The notes beneath the pieces are model-generated. The model had not been told where the DNA came from, did not search any database, and saw nothing but the letters and a program-made list of their open reading frames with translations. From Pelagomonas calceolata (lineage: Eukaryota > Sar > Pelagophyceae > Pelagomonadales > Pelagomonadaceae): 64,000 nucleotides of DNA. The stretch spans positions 3,472,001 through 3,536,000 of the forward strand of contig CAKKNE010000003.1 in assembly GCA_918797485.1 (NCBI GenBank), given 5' to 3'. The position numbers and the translations under genes are program-made. Shown in pieces: positions 1 to 64,000 of the stretch; within the stretch, counting starts at the first letter, position 1; each line of letters opens with the position of its first letter.

Positions 1-798
1 GTGCTTCGCCCCCCGCCCATTGTAGGGCACCGCGTAGCCGCCCCGGAGCAATTTCCCACCAACATCCTCCCCGTCGACAGACACGTCGCAGAGGAGCCGG
101 AAGTACTTGTCCGGCGCGCAATTGTCGAGGGTCGTGTTCCTGCCTACTACCATCGATACAAGCTTATCACGAGCATCCAAGGCCAGGCACTTCTCCAGGG
201 GACATTGAGCACCTCGCAGTTCCGCGGCGTCGATGCCCCGGAGGCGCACGCCCATCGTCGCGAAGACGTCGGGCAGACCGGGCAGCGCCACTCGGCACGT
301 GTCCCCGTCGTGGCACCTTTCCACGACGGCGTGGAAGCGGCGGCCGTCCCACGACTTTGAAGCCGGTCTTTGCGCTGGGAACTTCAGGCGCAGGCCCAGC
401 GCTATCACAAGCGCCCAGCACGCTCGTCTCAAGTTCCGCGACGGGAAGGTCACGTCGAGGGCGAGCGCGTGGAGCCACACCGGGAGGGCCCAAGCTCTAC
501 GCTTCGGCACGCGCAGCCACGCCAGTGCCCGATCGAGGCCGTAGGCCACCGGGACGTAGACAACGGAGAGCCACGCCGCAAGTTTTGCGAACCGCGCGAC
601 GGCCGCGAGGACCAAGATTACCATGGACAGTCTGCCCAGGCGGCCCGTCCGCGCTTTGTGTGTCGCGTGCACCGCGCGCCACAGCCAGTCGACGGGCAGG
701 AACCGCGTGAGGATGATAATCACAGATGGGGCTGAGGCAATCGCAACGTTCCGCAGGCCGCGCGCCGTGAGGCAGCCCTCGCCGCCTCCGTATGGCAT
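1..798 (-). CDS. Membrane-anchored staphylococcal-nuclease-like protein (3' end off window)
   Basis: The frame is open from an ATG at 798 to the left edge (266 codons), so the C-terminus is missing. Residues about 20-150 carry several hydrophobic segments, so the protein is probably membrane-anchored. From about residue 150 there is a clear SNase (thermonuclease) fold. DGDT at 164-167 matches the calcium-binding loop, VRLRGIDAAE supplies R185, D190 and E193, and DKYFR supplies R234; these correspond to the R35/D40/E43/R87 catalytic set of the staphylococcal enzyme. The expected LL-GYA tail motif is also present. All catalytic positions being kept suggests an active phosphodiesterase, but the substrate and compartment are inferred only. 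It is divergent from the gene at 1082. Confidence 0.8.
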   Translation of the reverse strand, partial: MPYGGGEGCLTARGLRNVAIASAPSVIIILTRFLPVDWLWRAVHATHKARTGRLGRLSMVILVLAAVARFAKLAAWLSVVYVPVAYGLDRALAWLRVPKRRAWALPVWLHALALDVTFPSRNLRRACWALVIALGLRLKFPAQRPASKSWDGRRFHAVVERCHDGDTCRVALPGLPDVFATMGVRLRGIDAAELRGAQCPLEKCLALDARDKLVSMVVGRNTTLDNCAPDKYFRLLCDVSVDGEDVGGKLLRGGYAVPYNGRGAKH

Positions 799-1081
799 GG
801 CGGCTTCCGTGCGCACCGCGCGCGTGGCCGCAAGTGATTTATGCGGGCACACGGGGAGCCGTAGCCTGATGAGAGCGGGAACATGTTGTGAGCTCGGCGG
901 ATTCGGGCCTCGGCCGAGCAGAGGACGGCGTAGCTCCGAGCCTTCCCGGGACGTCTTCCCGACCGGTCGCCCGCGAGGGTTGCGAAAGGATTTTCATATT
1001 CAAATCATGTTTGGCGCTCTCACTGTTCCAAAAAGAGCGGGCTGCCCCAGCGCATATACTCGCTGCCGAGACGCAGACCGG

Positions 1082-2272
1082 ATGTCGGGCAGCAGCAAGA
1101 AGTCACTCAAGGCCGCCCTGGCCCTCGGCGGCGGCCTCGTGACCGTGGGCCTCATGGCCGCCATGCTGACCGATGATGATGGGCCGCCGGAGGATGTGGT
1201 CGACGGCGTCCAGTCGACGATGAACGGTCTGGTGGACAAGGCCGGCGGCGCGGTTGCGGCCATGGCGGCTTCGGTGGGGGAGGCGGTCAAATCGTCGCTC
1301 GGTGGGGTGCTCAAGACCTCGGCACCGGCGCCTTCGAAGACGAAGAAGGCCAAGAAGCGCAAGACGAAGACGAAGGCGGCGGCGAAGGCGCGGAAGGCGC
1401 GCAAGCGCGAGGCCAAGGCGGCGAGGGCGACGGTGCCCGTCACGCCGCCGAAGAAGACCCCGGCCGCGCGCGAGGAGCCCGTCGTGCCCGAGGCCGCGCC
1501 GCCCGTCGTGGATGCGCCGGTGCCATACGCCGTCGGCGCGCGCGTCGAGGCGCGCTGGGCCGGGACGTGGTACGGGGCCGTCGTAGAAGAGCTGCACGCC
1601 GACGGGAGCTACGAGGTCGAGTGGACCGACACGCCCAACGTCTTCAACACGGTCGCGGCGGCCGACGTGCGCGCCGCCGAGGACGAGCCAGTGCCGCCGC
1701 CGCCGCCGGAGGCCGAGGAGGAGGCGGCGCCCGCGGCCGAGCCGCCCGCGCCCGCTCCGCCCGCCGCCGCGGACGACGAGGCCGGCGAGGAGGAGCCCGA
1801 GGAGGAGCAGGAGCCCGAGGCCGCGGACGGCGAGGCGCCCGCGGCGGAAGAGGCGCCCGAGGCCGCGGCCGCGGACGACGAGGTCCAGGGCCTCCTCGAC
1901 GGCGCCGCGCCGCGCGTCGTCGTCGACATGCTCCTGGCCAACGAGAGCTTCAAGATCGCCTTCGACCAGGAAAATCCCAAGCGCCCGGACTCGGCGTCCT
2001 GGACGCGCTACGAGGCCTACAAGGCGGCGACGTGCGGCGAACAGGTGCTCGAGCTGGGCGGGTCGAAGAGCGACGTGCTCCACGACTACAAAAAAGGCTT
2101 CCTCCGCGTGACGCGCTGCCCGGCGATGATCGCGTACGACCTCGACCGCGACGCCGTCGCCCCGGAGGAGCCGGTAACAACGGGCCGCCCGGCGCGCCGC
2201 GCGCCGAAGCGCGAGCTCTTCGTCGCCGAGTCGGCGACGGTCGACAACAAGAAGCTCAAGGGCGCCGAGTGA
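1082..2272 (+). CDS. Tudor/agenet-like domain protein with membrane anchor
   Basis: 396 residues, starting at the ATG that begins MSGSSKKSLK. The upstream open frame has no convincing coding sequence. A hydrophobic stretch at about 9-29 suggests an N-terminal anchor. A Lys/Ala-rich basic segment (about 85-130) follows, then a Tudor-like barrel (about 150-200) with the pattern VGARVEARWAGTWYGAVVEE and a YEVEW core. A long Glu/Ala/Pro acidic linker leads to a C-terminal region of about 110 residues (ANESFKIAFDQENPKRP, WTRYEAYK) that I do not recognise. Tudor-like folds often bind methylated ligands, but no aromatic cage can be confirmed here. A GGGCTGCCCC element lies 34 bases upstream of the ATG. 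Confidence 0.7.
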   Translation: MSGSSKKSLKAALALGGGLVTVGLMAAMLTDDDGPPEDVVDGVQSTMNGLVDKAGGAVAAMAASVGEAVKSSLGGVLKTSAPAPSKTKKAKKRKTKTKAAAKARKARKREAKAARATVPVTPPKKTPAAREEPVVPEAAPPVVDAPVPYAVGARVEARWAGTWYGAVVEELHADGSYEVEWTDTPNVFNTVAAADVRAAEDEPVPPPPPEAEEEAAPAAEPPAPAPPAAADDEAGEEEPEEEQEPEAADGEAPAAEEAPEAAAADDEVQGLLDGAAPRVVVDMLLANESFKIAFDQENPKRPDSASWTRYEAYKAATCGEQVLELGGSKSDVLHDYKKGFLRVTRCPAMIAYDLDRDAVAPEEPVTTGRPARRAPKRELFVAESATVDNKKLKGAE

Positions 2273-2354
2273 GGTCTCCTCTCCTCCTCGTATAACTAGC
2301 CTGAGCCCGTGCTAGCTGTTCACGAAAACGCGCTATCTTACACACACAACCTCC

Positions 2355-4061
2355 TCACCGGTCCGACCCCCCCATACTCACCACCCGATCCTTTTTCGGA
2401 GACCCGTAGAGCCGCTCGAGCGACGGCCCCGTGGAACCATAGGCGTACCGTTCCGGTTTCGTACCTTCCAGCGCCAGCAACGCCGGACTGAACACGGCCC
2501 ACGAAGCATCTAACTCCTCGACGGAGACAAAGTTCGTTGCATCGCCGCGAAGCACCTCCAACACTAACCTCTCATAAGCGTCCGGCATGTCCTTCACTTC
2601 GGTATGCGTGTACATCAAATTCATCCTTCTGGGCTCCACTTGGAGCTCTTCGAGACCGGGCACTTTATTCGCGACGCGCCAGTAGACGCGTTCATCGGGT
2701 TGGACCCTTACCACAAGTTCATTCCTACAAGCACCTCTGAGTTCAGGCACCTGGCACGGCGCCTCGCGAAACACAATCCTCACTTCGACCTTCTTCTCCT
2801 GCAAGGCTTTCCCGGCCGTCAAGATGAACGGGACGCCCGCCCAGCGCGGCGTGTCCACGAACAGCTTGCAAGCGGCAAAGGTCTCCGTAGTTGTTTTTTT
2901 ATTTGTGATGGACGAATCGTCCGCATACCCGTCGTACTGGCCCCGGACCACATCCCTACTATCGAGCACCTTGCAGGCCCGCAACGCTCTAACTTTCTCC
3001 CGCCGGACGTCGTCCGCCTTGAGACTGAGCGGTTGCTCCATGGCCACCAGAGCTAACAATTGCGCTAAATGGTTCTGCGTCACGTCCCGGATAATACCAT
3101 ACGCGTCAAAATAACCCCCTCGCCCCTTACAATCCACTTCTTCGAGGCAGCAAATTTCCACGCGCTCCACGAACCGCCGACTCCAAACTGCTTCGAAGAT
3201 GGCGTTGCCAAATCTCAAAACTAACACGTTCATCACCAACTCCTTGCCGAGGTAGTGGTCGATGCGGTAGGCCTCGTCCTCCCTTAGCAGCGATGCGAGT
3301 TCTCTGCATAACGAGGCGCACGATTGCGCACATTTCCCGAACGGTTTTTCCAGAACAAAACGGTCTCGGCCCGTTTCTGAACGCAGGCCGCCCTGAGCTA
3401 AAGACCGGCAGATCCTCGAGTAGAGGAACGGCGGCACGGCCATGTAGTAGACGCGCACGCGCCTTCTATCTTGCCTCGGTATCACAGGTACGGGAACGTC
3501 CTCGTCCGAATCGTCCGACGAGGCAAACACCATGCGGCTCTGGACGCTTCCTCGGTGCTGGAGGGGCTCGTCGTCGGACGCGCAGTCTCCCAGGATTTGT
3601 TTTTGTTCGAGCTTCGCAAGCAATGGCGCGAGCCGCTCTCTCACATGTTTAGCATCATCAAATTGCCCCGAGCAGTAGTGCACGCGCTGCAGGAATCGAC
3701 GACGTTCCCGTTGCGCGTGCGCCGACGAGTAGATCGCTTTATACACGATATTTTTTCTGAATTCTTCGGTATTCATAACCTCGCGCGCGTAGCCTACTAT
3801 AACGATATCGCGCGGTAGTAACTTCTTCCGCCACAATGCAAATAGTGTAGGAAATGTTTTTTTGGTGGCGAGGTTGCCGTCGGCGCCGAAGAGGACGATG
3901 CTCGAGAACTGAGGTTCATTGCTGAGAGTGGTTACGGTATCGGGCGGCGCGAGCCGCGCTTCGAGCTCCTTGACTCTTTCTCGTAGTCTTGCTATTTCTT
4001 TGTCGCTCTCTGTGGGTTCCGTCGTGACCTCGGGCGGCGGCGGCGCGCTGCTGGTGCTCAT
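2355..4061 (-). CDS. G6PD: Glucose-6-phosphate 1-dehydrogenase
   Basis: 568 residues. Catalyses NADP-dependent oxidation of glucose-6-phosphate in the oxidative pentose phosphate pathway. The substrate and catalytic signature RIDHYLGKE is intact at about residue 290, with EKPFG before it and a YAYGS-GP C-terminal segment. The dinucleotide loop reads GADGNLATKK where most family members have GASGDLAKKK. An acidic insertion of about 40 residues (DDSDEDVPVPV) separates the NADP domain core from EKPFG. The first ATG in the frame is at 4061; the 21 codons before it begin with GTG and were left out. The N-terminus is a short coiled coil (SDKEIARLRERVKELEARL), with no obvious transit peptide, so it is probably cytosolic. 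Confidence 0.93.
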   Translation of the reverse strand: MSTSSAPPPPEVTTEPTESDKEIARLRERVKELEARLAPPDTVTTLSNEPQFSSIVLFGADGNLATKKTFPTLFALWRKKLLPRDIVIVGYAREVMNTEEFRKNIVYKAIYSSAHAQRERRRFLQRVHYCSGQFDDAKHVRERLAPLLAKLEQKQILGDCASDDEPLQHRGSVQSRMVFASSDDSDEDVPVPVIPRQDRRRVRVYYMAVPPFLYSRICRSLAQGGLRSETGRDRFVLEKPFGKCAQSCASLCRELASLLREDEAYRIDHYLGKELVMNVLVLRFGNAIFEAVWSRRFVERVEICCLEEVDCKGRGGYFDAYGIIRDVTQNHLAQLLALVAMEQPLSLKADDVRREKVRALRACKVLDSRDVVRGQYDGYADDSSITNKKTTTETFAACKLFVDTPRWAGVPFILTAGKALQEKKVEVRIVFREAPCQVPELRGACRNELVVRVQPDERVYWRVANKVPGLEELQVEPRRMNLMYTHTEVKDMPDAYERLVLEVLRGDATNFVSVEELDASWAVFSPALLALEGTKPERYAYGSTGPSLERLYGSPKKDRVVSMGGSDR

Positions 4062-4209
4062 GGTGGTGCAGCGGGTGTTGTACGTCTCAGCGTTGCGGCG
4101 AAGCGTTGCGGTTGCTGCGGGCACCTATCACGCGCGCCCTTAACGCTAATTTTGCACGCCCAATCAGCTGTTCTCGGCGCACTTCAGGCCGTACAAAGTC
4201 CTCTTGTGC

Positions 4210-4237
4210 TTGCTAGTGTCTTACATGCCGCTAGCAA
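4210..4237 (-). promoter_or_regulatory. CTAGC/TGTAAGACACTAGC promoter element
   Basis: Near-consensus copy in the 363-base gap between the divergent G6PD and plastid-protein genes, 149 and 188 bases from the two start codons. No other feature was seen in the gap. Confidence 0.65.
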
Positions 4238-4424
4238 AATTACGTGCGACGCCCGGCAGCTGTCCACCGAGGGCTCGACGAGGCCTGACGGACGCGTCGC
4301 GGACGGATCCAACCCTCTCCCAACCCGCTCGATTATTCACACATCATCGCGTCAATCGTCGAGCTTTTCGGCCCGGGAGGCAACGTCTGGAGCTACGGAG
4401 CTGCCGAGCAGTGCGTTTGGGAAG

Positions 4425-5244
4425 ATGGCGCGACGACTGATTGTCGCGCTGGCCCTGAGCACCGCGTCGGCCCTCGTGGCACCCGTCCCCCTCGCCTCGA
4501 CGGCAAGGCGGCAGCGGCCCGTCGTCCGGGACCGTGCGGAAAGCAAATATCGGGCGCCCAACGCTAGCTGTTGTCTTCGTGGCTGCAACTGCTCGATGGC
4601 GTGGAGGTTCCAGGCCATCGACGCGCCGTCGTCGCCGCGACCGCGTCACTCACCTATCAAAATCCACGCAGGTCCAGGAGTCCTTCGGCTTTGATTTTGC
4701 GGAGGACCAGGCCGAGAACACGGCCGACGGCATCCTCGGAGAAAGACGCCTCAAGGAGGAATTCATTAGGAGCTACAAGCCGACGGCGACGGTGCTCGAA
4801 GGGAAACCGTACCCGGTCTTCCAGGAGGTCCAGGAGAAGCGCATCCTGAGCGCTACCGTGAACTCCGGGCTGCTGCAGTCTTTGGACAACCTCGGTTTAG
4901 GATTGGGAGACGTCGAAAAATTACTCCCTTTCCTCGACAAGTTCGGCCTCATCGGTTTAGTAAGGAAGAACCTGCCGCTGGCGATCATCGCGACGGGCTA
5001 CCTGCTCATCGAGCCGGCGCCCTTCCTCCTGCCCGTGCTTGGATTATTATTATCCATCCCCACGGCCGCGTGGACGGCGGTCGCCGCCGTGACGACGGGC
5101 GCGGAAATCTACCTCAACGCCTTCGCGTCCTTCGAGGACGCGGGCCTCGTGTCGCTGTTGCTGGCGCCGCTCCTCCTCATCGCGGGCGTGCTCAGCCTCG
5201 TGCCGACGGCGATCGGGGCCATCAAGAGCCTGCCGCCGGTGTAG
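4425..5244 (+). CDS. Plastid-targeted thylakoid-type membrane protein (DUF1118-like)
   Basis: Two exons. Exon 1 starts at the ATG at 4425 and encodes a signal peptide ending in ASALVAP, which resembles the stramenopile ASAFAP plastid-import motif. The mature part is in a different frame, beginning near VQESFGFDFAEDQ (4672) and running to 5244, so an intron must join them. Candidate sites are a GTGCGG donor at 4534 with an acceptor at 4606 (in phase), or an acceptor at 4671; the exact junction is unresolved. The mature protein has EKRILSATVNSGLLQSLDNL followed by helix-rich repeats around LDKFGLIGLV, then three or four hydrophobic segments. The pattern recalls the DUF1118/RIQ thylakoid proteins that affect grana organisation, but this is a low-stringency resemblance. 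Confidence 0.65.
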
Positions 5245-5323
5245 GTCGGATGCGGGGAGTAACGGTCTTAGGCGGTATGTACGTCGAGTCTTCGCATGCG
5301 TGCACCAGTCGCCCGCGGTGGGG

Positions 5324-5404
5324 TTACGGGCGCGGCACCGGTCGCCCGTCGACGACGGGGTTCGTCTTTCGCCGCTGCGTTAGGCCCGCGCGGCAAATCG
5401 CGGC
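5324..5404 (-). pseudogene. Inverted AP2-domain fragment
   Basis: On the minus strand this stretch reads AAICRAGLTQRRKTNP then VVDGRPVPRP. That is clearly the AAIRRAGLEG-RRTNPVVDG-LVP tail of the AP2 family encoded on the plus strand at 5577-5650. The DNA halves match closely over the last 33 bases. It is a degenerate inverted copy with no complete domain. Confidence 0.7.
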
Positions 5405-5839
5405 GTCGTCGTCGCGCCGGACGCGGCGCGCGCGCAGACGGCGACGACGTCCAAGTTCTGGGGCGTGACCTGGGACAAGCCGGCGCGGCGGTGGAAGGCG
5501 CAATACACCGACGCGAACGGCAAGAAACGCCACCTGGGTCTCTTCGACACCCAGGAGCAGGCCGCGCACAGGGTCAACGCGGCTATTCGCAGGGCGGGGC
5601 TCGAAGGCCACCGTCGCACGAACCCGGTCGTCGACGGGCAACTGGTGCCCAAAAAGCGCAAGGCGAATGGCCACGGACCGAAGGCGTTGCGCAAGCGCCG
5701 CCGCGAGGAGGCCGCAGCCGCGCCGCCGCCGCGCGCCCGCCGCCCGCGCCGCGCGGACAACGACGACTCCGAGCCCGACGCCGACGACGACGAGGACCTC
5801 GAGTTGGCGCCGCCCGACGACGAGGACGGCTGGGACTAG
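5384..5839 (+). CDS. AP2-domain protein, 5' end missing or rearranged
   Basis: One AP2/ERF-like DNA-binding domain: SKFWGVTWDKPARRWKAQY, then GKKRHLGLFDTQEQAAHRV. It is followed by a family tail RRTNPVVDGQLVPKK, a basic stretch and an acidic Asp/Glu C-terminus. The frame is open from 5384 but has no ATG before the domain; the first methionine-like codon is GTG inside it. The linker VVVAPDAARAQTATTSKFWGV matches the linker between the two AP2 domains of the paralogue at 11.1 kb, so this gene looks as if it lost its first AP2 domain. An inverted fragment of that domain lies at 5324-5404. It may be a pseudogene or may have an unseen upstream exon. Confidence 0.6.
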   Translation, partial: ARAANRGVVVAPDAARAQTATTSKFWGVTWDKPARRWKAQYTDANGKKRHLGLFDTQEQAAHRVNAAIRRAGLEGHRRTNPVVDGQLVPKKRKANGHGPKALRKRRREEAAAAPPPRARRPRRADNDDSEPDADDDEDLELAPPDDEDGWD

Positions 5840-5882
5840 AACAGCCTAAGAGAACCCCCATCGAAGTATAAACAACAGGACA

Positions 5883-8003
5883 TTAGGAGTACCCGAACGG
5901 ATAGTCCGGCGCCGGCGCCTCCTCCTCCACCTCTTCCACGCGGAGCGCCCCGGGGTCCGTCGCCGCCTTCAACGCTAGCCGGATGGCGCGACTGGCGGCG
6001 CGCTCCGACGCCCGCGCCAACACTTCGATCAGCGCCGCCCGTAGCGACGGCGCGTCGTACAGCGACTGGGCCACGGGCTGCACCTTGCGAGCTGCTCTCG
6101 TAACACTACCGATGTCGACGTCGCCACCCTCACCATCCCCCAACAAAAAGTCTCGAGCAGCTAATAAAGCGGCGGCCGCCGGGGGCGCCTCGCCCTCCTG
6201 GTGGCCATTCAGAAAGTCTGGAGGTTCGGGCAAGTCCAGTCCCGCGGCTGAGGCCACGTCTAAGGCTACACCCACACCCAGATAGTCCAACGCATCGGCT
6301 AGATCATCCACGAGCTTCTCCCGGAGCGGGCCCGCGCTTTCCTCCGTCAATGCTGTGATGAGATAAGCGGCGACGGCGGACGCGTCGTATTCACTGGACG
6401 AAGAAGCTCGGTTCAGCAACGCCTCGAAGCGGCGCCATTGCGGCTTCTGGTCCTTGAACAGGAGGTTCGTGAGGGCTCGTCGCAGTTCGGGAGCCTCGTC
6501 GGTCAGCAGGCGGGCAGCGACGTACGGGTAAGCATCATTAACAATTCGGAACCCAGGATCCACCTGTATAGCGACGCCCTCGAGCACGCCCAAACACCTT
6601 ATAATAGCGACGTAGAACGGCGGCAGCGCGAAGGGGAACGTGTACATGACATCTCCCAGTCGCGAGGCCACGTTTTTTACATTCAATTCACTGACAGGAG
6701 CATCCAAGACGTCCGGCAAGGCGTCCTGCAGGCCGCGCACGATGGGCTTGACGTCCGTGCCCGCCTTGATGAAGCCCATCCTTACATACAAGTCGGCCAG
6801 GGCCTCGAAGTCGCGATTCACGAGATGAACCACAGCCTCGATGATCGAGACCCTTTGACGCTCTTCCAGATAGGACATCATCCCGAAATCCAAGTAGCAC
6901 AACCTGCCATCATCTGTCGCTAATAAGTTGCCGGCGTGCGGGTCGGCGTGGAAGAAGCCGCTATCCAACATCTGCCGCAGACTACACTGTACCAAGGCGT
7001 CTACCAATCTCGTACCAGCTTTATCGTCGCCCGTATACACGGCCAACTCGGCCCCGTCCACCAATCGCGTCCCGTCGACCCACTCCATCGTCAGGACTGT
7101 GGAGGTCGTGAGCTCGTCATATATCTCCGGAACTCGTATCGTATTCTCGTAGCCCTGATATAATTTAGCGAACTGCCTCGCATTTCTCGCTTCGGCGCGG
7201 TAGTCGATCTCGCGGTATATTAATGCTCCAAAATCATCGACCACTGAGACTAGGTCTAGGTCCCTTCCAAACGCGCGCACGAAGAACGACGTGCCGAGCC
7301 GCGCCCACCACCTTAACACGAACAGATCCAACGCGACGACGCGCTCGCAGTCCGGCCGCTGGACTTTAAGCGCGACGACTTTCCCGTTCCTTAATCGAGC
7401 CTTGTAGACCTGACCGATACTTGCAGCAGCTACCGGCTCATCCACGAGCAACGTGAAGACGTCCGTGAAATTCCTTAAACCGAGAGACGCCTCGACCCTC
7501 CGTAAAGCTTCGTCGGTGGGAAAGGCCGGCACGCGGTCCTGGAGCTCTTGGAGTTTCCTGAGATACTCTGCTGGGAGAAGGTCTGGTCTCGAGGCCAATG
7601 CTTGCCCGCCCTTGATGACGGCTGGTCCTAAATTGGAGATGAGCTCCAGCAACTCCGACGCTCGTTGCTCCCTCCTCTGGAGTTCGCAGTTCATGGCCCG
7701 GTCACTGATTATTGAGGCGATAAAGCCGGCCAAAGGGAAAAAAAGTTGCACATTTCGTGTGAGCCATCGTCTCGGTTGTCTTGTTAACAACTTCTGGGCC
7801 TTGTCCGGATCATATCTAATCTCGGCCTCGGCTACCGGGTTCTCCGGTTGTTGGGTGGGGAGGTCCGTGAGCGCCGCGCGGAGCCTCGTCAGCTGGAGTG
7901 AGTCTCGGCCGCTCAAGGGCGGCGGCGGCGCGGCACGGTGGCGCGGCGCGAGGAGCGCTGCGGCTTGTGTGGTGAGGAGCGTGGCGAGTAAGCGGCGCGC
8001 CAT
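5883..8003 (-). CDS. ABC1/UbiB-type atypical kinase
   Basis: 706 residues, ATG at 8003. The N-terminus MARRLLATLLTTQAAALLAP looks like a plastid or mitochondrial targeting sequence. ABC1 hallmarks occur in order: KGGQ (131-134), the Ala-rich loop AAASIGQV (192-199), the catalytic Lys in VALKVQRP (about 213), HADPHAGN (352-359; HADPHPGN is more usual) and DFG (372-374). The ABC1 family is tied to isoprenoid-quinone biosynthesis and lipid homeostasis in mitochondria and to plastoglobules in plastids. The C-terminal 250 residues extend beyond the kinase core, as in plastid ABC1K members. Compartment is inferred. Confidence 0.92.
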   Translation of the reverse strand: MARRLLATLLTTQAAALLAPRHRAAPPPPLSGRDSLQLTRLRAALTDLPTQQPENPVAEAEIRYDPDKAQKLLTRQPRRWLTRNVQLFFPLAGFIASIISDRAMNCELQRREQRASELLELISNLGPAVIKGGQALASRPDLLPAEYLRKLQELQDRVPAFPTDEALRRVEASLGLRNFTDVFTLLVDEPVAAASIGQVYKARLRNGKVVALKVQRPDCERVVALDLFVLRWWARLGTSFFVRAFGRDLDLVSVVDDFGALIYREIDYRAEARNARQFAKLYQGYENTIRVPEIYDELTTSTVLTMEWVDGTRLVDGAELAVYTGDDKAGTRLVDALVQCSLRQMLDSGFFHADPHAGNLLATDDGRLCYLDFGMMSYLEERQRVSIIEAVVHLVNRDFEALADLYVRMGFIKAGTDVKPIVRGLQDALPDVLDAPVSELNVKNVASRLGDVMYTFPFALPPFYVAIIRCLGVLEGVAIQVDPGFRIVNDAYPYVAARLLTDEAPELRRALTNLLFKDQKPQWRRFEALLNRASSSSEYDASAVAAYLITALTEESAGPLREKLVDDLADALDYLGVGVALDVASAAGLDLPEPPDFLNGHQEGEAPPAAAALLAARDFLLGDGEGGDVDIGSVTRAARKVQPVAQSLYDAPSLRAALIEVLARASERAASRAIRLALKAATDPGALRVEEVEEEAPAPDYPFGYS

Positions 8004-8193
8004 CGTCCTCCGCGCGCCCCGCTATAGCAGGTGCTGTCCCTGTGTACTTTGCTTGTGCTTGATGAGAGCTCTTCCAGGCGCTCAGTGCGTAGCGCGCGGC
8101 ACCGGCGGGTACCGAAAGACACTCCGTGCCACTTTTTACGCGCCGGTCGGGTGCGCAGCTGCCAGGGAACCGAGAAGAGCAGGGCTGAGCAAG

Positions 8194-8217
8194 TGCTAGT
8201 ATGTACACGACGCTAGC
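8194..8217 (-). promoter_or_regulatory. CTAGC/TGTAAGACACTAGC promoter element (degenerate)
   Basis: Reads GCTAGCGTCGTGTACATACTAGC on the minus strand apart from flanking bases. It is centred in the 415-base divergent gap, 191 and 202 bases from the ABC1 kinase and PP1-inhibitor ATGs. Nothing else was recognised in the gap. Confidence 0.5.
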
Positions 8218-8418
8218 GGCGTTCGGCCGCGGCTCTTGGCGTTTTAGCCCTTAGGAACGCGCCGAACACGCTTCAGACCTGGGCAATAAACCAAGACGAC
8301 CCGCTGCGCCGTCGAGCAAGTCGCACATATCACCCGCGCGCGCCACCAAACCTCCGGCAGCTTTTTGCCCGCGGCAGCTTTTCCTACACGCCGTGCGCAC
8401 CGGTAAACACCAGCACCG

Positions 8419-8874
8419 ATGGCCGCCCAGCAGCAGCAGCCGCGCGGCATCCTCAAGAACAAGCACGAGGCCGGCAATAGGCCCCACCTCACCTGGGACG
8501 AAGAGACCATCGCGGAACACGACAAGGAGCGAGGCACGCGCATGAAGATCGACGAGCCGGACACGCCCTACGCGCGCTACGACCCGGCCGAGGACCCCGA
8601 CGTCGTCCAAGGGGCTTCGCCGCTGAGCCCGCCGAAGGAGCTCCAGCCCGTCCGGTCGACGTCTCTAGATGATCACTTAGGTGATCTCTCCGAGAAATTA
8701 GCTAGAGCAGCAACCGATTCCGAGAAACCGCGAGCAGCCTTGTTCGTCGAGGAGGAGGAGCGAGACGAAGCGAAGGCCCGAGCCTTCGCTGCCAAAAGAC
8801 AGCAGCACTACAACATGGCGGGACTGCTGGGCAGGAAGTGGGACGAGGAAGACGAGATGGAGGACGACGACTAA
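8419..8874 (+). CDS. Protein phosphatase 1 inhibitor-2 family protein
   Basis: 151 residues. Small, acidic and probably intrinsically disordered regulator of protein phosphatase 1. All family signatures occur in order: RGILKNK (9-15, the KGILKNK site), LTWDEETIAEHDKERG, KIDEPDTPYARYD (the region carrying the GSK3-type Thr-Pro site) and KRQQHYNMAGLL (the HYNE-type helix that covers the PP1 active site in known structures). The C-terminus is a run of Asp and Glu. The ATG at 8419 begins MAAQQQQPRGIL and is the only sensible start. It converges with RTRAF, with 11 bases between stop codons. Confidence 0.92.
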   Translation: MAAQQQQPRGILKNKHEAGNRPHLTWDEETIAEHDKERGTRMKIDEPDTPYARYDPAEDPDVVQGASPLSPPKELQPVRSTSLDDHLGDLSEKLARAATDSEKPRAALFVEEEERDEAKARAFAAKRQQHYNMAGLLGRKWDEEDEMEDDD

Positions 8875-8885
8875 TGACTGTGTTT

Positions 8886-9425
8886 TTATCGACCTACTTT
8901 CCCTAGGGCAGCGTTCGTCTTCGGGTTGGCCACGAAGTTCTGCCCTTTCACGAGCACAGAATTGATGCCGTCCTGGAGCTTGCGCAGGTCCGACACGTAG
9001 AAGAGGCGCAGCGCGTCCTTCGGGTCTCCATTTCCATTCTTCGCCGCGACTCGTGCACAGGCACTCGTGAGGTCGTCGGCGCCCAATGATGCACAGAGCT
9101 TCGACACGCGGCTTTCGTCGACGTCAGCCTGCTGCGGCTTCGCCGCCTCGTCCTCGAGCTCGCATTTGACGGCTTCGTGCAACAACCAGACCAGCGCTTG
9201 CGACGGTTGTAACACGGGGCACTCGAGCTCTTGCAGATAGCTTTGAAAAGCGGCGTCGAACTCGACACCAGCCGTTCTCAAGGGCTTACGCTGCTCGATC
9301 TCCCACAACCGGATCTTCCGGTCTTCCACCCAGCTCACGAGCTTCGCGACGGCGGCGGCGTCGCCCGCGAATGGGAACGGGTACTCGAGCGCGTCCAGTA
9401 ACCGCTGCACGACGGGCGTCGCCAT
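8886..9425 (-). CDS. RTRAF: RTRAF/CGI-99 family RNA transcription, translation and transport factor
   Basis: 179 residues from the ATG at 9425 ([10 protein letters not shown]). The N-terminal LLDALEYP and [19 protein letters not shown] match the family start and its W-EDQKIR-Y-IE motif. The C-terminus [13 protein letters not shown] then [15 protein letters not shown] is almost the diagnostic L-ELQ-KINE / ADPKTD-LGKVGR ending. In animals the family member joins the tRNA ligase complex and RNA-transport granules. This protein is about 65 residues shorter than the human one, mainly through loss of the central region. An open frame continues upstream of the ATG but is Arg/Pro-rich and non-homologous. 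Confidence 0.9.
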
Positions 9426-9680
9426 GAGTGGCGGTTGCGGTCGCGGCGGCGATCGCTGCGCTGCGGCTACGTGGTGTCGCCGCGGCGATAGCGCGCGGTC
9501 TTCGCCTCTGCGCTCGGCGAGGGTGCAAGTGCGGTGCTCGGCGACGGCGCACGAATGCGAGCTCGCTCCGCAAAAAGGCGTGCAGCCGGCGCGCTCGCGG
9601 CGTGGACAGGGATGGTGCACGTGTAGTTACGGCTTTTTGGCCTACCAGCGGCAAAAACTCGTAGCAGGCAGGCAATGTTA

Positions 9681-9706
9681 GCTAGCGGTCAGTAAGACAC
9701 TAGCAA
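9681..9706 (+). promoter_or_regulatory. CTAGC/TGTAAGACACTAGC promoter element
   Basis: Close to consensus (GCTAGCGG, two bases, then AGTAAGACACTAGCAA). It lies in the middle of the 552-base divergent gap between RTRAF and the PH-domain gene, 256 and 272 bases from their ATGs. Confidence 0.65.
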
Positions 9707-9977
9707 CAAGCAGAGCAGCGGCGGCTTGCTCGGCGTGTTGCGGCCTAAACGACAGGCCCACAGCCCCTGACGAAGGCTAAGCATCGCTCTGGTCCGAGCA
9801 GCACGCTGTCGTAGCGCGTAGCGCCGCCAAGGCATCACACCACACCACCCTGCCAAAAACCACTGCCAAAGTGTACGCAGCGCTACGCGGCGGGGCGCCA
9901 GTACTCGAAAAAAAGGCCGTCCTCACACCGCGCGTCGCTGCCAGCCGCAAGAAACCGTTGCCAAAAGACCGCAGAGC

Positions 9978-11069
9978 ATGTTCCACCTCCCCGGACGAGG
10001 TACCACGGCCCTCACCGTCAAAAGCTCACCACCGAAGACCGCGCAAACGGCGACGCGACTCGGTGTCAGGGCGGGCGTCCTCACAAAACGCGACGAGCGC
10101 GGCGCGTGGCAACGCCGGTACTGCGCTCTAGTCCCGCAGACGTTACTATTTTACTATGATGATGAAACGAGTGACGACGCGCGCGGTATTATCGACTTGG
10201 AGTACTACGGCGACGTGCAGATCGTGCGGGGCCGAACGCTACGTCTAGCCACCGCCTCTGACGTTCCACTGCGATCCTTCTTCTTCCAGGCGGAAACGGA
10301 GGAGCAGGCCCAGAAGTGGTGCGAAGCTTTGAGTAGGGAACGGTATTTTGTGGTCGCCGATGAAAGAGATGCGTACAGAGAACTGCAGGGCGAGTTCTCG
10401 ACGACGCGCGCGCAGGACGACGAGTCGTGCTCAAAGATGCGGGAGGCTTCTCAAGAAAGAAATGCGGCGGCTTCGTTATCGGAAAAACGAGCAGCCGACG
10501 CGTTGGAGGTTTTAAGGGATCAGGCCTTGGCCCTCGGTCTCGCGCCGCGTCAGGCGGCTGCGTTAACTACACCAGCAGCCGCAGCACGGGAGGTGGCCCA
10601 CCGGCTCCACTTCTGCGGGCGACGGCGCGAGTCCCTCGAACGGGCGTTGCAGGCGCTCGAGACGTCACAGCCGGAGCCGCCCGATGCCGCGGAAAAGCGT
10701 CAGTCTACCATCGCCGCATTGCGAGCGAAATTAGCTTCACAAAAACAAAAGACGGCCCACGCCTCGACGTCGCGGCTCGCCGCCGACGCGCGGCGCGACG
10801 CGGCTCTCCAGACCGCGCGCGCGGCGCGGGCCGCGGTCGCCGCCGCGGCTTCCAGAAGGTCGCGCGCCGAGCGGAGCGCGGCGGAGCTCGTCGACCAGAA
10901 GCGCGTGCTCGTGAGGGAGGTGCGCGAGCGGCGCGCGCGGCTCGACGACGCGCGGCGCGTGTCGTCGTCGCTGGAACACGCTGCAGATTTGCCGGCCGCC
11001 GTCGCGGGGCTGAGCGTGGACGACGCCGTCGAGCGTCTGAGAAGGGGGTCGGCGCCGATGGTCGGGTAA
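9978..11069 (+). CDS. PH-domain coiled-coil protein
   Basis: 363 residues. A pleckstrin-homology domain spans about 30-125: RAGVLTKRDERGAWQRRYCA, LLFYYDDETSDDARGIIDL, and the C-terminal helix EEQAQKWCEALSRE with its invariant Trp. This predicts phosphoinositide or protein binding at membranes. The rest (about 140-345) is Ala/Arg/Glu-rich helical sequence compatible with coiled coils (SEKRAADALEVLRDQALALG; RAERSAAELVDQKRVLVREV). I do not recognise the full-length family. Its stop is 30 bases from the convergent AP2 gene. Confidence 0.8.
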   Translation: MFHLPGRGTTALTVKSSPPKTAQTATRLGVRAGVLTKRDERGAWQRRYCALVPQTLLFYYDDETSDDARGIIDLEYYGDVQIVRGRTLRLATASDVPLRSFFFQAETEEQAQKWCEALSRERYFVVADERDAYRELQGEFSTTRAQDDESCSKMREASQERNAAASLSEKRAADALEVLRDQALALGLAPRQAAALTTPAAAAREVAHRLHFCGRRRESLERALQALETSQPEPPDAAEKRQSTIAALRAKLASQKQKTAHASTSRLAADARRDAALQTARAARAAVAAAASRRSRAERSAAELVDQKRVLVREVRERRARLDDARRVSSSLEHAADLPAAVAGLSVDDAVERLRRGSAPMVG

Positions 11070-11098
11070 TGTGGTGAGTTGTATGTTCTTACTGATGC

Positions 11099-11943
11099 CT
11101 AGCGGCGGCGGGCGCGCGGCGACGGCGCGGCGGCGGGCTCGTCGCGGCGGCGCTTCTTGCGCAACGCGGCGGGCCCGTGGCCGTTCGGAACCTTGGTGCG
11201 CACGCGGGGGACCAATTGCCCGTCGACGACCGGGTTCGTCCGCCGCTTCCCTTCGAGCCCAGCGCGTCGGATGGCCGCGTTGACGGCGTGCGCGGCCGCC
11301 TCCTGCGTGTCGAAGTTGCCGATGAAGCGCGTCTTGCCGTCCGCGTCAGTGTAGCTCGCCCGCCACCGCCGCTTGCTCTTGTCCCAGTTCACGCCCCAGA
11401 ACTTGGACGTCGTCGCCGTCTGGTCGTGCGCTTGGTCCGGCGCGACTACGGCGGAGCGGTCGCCACGGTCTTGATCGAGTCTGTTGGGCGCGCCAGATCG
11501 TTTTGGCACCAACGCACCCGTCGCGTCGACGGCGTTCATGCGCCGCTTGCCTTCGAGGCCCGCGTCGCGAATAGCTTGGTCACGCGCGCGCGCGGCCTCC
11601 TCCTCGTCGTCGAAGTAGCCGATGGTGCGCTTCTTGCCGTCCGCGTCACTATACTGCGCCTTCCATTTCTTGTGTTGCCGATCCCAACACACGCCCCAGA
11701 ACCGCGACGACGCCGTTCGCGCGCCGCCGTCGCCTTCTTCCGCGACAGCCGCATTGAAGCTGGAGTGAACTAAATGCCAAATGTCACCGCGGCCTAAGTG
11801 TGCGGTCGGCGGGCCTCTTGGGCGGTCAAACGAAAACCCCCACAGACCAGAGTGTTCCCGCGGCGACCAGCGGCTCGAAAATCACTGAGAGCAATTCGCT
11901 GCTGGAAAAACCCGCCCCGAGCCAGAGACTGAGTGCACGCCAT
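11099..11943 (-). CDS. Protein with two AP2 domains
   Basis: The main exon (from about 11769 down to 11099) encodes AP2 domain 1 (RFWGVCWDRQHKKWKAQY, IGYFDDEEEAARARDQAI) and AP2 domain 2 (KFWGVNWDKSKRRWRASY, IGNFDTQEAAAHAVNAAI). Each is followed by the family tail (RRMNAVDATGALVP; RRTNPVVDGQLVP), with a basic C-terminus. No ATG precedes domain 1 in this frame. A plausible gene starts at the ATG at 11943 (MACTQSLARGGFF), with an in-phase intron 11770-11843 (GTGGGG donor, TTTAG acceptor), giving 256 residues; this junction is inference. AP2 proteins bind GC-rich DNA and probably act in transcription. Its second domain and linker are paralogous to the broken gene at 5.4 kb. Confidence 0.68.
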
Positions 11944-11990
11944 CGCGGCGAGACGCGTACTACCGCAACGACATCTAAATTAACGAGATA

Positions 11991-12578
11991 TTATGCCTTC
12001 GCCGCCTGCGCGAGGTCGTCCGCCGAGGACGCTTTTTTGAGGCCCGCCGTGACGATCTTCCGGATTCTCTCAAGAGAGCTTTTGTTGCCGTCGAGCGACA
12101 CGCAGGCGTCCTCCGTGTAGGGCGCATCTACCCTAACCTGGTCCAGCACATTTATCGAATCACCAGACCAACTACAATCAAGGGTCTTGGACAAAGCGTC
12201 GAAGCAGGCCTGCCCCGCCGCCGACGCGTTCGGGTTCAGCATGGCCATGGCCGCCTCCATGGCCTCGTAGGCCTCCGACTCGCGCTTCTTGCACGCCGCG
12301 ACGTCGATGGCTGGCAAGGGCGCGACGAGCGCCTTCTTGTCCTTGGCGTCGGGCGGCTTCACGACCTTTATACTATCAATGGCGTGCTCCGGGACTAACC
12401 GCACGTCTCTACTGTCTTGCGTGACGGGTTTTTCGGCCGCCGAAAAGAGGACCACGGTTTTTGTCACCGGGTCGACGGTGTAGACGGCGCCCTCGCAGCT
12501 GCCGGAGTCCTTGAGTTTTATCGAGACGGTGGCGCCTATTTTCAATTTGTCGACGGCGACTTTGCCATTTGATGCCAT
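11991..12578 (-). CDS. LSM12: LSM12 homologue
   Basis: 195 residues, the same length as human LSM12. The N-terminal LSm-like barrel (about 8-75) has IGATVSIKLKDSGSCEGAVY and VDPVTKTVVLFS. The C-terminal anticodon-binding-like (AD) domain shows AYEAMEAAMAMLNPNASAAG, CSWSGDSINVLDQVRVDAPY, and SLERIRKIV. Animal LSM12 partners ataxin-2 in RNA regulation, so a role in RNA-protein complexes is likely. The start is the ATG at 12578 (MASNGKVAVDK); the 23 codons upstream in the open frame are Arg/Ala-rich and absent from the family. Confidence 0.92.
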   Translation of the reverse strand: MASNGKVAVDKLKIGATVSIKLKDSGSCEGAVYTVDPVTKTVVLFSAAEKPVTQDSRDVRLVPEHAIDSIKVVKPPDAKDKKALVAPLPAIDVAACKKRESEAYEAMEAAMAMLNPNASAAGQACFDALSKTLDCSWSGDSINVLDQVRVDAPYTEDACVSLDGNKSSLERIRKIVTAGLKKASSADDLAQAAKA

Positions 12579-12759
12579 CGCGGCGGCGGCGGCTAGCGCG
12601 CTGCTGCGGCGAGCTGCAATGGGGCGGCGGCGGGCGCTGCTCCGCACACGTTAAGCCCTTGGATCCTTCCGAGGGTGCTAGCGACGAGCCGTGTGGATGC
12701 GTAAATGAACTTAAGCTGGCGTTTTGCGCAGCGATTTTACTCGACAAAAACACAGCTAC

Positions 12760-12787
12760 CTAGCGGCCTGTAAGACACTAGCAAGCC
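12760..12787 (+). promoter_or_regulatory. CTAGC/TGTAAGACACTAGC promoter element (best consensus copy)
   Basis: CTAGCGGC then CTGTAAGACACTAGCAAGC. It sits in the 436-base divergent gap between LSM12 (182 bases) and the p47 homologue (228 bases). Confidence 0.7.
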
Positions 12788-13014
12788 AGCCAAACAGATC
12801 CTTCCGTCCATTTTGTTTTTGAGACTCGTGGCTCGAGCGCTGCGGAGACCCTTCGTTGTTTAAAACTCCGCGCCGCACAACTCAGCCTCCCTGAGGAGCT
12901 CGAAGGTCTCGAGCCTCCCGCGCGCATTCCTGCATCCCGCAACTGCGCCGCATTGCCAGTAGGTCAAAGCCATCCCAGGCTCGCGCGCAAGCCCCCCGCG
13001 AGCCGCCCTACACC

Positions 13015-13956
13015 ATGAGTGACCAGCCTCCTGACCAGCCCATGGAGGACGCCGCGCCGGCCGACGCGCCGCCGCCCCCAAGCCCGGCCGACGTCATCCT
13101 CCAGCGCGCCCAGCGCAATTCAAGAGGAGTCGATCGCGAGGCCGAGGCCGCCGAGCAGCGCTGGGCGTCCCTAGGCGGCGGCAGCGCGCTCGGTGATGGC
13201 ACGACGGAAGCGGCCGCGCCGGCGCCGGCTCCTCAACAATTGGAGACGCTCGACGTCCGCGTGACCTTCTTCGCCGACGGCTTCACGGTCGAAGAGCAGA
13301 AGCCCAAAGAGACGAAGCCCGAGCCCCCGAGGCCGAGGCGCGGCGGCACGGCCACGCTCCAGGACTTCGCCGCGCCGCCGAGACCTCCGACACTCCCGAC
13401 GGACTTCCCGGAGCTGCGGCCGTTTGATAGTGACGAGTCGCGGGAGTTCCTGGATCATTTAGCTAGAGACGAGGTGCCTCCATCTTTGAGAAGACCGAAC
13501 CGGCGCGTGCGGTTTGGCGTGGCCGACGCGCGGCCGATGCCCTGCCCCTGGGGGCCGCAGGCGCCGTCGCGCGAGGCGCTACAAAGGGCGATGGGCCGCC
13601 AACGAAGAGCAGCGCCAGTGCAGGAGAAGTTTGTCGGTGAGGGCCAGGCGCTCGGCGGCTCTTCGACGCCGGCCGTCGAGGACACTGCGCCGCTGCCCGA
13701 CGCGCCCGTCGTCGACGCCTCGAAGCCGGTCGCGAAGTTCCGTTTGCGCCTCGCGTCGGGCAAGGCGCTGGCCGTCGAGCTCAACCAGGACCATACCGTC
13801 GGCCACCTGCGCGCGTTTATCGGGGCGCAGGGCGCGGGCGACAAGCCCTACGACCTCCTCGCGGGCTTCCCGCCGAAGCCCCTACTGGACGCGGGGCAGA
13901 CCGTCGGCGCCGCGGGCCTCGCCGGCGGCGCCGTCTCCCAGAAGCTCCGGGCCTAG
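13015..13956 (+). CDS. p47/NSFL1C-type CDC48 cofactor with SEP and UBX domains
   Basis: 313 residues. An N-terminal Pro/Ala-rich region is followed by an SEP domain (about 78-160): VRVTFFADGFTVEE, then LRPFDSDESREFLDHLARDE and VPPSLR. A C-terminal UBX domain (about 238-312) follows: FRLRLASGKALAVELNQDHT, LRAFIG and LLAGFPPKPL. Such proteins adapt the AAA ATPase CDC48/p97 in membrane fusion and ubiquitin pathways. No UBA domain is visible at the N-terminus, so it is closer to UBXN2-type p37 than to full p47. The UBX S3-S4 loop, normally F-P-R, reads FPPK, which is unusual. Confidence 0.85.
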   Translation: MSDQPPDQPMEDAAPADAPPPPSPADVILQRAQRNSRGVDREAEAAEQRWASLGGGSALGDGTTEAAAPAPAPQQLETLDVRVTFFADGFTVEEQKPKETKPEPPRPRRGGTATLQDFAAPPRPPTLPTDFPELRPFDSDESREFLDHLARDEVPPSLRRPNRRVRFGVADARPMPCPWGPQAPSREALQRAMGRQRRAAPVQEKFVGEGQALGGSSTPAVEDTAPLPDAPVVDASKPVAKFRLRLASGKALAVELNQDHTVGHLRAFIGAQGAGDKPYDLLAGFPPKPLLDAGQTVGAAGLAGGAVSQKLRA

Positions 13957-14005
13957 TCGTTTTCGTTTCCCTCCCTCTGTAAGTAAGCGTAGTTCTCCTC
14001 GTGCC

Positions 14006-15178
14006 TTACGCGCCCCCCGGCGGCATCGCCTCGACGCCTTCGCGGATTGATTCGACGTCGCTTTCGCGGGCGTGGAAGGCTGCTCGTGCATCTCGCAGGC
14101 ATTTCTCAAGCCCCTTTGTGATCGGATGCGCACCACCGAAGACGCGCCGCGCGGTCCGTTCCAACTCCTCGAACGTCGTCACGGCCTCGCGGACGTCGTC
14201 GAGCGTGGCGCCAGGGTCACTTTTGAGCGCCTCTGCGTAACATCCCCTCATCTTGAGCGTGACACTATCACTCTCTCCGAGAACGCGTGGCGCCACGGGT
14301 ATAGCTTTGCGCAGCAGTGACTTGACTTCTCCGAAGCGCCGTAGACTCAGAAGGCACGACGCGTAGTTGGTAACTGCCAGGAGGGTGTCCGCATGTTGAT
14401 CGCCATTGAGCTTCAAACGTCCAGAGTATACGTCTCGCCGTAGGCGTAGGGCTTCGCCTAGCCTACCTAGCATTTGATACGAATTCGCAAGGTTGCTCTG
14501 CACAGTGAGTATGCTACTTTCTGATCCTTCAAGGCGCCGCAGCATAGACAACTCGGCCTCTCTGATGGACGCCGCGTCCGCGTGGCGGTCTGCATCAGAT
14601 AAACCACACCCGAGCCGCGACATCGCAAGTTGCTGAAGCACTTCATTATCCGAGTACTTCAGGTACGTCTTCCAGCACGCCCACCCGAGCGCACACGACA
14701 CGACACTGTGGTAACCTTGCTCGCACAGGCTACACTTGTGCCACCGCCGCCAGCTCGCTTGGCCCCTCTTGTCATGCCAGTTGTTCGCCTTGGCCTCCTC
14801 GAACAAAAGCTTCGCCTGCTCCACCAGGCACGACACGTGCGCAAAACCCGCCGTTCCGCGGCACGCGCACCCGCGCACGAGGCCCTCCTTCGTCTTCCAA
14901 TGAAGGGCTTGCGTGCAGATGAAGCACGTCTGGCCCTTCGTGTCCTCGGCGCACTTCTCGACCGCGACCGATACGGCCTCCGTGTATTTTGTATCAGCAT
15001 GATATTGCTCCGCGCCGCCTGCTTTCTTTATCTTCTTGCAGAGCGTGTCGTGGCCGCCCTCTTTCCAGTGCTGCACCTGGCACTCGGCGCCGCAGTAGCG
15101 CGTGCTGCAGCGGCCGCATTTCTTCCCCAAGGATAGCCCAAGCTCGGTGGCGCAGACGGCGCACTGCGTGAGGATCAT
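14006..15178 (-). CDS. MYND finger / RING-CH / TPR protein, copy 1
   Basis: 390 residues, ATG at 15178. A MYND zinc finger occupies 6-47 (CAVC, CGRCSTRYCGAECQVQHW, then HDTLC). A RING-CH-like C4HC3 cluster lies at about 84-160 (CFICTQALHW, CACRGTAGFAHVSC, KCSLCEQ). The C-terminus contains TPR units of kinesin-light-chain type (ILTVQSNLANSYQMLGRLGE, YASCLLSLRRFGEVKSLLRK). A MYND plus RING-CH arrangement suggests a ubiquitin-ligase-like adaptor, but no substrate can be named. A paralogue lies at 28.8 kb; the pair also shares the 5' leader TTGCATCGTAGGGCTGCCCC and a promoter element variant. The GGGGCAGCCC element is 10 bases before the ATG. Confidence 0.85.
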   Translation of the reverse strand: MILTQCAVCATELGLSLGKKCGRCSTRYCGAECQVQHWKEGGHDTLCKKIKKAGGAEQYHADTKYTEAVSVAVEKCAEDTKGQTCFICTQALHWKTKEGLVRGCACRGTAGFAHVSCLVEQAKLLFEEAKANNWHDKRGQASWRRWHKCSLCEQGYHSVVSCALGWACWKTYLKYSDNEVLQQLAMSRLGCGLSDADRHADAASIREAELSMLRRLEGSESSILTVQSNLANSYQMLGRLGEALRLRRDVYSGRLKLNGDQHADTLLAVTNYASCLLSLRRFGEVKSLLRKAIPVAPRVLGESDSVTLKMRGCYAEALKSDPGATLDDVREAVTTFEELERTARRVFGGAHPITKGLEKCLRDARAAFHARESDVESIREGVEAMPPGGA

Positions 15179-15238
15179 CTTCGCTCGGGGGCAGCCCTAC
15201 GATGCAAAAAAGCCTCAAAAAGCCTCCGCAGGCTAAAT

Positions 15239-15266
15239 ACTAGTGCCTTACGAGACGCTAGCAAGC
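15239..15266 (-). promoter_or_regulatory. CTAGC/TGTAAGACACTAGC promoter element (GGCACTAGT variant)
   Basis: Minus-strand reading GCTAGCGTCT then CGTAAGGCACTAGT. It lies in the 229-base divergent gap, 61 bases from the MYND copy 1 ATG and 142 from the asparaginase-fusion ATG. The GGCACTAGT variant is shared with the copy before MYND copy 2. Confidence 0.6.
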
Positions 15267-15407
15267 AGCTTTGGTCGCAGCGCCAGAGTGCTGCCAAACA
15301 AAGGCCCAGCGCTGCTCCGGACATCCAAAGTATTCGACCCATACCGCCACAAGACCGCACGCCACGGAAACGCCGAGCCAGAGCCCCTCCCCCAGCCCTG
15401 CAGCAAA

Positions 15408-16142
15408 ATGCCACCGGCCAAGGTGCTCTGCCTCACGACGGGCGGGTCATTGGACAAGACCTATGATGGCGTCTCCTCCTCATTCATAGTAGGAGCGCCG
15501 ACGGCGAAGCGCTGCTTGAGAAATGTGCAGTGTGCCCACAACGTCGAGTACGCCGAGGTCTGTCGCAAGGACTCTTTAGAGTTAACAAAAGGTGATCGGG
15601 AAGTCCTCGACGCCGCCGTGAGGGCCGCGCCCCAACAATACATCGTCATCACGCACGGCACGGACACGCTGAACGTGACGGCGAAGGCCTTGCAGCGCAC
15701 CGCGATAGCGACGGGCAAGACGGTAGTCTTAACGGGCGCGATGAAGCCGTATGCCTTCATGGAGAGCGACGGCCCGTTCAATCTAGGTGCCGCGTTTACC
15801 GTGGTCACGTTATTACCGCCGGGTTGCCACGTCGTCTTTCACGGGAAAGTGTTCAGTGATCCGGAGTTGATAGTCAAAGATGTCAAAAATGATCGCCTCG
15901 TCGAGAAGGTCGCGAAATCAATCCCAGACGTGCCCGAGGGCATCTGCGCGTATTTTGCGGCGGGAAAACGGTGCAAGTTCGGGGCGAAGTGCCGCGACCG
16001 GCACTGCGCGGCGGACGCTGATGATAGGCCGCCGACGCCGCCGACGCCTTCTACGCCTTCTATGCCGTCGAAGGGCCGCGGGCGGGGGCGCGGGCGCGGA
16101 CGGGGTCGCGGGGGGCGCGGGCGGGCCCGGGGACAGGCATGA
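15408..16142 (+). CDS. Single-domain asparaginase-like protein fused to a CCCH zinc finger and RG-rich tail
   Basis: 244 residues from the ATG at 15408 (MPPAKVLCLT). Residues 8-165 match the N-terminal catalytic domain of type I/II L-asparaginase: TTGGSLDKTYDG with the first nucleophile Thr, THGTDT (83-88) with the second Thr-Asp pair, and TGAMKPYAFMESDGPFNLG with the catalytic Lys. The usual C-terminal asparaginase domain is missing. In its place is a C-x8-C-x5-C-x3-H finger (C180, C189, C195, H199), a class that binds RNA, and a run of Arg-Gly repeats also typical of RNA binding. The fusion is unusual: either an RNA-tethered enzyme or a co-opted fold. An upstream open frame exists but begins outside recognisable homology. 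Confidence 0.82.
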   Translation: MPPAKVLCLTTGGSLDKTYDGVSSSFIVGAPTAKRCLRNVQCAHNVEYAEVCRKDSLELTKGDREVLDAAVRAAPQQYIVITHGTDTLNVTAKALQRTAIATGKTVVLTGAMKPYAFMESDGPFNLGAAFTVVTLLPPGCHVVFHGKVFSDPELIVKDVKNDRLVEKVAKSIPDVPEGICAYFAAGKRCKFGAKCRDRHCAADADDRPPTPPTPSTPSMPSKGRGRGRGRGRGRGGRGRARGQA

Positions 16143-16161
16143 CAGGTAAAATTTTTTATGA

Positions 16162-17439
16162 CTAGCTCGTGTTCGCGATCGAGGTGCGCGCGGCGATAGG
16201 TACACGGCAATTCGGGCACTCCTGGAGCGCGTCGGCGCACGAGGCGCAGGCGAGGAAGTGGTTGCACGGCCCGAAGAGGACGGTCCGCGGCGCGTCGGCC
16301 TCCATGCAGATCGTGCAGAGGAGGCGGTCCTCGAGCGCCTCCTTCTCGAGCTTGACCTGGCGGAACGCGTCTCGCTGGGCCTTCTCGCGCTGGAGGCCGG
16401 AAGGGGGCGGTGCCGCGTCGGCGTCCTCGCGCGCGCGCTTTGGCGGCCTCTCGCGCGTCTCCGCGCCGGTCTCCGCGTCGATCACGGGGACGCTCGTGAG
16501 GCGGTCGAGCTCGCTCGTGAGGCGCTCGACCTCGCTTGCGCGGTTGACGAGCTCCTTCTCGACGTGGCCGAGGCGCGCCTTGATCTTGTCCGACGCATTG
16601 GCGTAGTAAGTGCCGCACGAGACGCAGAGCTCGCCCTCGCCGGTGGGGCCGTCGTATCGGCGGCGCGTGGAGGTCGCACCGCACCAGCGGCACTCGAACG
16701 TCGCCGAGAGCGGGCCGGTCTTGCCGTTTCTGAAGCGTCCGCCGCACGTCTTGCAGAGGGTGCCGGGACCTTTGGGGCCCGTGCATCGCCGGCCAGTTGT
16801 CTCTGGGCACCAATCGCAACGCCAGTCCTCCGCCGGCGGGCCGGTCGCGCCCTTCACATAGCGCAATCCGCACGGCTCGCAGAGCGTGGCTGGTCCCTTT
16901 GGCCCCTTGAACCGCCTTGGCGTCTCTTGGACGCCACACCGGTCACAGGACCAATCGGCCGAGCGCGGGCCGGTCTCGCCATTTCTGTGGCGTCTGTAGC
17001 ACGTGCCGCAGAGCGTCGACGGGCCGCCCGGGCCTCGGCACCTGCCATCGGCTTTTAATGACTGGCACCAGTTGCACCGCCACGGGGCATCGGACGACGA
17101 GCCGGGCGGACTCGCGTCCTCACCACCGCCGGCCGCGGCGGGTCCAGGTACCGGGTCGCCTCGCGGGCGCTGCTTCTCGCAGCATTGACGCCACAGAACC
17201 GCGCCGACCAGCGCCGGCGCCCGCTCCAAGAAAGCCTGGGTCACGGACGGGATCTCGCGCGCGGTCTTCTTGGCTGTGAGCTCCTGTAGCAAGGTGCGTA
17301 GTCCATTTCGCTTTATCGGGTCGACTACTTGGCAAAGGTCGACGTATAGGCGAATGGCATCATTGGCGGCCATTGGCGGCGGCGCGCGGGCCTCGGCCTG
17401 CGCGATGGCGGCACACAGCTTGTCGAGCTGGTCGCTCAT
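16162..17439 (-). CDS. Four tandem GATA-like zinc fingers plus C-terminal RING
   Basis: 425 residues from the ATG at 17439 (MSDQLDKLCA). Four consecutive Cys4 fingers have C-x2-C-x17/18-C-x2-C spacing: C122/C125...C144/C147, C165/C168...C187/C190, C208/C211...C229/C232 and C250/C253...C272/C275. Each has the GATA-type core GP-GP-TLC and a basic tail. A coiled coil (about 283-315) and an acidic/basic linker lead to a C3HC4 RING at 375-411 (CTICMEADAPRTVLFGPCNH, ECPNCRVPI) like those of IAP/CGRF1 E3 ligases. This predicts a DNA- or protein-binding ubiquitin ligase. The ATG 33 bases further upstream is not required. A GGGGGCAGCCCC stretch lies 144 bases upstream. Confidence 0.85.
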   Translation of the reverse strand: MSDQLDKLCAAIAQAEARAPPPMAANDAIRLYVDLCQVVDPIKRNGLRTLLQELTAKKTAREIPSVTQAFLERAPALVGAVLWRQCCEKQRPRGDPVPGPAAAGGGEDASPPGSSSDAPWRCNWCQSLKADGRCRGPGGPSTLCGTCYRRHRNGETGPRSADWSCDRCGVQETPRRFKGPKGPATLCEPCGLRYVKGATGPPAEDWRCDWCPETTGRRCTGPKGPGTLCKTCGGRFRNGKTGPLSATFECRWCGATSTRRRYDGPTGEGELCVSCGTYYANASDKIKARLGHVEKELVNRASEVERLTSELDRLTSVPVIDAETGAETRERPPKRAREDADAAPPPSGLQREKAQRDAFRQVKLEKEALEDRLLCTICMEADAPRTVLFGPCNHFLACASCADALQECPNCRVPIAARTSIANTS

Positions 17440-17720
17440 CGCGGGCGTTCGAGAGGTGCGCAGGCGATGCAAAGCAAGAGTCCACGCTCGTGAAGCCGCG
17501 CGCAGAGGCAGCGGGGTATATTAACCAAAAGGCTTCGCAGGCCCTAAAGTTTCGGCCTAATAAATAACATCCTGCACAGCCTGGGGGCAGCCCCAAGCGG
17601 TGGTCTCCCGGCGGCAAGGGGGTCAAAGACAATGCAGCCACGTTCCGCGAAGGCACGCCACCGTCGCGTCAGCCGTTCTGCGGAGATCTGAGAATCGACA
17701 AGATCGGCCTCGTGCGGGTT

Positions 17721-18257
17721 CTATCCACTACTTAGCCTCTCGACCAGCGCCGCGCGCATGCGCCCCCGCGCCTCCGCCGCGGCGCCGAGCGCCTCGTCGA
17801 GGGCCGCGGCCGTGTCGCCCGCGCCGTCGACGCGGCTCGCGACGACGCCCTCAGCCGTCGCGACGAGCGCGAGCGCGCCCTCGCCCAGTTCCACGCAGCC
17901 GCCGCCGCACAGGCCCCGCAGCGGTATGTCCGCATCACATAAGGCGAGGGACGCCGCCATGCACGCGGCTGCGAGTTCGCCGCGGCCGCTGTTCAAAATG
18001 ACGGCCCGTAGTTTGATAAAGGCCTTGGGCCCGCCCGGCGCGAGGCAGCTTTTGAGGGCGCGCGCGACGTCGTCTCCATTGATTTGGGGAGCGTCGAAGG
18101 ACGCGGCCTCGACCTCGCAGTCTATTGTTAGTCCGTCGCGCCGCGCCGCTTCCAGTCTACAGGCGACGGAGACGCTGGAGCCGTCATAAAAGACCGTGGC
18201 ACTACCAGCGGCGTCGGCGACGGTGCCGAGGTCGATGCGTAGGGCCTCGCCGGCCAT
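17721..18257 (-). CDS. Exosome RNase PH-like subunit (RRP46/EXOSC5 type)
   Basis: 178 residues. Matches the RNase PH fold in its short exosome form: a start motif LRIDLGTVADAAGSATVFYD (equivalent to R-DG-GSA), VSVACRLEAARRDG, the helix region FIKLRAVILNSGRGELAAAC, and CDADIPLRGLCGGGCV. No catalytic phosphate-binding Arg pair is evident, as expected for structural ring subunits. It should sit in the six-subunit ring that processes and degrades RNA from the 3' end. The start is the ATG at 18257 (MAGEALRIDLG). RRP46 is preferred over RRP41 or MTR3 from length and the MRGL-like motif, but this is not certain. Confidence 0.75.
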   Translation of the reverse strand: MAGEALRIDLGTVADAAGSATVFYDGSSVSVACRLEAARRDGLTIDCEVEAASFDAPQINGDDVARALKSCLAPGGPKAFIKLRAVILNSGRGELAAACMAASLALCDADIPLRGLCGGGCVELGEGALALVATAEGVVASRVDGAGDTAAALDEALGAAAEARGRMRAALVERLSSG

Positions 18258-18433
18258 CTCTTCGAGTGCTGTGCTGCTCTTCAGAGCGCTGCTCTTCAGA
18301 GAGAGCAGAGTGCAGACCGAGCGCAACCACGGGCAAGAAGCTATTAGCAGGTCACAAGGGTACCCGGCACGGTGCAAAACAGTGCACAGCGACGCCGCCG
18401 CGCCCTAAAACAGCTCGCGGCCGCCGCCGCCGG

Positions 18434-18457
18434 GCTAGCGTCCTGTAAGACACTAGT
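18434..18457 (+). promoter_or_regulatory. CTAGC/TGTAAGACACTAGC promoter element
   Basis: GCTAGCGT then CCTGTAAGACACTAGT. Lies in the divergent gap between RRP46 (177 bases) and the ankyrin gene (65 bases). Confidence 0.68.
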
Positions 18458-18521
18458 TCCAATTGGTTCGAGACTCATGACCCAACAGCTGATAATGCAT
18501 GGCTGCCCTTCATAATTTATC

Positions 18522-19391
18522 ATGGATTGGTTTGGATTTGACAAAAACTTGCAATCTGCTCGCACTCGTAGCTTAGCGCAAAACTGCAGGGGCCCCATAG
18601 CTCTCCTAGAGGTGCGGCGACTGCTGACCGAAAGTAACGCTTTAGTAGACGGCACGGCCTTATATGGTAGACCGTTGATCAATGCGGTTGAATGCTGTGA
18701 ACCTGAGAGTCTTGAAGTCGCGCGTCTTTTGCTAGATCGCGGCGCGGACGTCGACCTGATTGGCGCAGAAGGCAAGACGGCACTGTATGTTGCGTGCAAA
18801 CAATTTAAGGGTGGTTATGGGAGACGTGCGCCACCACTCGTGGAGCTCCTCCTCTCACGGGGGGCTGATCCCCGTCGGTGGCATAACGGGCGTACGCTGT
18901 TCGGGGTGGCGCTGGAAGCTCGTAACTACGGCGCCGCTCGTTTACTTCTCGCCCACGGCGTGTCCGTCGAGGATCCCGTGAGCCACTACGGTCCAGTACC
19001 GATTCGTCCGCTTTTCCGTTTTTGCGAATCTGACGGACACGAGTCATCTACCTCCCAGAACAATGGCGGCATTGAGCAAGTACGTTTTTTGCTCGCGCAT
19101 GGCGCCGCCTTCGACTTCATTAATTACGATGGTCATTCTGCGCTCACCTTTGTGCGCTCGGGGCACCGGCGACTCCCGAATGGACAATGGCGGGGAGGTA
19201 GGCCCGAGATGAACGCCCTCTTCGACGCGTTCCTGACGCACTACTGGACTCTACGCGTCCGGCTCCGCCTCTTCGGCCGGCGCGCCAGCCACCGGCCGGG
19301 CCCGCAGCGGCTTGTGCTCGGCGACGCCTATCTACCGAACCATATCGGGTCTTTCGTCGTCGGTGACGGCATCATTGTGAAGAAAAAGTAG
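18522..19391 (+). CDS. Ankyrin-repeat protein
   Basis: 289 residues. Ankyrin-type repeats are visible at about 45-90 (RPLINAVECCEPESLEVARL, LLDRGADVDLIGAEGKTALY), 105-150 (PPLVELLLSRGADP, GVALEARNYGAARLLLAHGV) and 180-215 (IEQVRFLLAHGAAF, YDGHSALTF). A basic C-terminal segment (WTLRVRLRLFGRRAS) follows. These are protein-interaction modules; no catalytic domain is present and no specific function can be assigned. A GGCTGCCC element lies 14 bases before the ATG. Confidence 0.8.
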   Translation: MDWFGFDKNLQSARTRSLAQNCRGPIALLEVRRLLTESNALVDGTALYGRPLINAVECCEPESLEVARLLLDRGADVDLIGAEGKTALYVACKQFKGGYGRRAPPLVELLLSRGADPRRWHNGRTLFGVALEARNYGAARLLLAHGVSVEDPVSHYGPVPIRPLFRFCESDGHESSTSQNNGGIEQVRFLLAHGAAFDFINYDGHSALTFVRSGHRRLPNGQWRGGRPEMNALFDAFLTHYWTLRVRLRLFGRRASHRPGPQRLVLGDAYLPNHIGSFVVGDGIIVKKK

Positions 19392-19484
19392 AATATAATA
19401 ATGTCATTAAACTAGTTCAGACGCGGGACGGATCCAGCCGCGGGCGGGGAACGAAGGACGTTCACTACAGCTATGCGTAGAAAT

Positions 19485-20093
19485 TCAATACAGATTCTTA
19501 GCCTGGAAGTAGTTCTTCAGCGACTGGACCTGGAGCACCGCGGTAAGCACCAGGATGCCGATCTGTAGGACCGGCCACCACACCGCGGCCACGTTGATCC
19601 GCTCCGCTTTTCTATGAAAGCGCACCTCCTTCTCCTTCATGTAGTCCGCCTCGTTGAGGATCTCCGCCAATTCATCATTCAGCTTGACGACCTCGACCTG
19701 GAGCCGGTCCATCTTGTTCTCGGAAGCCATCTCAGCGTAATATTTTTGACCATGCCCTCTCTCGATCTCGAGATTGACCCGTACCTTCCCGGGCGACTGG
19801 GGCTTCAAACACAAATCGTGGGCCGCCTCGGAGCCCGTCGCCATGGACAGTTCGCTTTTGTGGTCACTTACGACCTTGCTGAAGATCTGCGTTTTTGTGC
19901 GTCGGTCCGTCAGCGTGACTTTCACGCGCTTGTCTTCCGTCTTCTCGTTCGCGGGGAGTTCATATTTAATCGTAAGTTGCGTATCCAGGGGCTGTTCTAT
20001 TAAAAAACATTCTTTTTCGCCGTCGAGGACCACGAAAAACGCACTGATTGTCGGGAGTATCGTCAGTATCCTCAGGAGGAGGCGGCGCGGCAT
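19485..20093 (-). CDS. TMED/p24 (EMP24/GP25L) cargo receptor
   Basis: 202 residues. Type I membrane protein of ER-Golgi vesicles. A signal peptide (1-19, ending ISAFF) is followed by the GOLD domain (VLDGEKECFLIEQPLDTQLT ... TGSEAAHDLCL), with the two Cys expected to form a disulphide at C29 and near C95. A membrane-proximal coiled coil (MDRLQVEVVKLNDELAEILN, YMKEKEVRFH) matches the family R-E-x-x-x-R pattern. One transmembrane helix (about 168-188) ends in a short cytosolic tail QSLKNYFQAKNLY. The tail has the aromatic pair region (YF) used for coat binding but no clear dilysine signal. Confidence 0.9.
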   Translation of the reverse strand: MPRRLLLRILTILPTISAFFVVLDGEKECFLIEQPLDTQLTIKYELPANEKTEDKRVKVTLTDRRTKTQIFSKVVSDHKSELSMATGSEAAHDLCLKPQSPGKVRVNLEIERGHGQKYYAEMASENKMDRLQVEVVKLNDELAEILNEADYMKEKEVRFHRKAERINVAAVWWPVLQIGILVLTAVLQVQSLKNYFQAKNLY

Positions 20094-20303
20094 CCTGATG
20101 GTTGGTGCTGGACGGCGGGCGCGCGGCGGCTGGCGCGGCGCGGCCGTCGGCTGGTGTGGAGTGGGTCCTGCCTTGTGCGCGGCGCGGCGGCTCGCGGCTG
20201 GCGCAGCGCGTTTGGATTGTAAGAGCGACAGTGAAACGAGTCCCGAGCGAGTAATTGCGCCCTCACAGCAGGCAAATGTAACAATGTTAGGCCGCGGCAG
20301 CTC

Positions 20304-20329
20304 GCTAGTGTGTCTTACAGTCCGCTAGC
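20304..20329 (-). promoter_or_regulatory. CTAGC/TGTAAGACACTAGC promoter element
   Basis: Minus-strand reading GCTAGCGGA then CTGTAAGACACACTAGC, with a two-base CA insertion. It lies in the 350-base divergent gap between TMED (211 bases) and IF-2 (115 bases). Confidence 0.62.
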
Positions 20330-20443
20330 TCGATGCAGCGGTGGCAGACTCTCCCAGCGATTGTGAAGCCCCTCGACGACGCAGCAACGCAGCCGTGCCC
20401 GCATCGCTCGACCCCAGCCATGACCGACCAATAAAACCTCATC

Positions 20444-22873
20444 ATGAGACGCGCAGTCCAGCTCACGCTGCGAGCAGCCAAGTCGACGGCGCCCAAGCCC
20501 AAGGCGCCGCAGCCGCCGCGGCCGCCGATGTCCCATGACGCCGCCCGGCGCGCTAGAGCTCGCGCCGCCGCCGCGAACGGGGCGCCGCGGCGGCAGCCCT
20601 CTGCAAAGCCGCGGCCGCCGGCCGACGGCGCGCCCAGAGGCGCCGCGCCGGCGCCGCGACGACCACCGGCGGACGGTGCGGCGCGCCGGCCTGGACCCGG
20701 CAAGGCGCAACCGCAGGGCAAGGCGCCGCCGCGGCAGCAACGCGCCCAGGCCGAGGCGCGGCCCCCGCAAGCGAACGGCGCGGCGGCGCCGCGGGCGCGA
20801 CCGAAGCCGCGACCGGGACGGCCGCAGCGCGCCGCCGCAGCGCCGGCCGCCGCAGCACCGGCCGTTGTTGACCCGCGCGTCGACGAGGACGCGCGGCGAC
20901 GCCGGGAATCAGCGAGACGCCGCGCGCCCCAGATGGCGCAGCCCGTGCGACGAAAACCAAAAGTGACGCAGAAGGCTACCCTGAAATTGAACTCCAAGGG
21001 CCTGACGACGGCCGGGAAAGTGGCCGGGGCGCTCGGTGTCGGTGTTGATGTGGTCCGACGGGCCCTGGCCGCTTTGGGCTCGGAGCAGCGGCGACGCGAC
21101 GCCGACCTCGACGGCGACACTGCCGAGTTAGTGGCCATGGAGATCGGCCGAACGCTGGAGGTCGTGCGGGCCGTCAAAGCTGCACGAGTCGTGAAGGACT
21201 CGGTCGAGGAGGTCGACGCGAAGGCGGCTTTATTGAGAGCTGAAACGTTGGAGCGGGAAGCTTCTGACGCCTTCGAGAAGGCCGCTTCACAATACCCCTC
21301 GGGAGACGACTGGTCCGCACTACCGCTGCGACCGCCCACCGTCGCGGTGCTCGGCCACGTCGACCACGGCAAGACGACTTTGTTAGATGCGCTGCGAGGC
21401 ACGTCGACAGAAGAGGCCGGTGGGATCACGCAATCCCTGAGCGCGTTCACGGTCGGCAGTACGACCTTCCTCGACACGCCGGGCCACGCCGCTTTTACGG
21501 CCATGCGCCAAGCGTCGACGCACGCCGTGGATTGTGGGGTCGTCGTCGTGGCCGCGGACGATGGCGTGATGCCTCAGACGCAAGAAGCCGTCAAACAGTG
21601 CCGCGACGCCCAGGCCTCGATCATAGTGTGCGTCACGAAGTGCGACGTCTGCGACGTCAAGGAGGACGACCTTCGGTTGCAGTTGTTGGAGCAGTGCGGC
21701 CTGGCTACGGAGAAGGACGGCGGAGATGCTCCGCTCGTCCGAGTTTCTGCGAAAAATAATGATTTAGATGAGCTGCGAACTACCCTAGAGCTCGTGGCGG
21801 AGGTCAGCGACCTGCGGGCGGATCCCTCCGCGCGCGCCAGGGGCGCCGTCCTCGACGTTTCTTCAGACGCGAAATCAGGATTGACCGTCGACGGCGTCGT
21901 GAGATGGGGCACGCTGCGCAAGGGCGACGTCATCGTCTGCGGCGACTGGCACGGGAAAATTAGATCTGTGGTAGGGGACCCCTTGGGTGCACAAACAAAG
22001 GAGGCGGGTCCGGGCGCGCCCGTCCGATTTTCTGCAGCGTTAAGTAGTGAGGGCGGCGGGCCTTTGGAAGGACAGTTCGTCGTTGTCGAGGACGCCGCGA
22101 CGGCCCGAAGCGTCGCGTCGCTGCGCGGGCGCGCCATTCAAGCGCGGCGGTCGGCGGCCGAGGCGCGGTCGGTCGCAGACCGCGTTGCCGTGTCTGTTGA
22201 CGACGAGGAGGAGGAAACACAAGTGTTGAGGCCGCCCGTCGTCCTCAAGGTCGCGACGGACGCCGAGGCCAAGGCCTGTGAAGCTGCGTTACAAGCTTTA
22301 CCATCACAACGCGCCGTCGCTGATATAATAAAATGCGACGTCGGCGCCGTAACTCCGTCGGACGTCGAGCTAGCATCAACTTTTGACGCGCCCATCTTCG
22401 CGTTCAACGTGGGCGCCTCTGGCTCGGTCCGAGAAGCTTGCCGAAGGCGAGAAGTACCCTACACGCGACACGACATCGTCTACTCGCTCGTCGACGACGT
22501 CGCCGCCTACCTGTCCTCGAAGCTGCCTCCCGACCGCATCTCAAAAGACGTGGCGCGCGCCGAGGTGCTGCAGCTCTTCACATTGAACAATGGGTCGACG
22601 GTTATTGGGTGCCGAATCGTGGAAGGCACCTTCCCGGCGAGCGCGGGCGTGCGCGTGGCTCGCTCTGGCGAGGTCATCGAGACGGACGCCCGCGGCGTGG
22701 CGTCGCTGCGGCGCGTCAAGGACGTCGTGAGCGAAGTCGCAAAAGGTCTCGAATGCGGCGTCGGCTTGCATTCTTCCGAGGTTTCAGGACTGGTGAAGGA
22801 GGGCGACGTGCTCGAGGCGTTCGTCGTCGAGGAGCGGCCGGCGGATCTGGGGGGTGGGGGTAATGTTACGTAG
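20444..22873 (+). CDS. Organellar translation initiation factor IF-2
   Basis: 809 residues. GTPase that loads initiator tRNA on bacterial-type ribosomes. An N-terminal Pro/Ala/Arg-rich low-complexity region (1-180) is followed by an IF-2 N-domain-like helix (LTTAGKVAGALGVGVDVVRR). The G domain starts near residue 300: G1 GHVDHGKT (304-311), G2 GGITQSLSAF, G3 DTPGHAAF and G4 VTKCD, where NKxD is more usual. Domain II and IV beta barrels and the IF-2 domain III (YSLVDDVAAYLSSKLPP) complete it. MRRAVQLTLRAAKSTAPKPK is a plausible mitochondrial presequence; a plastid destination cannot be excluded. Confidence 0.92.
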   Translation: MRRAVQLTLRAAKSTAPKPKAPQPPRPPMSHDAARRARARAAAANGAPRRQPSAKPRPPADGAPRGAAPAPRRPPADGAARRPGPGKAQPQGKAPPRQQRAQAEARPPQANGAAAPRARPKPRPGRPQRAAAAPAAAAPAVVDPRVDEDARRRRESARRRAPQMAQPVRRKPKVTQKATLKLNSKGLTTAGKVAGALGVGVDVVRRALAALGSEQRRRDADLDGDTAELVAMEIGRTLEVVRAVKAARVVKDSVEEVDAKAALLRAETLEREASDAFEKAASQYPSGDDWSALPLRPPTVAVLGHVDHGKTTLLDALRGTSTEEAGGITQSLSAFTVGSTTFLDTPGHAAFTAMRQASTHAVDCGVVVVAADDGVMPQTQEAVKQCRDAQASIIVCVTKCDVCDVKEDDLRLQLLEQCGLATEKDGGDAPLVRVSAKNNDLDELRTTLELVAEVSDLRADPSARARGAVLDVSSDAKSGLTVDGVVRWGTLRKGDVIVCGDWHGKIRSVVGDPLGAQTKEAGPGAPVRFSAALSSEGGGPLEGQFVVVEDAATARSVASLRGRAIQARRSAAEARSVADRVAVSVDDEEEETQVLRPPVVLKVATDAEAKACEAALQALPSQRAVADIIKCDVGAVTPSDVELASTFDAPIFAFNVGASGSVREACRRREVPYTRHDIVYSLVDDVAAYLSSKLPPDRISKDVARAEVLQLFTLNNGSTVIGCRIVEGTFPASAGVRVARSGEVIETDARGVASLRRVKDVVSEVAKGLECGVGLHSSEVSGLVKEGDVLEAFVVEERPADLGGGGNVT

Positions 22874-22904
22874 GATATGAGTCACGCTACAAACACAGAT
22901 CATC

Positions 22905-24008
22905 TTAGTCGAAGCGTCCCGGGCGCCGCCGCCGCGGCCGCGCCCCCTGGAGGTCCCGCAGCACGTAATGCGCCGCCCAGCGCCGCTGCTCGCCCAGCAG
23001 CCCCCTTACTAAAGACGTGACGAGCGTCCCCGCGCAGGCCGCCCCCGCGAGCAACGCGACGTGCCACGCGACGCCTTCGCCGGACTCCAAGTCCAAAGTT
23101 CTAGCGTCCGCCGCGAGCACGCCGCACCTTGCTAATAACAACCGCAGCGCGTAGACGTACGAGGGGAAGACACAAAGCCAATGTAAGACGAGTAGCGGCG
23201 AGGTCACGAGGTGATCTACAATAATCCCGATGTCCTCGCAAATACCGCCGGGCTCCGCTACGATTAATGCGAGCGCTCGCGGGACCATGCTTCGTAGAGG
23301 TTCGTGCCGCCGCAGCGCCGTGACTCGATTTTTGAGGTAGCGCGCATCGAGCGCGAGCATCAACAACCCGACCATCAGATCCGTGCCTAGATTAGGTTGT
23401 TCAGCGACGACGGGCGCCGTTTTCAACGACACTCGTGCCACGATCCTTCTTAAAAACGAGGGCGGCGGCTGCGCCTGTCCTAACGTGACGGCGGACTGCA
23501 GGCACGGCAGGCCCGGGAAGAGGAGAGCGAGGTAGTCCGCGACCGGTCCCGGGAGCAGTAACGCGTCGACGCGTGAATCGACGACTAAAACGCACCGCAC
23601 GCCGACGGCAAACAACTTCAGAGCCACACGGCCCTGCTTGACCGCTAGAAAGAAGGCCGCGCCTCGCAGAGCCAATCGCGTCAGAGCGGCGGCGGCCTGG
23701 GCCGCGCGCGCCTCGTCATCATCGTCTGAAGGCGTATTGACAATATACCGCAACAACCGCTCCATTGTACTCCGCCAGTCGTGGTCTCGCATAAACTCGC
23801 GCAGCGTCGGCGTTCTCACACAATTCCAGGGACTCTTGCAGACGTCGCAGCCCCTCGAAATTAACTCGGGCCGGGTCTCTAGCCACCGACTGAGGCAGTG
23901 CGCGTGGATAGCACCGATGGAGCCTGTGCAGGCGCATGGTGTTAGTAAAATGCCCTCGTCGCTGCCTTCGTAGCAGATGCGGCAGACGGGGGCGTCGGCG
24001 TCGGCCAT
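22905..24008 (-). CDS. MARCH-type RING-CH membrane ubiquitin ligase
   Basis: 367 residues from the ATG at 24008 (MADADAPVCRICYEGSDEG). The N-terminal RING-CH (C4HC3) finger spans 9-60: CRICYEG, CACTGSIGAIHAHCLSRWLE, CDVCKSPW. It recruits E2 enzymes. Several hydrophobic helices follow (around 100-145, 195-215, 265-290 and 315-345), so the protein should be a multi-pass membrane E3 acting on membrane cargo. The 20 codons upstream in frame begin from a non-ATG position and are not needed. Confidence 0.85.
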   Translation of the reverse strand: MADADAPVCRICYEGSDEGILLTPCACTGSIGAIHAHCLSRWLETRPELISRGCDVCKSPWNCVRTPTLREFMRDHDWRSTMERLLRYIVNTPSDDDDEARAAQAAAALTRLALRGAAFFLAVKQGRVALKLFAVGVRCVLVVDSRVDALLLPGPVADYLALLFPGLPCLQSAVTLGQAQPPPSFLRRIVARVSLKTAPVVAEQPNLGTDLMVGLLMLALDARYLKNRVTALRRHEPLRSMVPRALALIVAEPGGICEDIGIIVDHLVTSPLLVLHWLCVFPSYVYALRLLLARCGVLAADARTLDLESGEGVAWHVALLAGAACAGTLVTSLVRGLLGEQRRWAAHYVLRDLQGARPRRRRPGRFD

Positions 24009-24086
24009 GGCTCTGGCTCTCAGAGCTGTGGCTCTCAAGGGGCCCGTGAACGCACGCTCGTCCGACAAACTTTGTTGGCACTCCGA

Positions 24087-24108
24087 GCTAGCGCATCAAC
24101 ATACTAGC
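24087..24108 (+). promoter_or_regulatory. CTAGC/TGTAAGACACTAGC promoter element (weak copy)
   Basis: GCTAGCGCATC then AACATACTAGC. Both ends are kept, the centre is divergent. 79 bases upstream of the MARCH-type gene. Confidence 0.4.
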
Positions 24109-24204
24109 TTTCAACTTCAGGACGTCAGTAAATTATATGTACTTTCTTTACTTCGAGCGGCTCGGGGGGAAACGGGAATGAGGGACGGGGACCGAGCACG
24201 CGAG

Positions 24205-24299
24205 TCGTCTCGACGCCTTCCCGGAACGGGCCCTTGTTGGCCCTTTCCGGGGTTTACGTCGAGGGCGGCGCGGGCTCTTGCTAGCCCGCGGCCGGCGGC
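24205..24299. other. Hairpin-rich 3' flank
   Basis: Two stem-loops: one pairs CCCGGAA with TTCCGGGG, the other pairs GCGGGCT with AGCCCGC. They lie just downstream of the stop codon of the PT-rich gene on the minus strand. They may mark its mRNA 3' end. Confidence 0.4.
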
Positions 24300-25100
24300 C
24301 TACACTAGGCAGGCCGCCTTGCAGTTTTTCGCCACGGCCGCAAACTCACCGGAGAAGTCGTCGCACTCGCAGTCCTTGCACTCGTCTTGAAGGGCAGAGC
24401 ATGCCTCGCACTGGCCCTCCCGGTTCCAGAACGTGCCGGCCGGGCACGTCCACGCTGACGTAGGCGCCGAGGATGCCGTAGGAGCCAAGGTAGGCGCGGA
24501 CGACGGGGCGCTCGTCGGTGTGCTCGACGGTGCGGGTGACGGTCCGGCCGTCGGCGCGCCCGTGGGGTCCGATGAAGGCGCGACCGTCGGCGCCGCGGAG
24601 ACTGTCGGGCTCAGAGTAGGCCCGAGCGTCGGCGCCGGCGTCGGCACAGGAATGGGCACAGGCGTGACTGTCGGCACCGGCGTCGGCCGCGACGTCGGGC
24701 CAGCCGTCGGCGTGGCCGTGGGCACAGGTGTCGGCAAGGCCGTCGGCCCGGCCGTCGGGCTAGCCGTAGGAGCGGACGTCGGGCTAGCCGTAGGCAAGGC
24801 CGTCGGCCCGGCCGTCGGGATAGCCGTAGGACTTGACGTCGGCGTCGGGGTCGGCACGCACCAGGCCGGGTAATTCGCGTCGCCGGGTTGGCATTCCTCA
24901 CCCGTCCACTGGTAGATCTTGTCGTACGCGCACCCGCCACTTTTGCACGGCTGGGAGACGTCGCAGAGCGTCCTGCCGGCCCCGCAGTACTTCATGGCTC
25001 CGAGCCAATTTCTGGGCTTAAAGCCTTCGGTGTTCCACCTGCCAGCGTTGCACGCGGAGTTCCCGTTTCCGCGCTCATGTCTGTCACAAGTGCTAAACAT
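24300..25100 (-). CDS. Cys-rich secreted-type protein with Pro-Thr repeat linker
   Basis: Up to 266 residues if the ATG at 25100 is used. The N-terminal Cys-rich module (about 1-80: CNAGRWNTEGF, KYCGAGRTLCDVSQPCKSGG, EECQPGDANYPAWCVP) is followed by about 140 residues of tandem PT(A/S/V)xPT repeats. A second Cys-rich module (TCPAGTFWNREGQCEACSAL, CKDCECDDFSGEF, NCKAAC) closes the protein. This layout is common in stramenopile extracellular or wall glycoproteins. No signal peptide is visible, so an upstream exon is likely missing. The 5' part overlaps the last exon of the DENN gene in another frame; an ATG at 24995 would shorten the overlap to four bases. Confidence 0.6.
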   Translation of the reverse strand: MFSTCDRHERGNGNSACNAGRWNTEGFKPRNWLGAMKYCGAGRTLCDVSQPCKSGGCAYDKIYQWTGEECQPGDANYPAWCVPTPTPTSSPTAIPTAGPTALPTASPTSAPTASPTAGPTALPTPVPTATPTAGPTSRPTPVPTVTPVPIPVPTPAPTLGPTLSPTVSAAPTVAPSSDPTGAPTAGPSPAPSSTPTSAPSSAPTLAPTASSAPTSAWTCPAGTFWNREGQCEACSALQDECKDCECDDFSGEFAAVAKNCKAACLV

Positions 25101-26365
25101 TCCGCCCGCCGCTTTGCGCACGCGACGCCCCAATCCCTGATGATCTCGCCCAAGACGCGACCATATCCCGTATCCTTTGTCACTGCGTCCACATCGCCCT
25201 CCGACATAGCTTCCTTGCTTATCGCCTCCGCACAGGCTTCAGGTCTGTCGGGGGGGAAACCCGTGCGTATCTCAAAACGACGAAACCTTACTCACCCCGA
25301 CGAAGCAACTCTTCTCTCAGCGACGAACGAACAAAGCATCTGCGTGTGCGCCAACTTCCGCGCCGCGACCAGCGCCGCCTCGCGCGGCGCGAGGAACCAG
25401 TCCGGGACAAATTCAAAATCGCCCGAGTCCCGGTCGACGACGCCGTAGCGTTCAGAATTCGTCGCCAGGTCGCCAACGAGGTCCTCGATGTATTCAAAAG
25501 CAGCCTGTCGCGCGGGCGCGACGAGTGCCGCGTCGCAGACCCATCCCACATGGGGCGGCGCGGCGCAGGACACGCCGTCGAACGCTGCGACGAGGCTTCG
25601 CGGCGGCTCCGGCGCCGCACCGGACAACGTACATTTCTCGCCCAAGCGGAGCACGTGCACGCCGTCCACGTCCTCCAGCGAAGCAAATGTTCTCTCGGAG
25701 CAGCCGGCGACGATTGGAATAGGCGCGCCCAACAAACTCTCGGCGTCGTCTCTAGGTAAAGCCATGACGAGCGCGCCGCGCCAGCGCAGCGGCTTGAGGA
25801 GTTCTGTCAGGCCCAGCGCGATGTCGCCCGCGGTCCCCCCGTCGGCCCCGACGACGACGAGCGACGCCTCGCCCAAGAGCAGGGAGAGCGCTCGCGCCAG
25901 TATGACACCGTCGACGGTCGCGACGGCCGCCGCGATGGCCGCCGTCGCCATCGTCGCCGGCGTCGTCTTTGGGGATTCGTCTCCATCAAGATCAATGTCA
26001 TCAATAACTTGCGCGAGGCGCTCCGGCGCCTCGAAGACGGCGTCGCGCGGTAATGCTAGGATGTCGTCGTCGTCGCGCGCGAGGGCCTCCAGAAACGCGA
26101 GGACCGCCCGCCCCGGCGGACAGCGCGTCGCCGCGGCGAACGTCCGCTCCCCGACCACGCAAATGTCATCACCAAGGGGTACTGGCGGCGGCGCGTCCTC
26201 ATCTACAGCAAGCTGGATCTGCGTCCGCACCAAAGCGGGCGCGACGCGCTCGATTGTTTTTATGGAGACGGTCGCGACATATAGAGGAGCATCATCACCA
26301 GCCAAAGTGATGACGCGAACCTTCGGCGCGCCCGTCACGTAGGCCTCGGCCGCTGTCGTTTTCAT
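24992..26365 (-). CDS. DENN-domain protein, two exons
   Basis: Exon 1 runs from the ATG at 26365 (MKTTAAEAYVTG) to 25296, a 51-base intron covers 25245-25295 (GTGAGT donor, GACAG acceptor), and exon 2 ends with the stop at 24992, giving 440 residues. The cDENN core is recognisable at LTELLKPLRWRGALVMALPR then LLGAPIPIVAGCSE (the L-P-W-P-LP ... P-P-I-G pattern), with an uDENN-like part before it. DENN proteins are mostly Rab guanine-nucleotide exchange factors in membrane traffic. The splice is supported by perfect phase and by continuation into helical sequence (TGYGRVLGEIIRDWGVACAK). The last 35 residues overlap the neighbouring Cys-rich gene and may be wrong. Confidence 0.7.
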
Positions 26366-26500
26366 GATCTCCAGCGGCACCTGTGTGGAAATCAAATTTC
26401 GCGGCGCTTCTCATACGGCTGAATCATAACTTCCACCCCATCGACGTAACGCCTGCTCGACGGCGTGGTGGTGTGGGTCTTACACCACTCGATTCAGTTA

Positions 26501-27169
26501 TCACGACCGCGTTGTCGCGAGCACCCGACCCACTGGTTGATTTCCACACAGGCAGGGCACGCCGTCGGGGCAGCAGAACGCGGGCAGCGCGCGGCGCGCG
26601 TTTACGGCCAAATCGCCCCGCCCAAACAGCTCGCGTGGTCTAGCCGCGTACGCGCCTTTGATGGAGCTCGAGCCCGCGGCGCCCTCGCCATTTGCGTCGA
26701 ACGCCCCATACACGGCCACGAACTCCAGCGACGGCGTCGCCTCCTCGATGAGTGGAGGCGGCTTCGACGTGGGCTGGACGAGCGCGAACGACGCGCGGCG
26801 CGCCGCCGGCAGCCGCGAATCCAATGAAAAGCGCGTCGTCGACACGCTGTAGCGCCTGCCCGTCTTCGGCGCGGGCGGCGGCGGCGGCGGCGCTTCGTCC
26901 TGCGCCGGCGGAGGCGCCGCGGCCCTCGCATTTAACCGCGCCGTCAGTGAAAAATTCTCGCGTTTGAGCCGCGCCACCTCCTTGCGCAAAGCTGCTTCGT
27001 CTTTGTCGTCGCGGCGCCGGATCGGCGACCGCACCGGCGTCTTCGTCGGTTTCTTGACGGCCTTGCGCGTGGCGTTCGCCGGCCGCAGCGGCTCGGGCCG
27101 CGGCGCCTTCTGCGCCGTCTGGATGATGTCCGCGAAGGGGTTCGCGACGGTCGCGCGGCGGTCGGCCAT
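26501..27169 (-). CDS. Hypothetical coiled-coil protein
   Basis: 222 residues from the ATG at 27169 (MADRRATVANPFADIIQ). Not recognised. A Lys/Arg/Pro-rich segment (about 25-55, KKPTKTPVRSPIRR) precedes a short coiled coil (DKDEAALRKEVARLKRENFS), then a Pro-rich loop and a Ser/Arg segment. The C-terminus has CCPDGVPCLCG. The NPF tripeptide near the N-terminus could bind EH domains, but this is speculative. Confidence 0.55.
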   Translation of the reverse strand: MADRRATVANPFADIIQTAQKAPRPEPLRPANATRKAVKKPTKTPVRSPIRRRDDKDEAALRKEVARLKRENFSLTARLNARAAAPPPAQDEAPPPPPPAPKTGRRYSVSTTRFSLDSRLPAARRASFALVQPTSKPPPLIEEATPSLEFVAVYGAFDANGEGAAGSSSIKGAYAARPRELFGRGDLAVNARRALPAFCCPDGVPCLCGNQPVGRVLATTRS

Positions 27170-27414
27170 CTCTGTCTTTGGTTTGGCAGACGAACTGCAG
27201 TTGCTTGAGCGGCAGCGTCGTCCAACGCAGTTGCAGCGTTGGCGTACACTTCTGCGGCGTCGTCGGCGCGGCAGTTTGATTTGGGCACACAACTGCTGTA
27301 GATTGGTCGACGCGACAGCGCTCGTCCGAGCGGCGAGAGAGTCGCAGCGCTGGCGTATTGTACTTGTTCAATAGCTCTCAGCGCGGCGGACAAAGCTAAA
27401 CGACCAAAAAACAG

Positions 27415-27435
27415 AGCTAGCCTGTAAAGACACTA
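27415..27435 (+). promoter_or_regulatory. CTAGC/TGTAAGACACTAGC promoter element (short form)
   Basis: GCTAGCCTGTAAAGACACTAG, missing the GG-variable spacer. It lies 246 bases upstream of the coiled-coil gene in a 338-base gap whose other side is the 3' end of the AIFM2-like gene. Confidence 0.55.
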
Positions 27436-27507
27436 GGAAAATATCGCAGCCACCTGCTGCCCAACAGGGGACAAATGATAAATACAGTATATACACAGGA
27501 GGACCTA

Positions 27508-28539
27508 CTACGCCAGCGCCGGCAGCCGACGAAACAATTCGTAGGGCAGCGGCCACAGCCGGACGACCCACCGCTCGACCAAGGCTTTGACCCACGGCAC
27601 GGCGCGTCCTTTCAACACCACCACGCGCCCGTAGCACAGCACCCCATCGTCCGGGCCGAGCGCCAGGGCGACGATCCGCGCCGGCGGTACGTAGGCGCCG
27701 GGCGGCGCTTTTCCCAAAATTTCCGAAGCCACCATCAAAGCCACGTACTCGCCCTCGAAGTGGGCGTAGGCCGCGAGGTACTGATCGGCGTCTTTGGCGA
27801 CGCAGTCGCCGGCGGCCCAGACGTTTTTCATTGATGTCCGGAAGCGATCGTCGACGCGGACGAAGCCGCGCGCGTCTCTGTCAACAAAGGTCGCGAGCCA
27901 GCCCGTCCGCGGCCGGGCGCCGTAGCACGCGACGCGCGCGTCGAAGGAGCCGCGCTCCTCCTCGCCGTTTAGTTTGACGCGCACGTTTTTTGAGCGAAGA
28001 GCTTCAAGAGCGTAGCGCCGCGCCGCTTCCGGCAGATCGCGCACCAGTTCGCTCTCCCGCGCCGTCAGCGTCACGGTATGATTGGCGGCGAGCTCGCCCG
28101 CGACCTCGACGCCCACCGCGCCGCCGCCGACCACCAGAACTGAGGAGGCGTCTCCCAACTCGCGTTGGGCGCCGGCGAGCTGCGCCCGCCGATCTAATGA
28201 AGCCAGTTGAGCTTTGATCGGTCGCGCGTAGGCGCAGCCGACGCAAACAATGAGGTGGTCGTAGGGCACCCTTTTCCTTTCCCCATCACACTCGACGTGG
28301 ACCTCGCGTTCATGCGCCGCCACGGCGACGCCTTTCACAAACTCGACGCCCGGCAGCGCATCATGGAAAGAAGTGAGGATCGTCTCGGCCTTTCGCCGGC
28401 CGCCCAGGACCTCGTGGACCCCGGGAGTGAACTCCCATTCATCAGACGCATCAATCAGAACGACGTCGGCGACGCGGCGCAGGCCCTTGGCCGCGTAGAG
28501 GCCGGCGAAGGACGCGCCGACGACGACTACGCGCGGCAT
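27508..28539 (-). CDS. AIFM2/FSP1-like FAD-dependent oxidoreductase
   Basis: 343 residues from the ATG at 28539 (MPRVVVVGASFAGLYAAKGL). The FAD-binding GxSxAG loop is at 6-15, the second NAD(P)-binding loop reads VVGGGAVGVEVAGEL, and the C-terminal FAD motif reads NVWAAGDCV. There is no redox-active CxxC pair, which fits AIFM2/NDH-2-like quinone oxidoreductases rather than disulphide reductases. Animal FSP1 reduces quinones and vitamin K at membranes; by analogy this enzyme probably uses NAD(P)H and a quinone. The C-terminal helix (WVVRLWPLPYELFRRLP) could touch membranes. A GGGGCAGCC element lies 21 bases before the ATG. Confidence 0.85.
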   Translation of the reverse strand: MPRVVVVGASFAGLYAAKGLRRVADVVLIDASDEWEFTPGVHEVLGGRRKAETILTSFHDALPGVEFVKGVAVAAHEREVHVECDGERKRVPYDHLIVCVGCAYARPIKAQLASLDRRAQLAGAQRELGDASSVLVVGGGAVGVEVAGELAANHTVTLTARESELVRDLPEAARRYALEALRSKNVRVKLNGEEERGSFDARVACYGARPRTGWLATFVDRDARGFVRVDDRFRTSMKNVWAAGDCVAKDADQYLAAYAHFEGEYVALMVASEILGKAPPGAYVPPARIVALALGPDDGVLCYGRVVVLKGRAVPWVKALVERWVVRLWPLPYELFRRLPALA

Positions 28540-28687
28540 CGTGGCATTTGTGCTTGCTTGGGGCAGCCTCCAGGAGCCGGCCGTGTCGCTGCCGTGGGGC
28601 CGCGGTTTCGATGGGTGAACGAGTTTACGGGTGCGTTGCAGCTGTGCGCAGCGCCTACTACAACTCACACGCGGGCCGGCAGCCGCA

Positions 28688-28710
28688 GCTAGCGGCTGTA
28701 AGGCACTAGT
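28688..28710 (+). promoter_or_regulatory. CTAGC/TGTAAGACACTAGC promoter element (GGCACTAGT variant)
   Basis: GCTAGCGG then CTGTAAGGCACTAGT. It lies between the divergent AIFM2-like (149 bases) and MYND copy 2 (75 bases) genes and shares its variant bases with the copy before MYND copy 1. Confidence 0.65.
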
Positions 28711-28784
28711 GTGGGAAGCTTTTGAAGCTTTTCAAGCCTTTTTGCATCGTAGGGCTGCCCCCGAGCGATTTGACCATACACAAG

Positions 28785-30185
28785 ATGATCCTCACGCAGT
28801 GCGCCGTCTGCGCCACCGAGCTTGGCTTGTCATTGGGCAAGAAATGCGGCCGCTGCAGCACGCGCTACTGCGGGGCAGCCTGCCAGGTGCAGCACTGGAA
28901 AGAGGGCGGCCACGACACGCTCTGCAAGAAGATTAAAAGGGCTGGTGGCGCGGAGCAATACAACGCAAATACGAAGTACTCGGAGGCCGTAGCCGTCGCG
29001 GCGGAGGCGTGCGCCGACGACACGAGGGGCCAGACGTGCTACATCTGCACGCAAGCCCTCCACTGGAAGACGAGAGAGGGCCTCGTGCGTATGTGTGCGT
29101 GCCGCGGGACGGCGGGCTTTGCCCACGTGTCGTGCTTGGCGGAGCAGGCGAAGATTTTGGTCGCGGAGGCCAAGGAGAACAATTTGCGCGCCAAGGACAA
29201 GAATGAGAGGTGGGCGCGGTGGCACACGTGTGGTCTGTGCGAGCAACAATACCATAGCGTCGTGGCGTGCGCGCTCGGGTGGGCGTGCTGGAAGACGTAC
29301 TTGGGCCGGCCGGAGGGGGATTCGTATCGGCAGAGTGCGATGCAGCAGCTTGGGAGCGGTTTATCCGCTGCTGGTCATCACGAGGAAGCGTTGTCCGTGC
29401 GAGAGGCCGAGTTGGCTATGTTACGGCGCCTTGGCGCACCAGAACACCACATTCTCTGCACGCAGAGCAATCTGGCGAACACGTATGCTGCGGTTGGACG
29501 AGATGAAGAGGCCCTGCCGATGAGGCGAGAGGTATACTCCGGACGTTTGAACCTCAACGGCGAGGAACATGGAGAGACCCTCTCAGCAGCCAACAACTAC
29601 GCGTTCTCCCTTCTTGATCTACAACGGTTCGAAGAAGCCAGGTCACTGTTGCGCAAAATGATTCCCGTGGCGCGGCGCACTCTCGGCGAGAGTAAGCGTC
29701 TCACGCTCCTGTTGCGGTGGAACTACGCGAAGACGCTCTGCCTCGACACCGGCGCTACGTTCGACGATATCCGCGAGGCAGTGACGACGCTCGAGGAGAC
29801 GGAACGGACCGCGCGGCGCGTCCTCGGTGGCGCTCACCCGCTTACAGTGGACATTGAGGGCAACCTCCGAAACGCGCGAATCATGCTCCGCGCCCGCGAA
29901 GGCGACGTCGAGCCCCTCCGTGCGGCCGTCGAGGCGATGGCACCGGGGGATGCGCAAGACGATCCATGTGCCTACTCCTGCTGCTGGGGAGACTGTACAC
30001 TACGAACGGCTCGGGACACTCAAACATCGCGCGTACAGGGGGGTGGTGGCAGGTGGTATGTGCAGGGCGCTAGGCGACGGCGCAGCCCCGGCCCTCGGCG
30101 CTCTCCTCGTCGACGGCCTTGTGGACGGGCTCGGCCGCGGCCTCCTCGTCGGCCTTGGGCAGGACCGCGGGGGCCTTGGGCTTGA
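28785..30185 (+). CDS. MYND finger / RING-CH / TPR protein, copy 2, with read-through tail
   Basis: 466 residues from the ATG at 28785 (MILTQCAVCATELG). Same architecture as the 14.0 kb gene: MYND (CAVC ... HDTLC), RING-CH-like cluster (CYICTQALHW, CACRGTAGFAHVSC, CGLCEQ), then TPRs (CTQSNLANTYAAVGRDEEAL, YAFSLLDLQRFEEARSLLRK). Where copy 1 ends MPPGGA-stop, copy 2 reads MAPGDAQ because TAA has become CAA. The frame then runs on for about 70 low-complexity codons and overlaps the symporter gene on the other strand by 116 bases. The tail may be non-functional, or an unseen intron may restore the family end. Confidence 0.8.
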   Translation: MILTQCAVCATELGLSLGKKCGRCSTRYCGAACQVQHWKEGGHDTLCKKIKRAGGAEQYNANTKYSEAVAVAAEACADDTRGQTCYICTQALHWKTREGLVRMCACRGTAGFAHVSCLAEQAKILVAEAKENNLRAKDKNERWARWHTCGLCEQQYHSVVACALGWACWKTYLGRPEGDSYRQSAMQQLGSGLSAAGHHEEALSVREAELAMLRRLGAPEHHILCTQSNLANTYAAVGRDEEALPMRREVYSGRLNLNGEEHGETLSAANNYAFSLLDLQRFEEARSLLRKMIPVARRTLGESKRLTLLLRWNYAKTLCLDTGATFDDIREAVTTLEETERTARRVLGGAHPLTVDIEGNLRNARIMLRAREGDVEPLRAAVEAMAPGDAQDDPCAYSCCWGDCTLRTARDTQTSRVQGGGGRWYVQGARRRRSPGPRRSPRRRPCGRARPRPPRRPWAGPRGPWA

Positions 30186-32316
30186 CGGGTGTTGAGGGAG
30201 GCTCGGGTATAGACTCATCGGCCTTTTTGGGCAGGAAATCATCATCAAGCTCCTCGGGGACGGGCTTGACGAGCCACGACGACACCAACGTCACGCCGCC
30301 GAATTTCTCCAAAAAGTGCACGACCAGAAAGCAGACGAGCGAGAAGGCGGGCGCCAACATACTATCCAGGCCCGTCCAGTCCTCCAACCGACTCTGCTCG
30401 CACTGGTCCGAGTCGCGCGACCACTTGTCCGCCTCCGGCACGTCGAAGAACGTCGGGTACAAGGAACTCTTGGGCCTGCCGTAATCCAAGAACTCGTCGC
30501 CGCCGAAGGGCGCGATGAGCATGCCGTCCTTCGGTAACGAGAACTCGAGGATGATGCGTAATAACGAGCCGCCGACCATCGCGGCGAGACCGGCCGTGGG
30601 CGATGGAGTTTTACAGTAGCACGCCCCGAAAATGGGCACGACGCAGCCCGCCAACACGATGTCGAACGCTACGACTAGCAAGTAGCCCGTCGTGTCGGCC
30701 TTGTAGCACGCGATGAGGATGGCGGCGACCGTGCACGGAATGCCGAAGAACCGGGTCAACGTCAATTTATTTTTGGTGGTCACCAAGTCCGCGTCGAAAT
30801 GCTTGGGCAGGAAGCGCGGCAGGTTCGCGAACAAGTTGTGCGAGGCCACCGTCGACATGGCGAGGATGGCGCCGTCCGAGGTGGACATGCTGGCGGCCAC
30901 GATGCCTATCAAAGTCCAGGCCCCGATCACGTTCGGGGCTACTTTCGTGAGCACCCTCAACACGGCCTGCTTGTCCGGAATCCACTGCGCGCACGTCGGG
31001 AAGTCGATGGCCCGGTGACACGTGTCGGCCTCGAACTCGGCATGCATGGAATCGGGCCCGTAGTAGTAGCGCGCGACCCCGCCCATGAGCGCGAAGGGCG
31101 TCGCGACCATGATTCCTAGGATGCCCGCCATCAGACATCCAATTTGTGCTATTTTCGCCGTCTTCGCGGCCATGCAGCGCGCCTGGAAGTCGAGGGCGGC
31201 CAGGTTTCCGAACGCGAGGATGAAGACCGTCGCCCAATTAAATAAAATCGCGTTCGGGAAGGGCGTCAGCGAGTGCGGATTGAGCATCTGGTTGCCGCCC
31301 TGTTCATTGACTGAATCAAAAATGCGGGCGTCGCCGCCCTTCCACCAGTACGCGCCGTTGTCCGCCCGACAGTTGTCGTCGGAGGGGCACCACTTCTCGG
31401 TGTTGTAGCAGCACTTGGCGGCGTCGTTCTCGCACGGCACGCCGTCGTACTTGTCGCACACCCGTTGACCGAACGTGTCCGGGTACGTGTAGCCCGGGAA
31501 GCCGATCGAGTCCGGCGGCGCCTTGTTCCCGTGATGCGCCGCCCACAACGCACACACGGCCACGCCCAACAACCCGAACATAGCTTGCGCGCAGTCGGAA
31601 TACGCCACGCTCACCAAACCGCCGGCCGCCGTATACAGGAGCATGACCAGGCCCGATGTTACGATGCCGGCCTTCAACGGCACCGTGGGATACAGATAGG
31701 CTAAAATCTTGCCGCACCCGACCAAATTACCGGCGAGCAATGCGATGAACGACGCCGTGCAGATCAACGACCCCAGAACCTCCGTGAGTCTCCCGTACTT
31801 GCGCGCATACAAATCGGGAAGCGTCAGGAGCTTCATCTCGTTGATCGGCTTGGCTAAGAAGAGTCCGTTGAGAATTAATGAAAGCCCGAGGCCGATCGGC
31901 AACACGGCGCCGTCGTAGAAATGGTACCAATACGACAAGTCCGCATTACCTAATACGGCGTTCGCGTCGATGCACTGCGACGCGAGCGTCATCACCACGA
32001 TCGGTAGCGGCAGTGTCCGTCCCGCGACGAAGAACTTGGCCGTGTCGCCGCCGACGTAGTAGGACGCCACCAAGCCAATGGCGCAGAAGGCGGCGACGGC
32101 CATCGCGACACTGCGTCCGTAGAACTTCGGCGCGTTCTTCGGGTCGTGCGGCTGGGCGCAGGGCAGGCCGCAGACGTCGAACTGGCAGCAGCTGCCTTCC
32201 GACGGCATGAACTCCAATCCCGTGATGCCGAGGAACTCGTGCTCCAAGGCGTCGGACGAGAGGCACTTCGCGGAGGCTCGTGCGCCGAACGCGAGGAGGA
32301 GCGCTACTCGTGCCAT
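30070..32316 (-). CDS. Sodium:solute symporter (SSS/SLC5) family transporter
   Basis: 748 residues from the ATG at 32316. A signal peptide (MARVALLLAFGARASA) and a short Cys-rich luminal segment precede about 13 transmembrane helices. SSS signatures include FFVAGRTLPLPIVVMTLASQ, LLTLPDLYARKYGRL, and TAAGGLVSVAYSDCAQAMFG, equivalent to the GG-SVAYTD-Q block of choline and related carriers. A Cys-rich extracellular loop (CDKYDGVPCENDAAKCCYN) is inserted between central helices. The cytosolic C-terminus is Pro/Glu/Ala-rich. Transport of a small solute driven by sodium at the plasma membrane is likely; the substrate is not predictable. The dispersed repeat begins 69 bases upstream. Confidence 0.82.
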   Translation of the reverse strand: MARVALLLAFGARASAKCLSSDALEHEFLGITGLEFMPSEGSCCQFDVCGLPCAQPHDPKNAPKFYGRSVAMAVAAFCAIGLVASYYVGGDTAKFFVAGRTLPLPIVVMTLASQCIDANAVLGNADLSYWYHFYDGAVLPIGLGLSLILNGLFLAKPINEMKLLTLPDLYARKYGRLTEVLGSLICTASFIALLAGNLVGCGKILAYLYPTVPLKAGIVTSGLVMLLYTAAGGLVSVAYSDCAQAMFGLLGVAVCALWAAHHGNKAPPDSIGFPGYTYPDTFGQRVCDKYDGVPCENDAAKCCYNTEKWCPSDDNCRADNGAYWWKGGDARIFDSVNEQGGNQMLNPHSLTPFPNAILFNWATVFILAFGNLAALDFQARCMAAKTAKIAQIGCLMAGILGIMVATPFALMGGVARYYYGPDSMHAEFEADTCHRAIDFPTCAQWIPDKQAVLRVLTKVAPNVIGAWTLIGIVAASMSTSDGAILAMSTVASHNLFANLPRFLPKHFDADLVTTKNKLTLTRFFGIPCTVAAILIACYKADTTGYLLVVAFDIVLAGCVVPIFGACYCKTPSPTAGLAAMVGGSLLRIILEFSLPKDGMLIAPFGGDEFLDYGRPKSSLYPTFFDVPEADKWSRDSDQCEQSRLEDWTGLDSMLAPAFSLVCFLVVHFLEKFGGVTLVSSWLVKPVPEELDDDFLPKKADESIPEPPSTPVKPKAPAVLPKADEEAAAEPVHKAVDEESAEGRGCAVA

Positions 32317-32384
32317 GGCTTCCCTTGCCTTGAATGAGTCTTGCGTGCGTGCCCGCTTAACTATTGAACGAGCTGGCGCAACTG

Positions 32385-32664
32385 TGGGGCAGCCTAAGGC
32401 GGCTGTGTCGGGGCCGCAAGGCAGCCCGCGGGCCGTCAGCAGCCTGTCGGCGGGGGTCTCCGCGCGATCGTCGCGTGCGGCACGTCTTCGTGCGCCGTGC
32501 ACGGCGCTCACGAAGCTTTTTAACAGGCCTCTCGCAACCAAAGCTTGCAGTCGGGTCGCATTTGCACGCGCTGCTCGGGACGGGTAGGGGGCGCTATGGA
32601 GGCGTATGGAAACGTGCGAATGCTCCCTCCGCGGCTCGCGGTTCAGGAGCTGCTTTTGCTCTCC
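32385..32664 (+). repeat. Dispersed 280-base repeat, copy A
   Basis: Closely similar to 37465-37752, in the same orientation. Shared blocks include GGGTCGCATTTGCACGCGCT and GCTCGGGACGGGTAGGGGGC, and the minus strand of both encodes a RAETP-DRLLTA-GLP-GP peptide in a short open frame. It begins 69 bases upstream of the symporter ATG and includes the GGGGCAGCC element. It occupies half of the 576-base divergent gap. Further along the gap, at about 32784 and 32867, are two copies of GCGCGACGCCGTCGACGCG, and at 32810-32836 a possible degenerate CTAAGACAC-GCAAGC promoter element. Confidence 0.75.
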
Positions 32665-32892
32665 GCATGCCAGACTGGCTGGCTGCCCCGTCGACGCTTC
32701 GCCGCGCCACAGCCGCCCTTGTGCAGCCCATTCTCGCCGGCTGAGCTTGGTGTTTGGTGTACGTAAAAACACGCGGACGCCACCGCGCGACGCCGTCGAC
32801 GCGGGAAAGCTCCGGGCTAAGACACAGCAGCTTGCAAGCCCCACCGCGGCACCGGCCGCGCGCGACGCCGTCGACGCGACCGGCGTCGCACG

Positions 32893-34638
32893 ATGCGGGC
32901 TGCAGGGTCGGCGGCGGCGGGACCCGCGGGCACCAAGGCTGCCCCAAGGCCGAAAATCACTGACCAGGGGCTGTCGGACGACGACCTGCACGAGGAGTAC
33001 GCCTGGGCCTTCGTGTTACATAATCTGGTGCCCTTCGCCGACAAGCTTCTGGGAATCGCCGGCGCGATGGACCAGCGCCCCCTCTCCATCTATGATTGGC
33101 CGCTGCGCCTGCCCTTCATCGTCTGGGCGGCCGCCCGACCGTCTTCACAAATGGCGGTGATGGTCGCCCACGTTGTCAACGTCATATTCTGGGCCGCGCG
33201 CATGCCGGCCGTCTGGGACTACATGTGCTGGGTCGCGCTGACGGAGCTGACGTATATCGCGGCGGTGTTTGGATGCGCAAAAAACCAGGCCCTGATGCGG
33301 GGTCGCTTCCTGCCTTCAGTCAAGGCGTTATTGATCACGCTATACTTCTCCGCGGCCTTCTGGAAGCTGACGACCGGGTTCCTCGACCCCAAGGTCTCGT
33401 GCGCGGCCACGCTCGTCGCCGAGCTTTCGGCCGCATTGTTCGGCGCCCGCGTGCCCGCTTCATCATCATTCGCCCGCGGTTTGTTGGCGTCGGCGCCGGC
33501 GCAGATTGTTATCATAGAGTTCCTCGTGCCGTCCCTATTACTCGCGAAGCACCGATCCGCGGTGCCCGTCGCGCTCGCGTTCCACTTCCTCATCAACCTC
33601 ATGCCCGTGACCTACGCCGGCGGCTTTAGCATCGCCATGTGCTGTAGATTGGTCCTGTTCCTCCCGGGGTCGCTCCGGGCCGCGTATGATGCCCCGGCGC
33701 GGCCCGCGGCCCGGCGTGCGTGCGTGCCGCTGGCGTTTTCAGCATTATTATATATCTACGCGCACCGGGCGGCCTTCGACACGGCCGGCCTGCTCTTCCT
33801 GGGGCTCGGCTGGGCCTATTTATCGAGGGCGCTCTTCGAGGAGGCCCCTGAGATCACCGGTTCCGCCGACGTGACATTAAGGCGGCGCGCCGTCATTGTT
33901 GGAGGAATAGGCTACGGCTTCCTGGCGCCGATCCTGGGACTCATGGCCATGGCGTCGAGCACCATGTACGGCAACGTAAGGCAGTTCGACGGCGTGGGAG
34001 GGAACCATCTGATCGTCCCGACGGGCCTCTTGCAGAAGTGGTGCCGCGACAGTCGTTCAATGCTGTGTTCTGGCTTCGGCGGCGGCATGGTGCGGTTGGA
34101 GCGGAAAGGGACGTCGGGGTCGGTCTTCGACGAGCTCTACTTTTTGGCCGACATCACGCACGAGCAGCCCCCCTATGCTCGAAAAATGCTCGACGCTTCG
34201 AACTACACGGGCCGCTACTTCGAGTTCTACGCGGCGCGGAACTATTTTGATCGTGGCAAGGACCACGGCGCCACGGCGCTGCACAACGAGAAGGCGGGCG
34301 ACGTCGCGCCGACGGCGCCTCCACTTCCGCCGCCTTCCTCAATCGCGATGCCGGCCTACGAATTACGGCGGGCTTTGAGGCTGGCGCGGCGGCGCGGCGA
34401 GCCCTTCTCCGTCAAGTACGTGCCCCTTTCTTCTTCACTACCCTCGGCGTGGGCCGTTGAAAAGCCCCCCAAAAAAAATTATGTGGCCTACGCGTGGCCT
34501 TCCGGAATATGTAGAGGGAGTTGCGGCGCCGACGCTTTGGTCCATTTGCCGCGCCCTCCCCTACTACTCCTGTCCTTGTTGCATCCGTACCCGACGCCAT
34601 TACTGGGCGACGGCGACGAGCCCCACTGCACGACCTGA
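32893..34638 (+). CDS. Multi-pass membrane protein, HTTM-like
   Basis: 581 residues, ATG at 32893. About ten hydrophobic helices lie between residues 60 and 365. The block LLITLYFSAAFWKLTTGFLD resembles the F-aG-hK core of HTTM/vitamin-K-carboxylase-related membrane domains, and the following Cys (KVSCAA) and FHFLINLMP fit that fold loosely. A soluble region (about 370-480) has RQFDGVGGNHLIVPTGLLQK and YTGRYFEFYAARNYFDRGKD, and the C-terminus is Pro-rich. Enzymatic function is not established. The last 50 codons may not all be coding. Confidence 0.6.
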   Translation: MRAAGSAAAGPAGTKAAPRPKITDQGLSDDDLHEEYAWAFVLHNLVPFADKLLGIAGAMDQRPLSIYDWPLRLPFIVWAAARPSSQMAVMVAHVVNVIFWAARMPAVWDYMCWVALTELTYIAAVFGCAKNQALMRGRFLPSVKALLITLYFSAAFWKLTTGFLDPKVSCAATLVAELSAALFGARVPASSSFARGLLASAPAQIVIIEFLVPSLLLAKHRSAVPVALAFHFLINLMPVTYAGGFSIAMCCRLVLFLPGSLRAAYDAPARPAARRACVPLAFSALLYIYAHRAAFDTAGLLFLGLGWAYLSRALFEEAPEITGSADVTLRRRAVIVGGIGYGFLAPILGLMAMASSTMYGNVRQFDGVGGNHLIVPTGLLQKWCRDSRSMLCSGFGGGMVRLERKGTSGSVFDELYFLADITHEQPPYARKMLDASNYTGRYFEFYAARNYFDRGKDHGATALHNEKAGDVAPTAPPLPPPSSIAMPAYELRRALRLARRRGEPFSVKYVPLSSSLPSAWAVEKPPKKNYVAYAWPSGICRGSCGADALVHLPRPPLLLLSLLHPYPTPLLGDGDEPHCTT

Positions 34639-34763
34639 TCTTGCACATAGCTCTTGTATATAATTGTTCACAGCTTAACTCCCGTCCGCGACGCCACTAG
34701 TTAGACCTTCGATTTAGTATGCACCTCCTACTAGTAAACACCGTGGCGCGACGGGAGGACGAC

Positions 34764-35720
34764 TCACTTGGTCTGCGCCTTGACGCCCTCGATGCGCGCT
34801 CTAATAGCGGCCTGGTCGCCGAGGTAGCGCCCCTGCAAGGGAGCGATCGCGTCCGGCTGCGGGATCGGCTCTTGGGCGTCGTCGAACTCATACACGAGAG
34901 GCGTCGCCGTCGGAATGTTCAGCTCCGTGATCTCGTCGTTCGGAATGCCGTCGAGGTACTGCACGAGCGCCCTCAGGGAATTCCCGTGGGCCGCGATCAA
35001 CACGTCCTTGCCCGCAATTAATTCAGGAACGATGACATGCTGCCAGTACGGGACCACTCTCGCGGCAGTAGTAGCTAACGATTCGGTCGTGGGCATGACA
35101 TGTTTATCTAACTTGGCGTACTTGGGATCATTCCCGGGCCAGTGCTCCGAGGACTTGTCCGAATCCGGAGGAGGAATATCATACGAACGTCGCCAGACCG
35201 TCACCTGCTCGATGCCGTGCTTGTCGACGGTCTGCTGCTTGTCCAGACCCTGGAGGCCCCCGTAGTGGCGTTCGTTGAGCTGCCACGCCTTCGTCACGGG
35301 AATCCACATGTGGTCCGTCTCTTCCAGGGCGTGGTCCAAGGTGCGGATGGCTCGCTTGAACGTAGACGTGAACGCTACATCAAATTTGAACCCTTCGGCG
35401 GCGACCAACCTGCCAGCTTCCGTGGCCTCCTCGTGGCCCTTCTCGGACAGCGGACAGTCGTACCAGCCTGCGCGCGAAGACTGCTTTCGACGGCGTGGGA
35501 GGCGGGCCCGCTTGCTCTCGCGGCTGCTCGACGGCGTCCGATCGGCGTGGAGGCCTCTCGTCTAGGACGAAGAAGAAGGCCGCTTACGTTCCGCGCCGCG
35601 ATCCGCACCAGTAAACTTGTTCTCGAGGTTCCAGGTCGACTCGCCGTGGCGCATCATGACGACCGTCGACTTTTGCCGCGCGCCGCGGCGCAGGGCGCGC
35701 TGGGTCGCGCGGAGCAACAT
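34764..35720 (-). CDS. Cofactor-dependent phosphoglycerate mutase, two exons
   Basis: Exon 1 is 35720-35609, the intron 35468-35608 (GTGCGG donor, GCAG acceptor, 141 bases), and exon 2 ends at 34764: 271 residues. Interconverts 3- and 2-phosphoglycerate in glycolysis. The catalytic histidine motif RHGEST is in exon 1; exon 2 holds GWYDCPLSEKGHEEA, TSTFKRAIRTL, ERHYGGLQGLDK and the second histidine in AAHGNSLRAL. The splice rejoins NKFTGWYDCPLSEKG exactly as in the family. The N-terminus MLLRATQRALRRGARQKST is basic and amphipathic, so a mitochondrial form is likely, as for some stramenopile lower-glycolysis enzymes. Confidence 0.92.
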
Positions 35721-36065
35721 CGCTACTGCCTGGAGTTGCTGGAGTTGCTGCTTTCCACGAGCGCTGCGGTGCAGCGAGGTCCGGTTTCCGGGGTGGACGC
35801 GCTCGGGATGAGGCAGCGATCACTACCAAGTTTCACGCGCGAGATGTGGCAATCTCAGCTAATCTCGCCGTATATGATGGTCAACACAAAGGCGAGACGG
35901 GTTTTTCGTCCGAGTCGTCCGCGCAGCCGTGCATGCCGCCCGGGACGCCTGCGACCGCCGAGGCCTCGGGGGGCAACCCGCCCGCGGCACAAACCCATCA
36001 TCTCCGCGAGGCTGAGTCTCGCCGCCGCTGCCCCCGCGAACGACGCCCGGGCGAGCGCGGCCGCC
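35721..36065. other. Divergent intergenic region
   Basis: 345 bases between the phosphoglycerate mutase and Cys-rich protein starts. Neither recurrent promoter element nor any repeat was seen. Confidence 0.5.
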
Positions 36066-36719
36066 ATGATGTGGGAGCTCCTCGGCGAGGGCCGGAGGCT
36101 GCTCGAGGACGGTGAGTGGAGACGGCAGCCCCCCCGCCTCGCCTGAAAGCCTTCTCCCTGACAACCAAGCGCGGCGCCCGCGGCCGGCGCGGCGGCGCCC
36201 CGCGCCGGCGCGGCGCGGCGCGGCGCAGGGGCCTCGCGGTCGAGCCGCTGCGGCGCGCTCGCTCGCGGTTGCCCCTCGCGACGGACCGCGGTTGCTGAGA
36301 CGCGCCGAGCGAGAGCGACGCGAGTGGCCGCCGCGCCCGCGCCGTGGGCCGTCCGGCCCGCCGCGCCGCGCGAGCGGGCGACGCGAGGCAATCCCCCCTT
36401 AGCTCCCGCCGCCGTGCAAGACGCGAAAGCCGCGCGACGAGCTCACGCGCCCCCCGCCCCCGCAGACCGCGACGACGACCCGAACTACAACGCCTACGTG
36501 ATCCAGGCCGCGGCCTTCTTCCTCATCGCCGCGCTGGGCCTCGTTTGGACCGTCTGCGCCTGCTACGAGTGCAAGAAGTTCACGGACTGCTGCTGCCCGA
36601 ACCCGGAGTGCGGGCCCTGCGCCTGCGTCGAGTGCCTGCCGGGCTTCCGGCCCGACGCGAGCGGCGACGCGAAGAAGACCGACGGCGCGGGCGCGGTCGA
36701 GATGACGGAGGAGGTCTAG
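36066..36719 (+). CDS. Small Cys-rich single-pass membrane protein, two exons
   Basis: Exon 1 is 36066-36111 and exon 2 36466-36719, with a 354-base intron (GTGAGT donor, poly-C then GCAG acceptor); the phases match and give 99 residues. Reading exon 2 alone has only a GTG start, which supports splicing. The product has MMWELLGEGRRLLED, then one hydrophobic helix (YVIQAAAFFLIAALGLVW). A Cys-rich tail follows (CACYECKKFTDCCCPNPEC, GPCACVECLPGF), with an acidic end. It resembles no family I can name; the Cys cluster could be palmitoylated or bind metal. Confidence 0.65.
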
Positions 36720-37001
36720 GTTTGGTCGTGTAAGGCCGGTTATATATACTCCCGGCCTCGGTGGCGCGTCCCGTGACGGTGCGAGGAACCGCGCGTCGCC
36801 GGGGCGTTTTTGCGCCTCCGCAAGCCCGCGGGGAGTCACGAAAAACACTCCTGCGTTCGCGACATTGCGCCGACGAAAGACGCGAAGAGTTGTCATCGGA
36901 AGGAGCTTGAATTGCTGGGGTGAGTCGACGTCGCCAATAATAGGCCCGTCGACCCGTCGAATTGCGAGAACGCCCAAGCCCTCGCGCGCGCCCGGCCGGA
37001 T

Positions 37002-37433
37002 TCAACCCCCATGATTGTAGTTCGGGAGTGGTGCTAGGGTGCGGTCGAATTCGAGGCGGCGCGCGTGTGCGGCGCGCTCCTCGAGAAGCCGCGTCGCGGC
37101 CGCGCCGGTCATCTCCGACACGTCGACGTCGTCGACCTTCGCGAGCTTCCAGCCCACCTGCACCTCGCCACGCAGCGGCGACAGCGCGGCGAGGCCCGTG
37201 ACCGTCGGCGGCGCCGTGGTCGCGTCGAAGAGCAGTCCCGCCTTCCCGGCCGGCGCCGTGACGGTCGTGGAGCGCTTCGCGCTCCACGTCGCGTACTTGT
37301 ACTGTCTGTAGATGATCAAGCCAAAAAATATGAGGACCGCGGCGCCAATTACGACGAATTTTATGACCTCGTTGCCCTTGTTCGCCGCCACCGCCGTCGG
37401 CAGCAGCGCGAGGACAAGGGCGCGCGGGCCCAT
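37002..37433 (-). CDS. Signal-anchored protein with PDZ-like domain
   Basis: 143 residues from the ATG at 37433 (MGPRALVLALLPTAVAA, a signal peptide). A transmembrane helix (about 25-45, IKFVVIGAAVLIFFGLIIY) is followed by a compact PDZ-like module: VTGLAALSPLRGEVQVGWKL, VDDVDVSEMTGAAATRLLEE, ARRLEFDRTL. The L-G-x-x-L motif of peptide-binding PDZ domains is not obvious, so ligand binding is uncertain. Copy B of the 280-base repeat begins 31 bases upstream. Confidence 0.7.
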   Translation of the reverse strand: MGPRALVLALLPTAVAANKGNEVIKFVVIGAAVLIFFGLIIYRQYKYATWSAKRSTTVTAPAGKAGLLFDATTAPPTVTGLAALSPLRGEVQVGWKLAKVDDVDVSEMTGAAATRLLEERAAHARRLEFDRTLAPLPNYNHGG

Positions 37434-37464
37434 CTCGGTCGACCGGTGACACAGCCCGAGGTGA

Positions 37465-37752
37465 TGTGGGGCTGCCCAAGGCGGCCGTGTAGGGCCGAAT
37501 GGCAGCCCGCAGGCCGTCAGCAGCCGGTCGGAGGGGGTCTCCGCGCGACCGTTGCGTGCGACAGAGATTCGTGCGCCGTGTACCGCGGTCACGAATTGCG
37601 AGAGGCTGTTTACAAACCTTGCATCGGGGTCGGGGTCGTCGGGTCGCATTTGCACGCGCTGCTCGGGACGGGTAGGGGGCGAGACGGAGGCGTATGGAAA
37701 CGTGCGAAAGCTCCCTCCGCGGCTCGCGGGCAGGGACCTGTTTTTGCTCTCC
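37465..37752 (+). repeat. Dispersed 280-base repeat, copy B
   Basis: Second copy of the repeat at 32385-32664. It sits between the PDZ-like gene start and the promoter element at 37755 in a 531-base divergent gap, and like copy A lies directly upstream of a minus-strand membrane-protein gene. Confidence 0.75.
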
Positions 37753-37754
37753 TG

Positions 37755-37777
37755 GCTAGTGTGTTACAGGCCGCTAG
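37755..37777 (-). promoter_or_regulatory. CTAGC/TGTAAGACACTAGC promoter element
   Basis: Minus-strand reading CTAGCGGC then CTGTAACACACTAGC. It abuts repeat copy B, 188 bases before the ankyrin-DHYC gene. Confidence 0.65.
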
Positions 37778-37964
37778 TTAGCACACGAGCCGCGCAGCGT
37801 TTTACGGGCAAAGGCGTGCGCTATTTGCATAACCGGTGCCTGCTGAACAACCGACAGCGATCACACAGCAGCGATCGGCAGCGAGAAAGCGATAACGCCA
37901 CGCTCGGCGTAATAAAAAACCCATCCAGCCCAGCACCAAAAAAATACAATACAAACGCGCAGCG

Positions 37965-39866
37965 ATGGCCGAGGACCCGCTGACGACGCCCGCGGTCGCC
38001 GGTGAAATCGTCGCTGGCGAGGGCTCCATCATCAACGACGCGCGCGCCGCGGCGCAGTACGGCCGCGCCGACGAGATCGCGGCGTTCCTCGACGACGGCA
38101 AGCTCACGCCGGACGCCAAGGACGAGGACGGCTGCTCGTTATTGCAGTGGGCGGCGATCAACGGGCGAGACAACGTCGTAAGGCTCCTTTTAGAGAGAGG
38201 CGCGGACTGCAACGCCGTCGGGGGCGTTTTGGAGGAGAACGCTCTACAATGGGCCTGCCGGCAGGGGCGGAGCAGCTGCGCCGTGTTGCTCCGAGAAAGC
38301 GGCGGGGACCCGACGCACCGCGGCAAGGAGGGCGGCACGGCCGTGCACCTCTGTTGTCGGTATGGCCAAGTGGCCATCCTAGCTTTCCTCATCGCGCGGG
38401 ACGACGCCCCGCCATCGGTACAACGAGGCCTCGTCGACTTACCAGATGGAAATGGGATGACTCCTTTAATGGTCTGCTGCGAGTGGTACTGGTCGCGGCC
38501 GAAGAAAGCGTTGGATTGTTTGCGGTTGTTACTAGCCTTCGGCGCTTCCGCTACTTTTGCGGATAAACAACAACGGACACCACTCCACGTCGCCGCGAAG
38601 CGAGGCGTGGAAGCCAAAGCTCTGGAATTGCTGATCGAAAAAGGCGCTTCTTGTGAAGCCGAAGACAGTGAGGGCCACACCGCCGCCAAGGTCGCCGAGC
38701 AGGCGGGCCACTCGAGTTGTGCGCGGCACATCCGCACGCTCGCTTCGACATCGTCCAAAAGGCGGCCCTGGACGACGGCGCGGAAAAATGAGGATGTGGA
38801 GGCTCCTCTGGTGGAAAGGATGGCACCCTTGAAACCCTTGCCGTTCGCTGTTGAGTTGAGGAGTGGTCCATTAGCTTGTAGGGACGCTTTGTACGGTCTC
38901 GGGACGCCCTGTATTGTGCTATTGGGCGGGCCCTCGCTCATCGCGAGGTACGGCTGGCACGTGGGGATGGGCTGTTCGGTCGTCAGCGCGTTCTCCTTCG
39001 CGTTTCTCGCTCCCAGAGACGCGCCGCGCTACGGCCACTGCGGCTTCGCGGTCGGGTCGGTCTTGGCCATCGTGCGGTCGTTTTTCCTCGTCGAGGACGT
39101 CGGAATTGGTCTGGTCGTGTTGTACGCCGTGCTTGTATCTTGTTTATTGGGTGCGCTGGGCATGACGGCGCTGTCGGACCCCGGTATGCGGCCGCGTCCC
39201 TTTACGTCGCGTCGATGGCGTGGCGACACCGACGCCACCGGCGCGCCGTCGCGTCGGCTCGCGTCGGCCCCGACGCCATCGACGACGCCATCGCCGCGAC
39301 GGAGCGAGCGTCGGCCGCGACGCCATCGACGCCACGCAGGTGTGGTATGTGCCGACGACGACCGCGCGGCGAAGATCGTCGACCTCGCGCGGCGCGACCG
39401 CTTGAGCGAGAAGACGTTCTGCCCGACGTGCCTCATCCAGCGGCCGGCGCGCGCGAAGCACGACCCGACGCTGAAGCGGTGCGTGCGCCGCTTCGACCAC
39501 TACTGTCCCTTCGTCGCGACGGTCGTCGGCGAGCGGAACTACCGGTACTTTTATGCGTTCTTGGTGTTTTGTGTCTTGGCGATATCCTTACACTTGCTAC
39601 TCGTCCTACCTTTGGTGAGGTTATGTGACGACGTCCAGGGCAAATACGTCTGCCTCTTCCCCGCGAAGAACGCCCCGGTCTTCATCGGCACTTTATTAGC
39701 AATATTGCACGACGTCTGGATCGCCTGCATGCTCATCATGCACTCGTCGCTCGTCTGCACGGACCAGACGACCTACGAGCAAATGCACGGGAAAGAGGGC
39801 GACGAGTGCTCCCAACAAAATTGCCGGAAAGTCCTCTCTCCGGAACCCTTAACAGAAGATTCTTAG
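37965..39866 (+). CDS. Ankyrin-repeat DHYC palmitoyltransferase
   Basis: 633 residues. The N-terminal half has ankyrin repeats (about 45-265: DGCSLLQWAAINGRDNVVRL, NALQWACRQGRSSCAVLL, RTPLHVAAKRGVEAKALELL, EGHTAAKVAEQAGHSSCARH). Transmembrane helices flank a zinc-binding Cys-rich domain: FCPTCLIQRPARAKH, CVRRFDHYCPFVATVVGERN. The catalytic tetrapeptide is DHYC, not DHHC, as in yeast Akr1, which is active and shares this ankyrin architecture. It should S-palmitoylate proteins at Golgi or endosomal membranes. Residues about 408-465 are Arg/Ser/Thr low complexity encoded by a CGTCGATGGCGTC-type repeat and might be an unspliced intron. Its stop overlaps the next gene's stop by three bases. Confidence 0.85.
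   Translation: MAEDPLTTPAVAGEIVAGEGSIINDARAAAQYGRADEIAAFLDDGKLTPDAKDEDGCSLLQWAAINGRDNVVRLLLERGADCNAVGGVLEENALQWACRQGRSSCAVLLRESGGDPTHRGKEGGTAVHLCCRYGQVAILAFLIARDDAPPSVQRGLVDLPDGNGMTPLMVCCEWYWSRPKKALDCLRLLLAFGASATFADKQQRTPLHVAAKRGVEAKALELLIEKGASCEAEDSEGHTAAKVAEQAGHSSCARHIRTLASTSSKRRPWTTARKNEDVEAPLVERMAPLKPLPFAVELRSGPLACRDALYGLGTPCIVLLGGPSLIARYGWHVGMGCSVVSAFSFAFLAPRDAPRYGHCGFAVGSVLAIVRSFFLVEDVGIGLVVLYAVLVSCLLGALGMTALSDPGMRPRPFTSRRWRGDTDATGAPSRRLASAPTPSTTPSPRRSERRPRRHRRHAGVVCADDDRAAKIVDLARRDRLSEKTFCPTCLIQRPARAKHDPTLKRCVRRFDHYCPFVATVVGERNYRYFYAFLVFCVLAISLHLLLVLPLVRLCDDVQGKYVCLFPAKNAPVFIGTLLAILHDVWIACMLIMHSSLVCTDQTTYEQMHGKEGDECSQQNCRKVLSPEPLTEDS
39195..39350 (+). repeat. GACGCCATCGACGCC-type minisatellite inside the DHYC gene
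   Basis: Multiple degenerate units such as GACGCCATCGACG and GCGTCGGCCCCGACGCCATC on both orientations. Similar units recur at 32784, 32867 and about 40428-40480. Encodes low-complexity protein or may be intronic. Confidence 0.5.
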
Positions 39867-40192
39867 CCCTCCACCGCCTTCTCGAAGGCCTTCACGAGCA
39901 ACCCCAGCACGTCGTCCTTCGACGGCTGCTGCCCAATCACTTCGGCCAGACACTTGGCGATGATCTGCGACTGGTCGTCGGGGATGGCCACGTTGGGCTT
40001 CTTCAGGGATGATCTATCTGGAGATAAAGGGTCGCCGTCCTGCAAGCTCTTCAAATAGTCGAGTATACACTCGCAGCAACGGTCGGGCTTTGGTTTCTGC
40101 ATCCGCACGTAGCAGATGGCCGGGTTGATGACCGGGTCCACAATTCTACTCATGTAGTTTTGTGCCAGGGCCCGTGCCTCGGCCTTGCCCAT
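39863..40192 (-). CDS. Small DPY30/RII-alpha-like protein
   Basis: 109 residues from the ATG at 40192 (MGKAEARALAQNYMSRIVDP). The stretch YMSRIVDPVINPAICYVRMQ then KPKPDRCCECILDYLKSLQD resembles the two-helix RII-alpha/DPY-30 dimerisation motif (Y--V-P-L--A---V---RP-DP---L--YL). A second helix (IPDDQSQIIAKCLAEVIGQQ) and a short tail follow. Such modules often occur in flagellar or kinase-anchoring complexes; this assignment is tentative. The stop TAA overlaps the opposite-strand TAG of the ankyrin-DHYC gene. Confidence 0.6.
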   Translation of the reverse strand: MGKAEARALAQNYMSRIVDPVINPAICYVRMQKPKPDRCCECILDYLKSLQDGDPLSPDRSSLKKPNVAIPDDQSQIIAKCLAEVIGQQPSKDDVLGLLVKAFEKAVEG

Positions 40193-40641
40193 GGTGGCGG
40201 CGTGTGGGCTTGTGTTAATGCTCTCCTTGGTGTGGAGCCTCCCCGGCGGCGTGAACGCTGCCCTTTCTCGCTGCGGCGCTGCTTGGCGTAGGGGCGTATT
40301 TCTTCGTGGGGTGGAGTCCAGGCACGCGTGTGTGCGCCGCAAAGACAGCCCCAACTTGGTGCGCTGAGCGCTAAATACCCGCACGCTACCGAACTCGAGC
40401 GCGCCCCCGCGGCGCGTTACGACGTAAATCGATGGCGCGCGACGGCTGGCCGCCGCGAAGACGTCGCGTCGATGGCGTCGCCTGGCCGACGTGAGGGAGC
40501 CTCCGCGCCATCGAGCTGACACGAGGTCGCGGCGATGGGGCCGTCGACGTGGGAGCGACGATCGTGGGCGAGCCGTGGCTAAGAAGGATACACGTCATAT
40601 AAGCAAGCGCCCCCACCGCGCTACGCGCCCGCCGTCAACGC
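40193..40641. other. Intergenic region with GTCGATGGCG repeats
   Basis: 449 bases. Short GTCGATGGCG-type units occur around 40428 and 40467. No gene or recurrent promoter element was seen. Confidence 0.4.
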
Positions 40642-40956
40642 TCACGGGCCCTGCTGCTGCGAGCGGCGCTTGCGCTGGCGCATGAACTTCATCTTGCGGC
40701 GCGCCTCGGCGACCTTGCGCTTCTTCTTCTCGCGGGCGTCCTCGTGGAAGCGCTTGTGTCTCAGGGTCCGGAGGTGGCCCGATTTGTTGACCTCTCTCCG
40801 CAGGCGCATGATGACCGAGTCTACACTTTCGCCGGAGCGCGTGTTGATCTTGATCGACTGCAGGGGCGCGGCGCGCGGCGCGGAAGTGCGCGCCGGCTGG
40901 AAGGCTGAAGCAGTCCCAGCGAGTGCCCCGACGATTAATGCTGCTACGCGGCGCAT
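40642..40956 (-). CDS. Plastid ribosomal protein bS21, nuclear-encoded
   Basis: 104 residues. The N-terminus MRRVAALIVGALAGTASAFQ followed by P is a signal peptide with the ASAF-P plastid-import signature of stramenopiles. The mature protein matches bS21: ESVDSVIMRLRREVNKSGHL, RTLRHKRFHEDAREKKKRKV and AEARRKMKFMRQRKR. bS21 is a small-subunit protein near the anti-Shine-Dalgarno region. The ATG at 40956 is chosen because it begins the signal peptide; the upstream open frame is unrelated. Confidence 0.88.
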   Translation of the reverse strand: MRRVAALIVGALAGTASAFQPARTSAPRAAPLQSIKINTRSGESVDSVIMRLRREVNKSGHLRTLRHKRFHEDAREKKKRKVAEARRKMKFMRQRKRRSQQQGP

Positions 40957-41366
40957 CGTCGTCGCGTTTTTCGTATCGCGTTGCTGGCGTCGAGCTGTGC
41001 TCTTTGCTGAGCAAGCGTGTGTGCCACGGGGGTGCTTAGAGGCCCGCTGCGGCACTGCAATTGGCTCCGCCGTCACAGCTCCTCAGCTCCTCAAGCCCTC
41101 CCGGACCTCCTTCATCCGTCCCTCAGAAGCCGTCAGCTCACCGAGCACTCTGTCTCGAACGGGTTGACGCGTGCAGAGGGAGAGTGAGGGAGGGCTTCGT
41201 GGGAGAGGCTCCTCTCTGCCAAGGCCCCGCAAAAACGCCCAGTCCGCGGCCGTCGCGGCCGTACGGATCAGTAGAATTGGTCAGAGGCCATCAAAGATCA
41301 CAAAACGCCAATTGCCAATCGCTCCGTGGCACCACACAGCGCTAAACAAGCTGTGCAGCACTGCAC
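40957..41366. other. Divergent intergenic region
   Basis: 410 bases between bS21 and the biotin ligase. I see no recurrent element, repeat or gene. Confidence 0.45.
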
Positions 41367-42140
41367 ATGCTAACCACATTGATGCGCCGCACCCACGCAA
41401 CAAGCCTCCTCACCCTCATCACGACACAAACCCGCGCCATGACCACGACCTGCCGCACCGTCGACTGGCGCTGGCTCGAGACGACGCCGTCGACGATGGA
41501 CGCCGCGAAAGACCTTTTGAAGGAGCGCGGCGACACCGACGCGCGGCCCCTCGCCGTCGCGACGGCGCATCAAACGAAAGGAAGAGGGACGAGAGGTAGA
41601 AGCTGGACCGACGACGGACGCGGGAACGTCGCGCTGACCGTGGCATTTCCATCAGAAATACCTCTGGCGCCGATCACGCTACTACCGTTACGCGTGGGCA
41701 CCGTCGTCATCGACGCTTTGAATGACTCACGACTTTCGTTGAAGTGGCCCAACGACGTGTTGTTGGAGGGCGGCAAGGTCGCGGGCATCTTGGTCGAGTC
41801 CGATGGAAACGCGATCTACGTCGGCGTGGGGGTCAACGTGGCCTCCGCGCCGGCCGTGCCGTCGGCGGGACCGGATAGAGGTCGACGGGCCGCGAAAATT
41901 CCTGGAGACGCGTTTGCCATCGCGCAGAGCATCGCGGACGGCCTCGGCGCGTGGAGCCAGGACCGGGACGACGCTACGAGCGTGATAACCGACTGGTCCG
42001 CGCGCGTGGACTGGGCGGCCGACCTGGAGCTGCGCGAGACCGGCGAGCTTGTAAAACCGGTGCGGCTGCTGCCGGACGGGCGGCTAAAAGTGAGGGGGGC
42101 CGGCGGCGAGCGGGCCCTCGTCGCGGACTACCTCCTCTGA
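41367..42140 (+). CDS. Biotin-protein ligase (BirA-type)
   Basis: 257 residues. Attaches biotin to carboxylase carrier domains. The biotinyl-AMP loop reads TKGRGTRGRSW (GRGRxGRxW in the family), followed by SLKWPNDVLL with the catalytic Lys, then KVAGILVES and IYVGVGVNV. A small C-terminal barrel (about 210-257, ELRETGELVKPVRLLPDG) completes it. There is no N-terminal DNA-binding domain, so it is a monofunctional ligase. The N-terminal MLTTLMRRTHATSLLTLITT could be an organelle presequence; an internal ATG (MTTTCRTVDWRW) would give a cytosolic form. Confidence 0.92.
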   Translation: MLTTLMRRTHATSLLTLITTQTRAMTTTCRTVDWRWLETTPSTMDAAKDLLKERGDTDARPLAVATAHQTKGRGTRGRSWTDDGRGNVALTVAFPSEIPLAPITLLPLRVGTVVIDALNDSRLSLKWPNDVLLEGGKVAGILVESDGNAIYVGVGVNVASAPAVPSAGPDRGRRAAKIPGDAFAIAQSIADGLGAWSQDRDDATSVITDWSARVDWAADLELRETGELVKPVRLLPDGRLKVRGAGGERALVADYLL

Positions 42141-42569
42141 GTAAGTGTGTTTGACTACAACGGCTACGCGATTTTACATGCCCCCCGGTCGTCGCGCGAG
42201 CTCGCCCAAGAGCACGGGCCGCCTGCAAAACGGACACGGGGCTCGATCACGGCAGTATGAAGTGCCAGTGCAGTCTAGGGTGCGATTTACGCACGGCGTT
42301 CTTTACGTGAGAAACGGCCCAGCGTCATTTACGCCGTAATTTACGCGTAATTTACGCGTGCATTTATTTATAAAACCCGCACACACGCAGCCAGAGCCCC
42401 TAAACAAGGCCTTGGTGGCCACGCAGCTCAATAGCAGCACGAGCACGGCGCATAAGCGCACACCTAGAGTGCACACCTTGCTCGCAACAGCATGCAACTA
42501 GCAATTGGCTCGGCTCTGACAACGTTTGGGGCAGCCACACTCTGCGAGCTGCTGATCGCGAGCTAGAGT

Positions 42570-43748
42570 CTTAGAGCTTGACGTACTAGCCCACACTGCC
42601 TACTAGCTCCCACGCCGGCACGCGAGGCACAATACTGCCTCATGTGCCGGCGTGGGCGGTGCGGCTGCCTGGGTGCCCCGTAAGGGCTGCGCCGCCGTCC
42701 GTGCCCCAAGGGCTGATGGGGGCAGGCTTTTTTCCCCCGGGCGATGCGACGGCGGTGCCGTGCGGCACTGCCCCATAAGCACGCAACCTCCGTACGTCGC
42801 CGCACGACGTCGTTGCTCAGCGCTTTTGCGATATGACGTTCGCCCAGAACCCACGAACGAGTGACCAACAGGGTTTTGTAGTGCGATGAGGTTTGATTGT
42901 AAACGCGGGCGTCAAACGAGGTGCGCTCGACAAGGTGTAGACGAATAGCGAAATGGGCTCCACGACCAAAACCTGTCAGCACGGTCCTCCGCGGGGTTCG
43001 TGGGAGCTGCGCGGACCGCTTGGTTGCTCGGGAAAACCCTCTATCTGTCACTTTTTCTCCTAAAAATGTTAATTCCTATTATTACTAAACGGGTATTCTT
43101 TGGGACAGACTCCGGCGAGCCATTTGTTACCCTTAGCCTACGAAGGCACAAAACCCCGTCTATGGGCTATCGACACAGACCAGAAGGCTGCCCTGAGGCC
43201 GTGGGAGCGGCCGAAGAGTCGGGGTTTCTGCTCCCGGCGCGGCACCGCGCGCTGCGACGTTTTAAGTGCAAAAACACACTTTTCTATTACCATGGAGCCT
43301 AATTGACGAGTCGAGGCAACCTGGTGGTAAGTGCCGAGGCCGCACTTCATCCGTAGGTACGCCAATTGCTGCCCATTCACCGTCGCGTACGACACCGTGT
43401 CGTCGGCGACGTGCCGCAGACGGTCGGCATGAGGTGTTGGGGCCTCAACGAAGGTTGGCGCCTCGGGGCACATCCATGAGACGGCCTCGGAGCGCGGGCA
43501 TGCGCCGCGGACGGCCCATCTCGCGAAACGGGAGAGTATCGCTTCTGAGAGCGTGTGGTTTCAGGGTGCTCATGCTCGTCAATGCGGCCGCGGACTGCAA
43601 CGCGGCAGCCCGCGCCATGGTCGGGACCACGGACGGGCCCGCACCGCCAATCCGCGCTCCAATCGACCGAATAGAGGCCGAGTATGCCCCCTGAGAGCAC
43701 GCCGGCGTCATGAGAGCAGCTAGTGTGGGCTAGTACGTCAAGCTTAGA
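42570..43748. repeat. Inner inverted-repeat pair (nested element)
   Basis: 42570-42597 and the complement of 43722-43748 share CTTGACGTACTAGCCCACAC with only about three differences in 28 bases. They bound a 1.18 kb segment nested within the larger element. Confidence 0.7.
42609..42656. repeat. Perfect 13-base hairpin
   Basis: CCCACGCCGGCAC (42609-42621) pairs with GTGCCGGCGTGGG (42644-42656) around a 22-base loop, just inside the left inner inverted repeat. Confidence 0.75.
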
Positions 43749-44024
43749 GGGCCGCTAGCGCCGGCTTCGGGAAGAGCCCTGGAAGGACTTTTGGATACCT
43801 CCTTTTTTACGCCGTTTTTTACGTGGGATCTCCTGTAGCGGTGCTTTACGTGTAACTTACGCGTTTTTTCCGCGTAAATCGCACCCTAGAGTGCAGTAGA
43901 TAAAGTGTAGATAAAGTAGTAGATATGGCAGTATGCCAGTAGAGTGTTGTAGTGCAGTCTAGTACTTCTAGGGGCTAGTCGCTGTGCTCGGAGTTGACGA
44001 TAGTTCATACAACAGAAATATTAA

Positions 44025-46193
44025 TCAGAGCCCGTCGTCGGCGAAGTCCGCGCCCGAGTCGTAGGCCGTGTCGCGCACGTCGGGGAAGTCGGCGAGCGTT
44101 TGGGGTGTGGCCCACGCCAGCGAGCCTCCGGTCCTATCCGCCGAGCGGTCGACGTGCAACTGCGCGCAGGCGTCCTGCAGGGCCCGCTCGACGTGCACTC
44201 GAGTCCGCAGCATGGCCAGCTTCTGGTACGTCGCGACGCGGCCTTCGCGGCAATCGCTCCTTAATGAAGCAGATGTCGGGTTCGAGAACAACCGAAAGCC
44301 ATCAGACCATCGTAGGCGAGGCGTGATCGTCACGCACCCTTTGGGCGACTGCGTGAACACTCGACCGCTCCAACCGGGAGTGGCGTCGACGTCGCGCAGA
44401 AACTCGAGCTTCGCGGCCATGTCTTTCCTAAGGAACAACTCCAAGGCAGCCAGAGCGTAGCCGCCGCGCCAGGACGCCTCGCCCACGGAACCCCAGCGAT
44501 TCGGCTCTCCCGCATCTCCATGCGCGTGGTAGAACATCGGCTGCATGTGTGGATTGACTTGCGACGCGACCACAAATCTCGCGTTGAAGGCCTCCCTCAA
44601 AGCTGCTGCCGGGATGTCATGTGCTATACTTCCATCGATATACAACTCGGAACCGGCTTGGGGCCGTAACTCGCCAGTAGACGGGTCCTTCTCCAGCAGA
44701 ATTTGCGGCGGTAGGAGTCGAGGTACCGCGGAAGTAGCGACGATGGCACTGATGATGACGACGTGCGGCGACGTCTTATGCGTGAGTAAAACGGGAGGCG
44801 CCTTCTTGCCCGTCGCACACACGGTAATCGCCAGGGCCCGTCCGCTCCGTTCAAACGCTTCGAGGAACGTCATATTCTGAATAGCAGCATCGTTCGCGAA
44901 CCACCGCGCGATGTCCATCCACCTTTCACTATCATAACAAGCACCGTGCTTGTAGAGTCGTTTCAAGCACTCCCAGGGCGTGCTCTCGAAGCATTTCAAG
45001 TTCGACGAGAGTGCAGAATCGTCATACAAGTCGCGGGCGAGTTCCGAGTCATTTCGACAGCAGCAAAACGACGCCACAATCGAACCAGCCGACGTGCCGC
45101 AGATGGCGTCCGGGAGCAAGCGCGCGTCGTGTAAGGCTCTTACCACTCCAAAATGATAAGTTCCGAGGGCGCCGCCACCGCTCAACGCCAACGCGGTGGC
45201 GCCGTACGCCTCTCTGGCCACGCCGAAGAGACTGCGACAGACCTTCGTGCGCTCGTCGTCGGAGCAGGTCGACGAGAGCCAGTCGACGCTCGCGGCGACC
45301 TGCGATGGAGGCGCGTGGACGCTCGCGACGACGCATCGCCGCGGCCGCGCGCTCTCTGACACGCAGCAACGGCCCCGACGCGGTCCGAATCGGCTCAAAA
45401 TCGCAAAAGAGACCACCCACTTCATGCTGAGATGGAGACGAGTCGCGTCGACGACGTCGACGCATGATTAGGGACGCTGACTACAAACTTCGTCGACGAA
45501 GTCGGTGACCACAATTTTGGGGGCCCCCGCGTAGGACACCGCGAAGAGTTCCGGCGCCATGATGCCGCCGACGTTCGGTCGCGAGCAGAGTCGCAGCGTG
45601 TCTGCTACTCCTCTCCAATCATTTTGTGATCGGGCGGTTCTTAGTCTCGCTCGGAGCCTCCGGACGAACGGCCAGTTGTATCTCGTGCTTCTTAGGTCCG
45701 CCTGCCACAGGGCGACTCCTCGCGACGCATCTAATGCGCGCGCACAGGCCAACCACTGGGCGTAGTCGTCGGCTCTTCTCAATGCACTTCTCAGTCGTCT
45801 GTGGGTCGGTGAAGCCACTGCGAGCTCCAATGCTGCCACTAGTGTCCTCAGTAGAAAGTAGAGGATGAGTTCGACCCCCACGAGAGCGTAGACCAGAACT
45901 AAGAGAGGCCACCTTAAAACCAAATGAGATAAACGATTCAACCTTGGCAGCAACGTAAGTAAAAAGACCCCGAGCCCGTAGCGCGACTGCTCCACGATGG
46001 ACACGAACAGCTTCGTCAGGGCCCAGCCCGCCGCGCAGTTCGTGACGTAAGTGAACGTGGCGACCCAGCGGTTCCGGTGGATGTGCGGCAGGGGGCTCGG
46101 CGAGCGGTCGTCGCAGAAGTCGTCCAAGGAACCGCTCGAGCGGTGGCGCCTTCGCAGCGTCTGGCGCGGCGGGGACGCGTCGCGGCCGGCCAT
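44025..46193 (-). CDS. SDP1/TGL-type triacylglycerol lipase (patatin family), two exons
   Basis: Exon 1 is 46193-45489, the intron 45300-45488 (189 bases, GTTTGT donor, TCGCAG acceptor, phase 0), and exon 2 ends at 44025: 659 residues. Exon 1 has two hydrophobic segments and the DUF3336 region (YAQWLACARALDAS, YNWPFVRRLRARLR, RPNVGGIMAPELF). Exon 2 has the patatin domain: oxyanion loop SGGGALGTYHFGV, nucleophile GTSAG and the Asp of DGSIAHDIP forming the Ser-Asp dyad. The splice rejoins FVDEV, as in plant SDP1. Such enzymes start storage-lipid breakdown on lipid droplets. Read without splicing the gene would look like two. Confidence 0.9.
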
Positions 46194-46370
46194 CGCTTCG
46201 CTTTGCTGTGGCGTCGACGGCGTGCTGGGGCTGCTGTGTGTGCTTGGCTGCACGCTTTACTTCGCGAAGCCGTGCTTGGGAGTTGAGCGCTGATGTGGAG
46301 TACCACAAATCGCACGCACACGCGTGGACGGCGCAGTTATAGGCTCGTTTTGCGCCCGGTTTGCCGGCTA

Positions 46371-46398
46371 GCTAGCGACCTGTAACATACTAGCAAGC
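46371..46398 (+). promoter_or_regulatory. CTAGC/TGTAAGACACTAGC promoter element
   Basis: GCTAGCGA then CCTGTAACATACTAGCAAGC. It lies in the 473-base divergent gap between the lipase (178 bases) and PDH E2 (269 bases). Confidence 0.62.
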
Positions 46399-46666
46399 AC
46401 GCGCGAGCCGGCCGACGCCGTTTGTTTCGTAGTAGCTGTACGTGGAGGACCCGCCGAGAGTCCTGCAATGCGGGTTCCTTACACGACCGAAAAACCCGCT
46501 ATTTAGGTGGTCTTCCAAACCACACGATAAAAGCCGCGGGAGACGGCGTCCTCGTTGCACGTGGCGCTTGCCAGTTGCGACAACAACTCATTCGCTGCGC
46601 GGCCACGCCGCTCGGCCCGCAAAAACCACGTCTGCGCCGTAAAAACGCTCCAGTAGCCGCGGAAGG

Positions 46667-47953
46667 ATGCTCGCGGCGCGCCTCCTGCGCGGCGCGCGTG
46701 GAGCACTGCGGAGTGCGACGCCCGTCGCCAAGCGCCGCCTCGCCCTCCCGCCGCACAATGTGGTAAGCGTCCCCGCGCTCTCCCCAACAATGGAGACCGG
46801 GACGATCGCGCGGTGGCACGTCGCGGAAGGCGACGCCTTCGGCGCCGGCGATAGCATAGCGGAGGTCGAGACGGACAAGGCGTCCATGGAGTGGGAGATG
46901 CAGGACGATGGGGTCGTGGCGAAGCATTTGGTGGCGCCGGGCACCGAGGTGGCCGTAGGAACGCCGGCCGTGGTCCTGGTCGAGGATGCGGCGGACGTGG
47001 GCGCCTTCGCGGACTTCGAGGCTCCCGCCGGCGCTGTACCCGCGCCGGCGCCGGCCGCCGCGCCGGAGCCGGCGCCAGCACCGGCCGCCGTGCCGGCCGC
47101 CGCCCCCGTCGTCCCGGTAGCAGCGCCGGCGCCGGCCGCGCCGTCAGGCGGACGCGTCGCCGCGTCGCCGCTCGCCCGCAAGGAGGCGCAGGCCAAGGGC
47201 GTCGACCTGTCGCGCATCGTCGGCACCGGCCCCGGCGGCCGCGTCACCTTCGACGACGTTCACAATGCCCCGGCCCAGGCCGGCGTCGCCCAAGCGCACG
47301 CGTCGGACTACGCCATCTCGCCGGAAGCCGCTTATCTAGCCGCGAAGCTCGCCCACTCGGCCCAGACGGCGCCGCACTACTACCTGACGATGGACATACA
47401 AGTGGGGAAAGCACTAAAGCTGTTGGAGGAGCTCAACGCGGGCGAAGACGCGAAGATCGGCCTCGGCGACCTATTCGTGAAGGCGGCGGCGAATGCGGCG
47501 GTGGCCGTTCCCGACGTGAACGCGTCGTGGCTCGATGGCGTCGTGAGGCAGTACCAGCGCGTGGACGTCAACTTAGTCGTGGGCGTCGGTGAGGGTCTGC
47601 GGGCGCCGGTCCTGATTGGTGTCGAAGATATGTCGCTGAAGGATGTCGCTACTGCCTCTGCGACGGCGATGGAGGATGAATCGCCCTACATGGCTGGTAC
47701 GATGACGGTACAAAACTTAGGCGCGTTCGGTTTGAGCAGCGCGGCGCCCGTCGTGCACACGCCGCAGGCCTGTTGCCTGGCGCTCGGGGCCGTCGTCGAT
47801 GCCGCGGCGCTCGTCGACGGGAAGGTCGTGTCGCAGCCCAAGCTCGCGGCGACGCTCGCGGCGGACCACCGCGTCGTCGACGGCGCGGTCGGCGCCGCGT
47901 GGCTGGCGGCGCTGCGGGCGCTCGTCGAGGCGCCGGCCAAATTGCTCCTTTAG
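46667..47953 (+). CDS. Pyruvate dehydrogenase E2 (dihydrolipoamide acetyltransferase)
   Basis: 428 residues. The presequence MLAARLLRGARGALRSATPV looks mitochondrial. One lipoyl domain (about 30-110) carries the lipoylated Lys in ETDKASMEWEM. An Ala/Pro linker and the peripheral E1/E3-binding domain (ASPLARKEAQAKGVDLSRIV, GTGPGGRVTFDDV) follow. The catalytic domain contains GTMTVQNLGAFGLSS, HTPQACCLALG and the active-site DHRVVDGAVGA. The product transfers acetyl groups to CoA. Pyruvate specificity over other 2-oxoacids is inferred from the linker and binding-domain pattern. Plastid targeting is less likely, as there is no ASAF-P motif. Confidence 0.92.
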   Translation: MLAARLLRGARGALRSATPVAKRRLALPPHNVVSVPALSPTMETGTIARWHVAEGDAFGAGDSIAEVETDKASMEWEMQDDGVVAKHLVAPGTEVAVGTPAVVLVEDAADVGAFADFEAPAGAVPAPAPAAAPEPAPAPAAVPAAAPVVPVAAPAPAAPSGGRVAASPLARKEAQAKGVDLSRIVGTGPGGRVTFDDVHNAPAQAGVAQAHASDYAISPEAAYLAAKLAHSAQTAPHYYLTMDIQVGKALKLLEELNAGEDAKIGLGDLFVKAAANAAVAVPDVNASWLDGVVRQYQRVDVNLVVGVGEGLRAPVLIGVEDMSLKDVATASATAMEDESPYMAGTMTVQNLGAFGLSSAAPVVHTPQACCLALGAVVDAAALVDGKVVSQPKLAATLAADHRVVDGAVGAAWLAALRALVEAPAKLLL

Positions 47954-48127
47954 AGCGCGTTCCTATCCTATAAGTCATCGTGATCATACTTGAGTCTTAG
48001 GCGAGTTGCTTGGTCGTGCCCTGTCCAGTCGCCGCACGAGCTCGGAGGAAAACTCAAGGAGGAACCGTAGTAGAAGGGAGGTATCTTGGAGCCTCTCGTG
48101 ATGATGGAACTCTCGGATGATGGACGC

Positions 48128-48157
48128 GCTAGCCTGTCTTACAGGTAAGACACTAGC
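48128..48157 (+). promoter_or_regulatory. CTAGC/TGTAAGACACTAGC promoter element with internal palindrome
   Basis: GCTAGCCTGTCTTACAG then GTAAGACACTAGC. The core TGTCTTACAG / GTAAGACA is duplicated in inverted form. It is 205 bases upstream of the GST gene, in a 408-base gap after PDH E2. Confidence 0.6.
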
Positions 48158-48361
48158 TCATGGAGCAAGCAGCATTTTGCCCGGTGCAGTGGTGGCGCGC
48201 AAGCCCTGCAAAATTAAGCAGCAACACACCTGAGGTGACGCACATAGATTACGATCGCTGCACCGCGCGACGGTCCCGCAACAAGTAACGATTTGCAGCA
48301 ATAAGACAGCAGGCTCTCCGGCTTGCAAGACGCTCTCACGTGCCACAAACACGACACAGCG

Positions 48362-49063
48362 ATGCACGCCCGCCTCCTCGCGCTCGTCGCAACGGTGCAC
48401 GGCCTCCGGGCCCCGACGCCTTCCATAAAGCGCACGGCACCTTTACAAGCACTGAAGCTGCACGGCAGCCAGGGCTCGCGCTCACCACTGGTCAACTGGT
48501 ACCTCGAAGAACTCGACGTACCCTATGACATGGCGCCGCCCAAGCCGAGCGACCACCCCTTCGGCCAGATCCCCTACCTGACGGATGGGAGTGTCGGTGT
48601 TTTCGAGTCTGGAGCTATACTACTGTACATTGCGGACAAGTTCGACGACAAATGTACGACAGCCGAACAACGAGCAAAGTTCACGAAGTGGGTCCTGTGG
48701 GCGAACTCGTCGCTGGATCCCATTTGTTTTGTGGAGAATGAGAGAGGCCAGGTCATGGGGACTAGATTAGATCAACCAGGTCGAGCTGTCTCGGTGCTGG
48801 ATCAATTACTGTCAGAGAGCGACTATCTGGTGGAGAACGACTTCTCCGTCGCCGACGTCGCCGTTTGTTCGTACCTGAACTACGTCCCTCTCTTCTTCCC
48901 GTCGGTGCGCCTTTCGTCGCCGAATATCGTGTCGTACATGCGGCGCTGCGCCGAGCGGCCGGCCTTCGCCAAGGCCTTCGGGGCGGGCCACGCGCAAGCT
49001 GTGCTCGCCGCGTGCGCCAACGCGGGGGCCGGGGGCGGGGAGAAGCTGTTCGGTCTATTCTAG
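48362..49063 (+). CDS. Glutathione S-transferase-like protein
   Basis: 233 residues from the ATG at 48362. The thioredoxin-like N-domain has LHGSQGSRSPLVNWYLEELD, FGQIPYLTDG (cis-Pro) and FESGAILLYIADKF (the E-S glutathione-binding pair). The helical C-domain has LVENDFSVADVAVCSYLNYV, the N-capping box typical of GSTs, and RPAFAKAF. The leader MHARLLALVATVHGLRAP resembles a signal peptide plus a plastid-type cleavage site, so plastid targeting is possible. The catalytic Ser/Tyr is probably the Ser in SQGSRSP. Class not assigned. Confidence 0.88.
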   Translation: MHARLLALVATVHGLRAPTPSIKRTAPLQALKLHGSQGSRSPLVNWYLEELDVPYDMAPPKPSDHPFGQIPYLTDGSVGVFESGAILLYIADKFDDKCTTAEQRAKFTKWVLWANSSLDPICFVENERGQVMGTRLDQPGRAVSVLDQLLSESDYLVENDFSVADVAVCSYLNYVPLFFPSVRLSSPNIVSYMRRCAERPAFAKAFGAGHAQAVLAACANAGAGGGEKLFGLF

Positions 49064-49576
49064 GGGTAAGTAAGTGGTCTTTGTCATACATAAGTCAAAA
49101 TGGCCTGGGAGACTCGGCGGGAGTCCAGGTGGACTCGGACGCGTTGGAGCAGTGGGACGTGGTAACCTTAGGCGCTGCGGGCAGGCGCGTGGAAAGCAAG
49201 TAGCAGCGGGCCGGCGGCGCGTCGGCGGCGTCCCGGGGCTTCCACGGAGGCGGCGCAAGTGTCGGCGCGGAGTCGCGGACGCCGGGACGCGGACGGACTC
49301 AGTAGCTAGAGGAACAGAACAGGCTTAGGCGGTGCGCGTAGGGCGAGGCAGGGCGCGCGGCGAGGGCGTGGCGGCGGAGCGGTCCCCCGGCCTTCGGTCG
49401 GGGCGCGGCTGCGCGCGCGGACGAGACAGCCCAGAAAAACGCTGCCCGCGCATCAGAGAGCGGCCGACTGTCCTTCGGAGAGTAGGGTGGTTTTTAGAAA
49501 AACCGGGTGTAATGTGGGTGCCGTCGTCACAAGAGCGTATCGCAGCGCGAGCTGCTACTCAGACGGCAGTGAGCGC
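49064..49576. other. Convergent intergenic region
   Basis: 513 bases between GST and H2B 3' ends. It holds the H2B stem-loop at 49489-49504; nothing else was recognised. Confidence 0.5.
49489..49504 (-). promoter_or_regulatory. Histone mRNA 3' stem-loop (H2B)
   Basis: On the H2B strand GGTTTTTCTAAAAACC forms a 6-base stem with a 4-base loop (TCTA), matching the canonical GGYYYU-UHUH-ARRRCC histone stem-loop. It begins 73 bases past the stop codon. Recognition by a stem-loop binding protein is expected from family knowledge. Confidence 0.85.
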
Positions 49577-49927
49577 TTACGAGCTCGAGAACTTGGTGAC
49601 GGCCTTGGTGCCCTCGGAGACGGCGTGCTTGGAGAGCTCGCCCGGGAGCATGAGGCGGACGGACGTCTGGATTTCGCGGGACGAGAGCGTCGCCTTCTTG
49701 GAGAAGCGGCACAGCTTGGAGGCCTCGAGGGCGATGCGCTCGAAGATGTCGTTGATGAACGAGTTCATGATCGACATGCCCTTCTTGGAGATGCCCGTGT
49801 CCGGGTGCACCTGCTTGAGCACGCGGTAGATGTACGTCGAGTACGACTCCGTGCGCGACTTCTTCTTCTTGGCGCCGCCGGCCTTCTTGGGGGCTTTCGC
49901 CGACTTCTTGGAGGGGGTCTTGGCCAT
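49577..49927 (-). CDS. H2B: Histone H2B
   Basis: 116 residues. A basic tail ([20 protein letters not shown]) leads to the histone fold: [40 protein letters not shown], the [20 protein letters not shown] loop and helix, and the C-terminal helix [20 protein letters not shown]. Single exon, divergent from H2A, with which it forms the nucleosomal dimer. No polyadenylation need be invoked: a stem-loop lies just downstream. Confidence 0.97.
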
Positions 49928-49949
49928 TTTGTTGTTGGTGTTGTTTCTT

Positions 49950-50156
49950 TTCCGATGTGTTGGAGTGGAGGGCAGCCCGCTGGAGCGCGCACATTTCCGG
50001 GGCGTGGGCGAGCCGATAATTTTTGGCGACGAATGAAATTGTGACCCTAGTGGACCCTAGTCGCAAAATGATTCGTCGCCAAAAATTAGCGGCGCGCTGA
50101 CGCCCCGGAAATGTGTGCGCTCCAGCGGGCTGCCTCTCCACTCCAACACATCGGAA
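49950..50156. promoter_or_regulatory. Palindromic bidirectional H2A/H2B promoter
   Basis: The region is an imperfect inverted repeat centred near 50053, with arms of about 85 bases. Each arm carries, moving outward from the centre, ATTCGTCGCCAAAAATTA, CGCCCCGGAAATG, CTCCAGCGGGCTGCC and CTCCACTCCAACACATCGGA or their close variants. Each half therefore presents the same sites to its own histone gene at mirrored distances. The GGGCTGCC unit is 43 bases from each ATG. Confidence 0.85.
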
Positions 50157-50176
50157 AAAAAACAAACTCTTACATC

Positions 50177-50566
50177 ATGTCTGGCAAAGGAAAAGGTGGC
50201 CGCGGCAAGGGCAAGGCCAAGTCCTCCGGCTCGTCGTCCTCGGCGTCCAAGGCTGGCCTCCAGTTCCCGGTGGCGCGCCTCAACCGCTACCTCCGCAAGG
50301 GCAAGTACGCCTCGCGCGTCGGCGTCGGTGCCGGTGTCTACATGGGCGCCGTCCTCGAGTACCTCTGCGCCGAGATCCTCGAGCTCGCGGGCAACGCCGC
50401 GCGCGACAACAAGAAGACGCGCATCGTGCCGCGCCACATCCAGCTCGCCGTCCGCAACGACGAGGAGCTCAACAAGCTCCTGGGCTCGGTCACCATCGCC
50501 TCGGGCGGTGTGCTCCCGAACATCCACGCCACGCTTCTCCCGAAGAAGTCGGCCTCCAAGAAGTAA
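50177..50566 (+). CDS. H2A: Histone H2A
   Basis: 129 residues. [20 protein letters not shown] is the tail; the core follows with [60 protein letters not shown] and [20 protein letters not shown], then [17 protein letters not shown]. The acidic-patch residues (E-E in NDEELN) are kept. No SQ-E-Y tail, so it is canonical H2A and not H2A.X. Start is the ATG at 50177. Confidence 0.97.
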
Positions 50567-50625
50567 GCAGTTCATACTGCTCGCTGACTCGGCCGCTCCC
50601 ACGAGCGCGCCAACCTCATCTACCC

Positions 50626-50641
50626 GGTTTTTACAAAAACC
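50626..50641 (+). promoter_or_regulatory. Histone mRNA 3' stem-loop (H2A)
   Basis: GGTTTTTACAAAAACC folds as a 6-base stem with a TACA loop and begins 60 bases past the H2A stop. Flanking CCC and ACCACCC bases match those around the H2B copy. The rest of the 405-base gap to the next ATG holds only GGGCAGCGCTGCCCC and GGGCAGCCC (50904-50927). Confidence 0.85.
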
Positions 50642-50971
50642 ACCCTACATACCGAAGCAACCTTGATCTTCCGGCGCGCCGACCCGACCTTGGGTATTAT
50701 AATTTTTTTCATTCCCCGCCCGAGCCCGTCCCGCGCGCGCCGAGCCCTCTTCATTCACCGCGATTAGTAGGCTTCCGCGACGCGTCCCCTCGTCCGTACC
50801 CCGCACCCAGCCGAAAAACTCGTTTTGCCGTGCGGCCCCATTGCAGGGCGTGCCTCTATAGCGTCGGCGGCGCGCGTGGCTGGCCCGCCAGGCCCCATCG
50901 ACCGGGCAGCGCTGCCCCGGGCAGCCCTCGCGCGCCTCCAGCCCGGCGCTGCTCCCCAACCACTTTCACTG

Positions 50972-53900
50972 ATGTTCTCGAGCAAGAAGAAGCGCCCGAA
51001 ACGGCGGGACCCGCCGGACGCCGCGCTCCTATCTTCATTGAGTGTTTTATATGCTTTTATCGACGAGCACAAAGTGCCTTGGTTGTATCGCGACTGCGCG
51101 GACGACAGATGTAAAAATAAAATTCTTAAGGCCCTAGCTAAAAACACGCTAGCCAAGGACCTCGAAGAGCGAAAGGTCGTCCTCGAGGCCAAGGCCTGTG
51201 CCATGGCCGTCGTCGAGTGCTTGCGGAGTCGGGCGCCCCTCACGTCGTATGGACTTTACGACTCGTTTCTCGAAGCGAAGACACCATCAAATATCCAGTC
51301 CTTGATCTTCGATAAATTAGATAAAACAGCACAAAGGGGTCTGGGCGACTTGTGTGCGCACCTGTCGAAGGTCTGGGATCGCACGGGTACGACCGGACTC
51401 ACACTGCAGCAATTGGCGCACGTGCTCGCACCCGTACTCTTAAGGAGAGACGAGCAGAAACCGGAGCGGACCGAAGCCATTAAAAGACAGAAGTGCGCGG
51501 CGCAGCTGTTGACACTACCGTGGGCGTCGCCCAAAAAACGGGACATTGTCACCCGGGCGCGGGGCCACTGGTCGACGGTGAAAGCTGCTAGAAGAGCCGC
51601 GTCTAATTCCAACCCCGTCGCGCGACGGTCCCTCAAGGTGACGTGGAAGAAGGGCCAGGGGCCTTCTACCGATGCTCTACTCGCGAGTGCGTTCGCGCAA
51701 TTTGGACGGGTGTCCCGAGCTGGTAGAAGCGCCCGCAACTCCGGCGTCGTCATGTTTGATGATAGTCAAAATCGAGATGCCGCTTTCAAGGGATACGAGG
51801 GGCCCTGGACTTTACGGAAAGCCGACAGCCCCAAACCACAGAAGAGGCCGCCGCCGTCTCCCATCAAGGAAGAGGTGCTACCGGCGTCGCCGGCGGCCGC
51901 GGAGTTAAATGCGAGGGCGAAGCAGGCGCCTGTCCAGTGGCCGGCGCCGCGGCGGTTCTCTGATGACGACATCGTGCCCGCTCCGGCGCCGGCGCCCGCC
52001 GCGGCCGCGGCGGCGCGGTCCGCCGTCGCGGCCATCGCGGCGGCCGCGGCGGCCGCGCCGGCGCCGAGCGCGCCGCCGGCGGAACCGGACGCGCCGCCGT
52101 CCCGCGCCGAGGCGCCGGCCGCGCGCGCGACGAAGGCGGCGGCGCGCGCGGCGCGGGCCCTGGACGCGACGGCGCCCGCGAAGGCGCCGGCCGCCGCGCC
52201 GGCCCCGGCAAAGGCGCGGGTCCCGCCCATCGGAGGCGCGGAAGCCGCCGCGCCGGCGCCGGCCGCGCCGCCGGCCCCCGCGCCCGCGAAGGCGCCGGCC
52301 GCGGCGCCCCCGCAGCAGGCGGCCGTCGACCGCGCGGTCCGGGCCCCGGTCGAGCCGCCGGAGCCAGCGCCGGCCACGCCCGCGAAACCGCCACCCCAGC
52401 TCCCGCCGCGGTCGCGCGCGCACATGACGCCGCGCACCGTCGACCGCAAAAAACAAAGCGCGAAAGCCGACGTGGAAGCGAGGACCCTGAAGGTCTCGTG
52501 GCCCGACTTCGCGCCGCGACCGAGTGATGATGATCTGAAAAGAACCTTCTCCGAGTTCGGTAATGTCGTGCACTGCGGCGTCGGCACCAAAAAAAAGTCG
52601 GGGTTGGTTGTGTTCGGCAAGGCGGAGGATTGCGCCGCGGCGGCGCGGGGCTACCGGGGCCCGATGGTCGTCCAGCGCCTCGGCGACGTAGATCCTGCAA
52701 AGACGACGCCGCCGCGCTCTCAATCGCCGCGTCCCACGACGCCCGCTCATAGTTATGACCCGGCGCGCTTGCTAAAAGTGTCGTGGCCGAAGGATAGCGA
52801 GCGGCCGACGGAGCGGGAGCTGCGCGCCTCGTTCGAGGCCATCGCGCCGGTGACGAACGTCGGCCTGGGCGGCGGAAACGCTGCCTTAGTAGTCTTCGCG
52901 GACGCCGACGGCATGAACAAGGCCGGATCAAGCTACGACGGGCCCTGGCGCGTGGCGCCGGCGCGGAGCGCGTCGCCGCGGCCGCCTATGATGAAACCGA
53001 TGGGCCGCGAGGTCGCCGTGGCGCAAAGCGCGCCCGCAAAAGGGCCCGGGCGCGCGCCGCCGCCCATGCAACCACCGATGGGCCGCGAGGTCGCCGTCCA
53101 CAACAGCGCGCCCGCCGCGGACGACGCGGCGAAGGCGGCGAAGCACCGGCGCCGCGCGGCGAAGGCGCGCGCGGCGGCCGACGCGGGACCGCCGCCGCGC
53201 GCCGACGCCGAGGCGGAGCGCGCGCGCGCCCTGCACGATAAACTAGAACGCCAGGCCCGCTCGGACGAGGCGGCGCGGCTCGCCGCGCCGCCGCCGCGCC
53301 CCAGCCCGGTCTACGAGCGCGTGGCCTCGAAGCTCAGCGCGACGCGCCGCGACCAGGACGCCGCCCTCGAGAAAGAGGCCGCCATGTGGCGCGAGCGCGC
53401 GCTGCGGGCCGAGGCCGCGATGTCGAAGCCGCCGCCGGAGTCGCCGGCCGTCGCGACGATGTTCCAACAGCACGCGGCGAGTCTTCGCGAGGAAGTCAAG
53501 GCCACGATCGAGGCGGCTCTTAAAGAGGACCGGCCCGCGGCCACACCTATCAAAGACGACCGGCCCCCGCCCCTCGAGGCGGCACCGCCGTCGCCGCCGT
53601 CGCCGCCGTCGCTCGAAGGGGCCGACGACGCGCCGCCCGCGCCCCTGTCGCCCTGGCGCCAGGCCGCGCAAGAGGCGCGGGAGGACCTCGCGGTCTCTAC
53701 GGAGAAGACCTCCGAGGCCGACGACGCCTTCGCGAAACTAATGGCGAAGCAGCACGCGCTGGCCGCGAAGCTCGAGGGCGACCTGGAGCGCATCCGGGAG
53801 GGCATGGACGAGTTCACGCCCCCGTCGACGGCGCGGGCCCTCGTGCCCCAGACGTTCGACCTTCTTCCGGCGCGGCCGCCGCCGCCTATATACGGCTACG

Positions 53901-54004
53901 CGCGCCCTTCGTCCATACGCCACCTCGAGCCGGCCTTCCGGCCGACGAACCCGGCCCTGCGGGAGTGGTGGGCGGGCGTGACGCGAAGTTCGAGGGCCTA
54001 CTAA
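50972..54004 (+). CDS. RhoGAP-like protein with three RRM-like repeats
   Basis: 1,010 residues from the ATG at 50972 (MFSSKKKRPKRRD). Residues about 15-190 resemble a RhoGAP domain (LYAFIDEHKVPWLYRD, LGDLCAHLSKVWDRTGTTGL, LAHVLAPVLLRRDE); the catalytic arginine finger is not clear. Three related RRM-like units follow: RSLKVTWKKGQGPSTD, RTLKVSWPDFAPRPSD and RLLKVSWPKDSERPTE, each ending in VVF and a G-GP(W/M) motif. An Ala/Pro-rich linker separates unit 1 from unit 2, and the C-terminal third has Arg/Ala-rich helices and coiled coil. A GTPase-regulator core with RNA- or protein-binding repeats is the best reading; function unknown. Confidence 0.7.
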   Translation: MFSSKKKRPKRRDPPDAALLSSLSVLYAFIDEHKVPWLYRDCADDRCKNKILKALAKNTLAKDLEERKVVLEAKACAMAVVECLRSRAPLTSYGLYDSFLEAKTPSNIQSLIFDKLDKTAQRGLGDLCAHLSKVWDRTGTTGLTLQQLAHVLAPVLLRRDEQKPERTEAIKRQKCAAQLLTLPWASPKKRDIVTRARGHWSTVKAARRAASNSNPVARRSLKVTWKKGQGPSTDALLASAFAQFGRVSRAGRSARNSGVVMFDDSQNRDAAFKGYEGPWTLRKADSPKPQKRPPPSPIKEEVLPASPAAAELNARAKQAPVQWPAPRRFSDDDIVPAPAPAPAAAAAARSAVAAIAAAAAAAPAPSAPPAEPDAPPSRAEAPAARATKAAARAARALDATAPAKAPAAAPAPAKARVPPIGGAEAAAPAPAAPPAPAPAKAPAAAPPQQAAVDRAVRAPVEPPEPAPATPAKPPPQLPPRSRAHMTPRTVDRKKQSAKADVEARTLKVSWPDFAPRPSDDDLKRTFSEFGNVVHCGVGTKKKSGLVVFGKAEDCAAAARGYRGPMVVQRLGDVDPAKTTPPRSQSPRPTTPAHSYDPARLLKVSWPKDSERPTERELRASFEAIAPVTNVGLGGGNAALVVFADADGMNKAGSSYDGPWRVAPARSASPRPPMMKPMGREVAVAQSAPAKGPGRAPPPMQPPMGREVAVHNSAPAADDAAKAAKHRRRAAKARAAADAGPPPRADAEAERARALHDKLERQARSDEAARLAAPPPRPSPVYERVASKLSATRRDQDAALEKEAAMWRERALRAEAAMSKPPPESPAVATMFQQHAASLREEVKATIEAALKEDRPAATPIKDDRPPPLEAAPPSPPSPPSLEGADDAPPAPLSPWRQAAQEAREDLAVSTEKTSEADDAFAKLMAKQHALAAKLEGDLERIREGMDEFTPPSTARALVPQTFDLLPARPPPPIYGYARPSSIRHLEPAFRPTNPALREWWAGVTRSSRAY

Positions 54005-54159
54005 ATTCATCCACTACTATCACACTTTTCGTACTTTCCGACTTACGCGTATCGGAAAGGGGGAGGGGGAACAGTCAAGGGGCTGGCGACGAAATATAGC
54101 CTCGGCGTCGGGCGTCGGCTCGTTGATCATTCGCCAGGTTTGCGCGCCGGCTGCGCACG

Positions 54160-54315
54160 AAGCGGCACCCCCGACGGGATGCCGCTTGGACCGCGACGCC
54201 GCCGCGCCTCAGGAGGCGCGACGCCGCCGCGGGGGCCCGCCGGACGTGAGGTCCGGCGGGCAGATTAGCCGAGCTCGAGCTCGGCGGCGCGCATTATATA
54301 TATATTATGGCGCGA
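54160..54315. repeat. Array of consecutive perfect hairpins
   Basis: In a 358-base gap: GCGGCA/TGCCGC (54162-54185), GCGCCT-CAGG-AGGCGC (54204-54219), CCCGCCGGAC/GTCCGGCGGG (54236-54260), the palindrome CCGAGCTCGAGCTCGG (54269-54284) and an ATTATATATATATTAT core flanked by CGCGC bases. GCGACGCCGCCGCG is also directly repeated. It lies between two convergent 3' ends. Confidence 0.75.
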
Positions 54316-54362
54316 TGTATGATGAATATTGCTGCCACGGCGTGACAAGGGTCATCCTTTAT

Positions 54363-54902
54363 TTAAGCAAGTTCCATGTCGATCTTGACCCACCACACGC
54401 ACGACTGGTTCGTCTCCAGCCAGCCGTCTCCGCTCGGCCAATTTTCGAGGCTCCAGGACGCGGGCAGCCCGTAGGACGTGTCGCCCACCTGGATGGTGAC
54501 GCCAGCCACCTGCACCGCGTCATTCTGGTTATAGTAGAGCTCGATGTGCGTGAGCGGCAGTGTCGGGTCGAGAGGTCCCAGCGACTGCGAGGAGGTGATG
54601 CCCTTCGTTTGAACGTCGATCTCGTCCAGGTTCAGCCAACCGCTCGGGCCGGTCCAGCCGTCGTCTCGGTAGGTGGTGTCGCAGGTGCCCGTGTAGGCGG
54701 GCACCGAGACCGTGGGGCTCAAAGGGATTGGTGTGGCGCCGCTCCAGAGCTTCACGTAGAGGTCGCCGTTGCCACCCTGGCCTTCGGCGTTAGTTTTCGT
54801 GCCCACGGTGAAGGTGAGGCTGCTCTCGACTTCGGGCACGTAGGGCGCCATCGCGAGGGCGGACGGCGCGGCGGCGAGCGCGATGGCGATGAGGAGCTTC
54901 AT
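54363..54902 (-). CDS. Secreted PLAT/LH2-like domain protein
   Basis: 179 residues. Signal peptide MKLLIAIALAAAPSALA. The mature part resembles a single PLAT/LH2 beta-sandwich: SSLTFTVGTKTNAEGQGGNG then DLYVKLWSG at the start, GPLDPTLPLTHIELYYNQND in the middle, and PASWSLENW ... SCVWWVKIDMEL at the end. PLAT domains bind lipids or proteins at membranes. The protein has no other domain and is likely secreted or in the endomembrane lumen. Confidence 0.7.
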   Translation of the reverse strand: MKLLIAIALAAAPSALAMAPYVPEVESSLTFTVGTKTNAEGQGGNGDLYVKLWSGATPIPLSPTVSVPAYTGTCDTTYRDDGWTGPSGWLNLDEIDVQTKGITSSQSLGPLDPTLPLTHIELYYNQNDAVQVAGVTIQVGDTSYGLPASWSLENWPSGDGWLETNQSCVWWVKIDMELA

Positions 54903-55381
54903 GTTGTTTTTTTAGGTCTACGCCTGCGTCGGCGTGACGGCGTCGACTCGGCGAGCACGGAAACGCTCAGAAACGCCACCCGACGACGCCCCAAATTTCG
55001 CTCTCTGACGGTCGCCTGGGCCGCTTGGGCCGCCCTCTGGTCGACGGCGCCGCGCCGCGTCCCAGCGGGGGCCCACCCTTGCCCAAGGTCTTTAGACTAG
55101 TGTTTTCGCGCCAGAACGCGGTCACGCGCGGCGCGGCGCGATTTTGCAGTGTAAGAGGACTTCAATAGTGTACGGCGGAAGTTACAGGTTGAGGACGCTG
55201 GCGGGTATACGAGTGTTTTCACTGCTGGTTTCGAGCTATCCCTAGTATCTCTATCCCTGCTTTCTAAAAACGATAGAACTCCCCGCAAAGCACGACCCTT
55301 AGGCGCCAAAGACCGGTCCCGGACCCAAAAAGAGGGGGGCCGCGCGCCCGCCCCGCGAACGAAAAAAGAGAGTCCCTACTA
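54903..55381. other. Intergenic region
   Basis: 479 bases upstream of the PLAT gene and downstream of the myristoylated hypothetical. ACTAGTGT at about 55099 is only a fragment of the recurrent element. Nothing else was seen. Confidence 0.4.
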
Positions 55382-56848
55382 TCAGAGCTTAGACCCCTCG
55401 TGCGGCGCGCTGCGGATGATGGGCGCCCCGCCCGTGCCGATGTCGTCCAGCGTCTTCTTCTCCCGCTCTTGCTCGTCCCGGATCTCCTGCGCGTCGACCC
55501 ATTTCCTAGCGGCCAAGCCGACGTCCGCACCCTCCGGTACGGCTTCGAAAAGCTCCTGGGCCGCCGCGATCAAGTCAGCTTTTTCGAGCACCGCGGAACG
55601 CTTCTCGACGAAGTCCTTGGAGGCCTCCTCCCAGCCTTCAAACACCACAAACCCCTGATGGGCCTCCGTAAAGTCAGCCAACAACTGGTCGTAGATCTGG
55701 GCCGCCTCGAAGGACTCGCGGATCGCATGTTTGGCCTTCAAGGCATCGACGGGCACCGGTTTCCCGGGCTTGAAGGGCAGGGCCTTCTTCGCGAAGCCCT
55801 CAGCCTTCTTCGCGCGCTTCGACGCGTTTTTCGCGTCTTTGCAGGCCTTCTTGTGGAGCTTCTCCTCGAGCAGGCGCTGCACTTCTCGCCCGTCGGACCA
55901 GCCGTTCTCGAGGTTCTTGGGGTCCGGCTTGGGCAGGAGCATCACGACCTCCAGTTTCGGCAGGGGCCGGCACTCCTCGGCCGCTTTCCGGACCCAGCGC
56001 ATGCCCTTCGGCGTCGTCGGCTGCTTGTCCTTGTTCCATCCTGATAACGCTAATACAGCCACCGTCGCGCCTTTGATGTCATTCGATAACACCTCCGGTC
56101 CGCCCAGTTCGTTCAGGAACTCCTGGTCGGGCAGGCCCTTGCCCGGGGGAGGGAAGGCCTTCTTCAGAATACCTCCAGGAACTTTCACGGGATCGAGCGT
56201 TTCCGCCGCCTTGGGGTACGTCTTCTGGACGACGTCGACGACGCGCGCGTCCCAGCCCTTCGTTACTGCTAATTCTAACGGTAACTGGCCGCAGGGGTGC
56301 GGCGAGCCTTCGAGCACGCGCTGCTCACATGCTCCCGGATAGGCTTTACATAGAGCTTTGACCAGCGGCTCCGCGAGCGGCCACCACCAGCCCGGGTACT
56401 TCGGGCCAAGTAATAAAACGCAGTGCAGGGGCAGCCACTTCGAACCCCTCCCGCTCCCGGGCATGGGCTGTCTTGCGAGTTTCGGATTGGCCTTGAGGGC
56501 AGCTAAAGCTTGCGGGAAGCCCCGCCTCGCCTCCAACGGTGTGAGGTAGCGATAAATATCCGCGGGTTTCTCCTCCAGGGCCTCCGCCTGCTCCGCCGCT
56601 CGCTCGATCAACTTGGACTGGACCGCGTCCCGGAACTTGTCCAGATCCAAAGCGATGATCGCGTCCGGAGTGTCAGCGGTAAACGCTCCTTTGTCCTGGA
56701 GGTAGTCCAATGGCAACGGGAGGCGCATGTCCTCGCCCGTCGCAATCACTTTGGCCGCCGTGAGGACGCCCTCGGCGCTCAAATGCGTCAACAGGTCGTC
56801 GAGCGAGTACTGCCCGGGGCCGGCCGAGGCGGACGAGCCGGCGCCCAT
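55382..56848 (-). CDS. Hypothetical protein with N-myristoylation motif
   Basis: 488 residues from the ATG at 56848. MGAGSSASAGPGQYSLDDLL starts with a Gly2/Ser pattern typical of N-myristoylation. The middle (about 110-230) has ankyrin-like helical pairs (KWLPLHCVLLLGPKYPGWWW, CGQLPLELAVTKGWDARVVD, VVQKTYPKAAETLDP) resembling the ankyrin-type hypotheticals common in diatoms and pelagophytes. The C-terminal half is Lys-rich and helical (KKACKDAKNASKRAKKAEGF). Membrane-tethered scaffold is a guess. The stop is at 55382. Confidence 0.65.
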   Translation of the reverse strand: MGAGSSASAGPGQYSLDDLLTHLSAEGVLTAAKVIATGEDMRLPLPLDYLQDKGAFTADTPDAIIALDLDKFRDAVQSKLIERAAEQAEALEEKPADIYRYLTPLEARRGFPQALAALKANPKLARQPMPGSGRGSKWLPLHCVLLLGPKYPGWWWPLAEPLVKALCKAYPGACEQRVLEGSPHPCGQLPLELAVTKGWDARVVDVVQKTYPKAAETLDPVKVPGGILKKAFPPPGKGLPDQEFLNELGGPEVLSNDIKGATVAVLALSGWNKDKQPTTPKGMRWVRKAAEECRPLPKLEVVMLLPKPDPKNLENGWSDGREVQRLLEEKLHKKACKDAKNASKRAKKAEGFAKKALPFKPGKPVPVDALKAKHAIRESFEAAQIYDQLLADFTEAHQGFVVFEGWEEASKDFVEKRSAVLEKADLIAAAQELFEAVPEGADVGLAARKWVDAQEIRDEQEREKKTLDDIGTGGAPIIRSAPHEGSKL

Positions 56849-57381
56849 CCTTCGTCTCGCGGCGGCGGCGTCGGGTGCGGCTATGCGCGCGACGCCGACG
56901 CGTGCCAGGCGTCCTCGCGCGGCGCTTCCTCGGCGGCGTCCGGAGGCGCGGGCCTGGGGGAGCTGGCGCTGTGCCCGGGTCACACGGCGAGACCGCGGTC
57001 GCGCGCTGCTGTGTCACGGGGCCTCGCCGCGCGGAGGCGAGAAACGCGGCGGGGCTGCCTCGCGGGCGGCGGGCGTCCCGCGCTTTTGAGTCGGGAGACG
57101 GCGCTGCGCTCTCGCAAGCAGCGCGGGGCGCTCGTGCGAGGCGAGTCCTCGCGCCCCGCCGTAGCCGTCTAACCGTCGGAGGGACGTCTGTGTCGAAGCT
57201 GAAAAACCCGACACTGTGAGACTTGGGTGTTGCTGTCGAGAGTCACTGTGCCGCGCAGCTGGCGTAACGCTGCGCAAAATAGCCTATTTGCATTGATTCG
57301 TTGCCCTAAAACGCCATCGAACCGATTGCAGCAGTTGGCATAGCCGTGCGTGCAGCAAAACTGCAACACAGCGAGTCAGCC
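56849..57381. other. Divergent intergenic region
   Basis: 533 GC-rich bases between the myristoylated hypothetical and PNPase. Neither recurrent promoter element is present, and no gene or repeat was identified. Confidence 0.45.
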
Positions 57382-59721
57382 ATGCGGCTCCTCCTGCTGC
57401 TCGCGGCCAGCCAGGCCCTGCAGCCGCGGCGCCACACCAGACCGCGGACGCGACTCCAAGTAGCAGTCTTGCCCGACGCGCCCCATTCAATAGAAATACC
57501 GATCGGCGACGGCGCGCCGTTGATCCTCGAGACGGGCCGAATAGGCCGCCAGGCCGACGCGGCGGTCGTCGCCAAGCGCGGCGGCACTACGGTTTATGCG
57601 ACGCTATGCGTCGGCGACGCCGACGCTGGAGGGGGTGATTTCTTACCTATGAGTATAGACTACCAGGAACGCTACTCCGCCACCGGCCGCACGTCCGGCG
57701 CCTACAATAAAAGAGATGGCCGCGCGTCGGACGGCGAGATTTTAACTTGCAGACTCATCGACCGGCCCTTGAGGCCGTCCGTCGTCGACGGGTTCTGCGG
57801 CGACGTCCAGGTGCTTGCTTGGGTTTTGAGTTATGATGGTATCCATGAGGCGCAGACGCTGGCGGTGCAGGCCTGCTCCGCGGCGTTGCAGCTGTCGTCG
57901 GTGCCGACGCTGACGTCCGTGGGCTGTGCGCGATGTACTCTAAGCGACGACACATTGACGACGTCGCCCTCGGTCACGGAAGCAGCTTCATCAACTTTCG
58001 ACATCATCGTCGGCGCCGGTTCTGATGGGAGTGTGCTGATGGTCGAGGCCGAGGGGTCGTTCGCGCCGGAAGCCCAGGCTCTCGCAGCGCTGAACGAGGC
58101 CGTCGACGAAGCGCAGCGCATCGGTCATGCCATCGGTGCGTGGGCCTCTGCCCTGAAGAAAGACGTGAGTGACGGCCTGAGGCCCTACCCTAGCGAGCTC
58201 GAGTCGATCGTCGAAGATGCGTATGGCGATGCCATCCGCGAACAGACGAAGGCCCTGAGACAAGGCGACATGGCGTCCTCTCGCAAGGCTTACGGTGATT
58301 TATGTCAGAAGGTCGATGGGTTGAGCCTAGAGAAGGACTATACGAGGGCCGATAGCTCGAGGGTCCTCAAGAAACTCTCGTCAAGAGCCATGTGTGCGCT
58401 CGTACGATCTGAAGGATTGAGGAGTGACGGGCGAGATCTAACGACGGTGAGACCGATCGACATCGACATGGCCCCCCTACCCACGGCCCACGGGTCCGTC
58501 GTGTTTACGAGGGGAGAAACGCAATCGTTGGCCACGTGCACGCTCGGCGACCAGTCGATGCAGCTCCGCGTCGACGATGCCTTGGAACCGAATACGGAGA
58601 AAAGATTTTATCTGCAGTACGCGTTTCCCCCCAGCAGTGTGGGCGAGACGGGTCGCACGGGCGCGCCGGGTCGAAGAGAGGTCGGCCACGGTGCCCTCGC
58701 CGAAAAGGCTTTGAGATATGCTTTACCCGACGCAAAGACCTTCCCCTATAGTATGCGCGTCGAGTCGCTCATCACGGAGTCGTGTGGCAGTTCGTCGATG
58801 GCGTCGGTCTGTGGCGGCTGCCTCGCGTTGTTGGATGCCGGTGTGCCGCTCACGACCTCGGTGGCCGGCGTCGCGATGGGCGTTTTGTTGGACGATGTGG
58901 ACGATCCGGTGGTTTTGACGGACATCCTCGGGATAGAGGACGCCCTAGGAGGCATGGACTTCAAGGTAGCTGGTTCAAGGGACGGCATCTCGGCCTTCCA
59001 GCTCGACGTCAAGGAGCTCGGGCTCAAGGCGGCGACGCTCGAGAAGGCGCTCGCGCAGGCGCGCGAGGCGCGGCTCCACGTCCTGGACGAGATGGCGTCT
59101 CGGGGCGTCGATGAGCCGCAGGCGTTGTCAGATAGCGTCCCCAAGACGAAGACCTTGCAAGTCGAGCCCGCCAAGATCGGGAAGATCATCGGCAAGGGCG
59201 GCGAGACCATTAGAGGTTTAATTGCGGACGACGGTGCATGAATCAACTTGTCGCGCCGCGTCTCCACCACGCCATCGATGTGCGCGCAGGCGGACTACTG
59301 TTTGGCCAACGTTGATGTTGATGACGAGGGTGCCGTCATGATTAGCGGGAACGACCCGGAGCAGATGGAGGCGTGCGCCGCCAAGATCGTGGAGCTCACG
59401 TCCGAGGCGACGGGTGGGGGCGGCCGGAAACAGCGCGCGGCCTACGACGGGCCCATGCCCGAGGTCGGGAGCGTCTACGCCTCCGAGGTCGTGTCCATCA
59501 AGACCTTCGGCGCCTTCGTTTCCTTTGGAGAGGCCTTTCCGGGCCTGGAAGGGCTCTGCCACATCTCGGAGCTCGCGCCGGACCGGGTCCGGAACATCGA
59601 GAAGTTCATCAGTGTCGGCGACGCCTTCGACGTGAAGGTCCTGGCCATCGACGAGGACTCGGGCAAGCTCAAATTGTCAAGGAAGGCGGCGCTCGCGGAC
59701 AAGGTCCGAGACAGTCGGTAA
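57382..59721 (+). CDS. Plastid polyribonucleotide nucleotidyltransferase (PNPase)
   Basis: Bacterial-type 3' exoribonuclease. The leader MRLLLLLAASQALQPRR resembles a signal peptide plus plastid motif. Two RNase PH domains follow: the first has YQERYSATGRTSGAYNKRDG and LIDRPLRPSV, the second GLRSDGRDLTTVRPIDIDMA, TRGETQSLATCTLG and MDFKVAGSRDGISAFQLDVK. A KH domain (IGKIIGKGGETIRGLI) and an S1 domain (GSVYASEVVSIKTFGAFVSF, GLEGLCHISELAPDRV, KLKLSRKAAL) complete it. An in-frame TGA at 59239 interrupts the KH domain. A 54-base GC-AG intron (59236-59289) would remove it and give 761 residues; a nonsense change is the alternative. Confidence 0.85.
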
Positions 59722-59924
59722 TTTCTAGTGGAACTTGGCTCCGCCCCCCGGGGTCGCGTCGGTGTGGTCACACGTCTCCGAGGGACGCCCCGCGAAGTAT
59801 TCCCAGTCCCTCTCTGCGCGATCTGCGCGCGGGTGCAAGCAGCAAGGTTCCAAAAGTTCCTCATAGCTCGACGCTGGGGCTGCCCTGCTCCTCCGCCGGA
59901 CGCTCGGACGCAGGACGCACCATC

Positions 59925-60956
59925 ATGCCCATGAGGCAGGCCGCCCTCCTAACGGCGCTCGCCGCGGCCGGCCAGGCGGCCTTCGACGCCTGCGGCGAGC
60001 CCACCAAGGGCCCCGTGCTCGGCGGCATCGACGTCGTCGACGCCTGGGCCAAGGCGCTCAAGGCCCGCAACGCGACCGTATCAAATCAAGGCCCGCGCCT
60101 GCCGCACCTGGCCGAGGCGCCGCCGCTGCGCGGCTCCGCGGAGCACGCCTTCACGACCCCGGACGGCTTCGCCCTCCACTTCGCGACGGAGGCCAACCGG
60201 GACGCGTACGCGGCGGACCCGGCCAAGTACGCCCTGGGCGCGGGCGGCTACTGCGGCCTGGGGGCCTCGGGCCGCGACCCGCGCTGCGCTAATGGAGACC
60301 ACTGCCGCGGCCCGGCCTGCGGCACTTCTCCTCTAACTTTCCAGGTCTCGGGCGTCGACGGCAAGCTCTACTTCTTCCTGGGCGCCGGCGCGCGCCAGAT
60401 CTTCAACGAGGACGAGGAGGCCTCGGTCGCGGGCGCGGCGGCGAAAGTTGTGGAGGTCGAGGCGGCGACGGGCCGCGCCTGCTTCAACACCGATTTACTA
60501 GGCTGCCGGACGCCCGGTTCGGGGATCTCCTGGTCCGGGGGCGGCAACGCGACGCGCGCGGGCGCCTGGCGCCAGCGCCTCAATCAAGGGTTTTTGGGTC
60601 CCGGCGGCATGGCCGGCCAGCGCGGCCCGGCGCCGGGCGGCCCGCAGCGCCCCGGGATGACGATGGGCGACGGCCAGCACCCGGCCGGCGGGCAGCGGCC
60701 CGGGATGACGGGCCAGCAGCGCCCCGACGGCCAGCAGCGCCCGGGCGGCGCCGCGGGCGGCCAGCAGCGCCCCGACGGCCAGCGCGGCCCCGGGGCGACG
60801 CGGGGCGACGGCCAACGTCCGGGTGGCCCGAACGGCGGCCAGCGGCCCGGCCAGCGCGGCGGCGGCGGCGACGGCGGCGACGGCGCCCGCCAGCCGGCGC
60901 CGAAGCGCAAGAAGACCGCCTGGGAGTCGGTCAAGGCGTGGATCTGGGGCGCCTAG
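59925..60956 (+). CDS. Secreted YHS-like protein with Gly/Pro/Gln repeat region
   Basis: 343 residues from the ATG at 59925. The signal peptide (MPMRQAALLTALAAAGQAAF) ends near DACGEP. A YHS-like stretch reads TPDGFALHFATEANRDAYAA then PAKYALGAGGYCGLG (about 85-125). The next segment has Cys residues and a VSGVDGKLYFFLGAGARQIF motif that looks like a second, related half. The C-terminus (about 230-320) is a QRPGM/GGQQRPDG-rich repeat, then a basic-aromatic end KKTAWESVKAWIWGA. YHS modules bind metals in some proteins. Function unknown. GGGGCTGCCC lies 40 bases before the ATG. Confidence 0.72.
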   Translation: MPMRQAALLTALAAAGQAAFDACGEPTKGPVLGGIDVVDAWAKALKARNATVSNQGPRLPHLAEAPPLRGSAEHAFTTPDGFALHFATEANRDAYAADPAKYALGAGGYCGLGASGRDPRCANGDHCRGPACGTSPLTFQVSGVDGKLYFFLGAGARQIFNEDEEASVAGAAAKVVEVEAATGRACFNTDLLGCRTPGSGISWSGGGNATRAGAWRQRLNQGFLGPGGMAGQRGPAPGGPQRPGMTMGDGQHPAGGQRPGMTGQQRPDGQQRPGGAAGGQQRPDGQRGPGATRGDGQRPGGPNGGQRPGQRGGGGDGGDGARQPAPKRKKTAWESVKAWIWGA

Positions 60957-61030
60957 GCGCCCGAATAAGCCCCGTGTCCTACTGCTAATTAGGTTTACTT
61001 CGGGGGCGGGGAGGGGAAGGGTGGTCGGAA

Positions 61031-64000
61031 TTAGTCCGCGAGGCCGCAGCCCAGCGCGCCGCACGCGACGTCGTCGACGACGGCGACGTCCCCCTCGGGG
61101 ACGCCGACGACGCCGGCGCCCAGACCAAAAACGGACGGGGCCTTGGCCACGCCCGGGCCCCGGACGTTCACGCGCTCCAGGAACGCGGCCGCGGCGTCGT
61201 CGTGGCGCCCGAGCCAGTCGTCGATCGCCTCCAGTCGCGCCGCGACGTCGGTCGCATCGGAGATGGGCGGCCCCGGTATAGCATCAGTATACGAGGGATG
61301 ATCCGACGGCGGCAGGACCTCGGGCGCCTCGAAGAAGCGGTCCGCGTCCGCGAGGTGCTTCAGCGCGTCCCTGACGACCGTGGAATCGCGCCGCGCGTCG
61401 ACGACGGCGCAGTCCCGCAGCGGCATGCGCCCCCGGCTCAGGCCGTGGAGGTTCCGCGTCGCATGCCGGAGCTGCGCGACGTCGTAGTACCGCTTCCAGA
61501 GCATCGCGATCGGCAGCCCGCCGATCGCCGGCCAGACCCCGTAGTTCGACTCGTTGATCAGGATGATGGCCAGCTGCATGACCAGCGCGATGAGCAACGC
61601 GTGGTACGTTTGAATGACTCCAAAAAACCAGAGGTGGCCCCCCGTATCAAAGGGCATCTCCTCCAGGCAGCACAGCGTGTGCTTCGCGACCTCGTAGGCC
61701 GCGATGAAGTAGAGGTAGCAGACGCAGCACGTCACGGGCGCGACCGCCGCGAAGCAGGCCCCCACCAGTAGCGCGAACGCCTCCCAGCCCGCTGTCGAGC
61801 CCAGGTCGGCGTCGTCCGCTTCCAAGGTCTCCTCGACCTGCGCGTCCGACGCGATCCAGGCCTGCTGCAGGAGCCGCCACGTGACGTAGGGCTCCACCCT
61901 CAAGGCCTCGGCGACCATGTCGCCGATCTGGAGTAAAAATAAGGCCGAGAAGGGCCAGGCCTGCCGCGGCAGCTCCCGGATCATCAGCTTGACCGCCGTG
62001 CCCGCGTCGAAGCTCCAGCCGTCGTTCTTCGCGTTGTAGATGCGCTGGCGGTACGCCTCGGCGTCCTCGCCGTATTGCTTCTCGTCGTCCTTGCTGCAGC
62101 CGCCGACGGTGTTGCAGACCCACGCCTGGTCCTCGATGGCCTCCCAGCACTGGCCGACAAGGTAAGCTCCAAAAGCCACGATCCAGAAGAAGATGCTGTA
62201 GTCCCGCGCGACCGCCATCTGCAGCGACGACTCGCTCCACAGCGACGAGAACATGCGGTTCGTCGCCCGCAGGATGACGGCCACATAATCGAAGAGCCAG
62301 TCCTGGAAGTAGGCCGGCACGAGACCCCCCAACAACTCCCAAAAAATCGCAAAGTTCCGCCGGACGCCCGACGGCCGCTGCGCCCGCTTCAAACAGATGT
62401 CCTCCCACTCGGCCGTGAAGACCATGATGAGCACGGAGTAGCCGAACCAGCAGCAGATCTTGATGAAGCGGCCGGCCGACGCGCGGTCGGCCTTCTCGCC
62501 GTGCTCGCTGTCCAGCGTCTCGAGCTCGGCCCAGTCGACGTCGCGCGGCTCCGGCAGGGGCGTCAGCTCCATCGGGACGGGCTCGCGGTGGCGGTGCAGG
62601 CACCCCTTGAGCCCCGTGAGGTAGTAGCCCGCCTTCTCGAGCAGGACGAAGAGCGGGTCGAACCGCGTCGGCTTGTGGTGGAGCTTGGGCGGCCGGTACG
62701 TCTGCGGCACCTCGATGGGGTCGTTCGTCGCGCCCAGGGGGCAGTTCGTGGCGCACTGGGCCAGCTCCAGCGAGTTGAAGACGACGACCGCGGAGCCGCC
62801 CCGCGGCGCCGCCTCGCCGGCGTGCTCGATGAGCTTCAGGCGCGCCGCCTCGGCCCTTCTAATGGCGTCCGCCGGGTCCGCGGCCTCGTCCTCGACGGAA
62901 TGCTCCACAAACGAACAGCAGCAGATGCACCCGTCGATGCACTTGGCGCAGCCCTGCTGGATCTTCTTCTTCTCGCCGCTGTCCCACCGCCGCTGCAGCT
63001 CCTCGCGCCACCGCGCGCGCTCGATCTCCTTCAGTTCGTCGATGAACTTGCGCACGCGGCCCCGCAGCCCGCCGTCGCCGGTGAGGTACCAGCTCAGGGC
63101 CCCGACCTCCCTGACGACGGTCTCCATGAGCGTCCGGTGGCGGTCCTCGGCCGCCTTGATCGCATGCGCGGACGCGCCCGTCGCCTTCAGCCGCGCGATC
63201 TTGTCCTCCTGCGCGGCGACGGCGGCCCGGGCCTCGCCCCCCGGAGCCTCCTCGTCCTGGACGGCGCGCGTCTCCGCGTCGAGGTGGCGGCACGGCACGA
63301 CCGCCACGACGCTTCCGGGCACCTGGAACACGCTCTCGAAGAACGTCCTCACGTCGACCGGGTCCCGCAATTCCTCGGGGAGGCCCGTGCACACCACCGC
63401 GTAGTGGTTCGCCGGCGCGCTATCGGCGGCCTCCCGGATGATCTCCTGGGCCTCGAGGTCGTGCGCGTCGATGATCCGGTAGGCGGCCCAGTGCCCGAGC
63501 CACAGCACGAGCACGGCCGCCCAGAGCTGCCAGACGGCCGTGCTGCCCGCCCGACAGAACACGTTCGTGATGTGGATCCGGTCGAACCCCGGCGAGCGGG
63601 CCCGGCGCCAGCCCGCGCGCTTGGCGACGCAGGGGCACCAGACGCCCCGGACGAACTCGGCGTTGCCGCTGTAGTCGTCGCCCCAGTCGTTGGTAGATGC
63701 GAACTCGTCGCCGTCGTCGTATCTATAGATGTACTGTCGTTCCGACTTGTCCGACCCGCAGTTGTCCGTGTTCTCCGGCGCGTCGTCCGCGCCGACCTCG
63801 CCCGCCCACTGACCTTTATCCGGCGTGATTCGGAACGTGTAGCAGAGCGCCCCGCAGTTCGTGGGGCAGCCCGCGGAGGCCTTCGCGTACGAATCTCTGT
63901 TCGTCGTTTCGTCTTCGTAAACGCACCGCGCCGGGTCGAGCGCGAAGACCACCGCTAGAGGAAACGCGAGGAGCGCCCAGATCTCCAAGCAGGCCAGGCG
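61031..64000 (-). CDS. OSCA/TMEM63 (CSC1-like) mechanosensitive channel, 5' end off window
   Basis: The frame is open from the right edge to the stop at 61031 (about 989 codons); no ATG is present near the edge, so the N-terminus is missing. The first visible part is hydrophobic with a Cys-rich luminal loop. The cytosolic RRM-like domain of the family reads ANHYAVVCTGLPEELRDPVD, VFQVPGSVVAVVP and SAVVVFNSLELAQ, interrupted by an Ala/Glu-rich helical insert and a CAKCIDGCICCC cluster. The C-terminal 7TM channel core follows (IKICCWFGYSVLIMVFTAEW; FFGVIQTYHALLIALVMQLA). These are calcium-permeable osmo- or mechanosensitive channels. Gating properties cannot be judged from sequence. Confidence 0.82.
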   Translation of the reverse strand, partial: RLACLEIWALLAFPLAVVFALDPARCVYEDETTNRDSYAKASAGCPTNCGALCYTFRITPDKGQWAGEVGADDAPENTDNCGSDKSERQYIYRYDDGDEFASTNDWGDDYSGNAEFVRGVWCPCVAKRAGWRRARSPGFDRIHITNVFCRAGSTAVWQLWAAVLVLWLGHWAAYRIIDAHDLEAQEIIREAADSAPANHYAVVCTGLPEELRDPVDVRTFFESVFQVPGSVVAVVPCRHLDAETRAVQDEEAPGGEARAAVAAQEDKIARLKATGASAHAIKAAEDRHRTLMETVVREVGALSWYLTGDGGLRGRVRKFIDELKEIERARWREELQRRWDSGEKKKIQQGCAKCIDGCICCCSFVEHSVEDEAADPADAIRRAEAARLKLIEHAGEAAPRGGSAVVVFNSLELAQCATNCPLGATNDPIEVPQTYRPPKLHHKPTRFDPLFVLLEKAGYYLTGLKGCLHRHREPVPMELTPLPEPRDVDWAELETLDSEHGEKADRASAGRFIKICCWFGYSVLIMVFTAEWEDICLKRAQRPSGVRRNFAIFWELLGGLVPAYFQDWLFDYVAVILRATNRMFSSLWSESSLQMAVARDYSIFFWIVAFGAYLVGQCWEAIEDQAWVCNTVGGCSKDDEKQYGEDAEAYRQRIYNAKNDGWSFDAGTAVKLMIRELPRQAWPFSALFLLQIGDMVAEALRVEPYVTWRLLQQAWIASDAQVEETLEADDADLGSTAGWEAFALLVGACFAAVAPVTCCVCYLYFIAAYEVAKHTLCCLEEMPFDTGGHLWFFGVIQTYHALLIALVMQLAIILINESNYGVWPAIGGLPIAMLWKRYYDVAQLRHATRNLHGLSRGRMPLRDCAVVDARRDSTVVRDALKHLADADRFFEAPEVLPPSDHPSYTDAIPGPPISDATDVAARLEAIDDWLGRHDDAAAAFLERVNVRGPGVAKAPSVFGLGAGVVGVPEGDVAVVDDVACGALGCGLAD

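Follow-up and report, generated by a model that had tools for sequence, protein, structure and literature searches.

What is the short word that recurs in the gaps between neighbouring genes along this stretch of the Pelagomonas calceolata genome, and which role may it play there? The stretch analysed, called here the window, comprises 64,000 bases (contig 3, positions 3,472,001–3,536,000) of a genome of 32,445,274 bases in 8 contigs. According to the genome paper, the assembly of strain RCC100 totals 32.4 Mb, made up of six chromosomes and the genomes of plastid and mitochondrion, and has 63% GC, 16,667 genes and 0.45 intron per gene, and the species is reported among the most abundant ocean eukaryotes (PMC9481584). 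For an unbiased count of degenerate copies, 20 stretches of 10 kb were taken on a fixed even grid over the six chromosomes, and a two-block (bipartite) model with free spacer was fitted to the window plus these 200 kb of grid samples (264 kb). Coding stretches were predicted ab initio by a self-trained codon-context model and amounted to 74% of bases in the samples and the window; many window genes were confirmed by Pfam. The calling missed at least one gene (18516–19391); the gap classes used below depend on this ab initio calling.

An earlier note on the window had listed thirteen copies of the element, and all of them are present at the positions given. At a score of 14 or more the bipartite model recovered exactly these thirteen, while a search of the window for CTGTAAGACACTAGC with up to 3 mismatches gave 9 matches against 0.7 expected, a number reached in 0 of 100 shuffles. 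A weak additional site was registered by the same model at 42562 (score 10). Several copies have a spacer of four bases and stand between divergent genes, named here by their Pfam matches: GCTAGCGGCATGTAAGACACTAGCAA at 4210..4235 (minus strand, score 39.4) between G6PD (−) and a plus-strand gene; 9681..9706 (plus, 39.4) between an RLL-domain gene (−) and a PH-domain gene (+); 12759..12784 (plus, 36.3) between an LSM12-like AD-domain gene (−) and a UBX/SEP gene (+); 15237..15262 (minus, 31.9) between a MYND-TPR gene (−) and an asparaginase gene (+); 18434..18459 (plus, 30.5) between an RNase PH-type exosome gene (−) and an ankyrin gene (+); 37753..37778 (minus, 33.2), a copy of the GTAACACACTAG variant, between a minus-strand gene without Pfam match and an ankyrin-DHHC gene (+); and 46371..46396 (plus, 34.7) between a DUF3336/patatin gene (−) and PDH E2 (+). 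The copy at 28688..28712 (plus, 28.5), between a Pyr_redox_2 gene (−) and a MYND-TPR gene (+), has a spacer of three. Two divergent gaps contain less regular copies: that at 8193..8217 (minus, 22.7), between an ABC1-kinase gene (−) and a plus-strand gene, has a degenerate right half, TGTACATACTAG, and that at 20302..20329 (minus, 23.9), between an EMP24 gene (−) and IF-2 (+), has a right half longer by two bases, GTAAGACACACTAGC. Upstream of single genes are the copy at 24087..24110 (plus, 20.9) with a variant right half, ATCAACATACTAG, before a RINGv gene (−), the copy at 27416..27439 (plus, 27.6) with a short left half, GCTAGCCTGTAAAGACACTAG, before a minus-strand gene without Pfam match, and the copy at 48128..48159 (plus, 24.6) with an inserted inverted piece, GCTAGCCTGTCTTACAGGTAAGACACTAGC, before a GST gene (+).

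Ten divergent and three single-gene placements, as proposed before, thus hold: nine of the ten follow from the gene caller, and the tenth, 18434, is counted as divergent because the ankyrin gene at 18516–19391 (+) was confirmed by Pfam. The gene calls also bear out that no window copy lies in coding sequence. The neighbours had been described as housekeeping genes. The genes named for this, G6PD, the LSM12-like anticodon-binding-domain protein, the exosome-type RNase PH, IF-2 and PDH E2, were confirmed as neighbours, but the presence of ankyrin, DHHC, RINGv, patatin and MYND-TPR genes as well means that the neighbours are not exclusively housekeeping. The PNPase gene (57382) and the histidine-phosphatase/PGM-like gene (34764) are without the element, as had been claimed.

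The element consists of GCTAGCG(G/T), a spacer and GTAAGACACTAGCAA, with a usual length of 22–26 bases. Of the roughly 30 bits in the bipartite model, some 10 belong to the left block and some 20 to the right one. A spacer of two or three variable bases was assumed at first and has to be corrected. Counted from CTAGCG to GTAAG in the first 100 exact genome matches, it comprised 4 bases in 59 cases, 3 in 25, 2 in 10, 0 in 3, and 5, 6 or 10 in one case each; genome-wide a spacer of 1 was met only twice versus 49 times for a spacer of 0. The order is therefore 4 > 3 > 2, rarely 0 and almost never 1. The spacer itself is biased in the same 100 matches, towards (G/T)C(C/A)T. As to the inverted repeat formerly seen in the ends, the arms do resemble one, but an imperfect one, with GCTAGCG on the left and the reverse complement of GCTAGTG on the right. 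This difference between the arms is consistent and goes together with their unequal information, which does not fit the simple symmetric dimer site that had been expected. A symmetric homodimer site also disagrees with the unequal half-sites, the location of GTAAGA inside one side only, and the spacings of 0, 2, 3 or 4. When loci were fetched with the right block alone, the CTAGC of the left block was present at 20 of 20 (in one, L007, as CTAGCT instead of CTAGCG); therefore, judging from the sequences, left and right block seem to work together as one.

Genome-wide counts confirmed that the recurrent element is real and made it more abundant than first stated. Exact GTAAGACACTAGC was found 1,741 times (872 forward and 869 reverse), CTAGCG-N(0–25)-GTAAGACACTAG 2,125 times, CTAGCGNNCTGTAAGACACTAG 304 + 331 times and the GTAACACACTAG variant with a spacer of 2–4 bases 269 times, with 0 matches of the reversed pattern that served as control in each search. 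Including degenerate copies, the bipartite model registered 64 sites in 264 kb versus 2 in reversed sequence and 1 in a Markov control. The grid alone, with 51 sites per 200 kb, extrapolates to about 8,300 sites per genome (Poisson range approximately 6,000–11,000), and another two stretches of the grid, 15 kb together, added three sites. Of the gene promoters sampled, about half carry the element, and according to a k-mer count the most over-represented 8-mers of promoter gaps come from it.

Location of these sites relative to genes is highly selective. In the window and grid 0 of 64 sites fell into predicted coding DNA and only 1 into a convergent gap (1 of 50 such gaps), whereas 57 were found in promoter-bearing gaps and the remainder at sample edges. 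The element is thus promoter-associated, as supposed earlier, and the equal frequency in coding or 3′ intergenic DNA that was to count against this was not observed. Divergent gaps contained 28 sites in 28 of 51 gaps and same-strand gaps 29 sites in 28 of 61. Among the latter, 28 of 43 gaps of at least 250 bp had the element and 0 of 18 shorter ones, which probably include introns. The difference between divergent and same-strand gaps, the latter including introns, is not significant (Fisher p = 0.45), so that the suggestion of a marker for bidirectional promoters as such was not upheld; the accompanying attribution of the DNA to a pelagophyte was correct. The bidirectional appearance of the element comes from the many divergent pairs of a compact genome, between which a single copy can serve the gene on either side. 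Two or more copies shared a gap in 1 case against 10–12 expected, which makes one copy per promoter the rule. Where only a single gene could be served, the strand of the element was the same as that of the gene in 15 cases and opposite in 14, in agreement with the two orientations noted before. The distance from element to start codon has a median of 205 bp and a 5–95% range of 90–362 bp, and in both data sets T-tracts occur on its gene side, no more than about 45 bp away. A peak of AGCA at 130–160 bp was considered as a start-site signature and dropped, since it was present in the discovery set and not sharply replicated.

Another motif, GGGCWGCCC, was seen in the discovery set in 10 of 53 promoters with the element versus 24 of 37 without it (p = 1.7e-5); the second set, which is small and biased, gave 6 of 23 versus 2 of 8 and no support. 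As a mark of element-free promoters it is therefore a lead only. No tRNAs were found in the samples by ARAGORN with the bacterial code setting.

As a specificity control, the two-block pattern was run on 257 billion bases of bacterial and archaeal genomes, where it gave 6 matches. Five of them lie in contigs of marine MAGs with Pelagomonas-like DNA, evidently contaminants, having 82–96% identity to the P. calceolata genome; the sixth (L043, 40% GC) is probably due to chance. These contigs allowed comparison with relatives. Five sites are ascertained on the environmental side, because their contigs were found by exact match, while the other sites of one contig, L044, are free of this ascertainment. 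In L044 (8 kb, 83–94% identity) each of the four reference sites is matched by a site in the corresponding gap, one of these matches being weak (score 17.5), and there is an additional site at 461–485 without clear reference partner. Nearly all compared copies keep the same promoter gap in the Pelagomonas-like contigs. In six aligned pairs the element is 85–100% identical, while the identity of the 60-base flanks falls from 89% to what random sequences would give; in L041 hardly anything in the gap except the element can be aligned. At L044:5352 versus C6:2,239,185 the element is inverted, and a 14-base anchor approximately 30–40 bp away stays collinear. Among 2.9 million viral contigs of IMG/VR no exact match of the element was found, and giant viruses or other viral contigs were rejected as its carriers.

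Several explanations should be weighed against these data. GTAAG inside the element and ends that could partly pair might suggest action in RNA, as a splice signal or a hairpin in 5′ leaders, but both orientations are equally common, in most copies a C-A mismatch (left C 0.93, right A 0.96) interrupts the potential stem, and no Rfam family was found in the 64-kb window. Both the splice signal and the hairpin were rejected on orientation and mismatch, and such a role has next to no probability. Very improbable as well is origin from a mobile element (the introners of this lineage, for example), of which the word would be a tip, a footprint or a remnant. Dispersal in many near-identical copies and ends like a short inverted repeat would be in line with it, yet information outside the element is near zero and the flanks of 20 loci differ. 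Lack of similarity past its ends means that the element is not a transposon tip, the case once named as a possible refutation; its absence from coding DNA and short same-strand gaps and its persistence at the same promoters in diverged relatives led to the same rejection. A core promoter element read in one direction, at the start site or close to it, like TATA or initiator, would account for promoter location and for the T-tract on the gene side, but it is hard to reconcile with the lack of fixed orientation, with the wide spread of distances to ATG (start codons being the reference here) and with service of both sides of divergent gaps by one copy, and we consider it improbable.

Somewhat better, though still unlikely, is a boundary, insulator or replication-origin element merely placed in promoter gaps. 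It would be orientation-free and present once per gap between adjacent genes, as observed, but convergent gaps separate genes too and are practically devoid of the element, and the distance to start codons is consistent. The least improbable of these alternatives, doubtful nonetheless, is that an ordinary regulatory transcription factor binds the element and runs a single very large programme, be it of growth, light or cell cycle. In its favour, the element is missing from about half of the promoters and has genes of translation and metabolism among its neighbours; against it, these neighbours are of mixed function (ankyrin, DHHC, RINGv, patatin, GST), and some 8,000 copies for 16,667 genes together with the one-copy rule are unusual for a regulon.

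The element is free in orientation, stands singly in its promoter and is missing from coding DNA and nearly so from convergent gaps; in evolution it has exchanged orientation and spacer and has persisted amid diverging flanks. Taken together, these features argue for a protein-bound promoter site. The earlier idea of protein binding is supported by promoter association and orientation independence, and binding itself we infer. The element is most probably, at roughly 60%, a site similar to those of general regulatory factors, present at about half of protein-gene promoters and recognized by one abundant sequence-specific nuclear protein or a fixed pair. The putative protein would contact two unequal blocks, GCTAGCG(G/T) and GTAAGACACTAGCAA, across the short spacer; a single copy about 200 bp from the start codon, in either orientation, would serve one or both genes; the bound protein may open or position promoter chromatin, and transcription would then start on whichever side carries a gene. 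The T-tracts close by are a hint of a nucleosome-depleted region. Such an element would specify or open promoters in general and not control one chosen group of genes. Two observations count against this reading: spacers of 0, 2, 3 and 4 are tolerated but not 1, for which a simple model does not account, and about half of promoters, including those of essential genes such as PNPase, are without the element.

Sites of the yeast general regulatory factors Reb1, Abf1 and Rap1 are orientation-free, lie in promoter gaps, often near T-tracts, and serve one or both neighbours, and Abf1 reads two blocks across a spacer. All these features have their likeness in the Pelagomonas element, which differs in sequence, is longer (about 30 bits), belongs to a phylogenetically remote lineage and is described here from its sequence. 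Drosophila Motif 1/M1BP and DRE/DREF also represent one long non-TATA word at promoters of broadly expressed genes, and this trait is shared; Motif 1 is directional and near the start site, whereas the Pelagomonas element has no strand preference and stands about 200 bp from ATG. In mammals the ZNF143/THAP11 (SBS) element (see also PMC11118474) is likewise long and stands close to the starts of numerous broadly expressed genes, divergent pairs included; its sequence is unrelated by inspection, and the Pelagomonas element occupies about half of sampled promoters. Introners, whose length is reported for introns of the P. calceolata lineage in PMC9481584, are also numerous repeats of this lineage, but they are introns of about 210 bp, while the element is a promoter word of 22–26 bp without shared flanks.

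A search of open-access literature with exact strings and promoter terms found no published description of the element or of any pelagophyte promoter element, and a term search of the main text of the genome paper (PMC9481584) gave no such motif. A word so long and so common offers a handle: it can be used as affinity bait for its factor, as a marker for annotating promoters and start sites, and as a part for building expression vectors. It would also be a well-defined case of a lineage adopting one new factor at half its promoters. More tentatively, and with less than even probability, this bipartite word of about 30 bits may be specific to its lineage and the main promoter-defining signal of a stramenopile class. 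A dedicated novel factor would then read it either way at half of promoters, and the remaining ones would be marked by a different motif, for which GGGCWGCCC is a possibility.

A second motif, GGGC(A/T)GCC(C), occurs in excess in the promoter gaps of the window (copies at positions 1039, 32387, 32420, 49970, 50127 and 57052) and of the genome samples L021-L040, where further copies were registered. It was present in 24 of the 37 promoter gaps without the two-block CTAG element versus 10 of the 53 that carry it; this bias toward CTAG-free gaps was unsupported in a second set, which is small and biased. Scanning with the two-block model detected no CTAG element in the 16 kb between positions 48160 and 64000 of the window, where several promoters are located.

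An uncommon form of the CTAG element contains an extra palindrome-like piece, CTGTACAG or CTGTCTTACAG, immediately before GTAAGACACTAG (window 48128-48159, L032:3965-3996 and genome position G000:C1:1866234). Another word, GCGTCGATGGCGT / ACGCCATCGACGCG, recurs in same-strand gaps (window 39209-39332 and 40466; L033:900-1050), with some copies arranged in tandem.

Pelagomonas-like eukaryotic DNA with 82-96% identity was found in the GTDB MAG contigs L041, L042 (about 2043-3500), L044, L045 (3551-3889) and L046 (5370-7515), labeled as Spirochaeta, proteobacterium and Desulfobacteraceae, and is evidently contamination. L044 also carries, at 299-455, a repeat of about 156 bases, possibly an introner or MITE, with about 40 copies of 80-88% identity across the genome to which the window belongs. 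The level of identity in contigs at 82-84% suggests a distinct Pelagomonas lineage.
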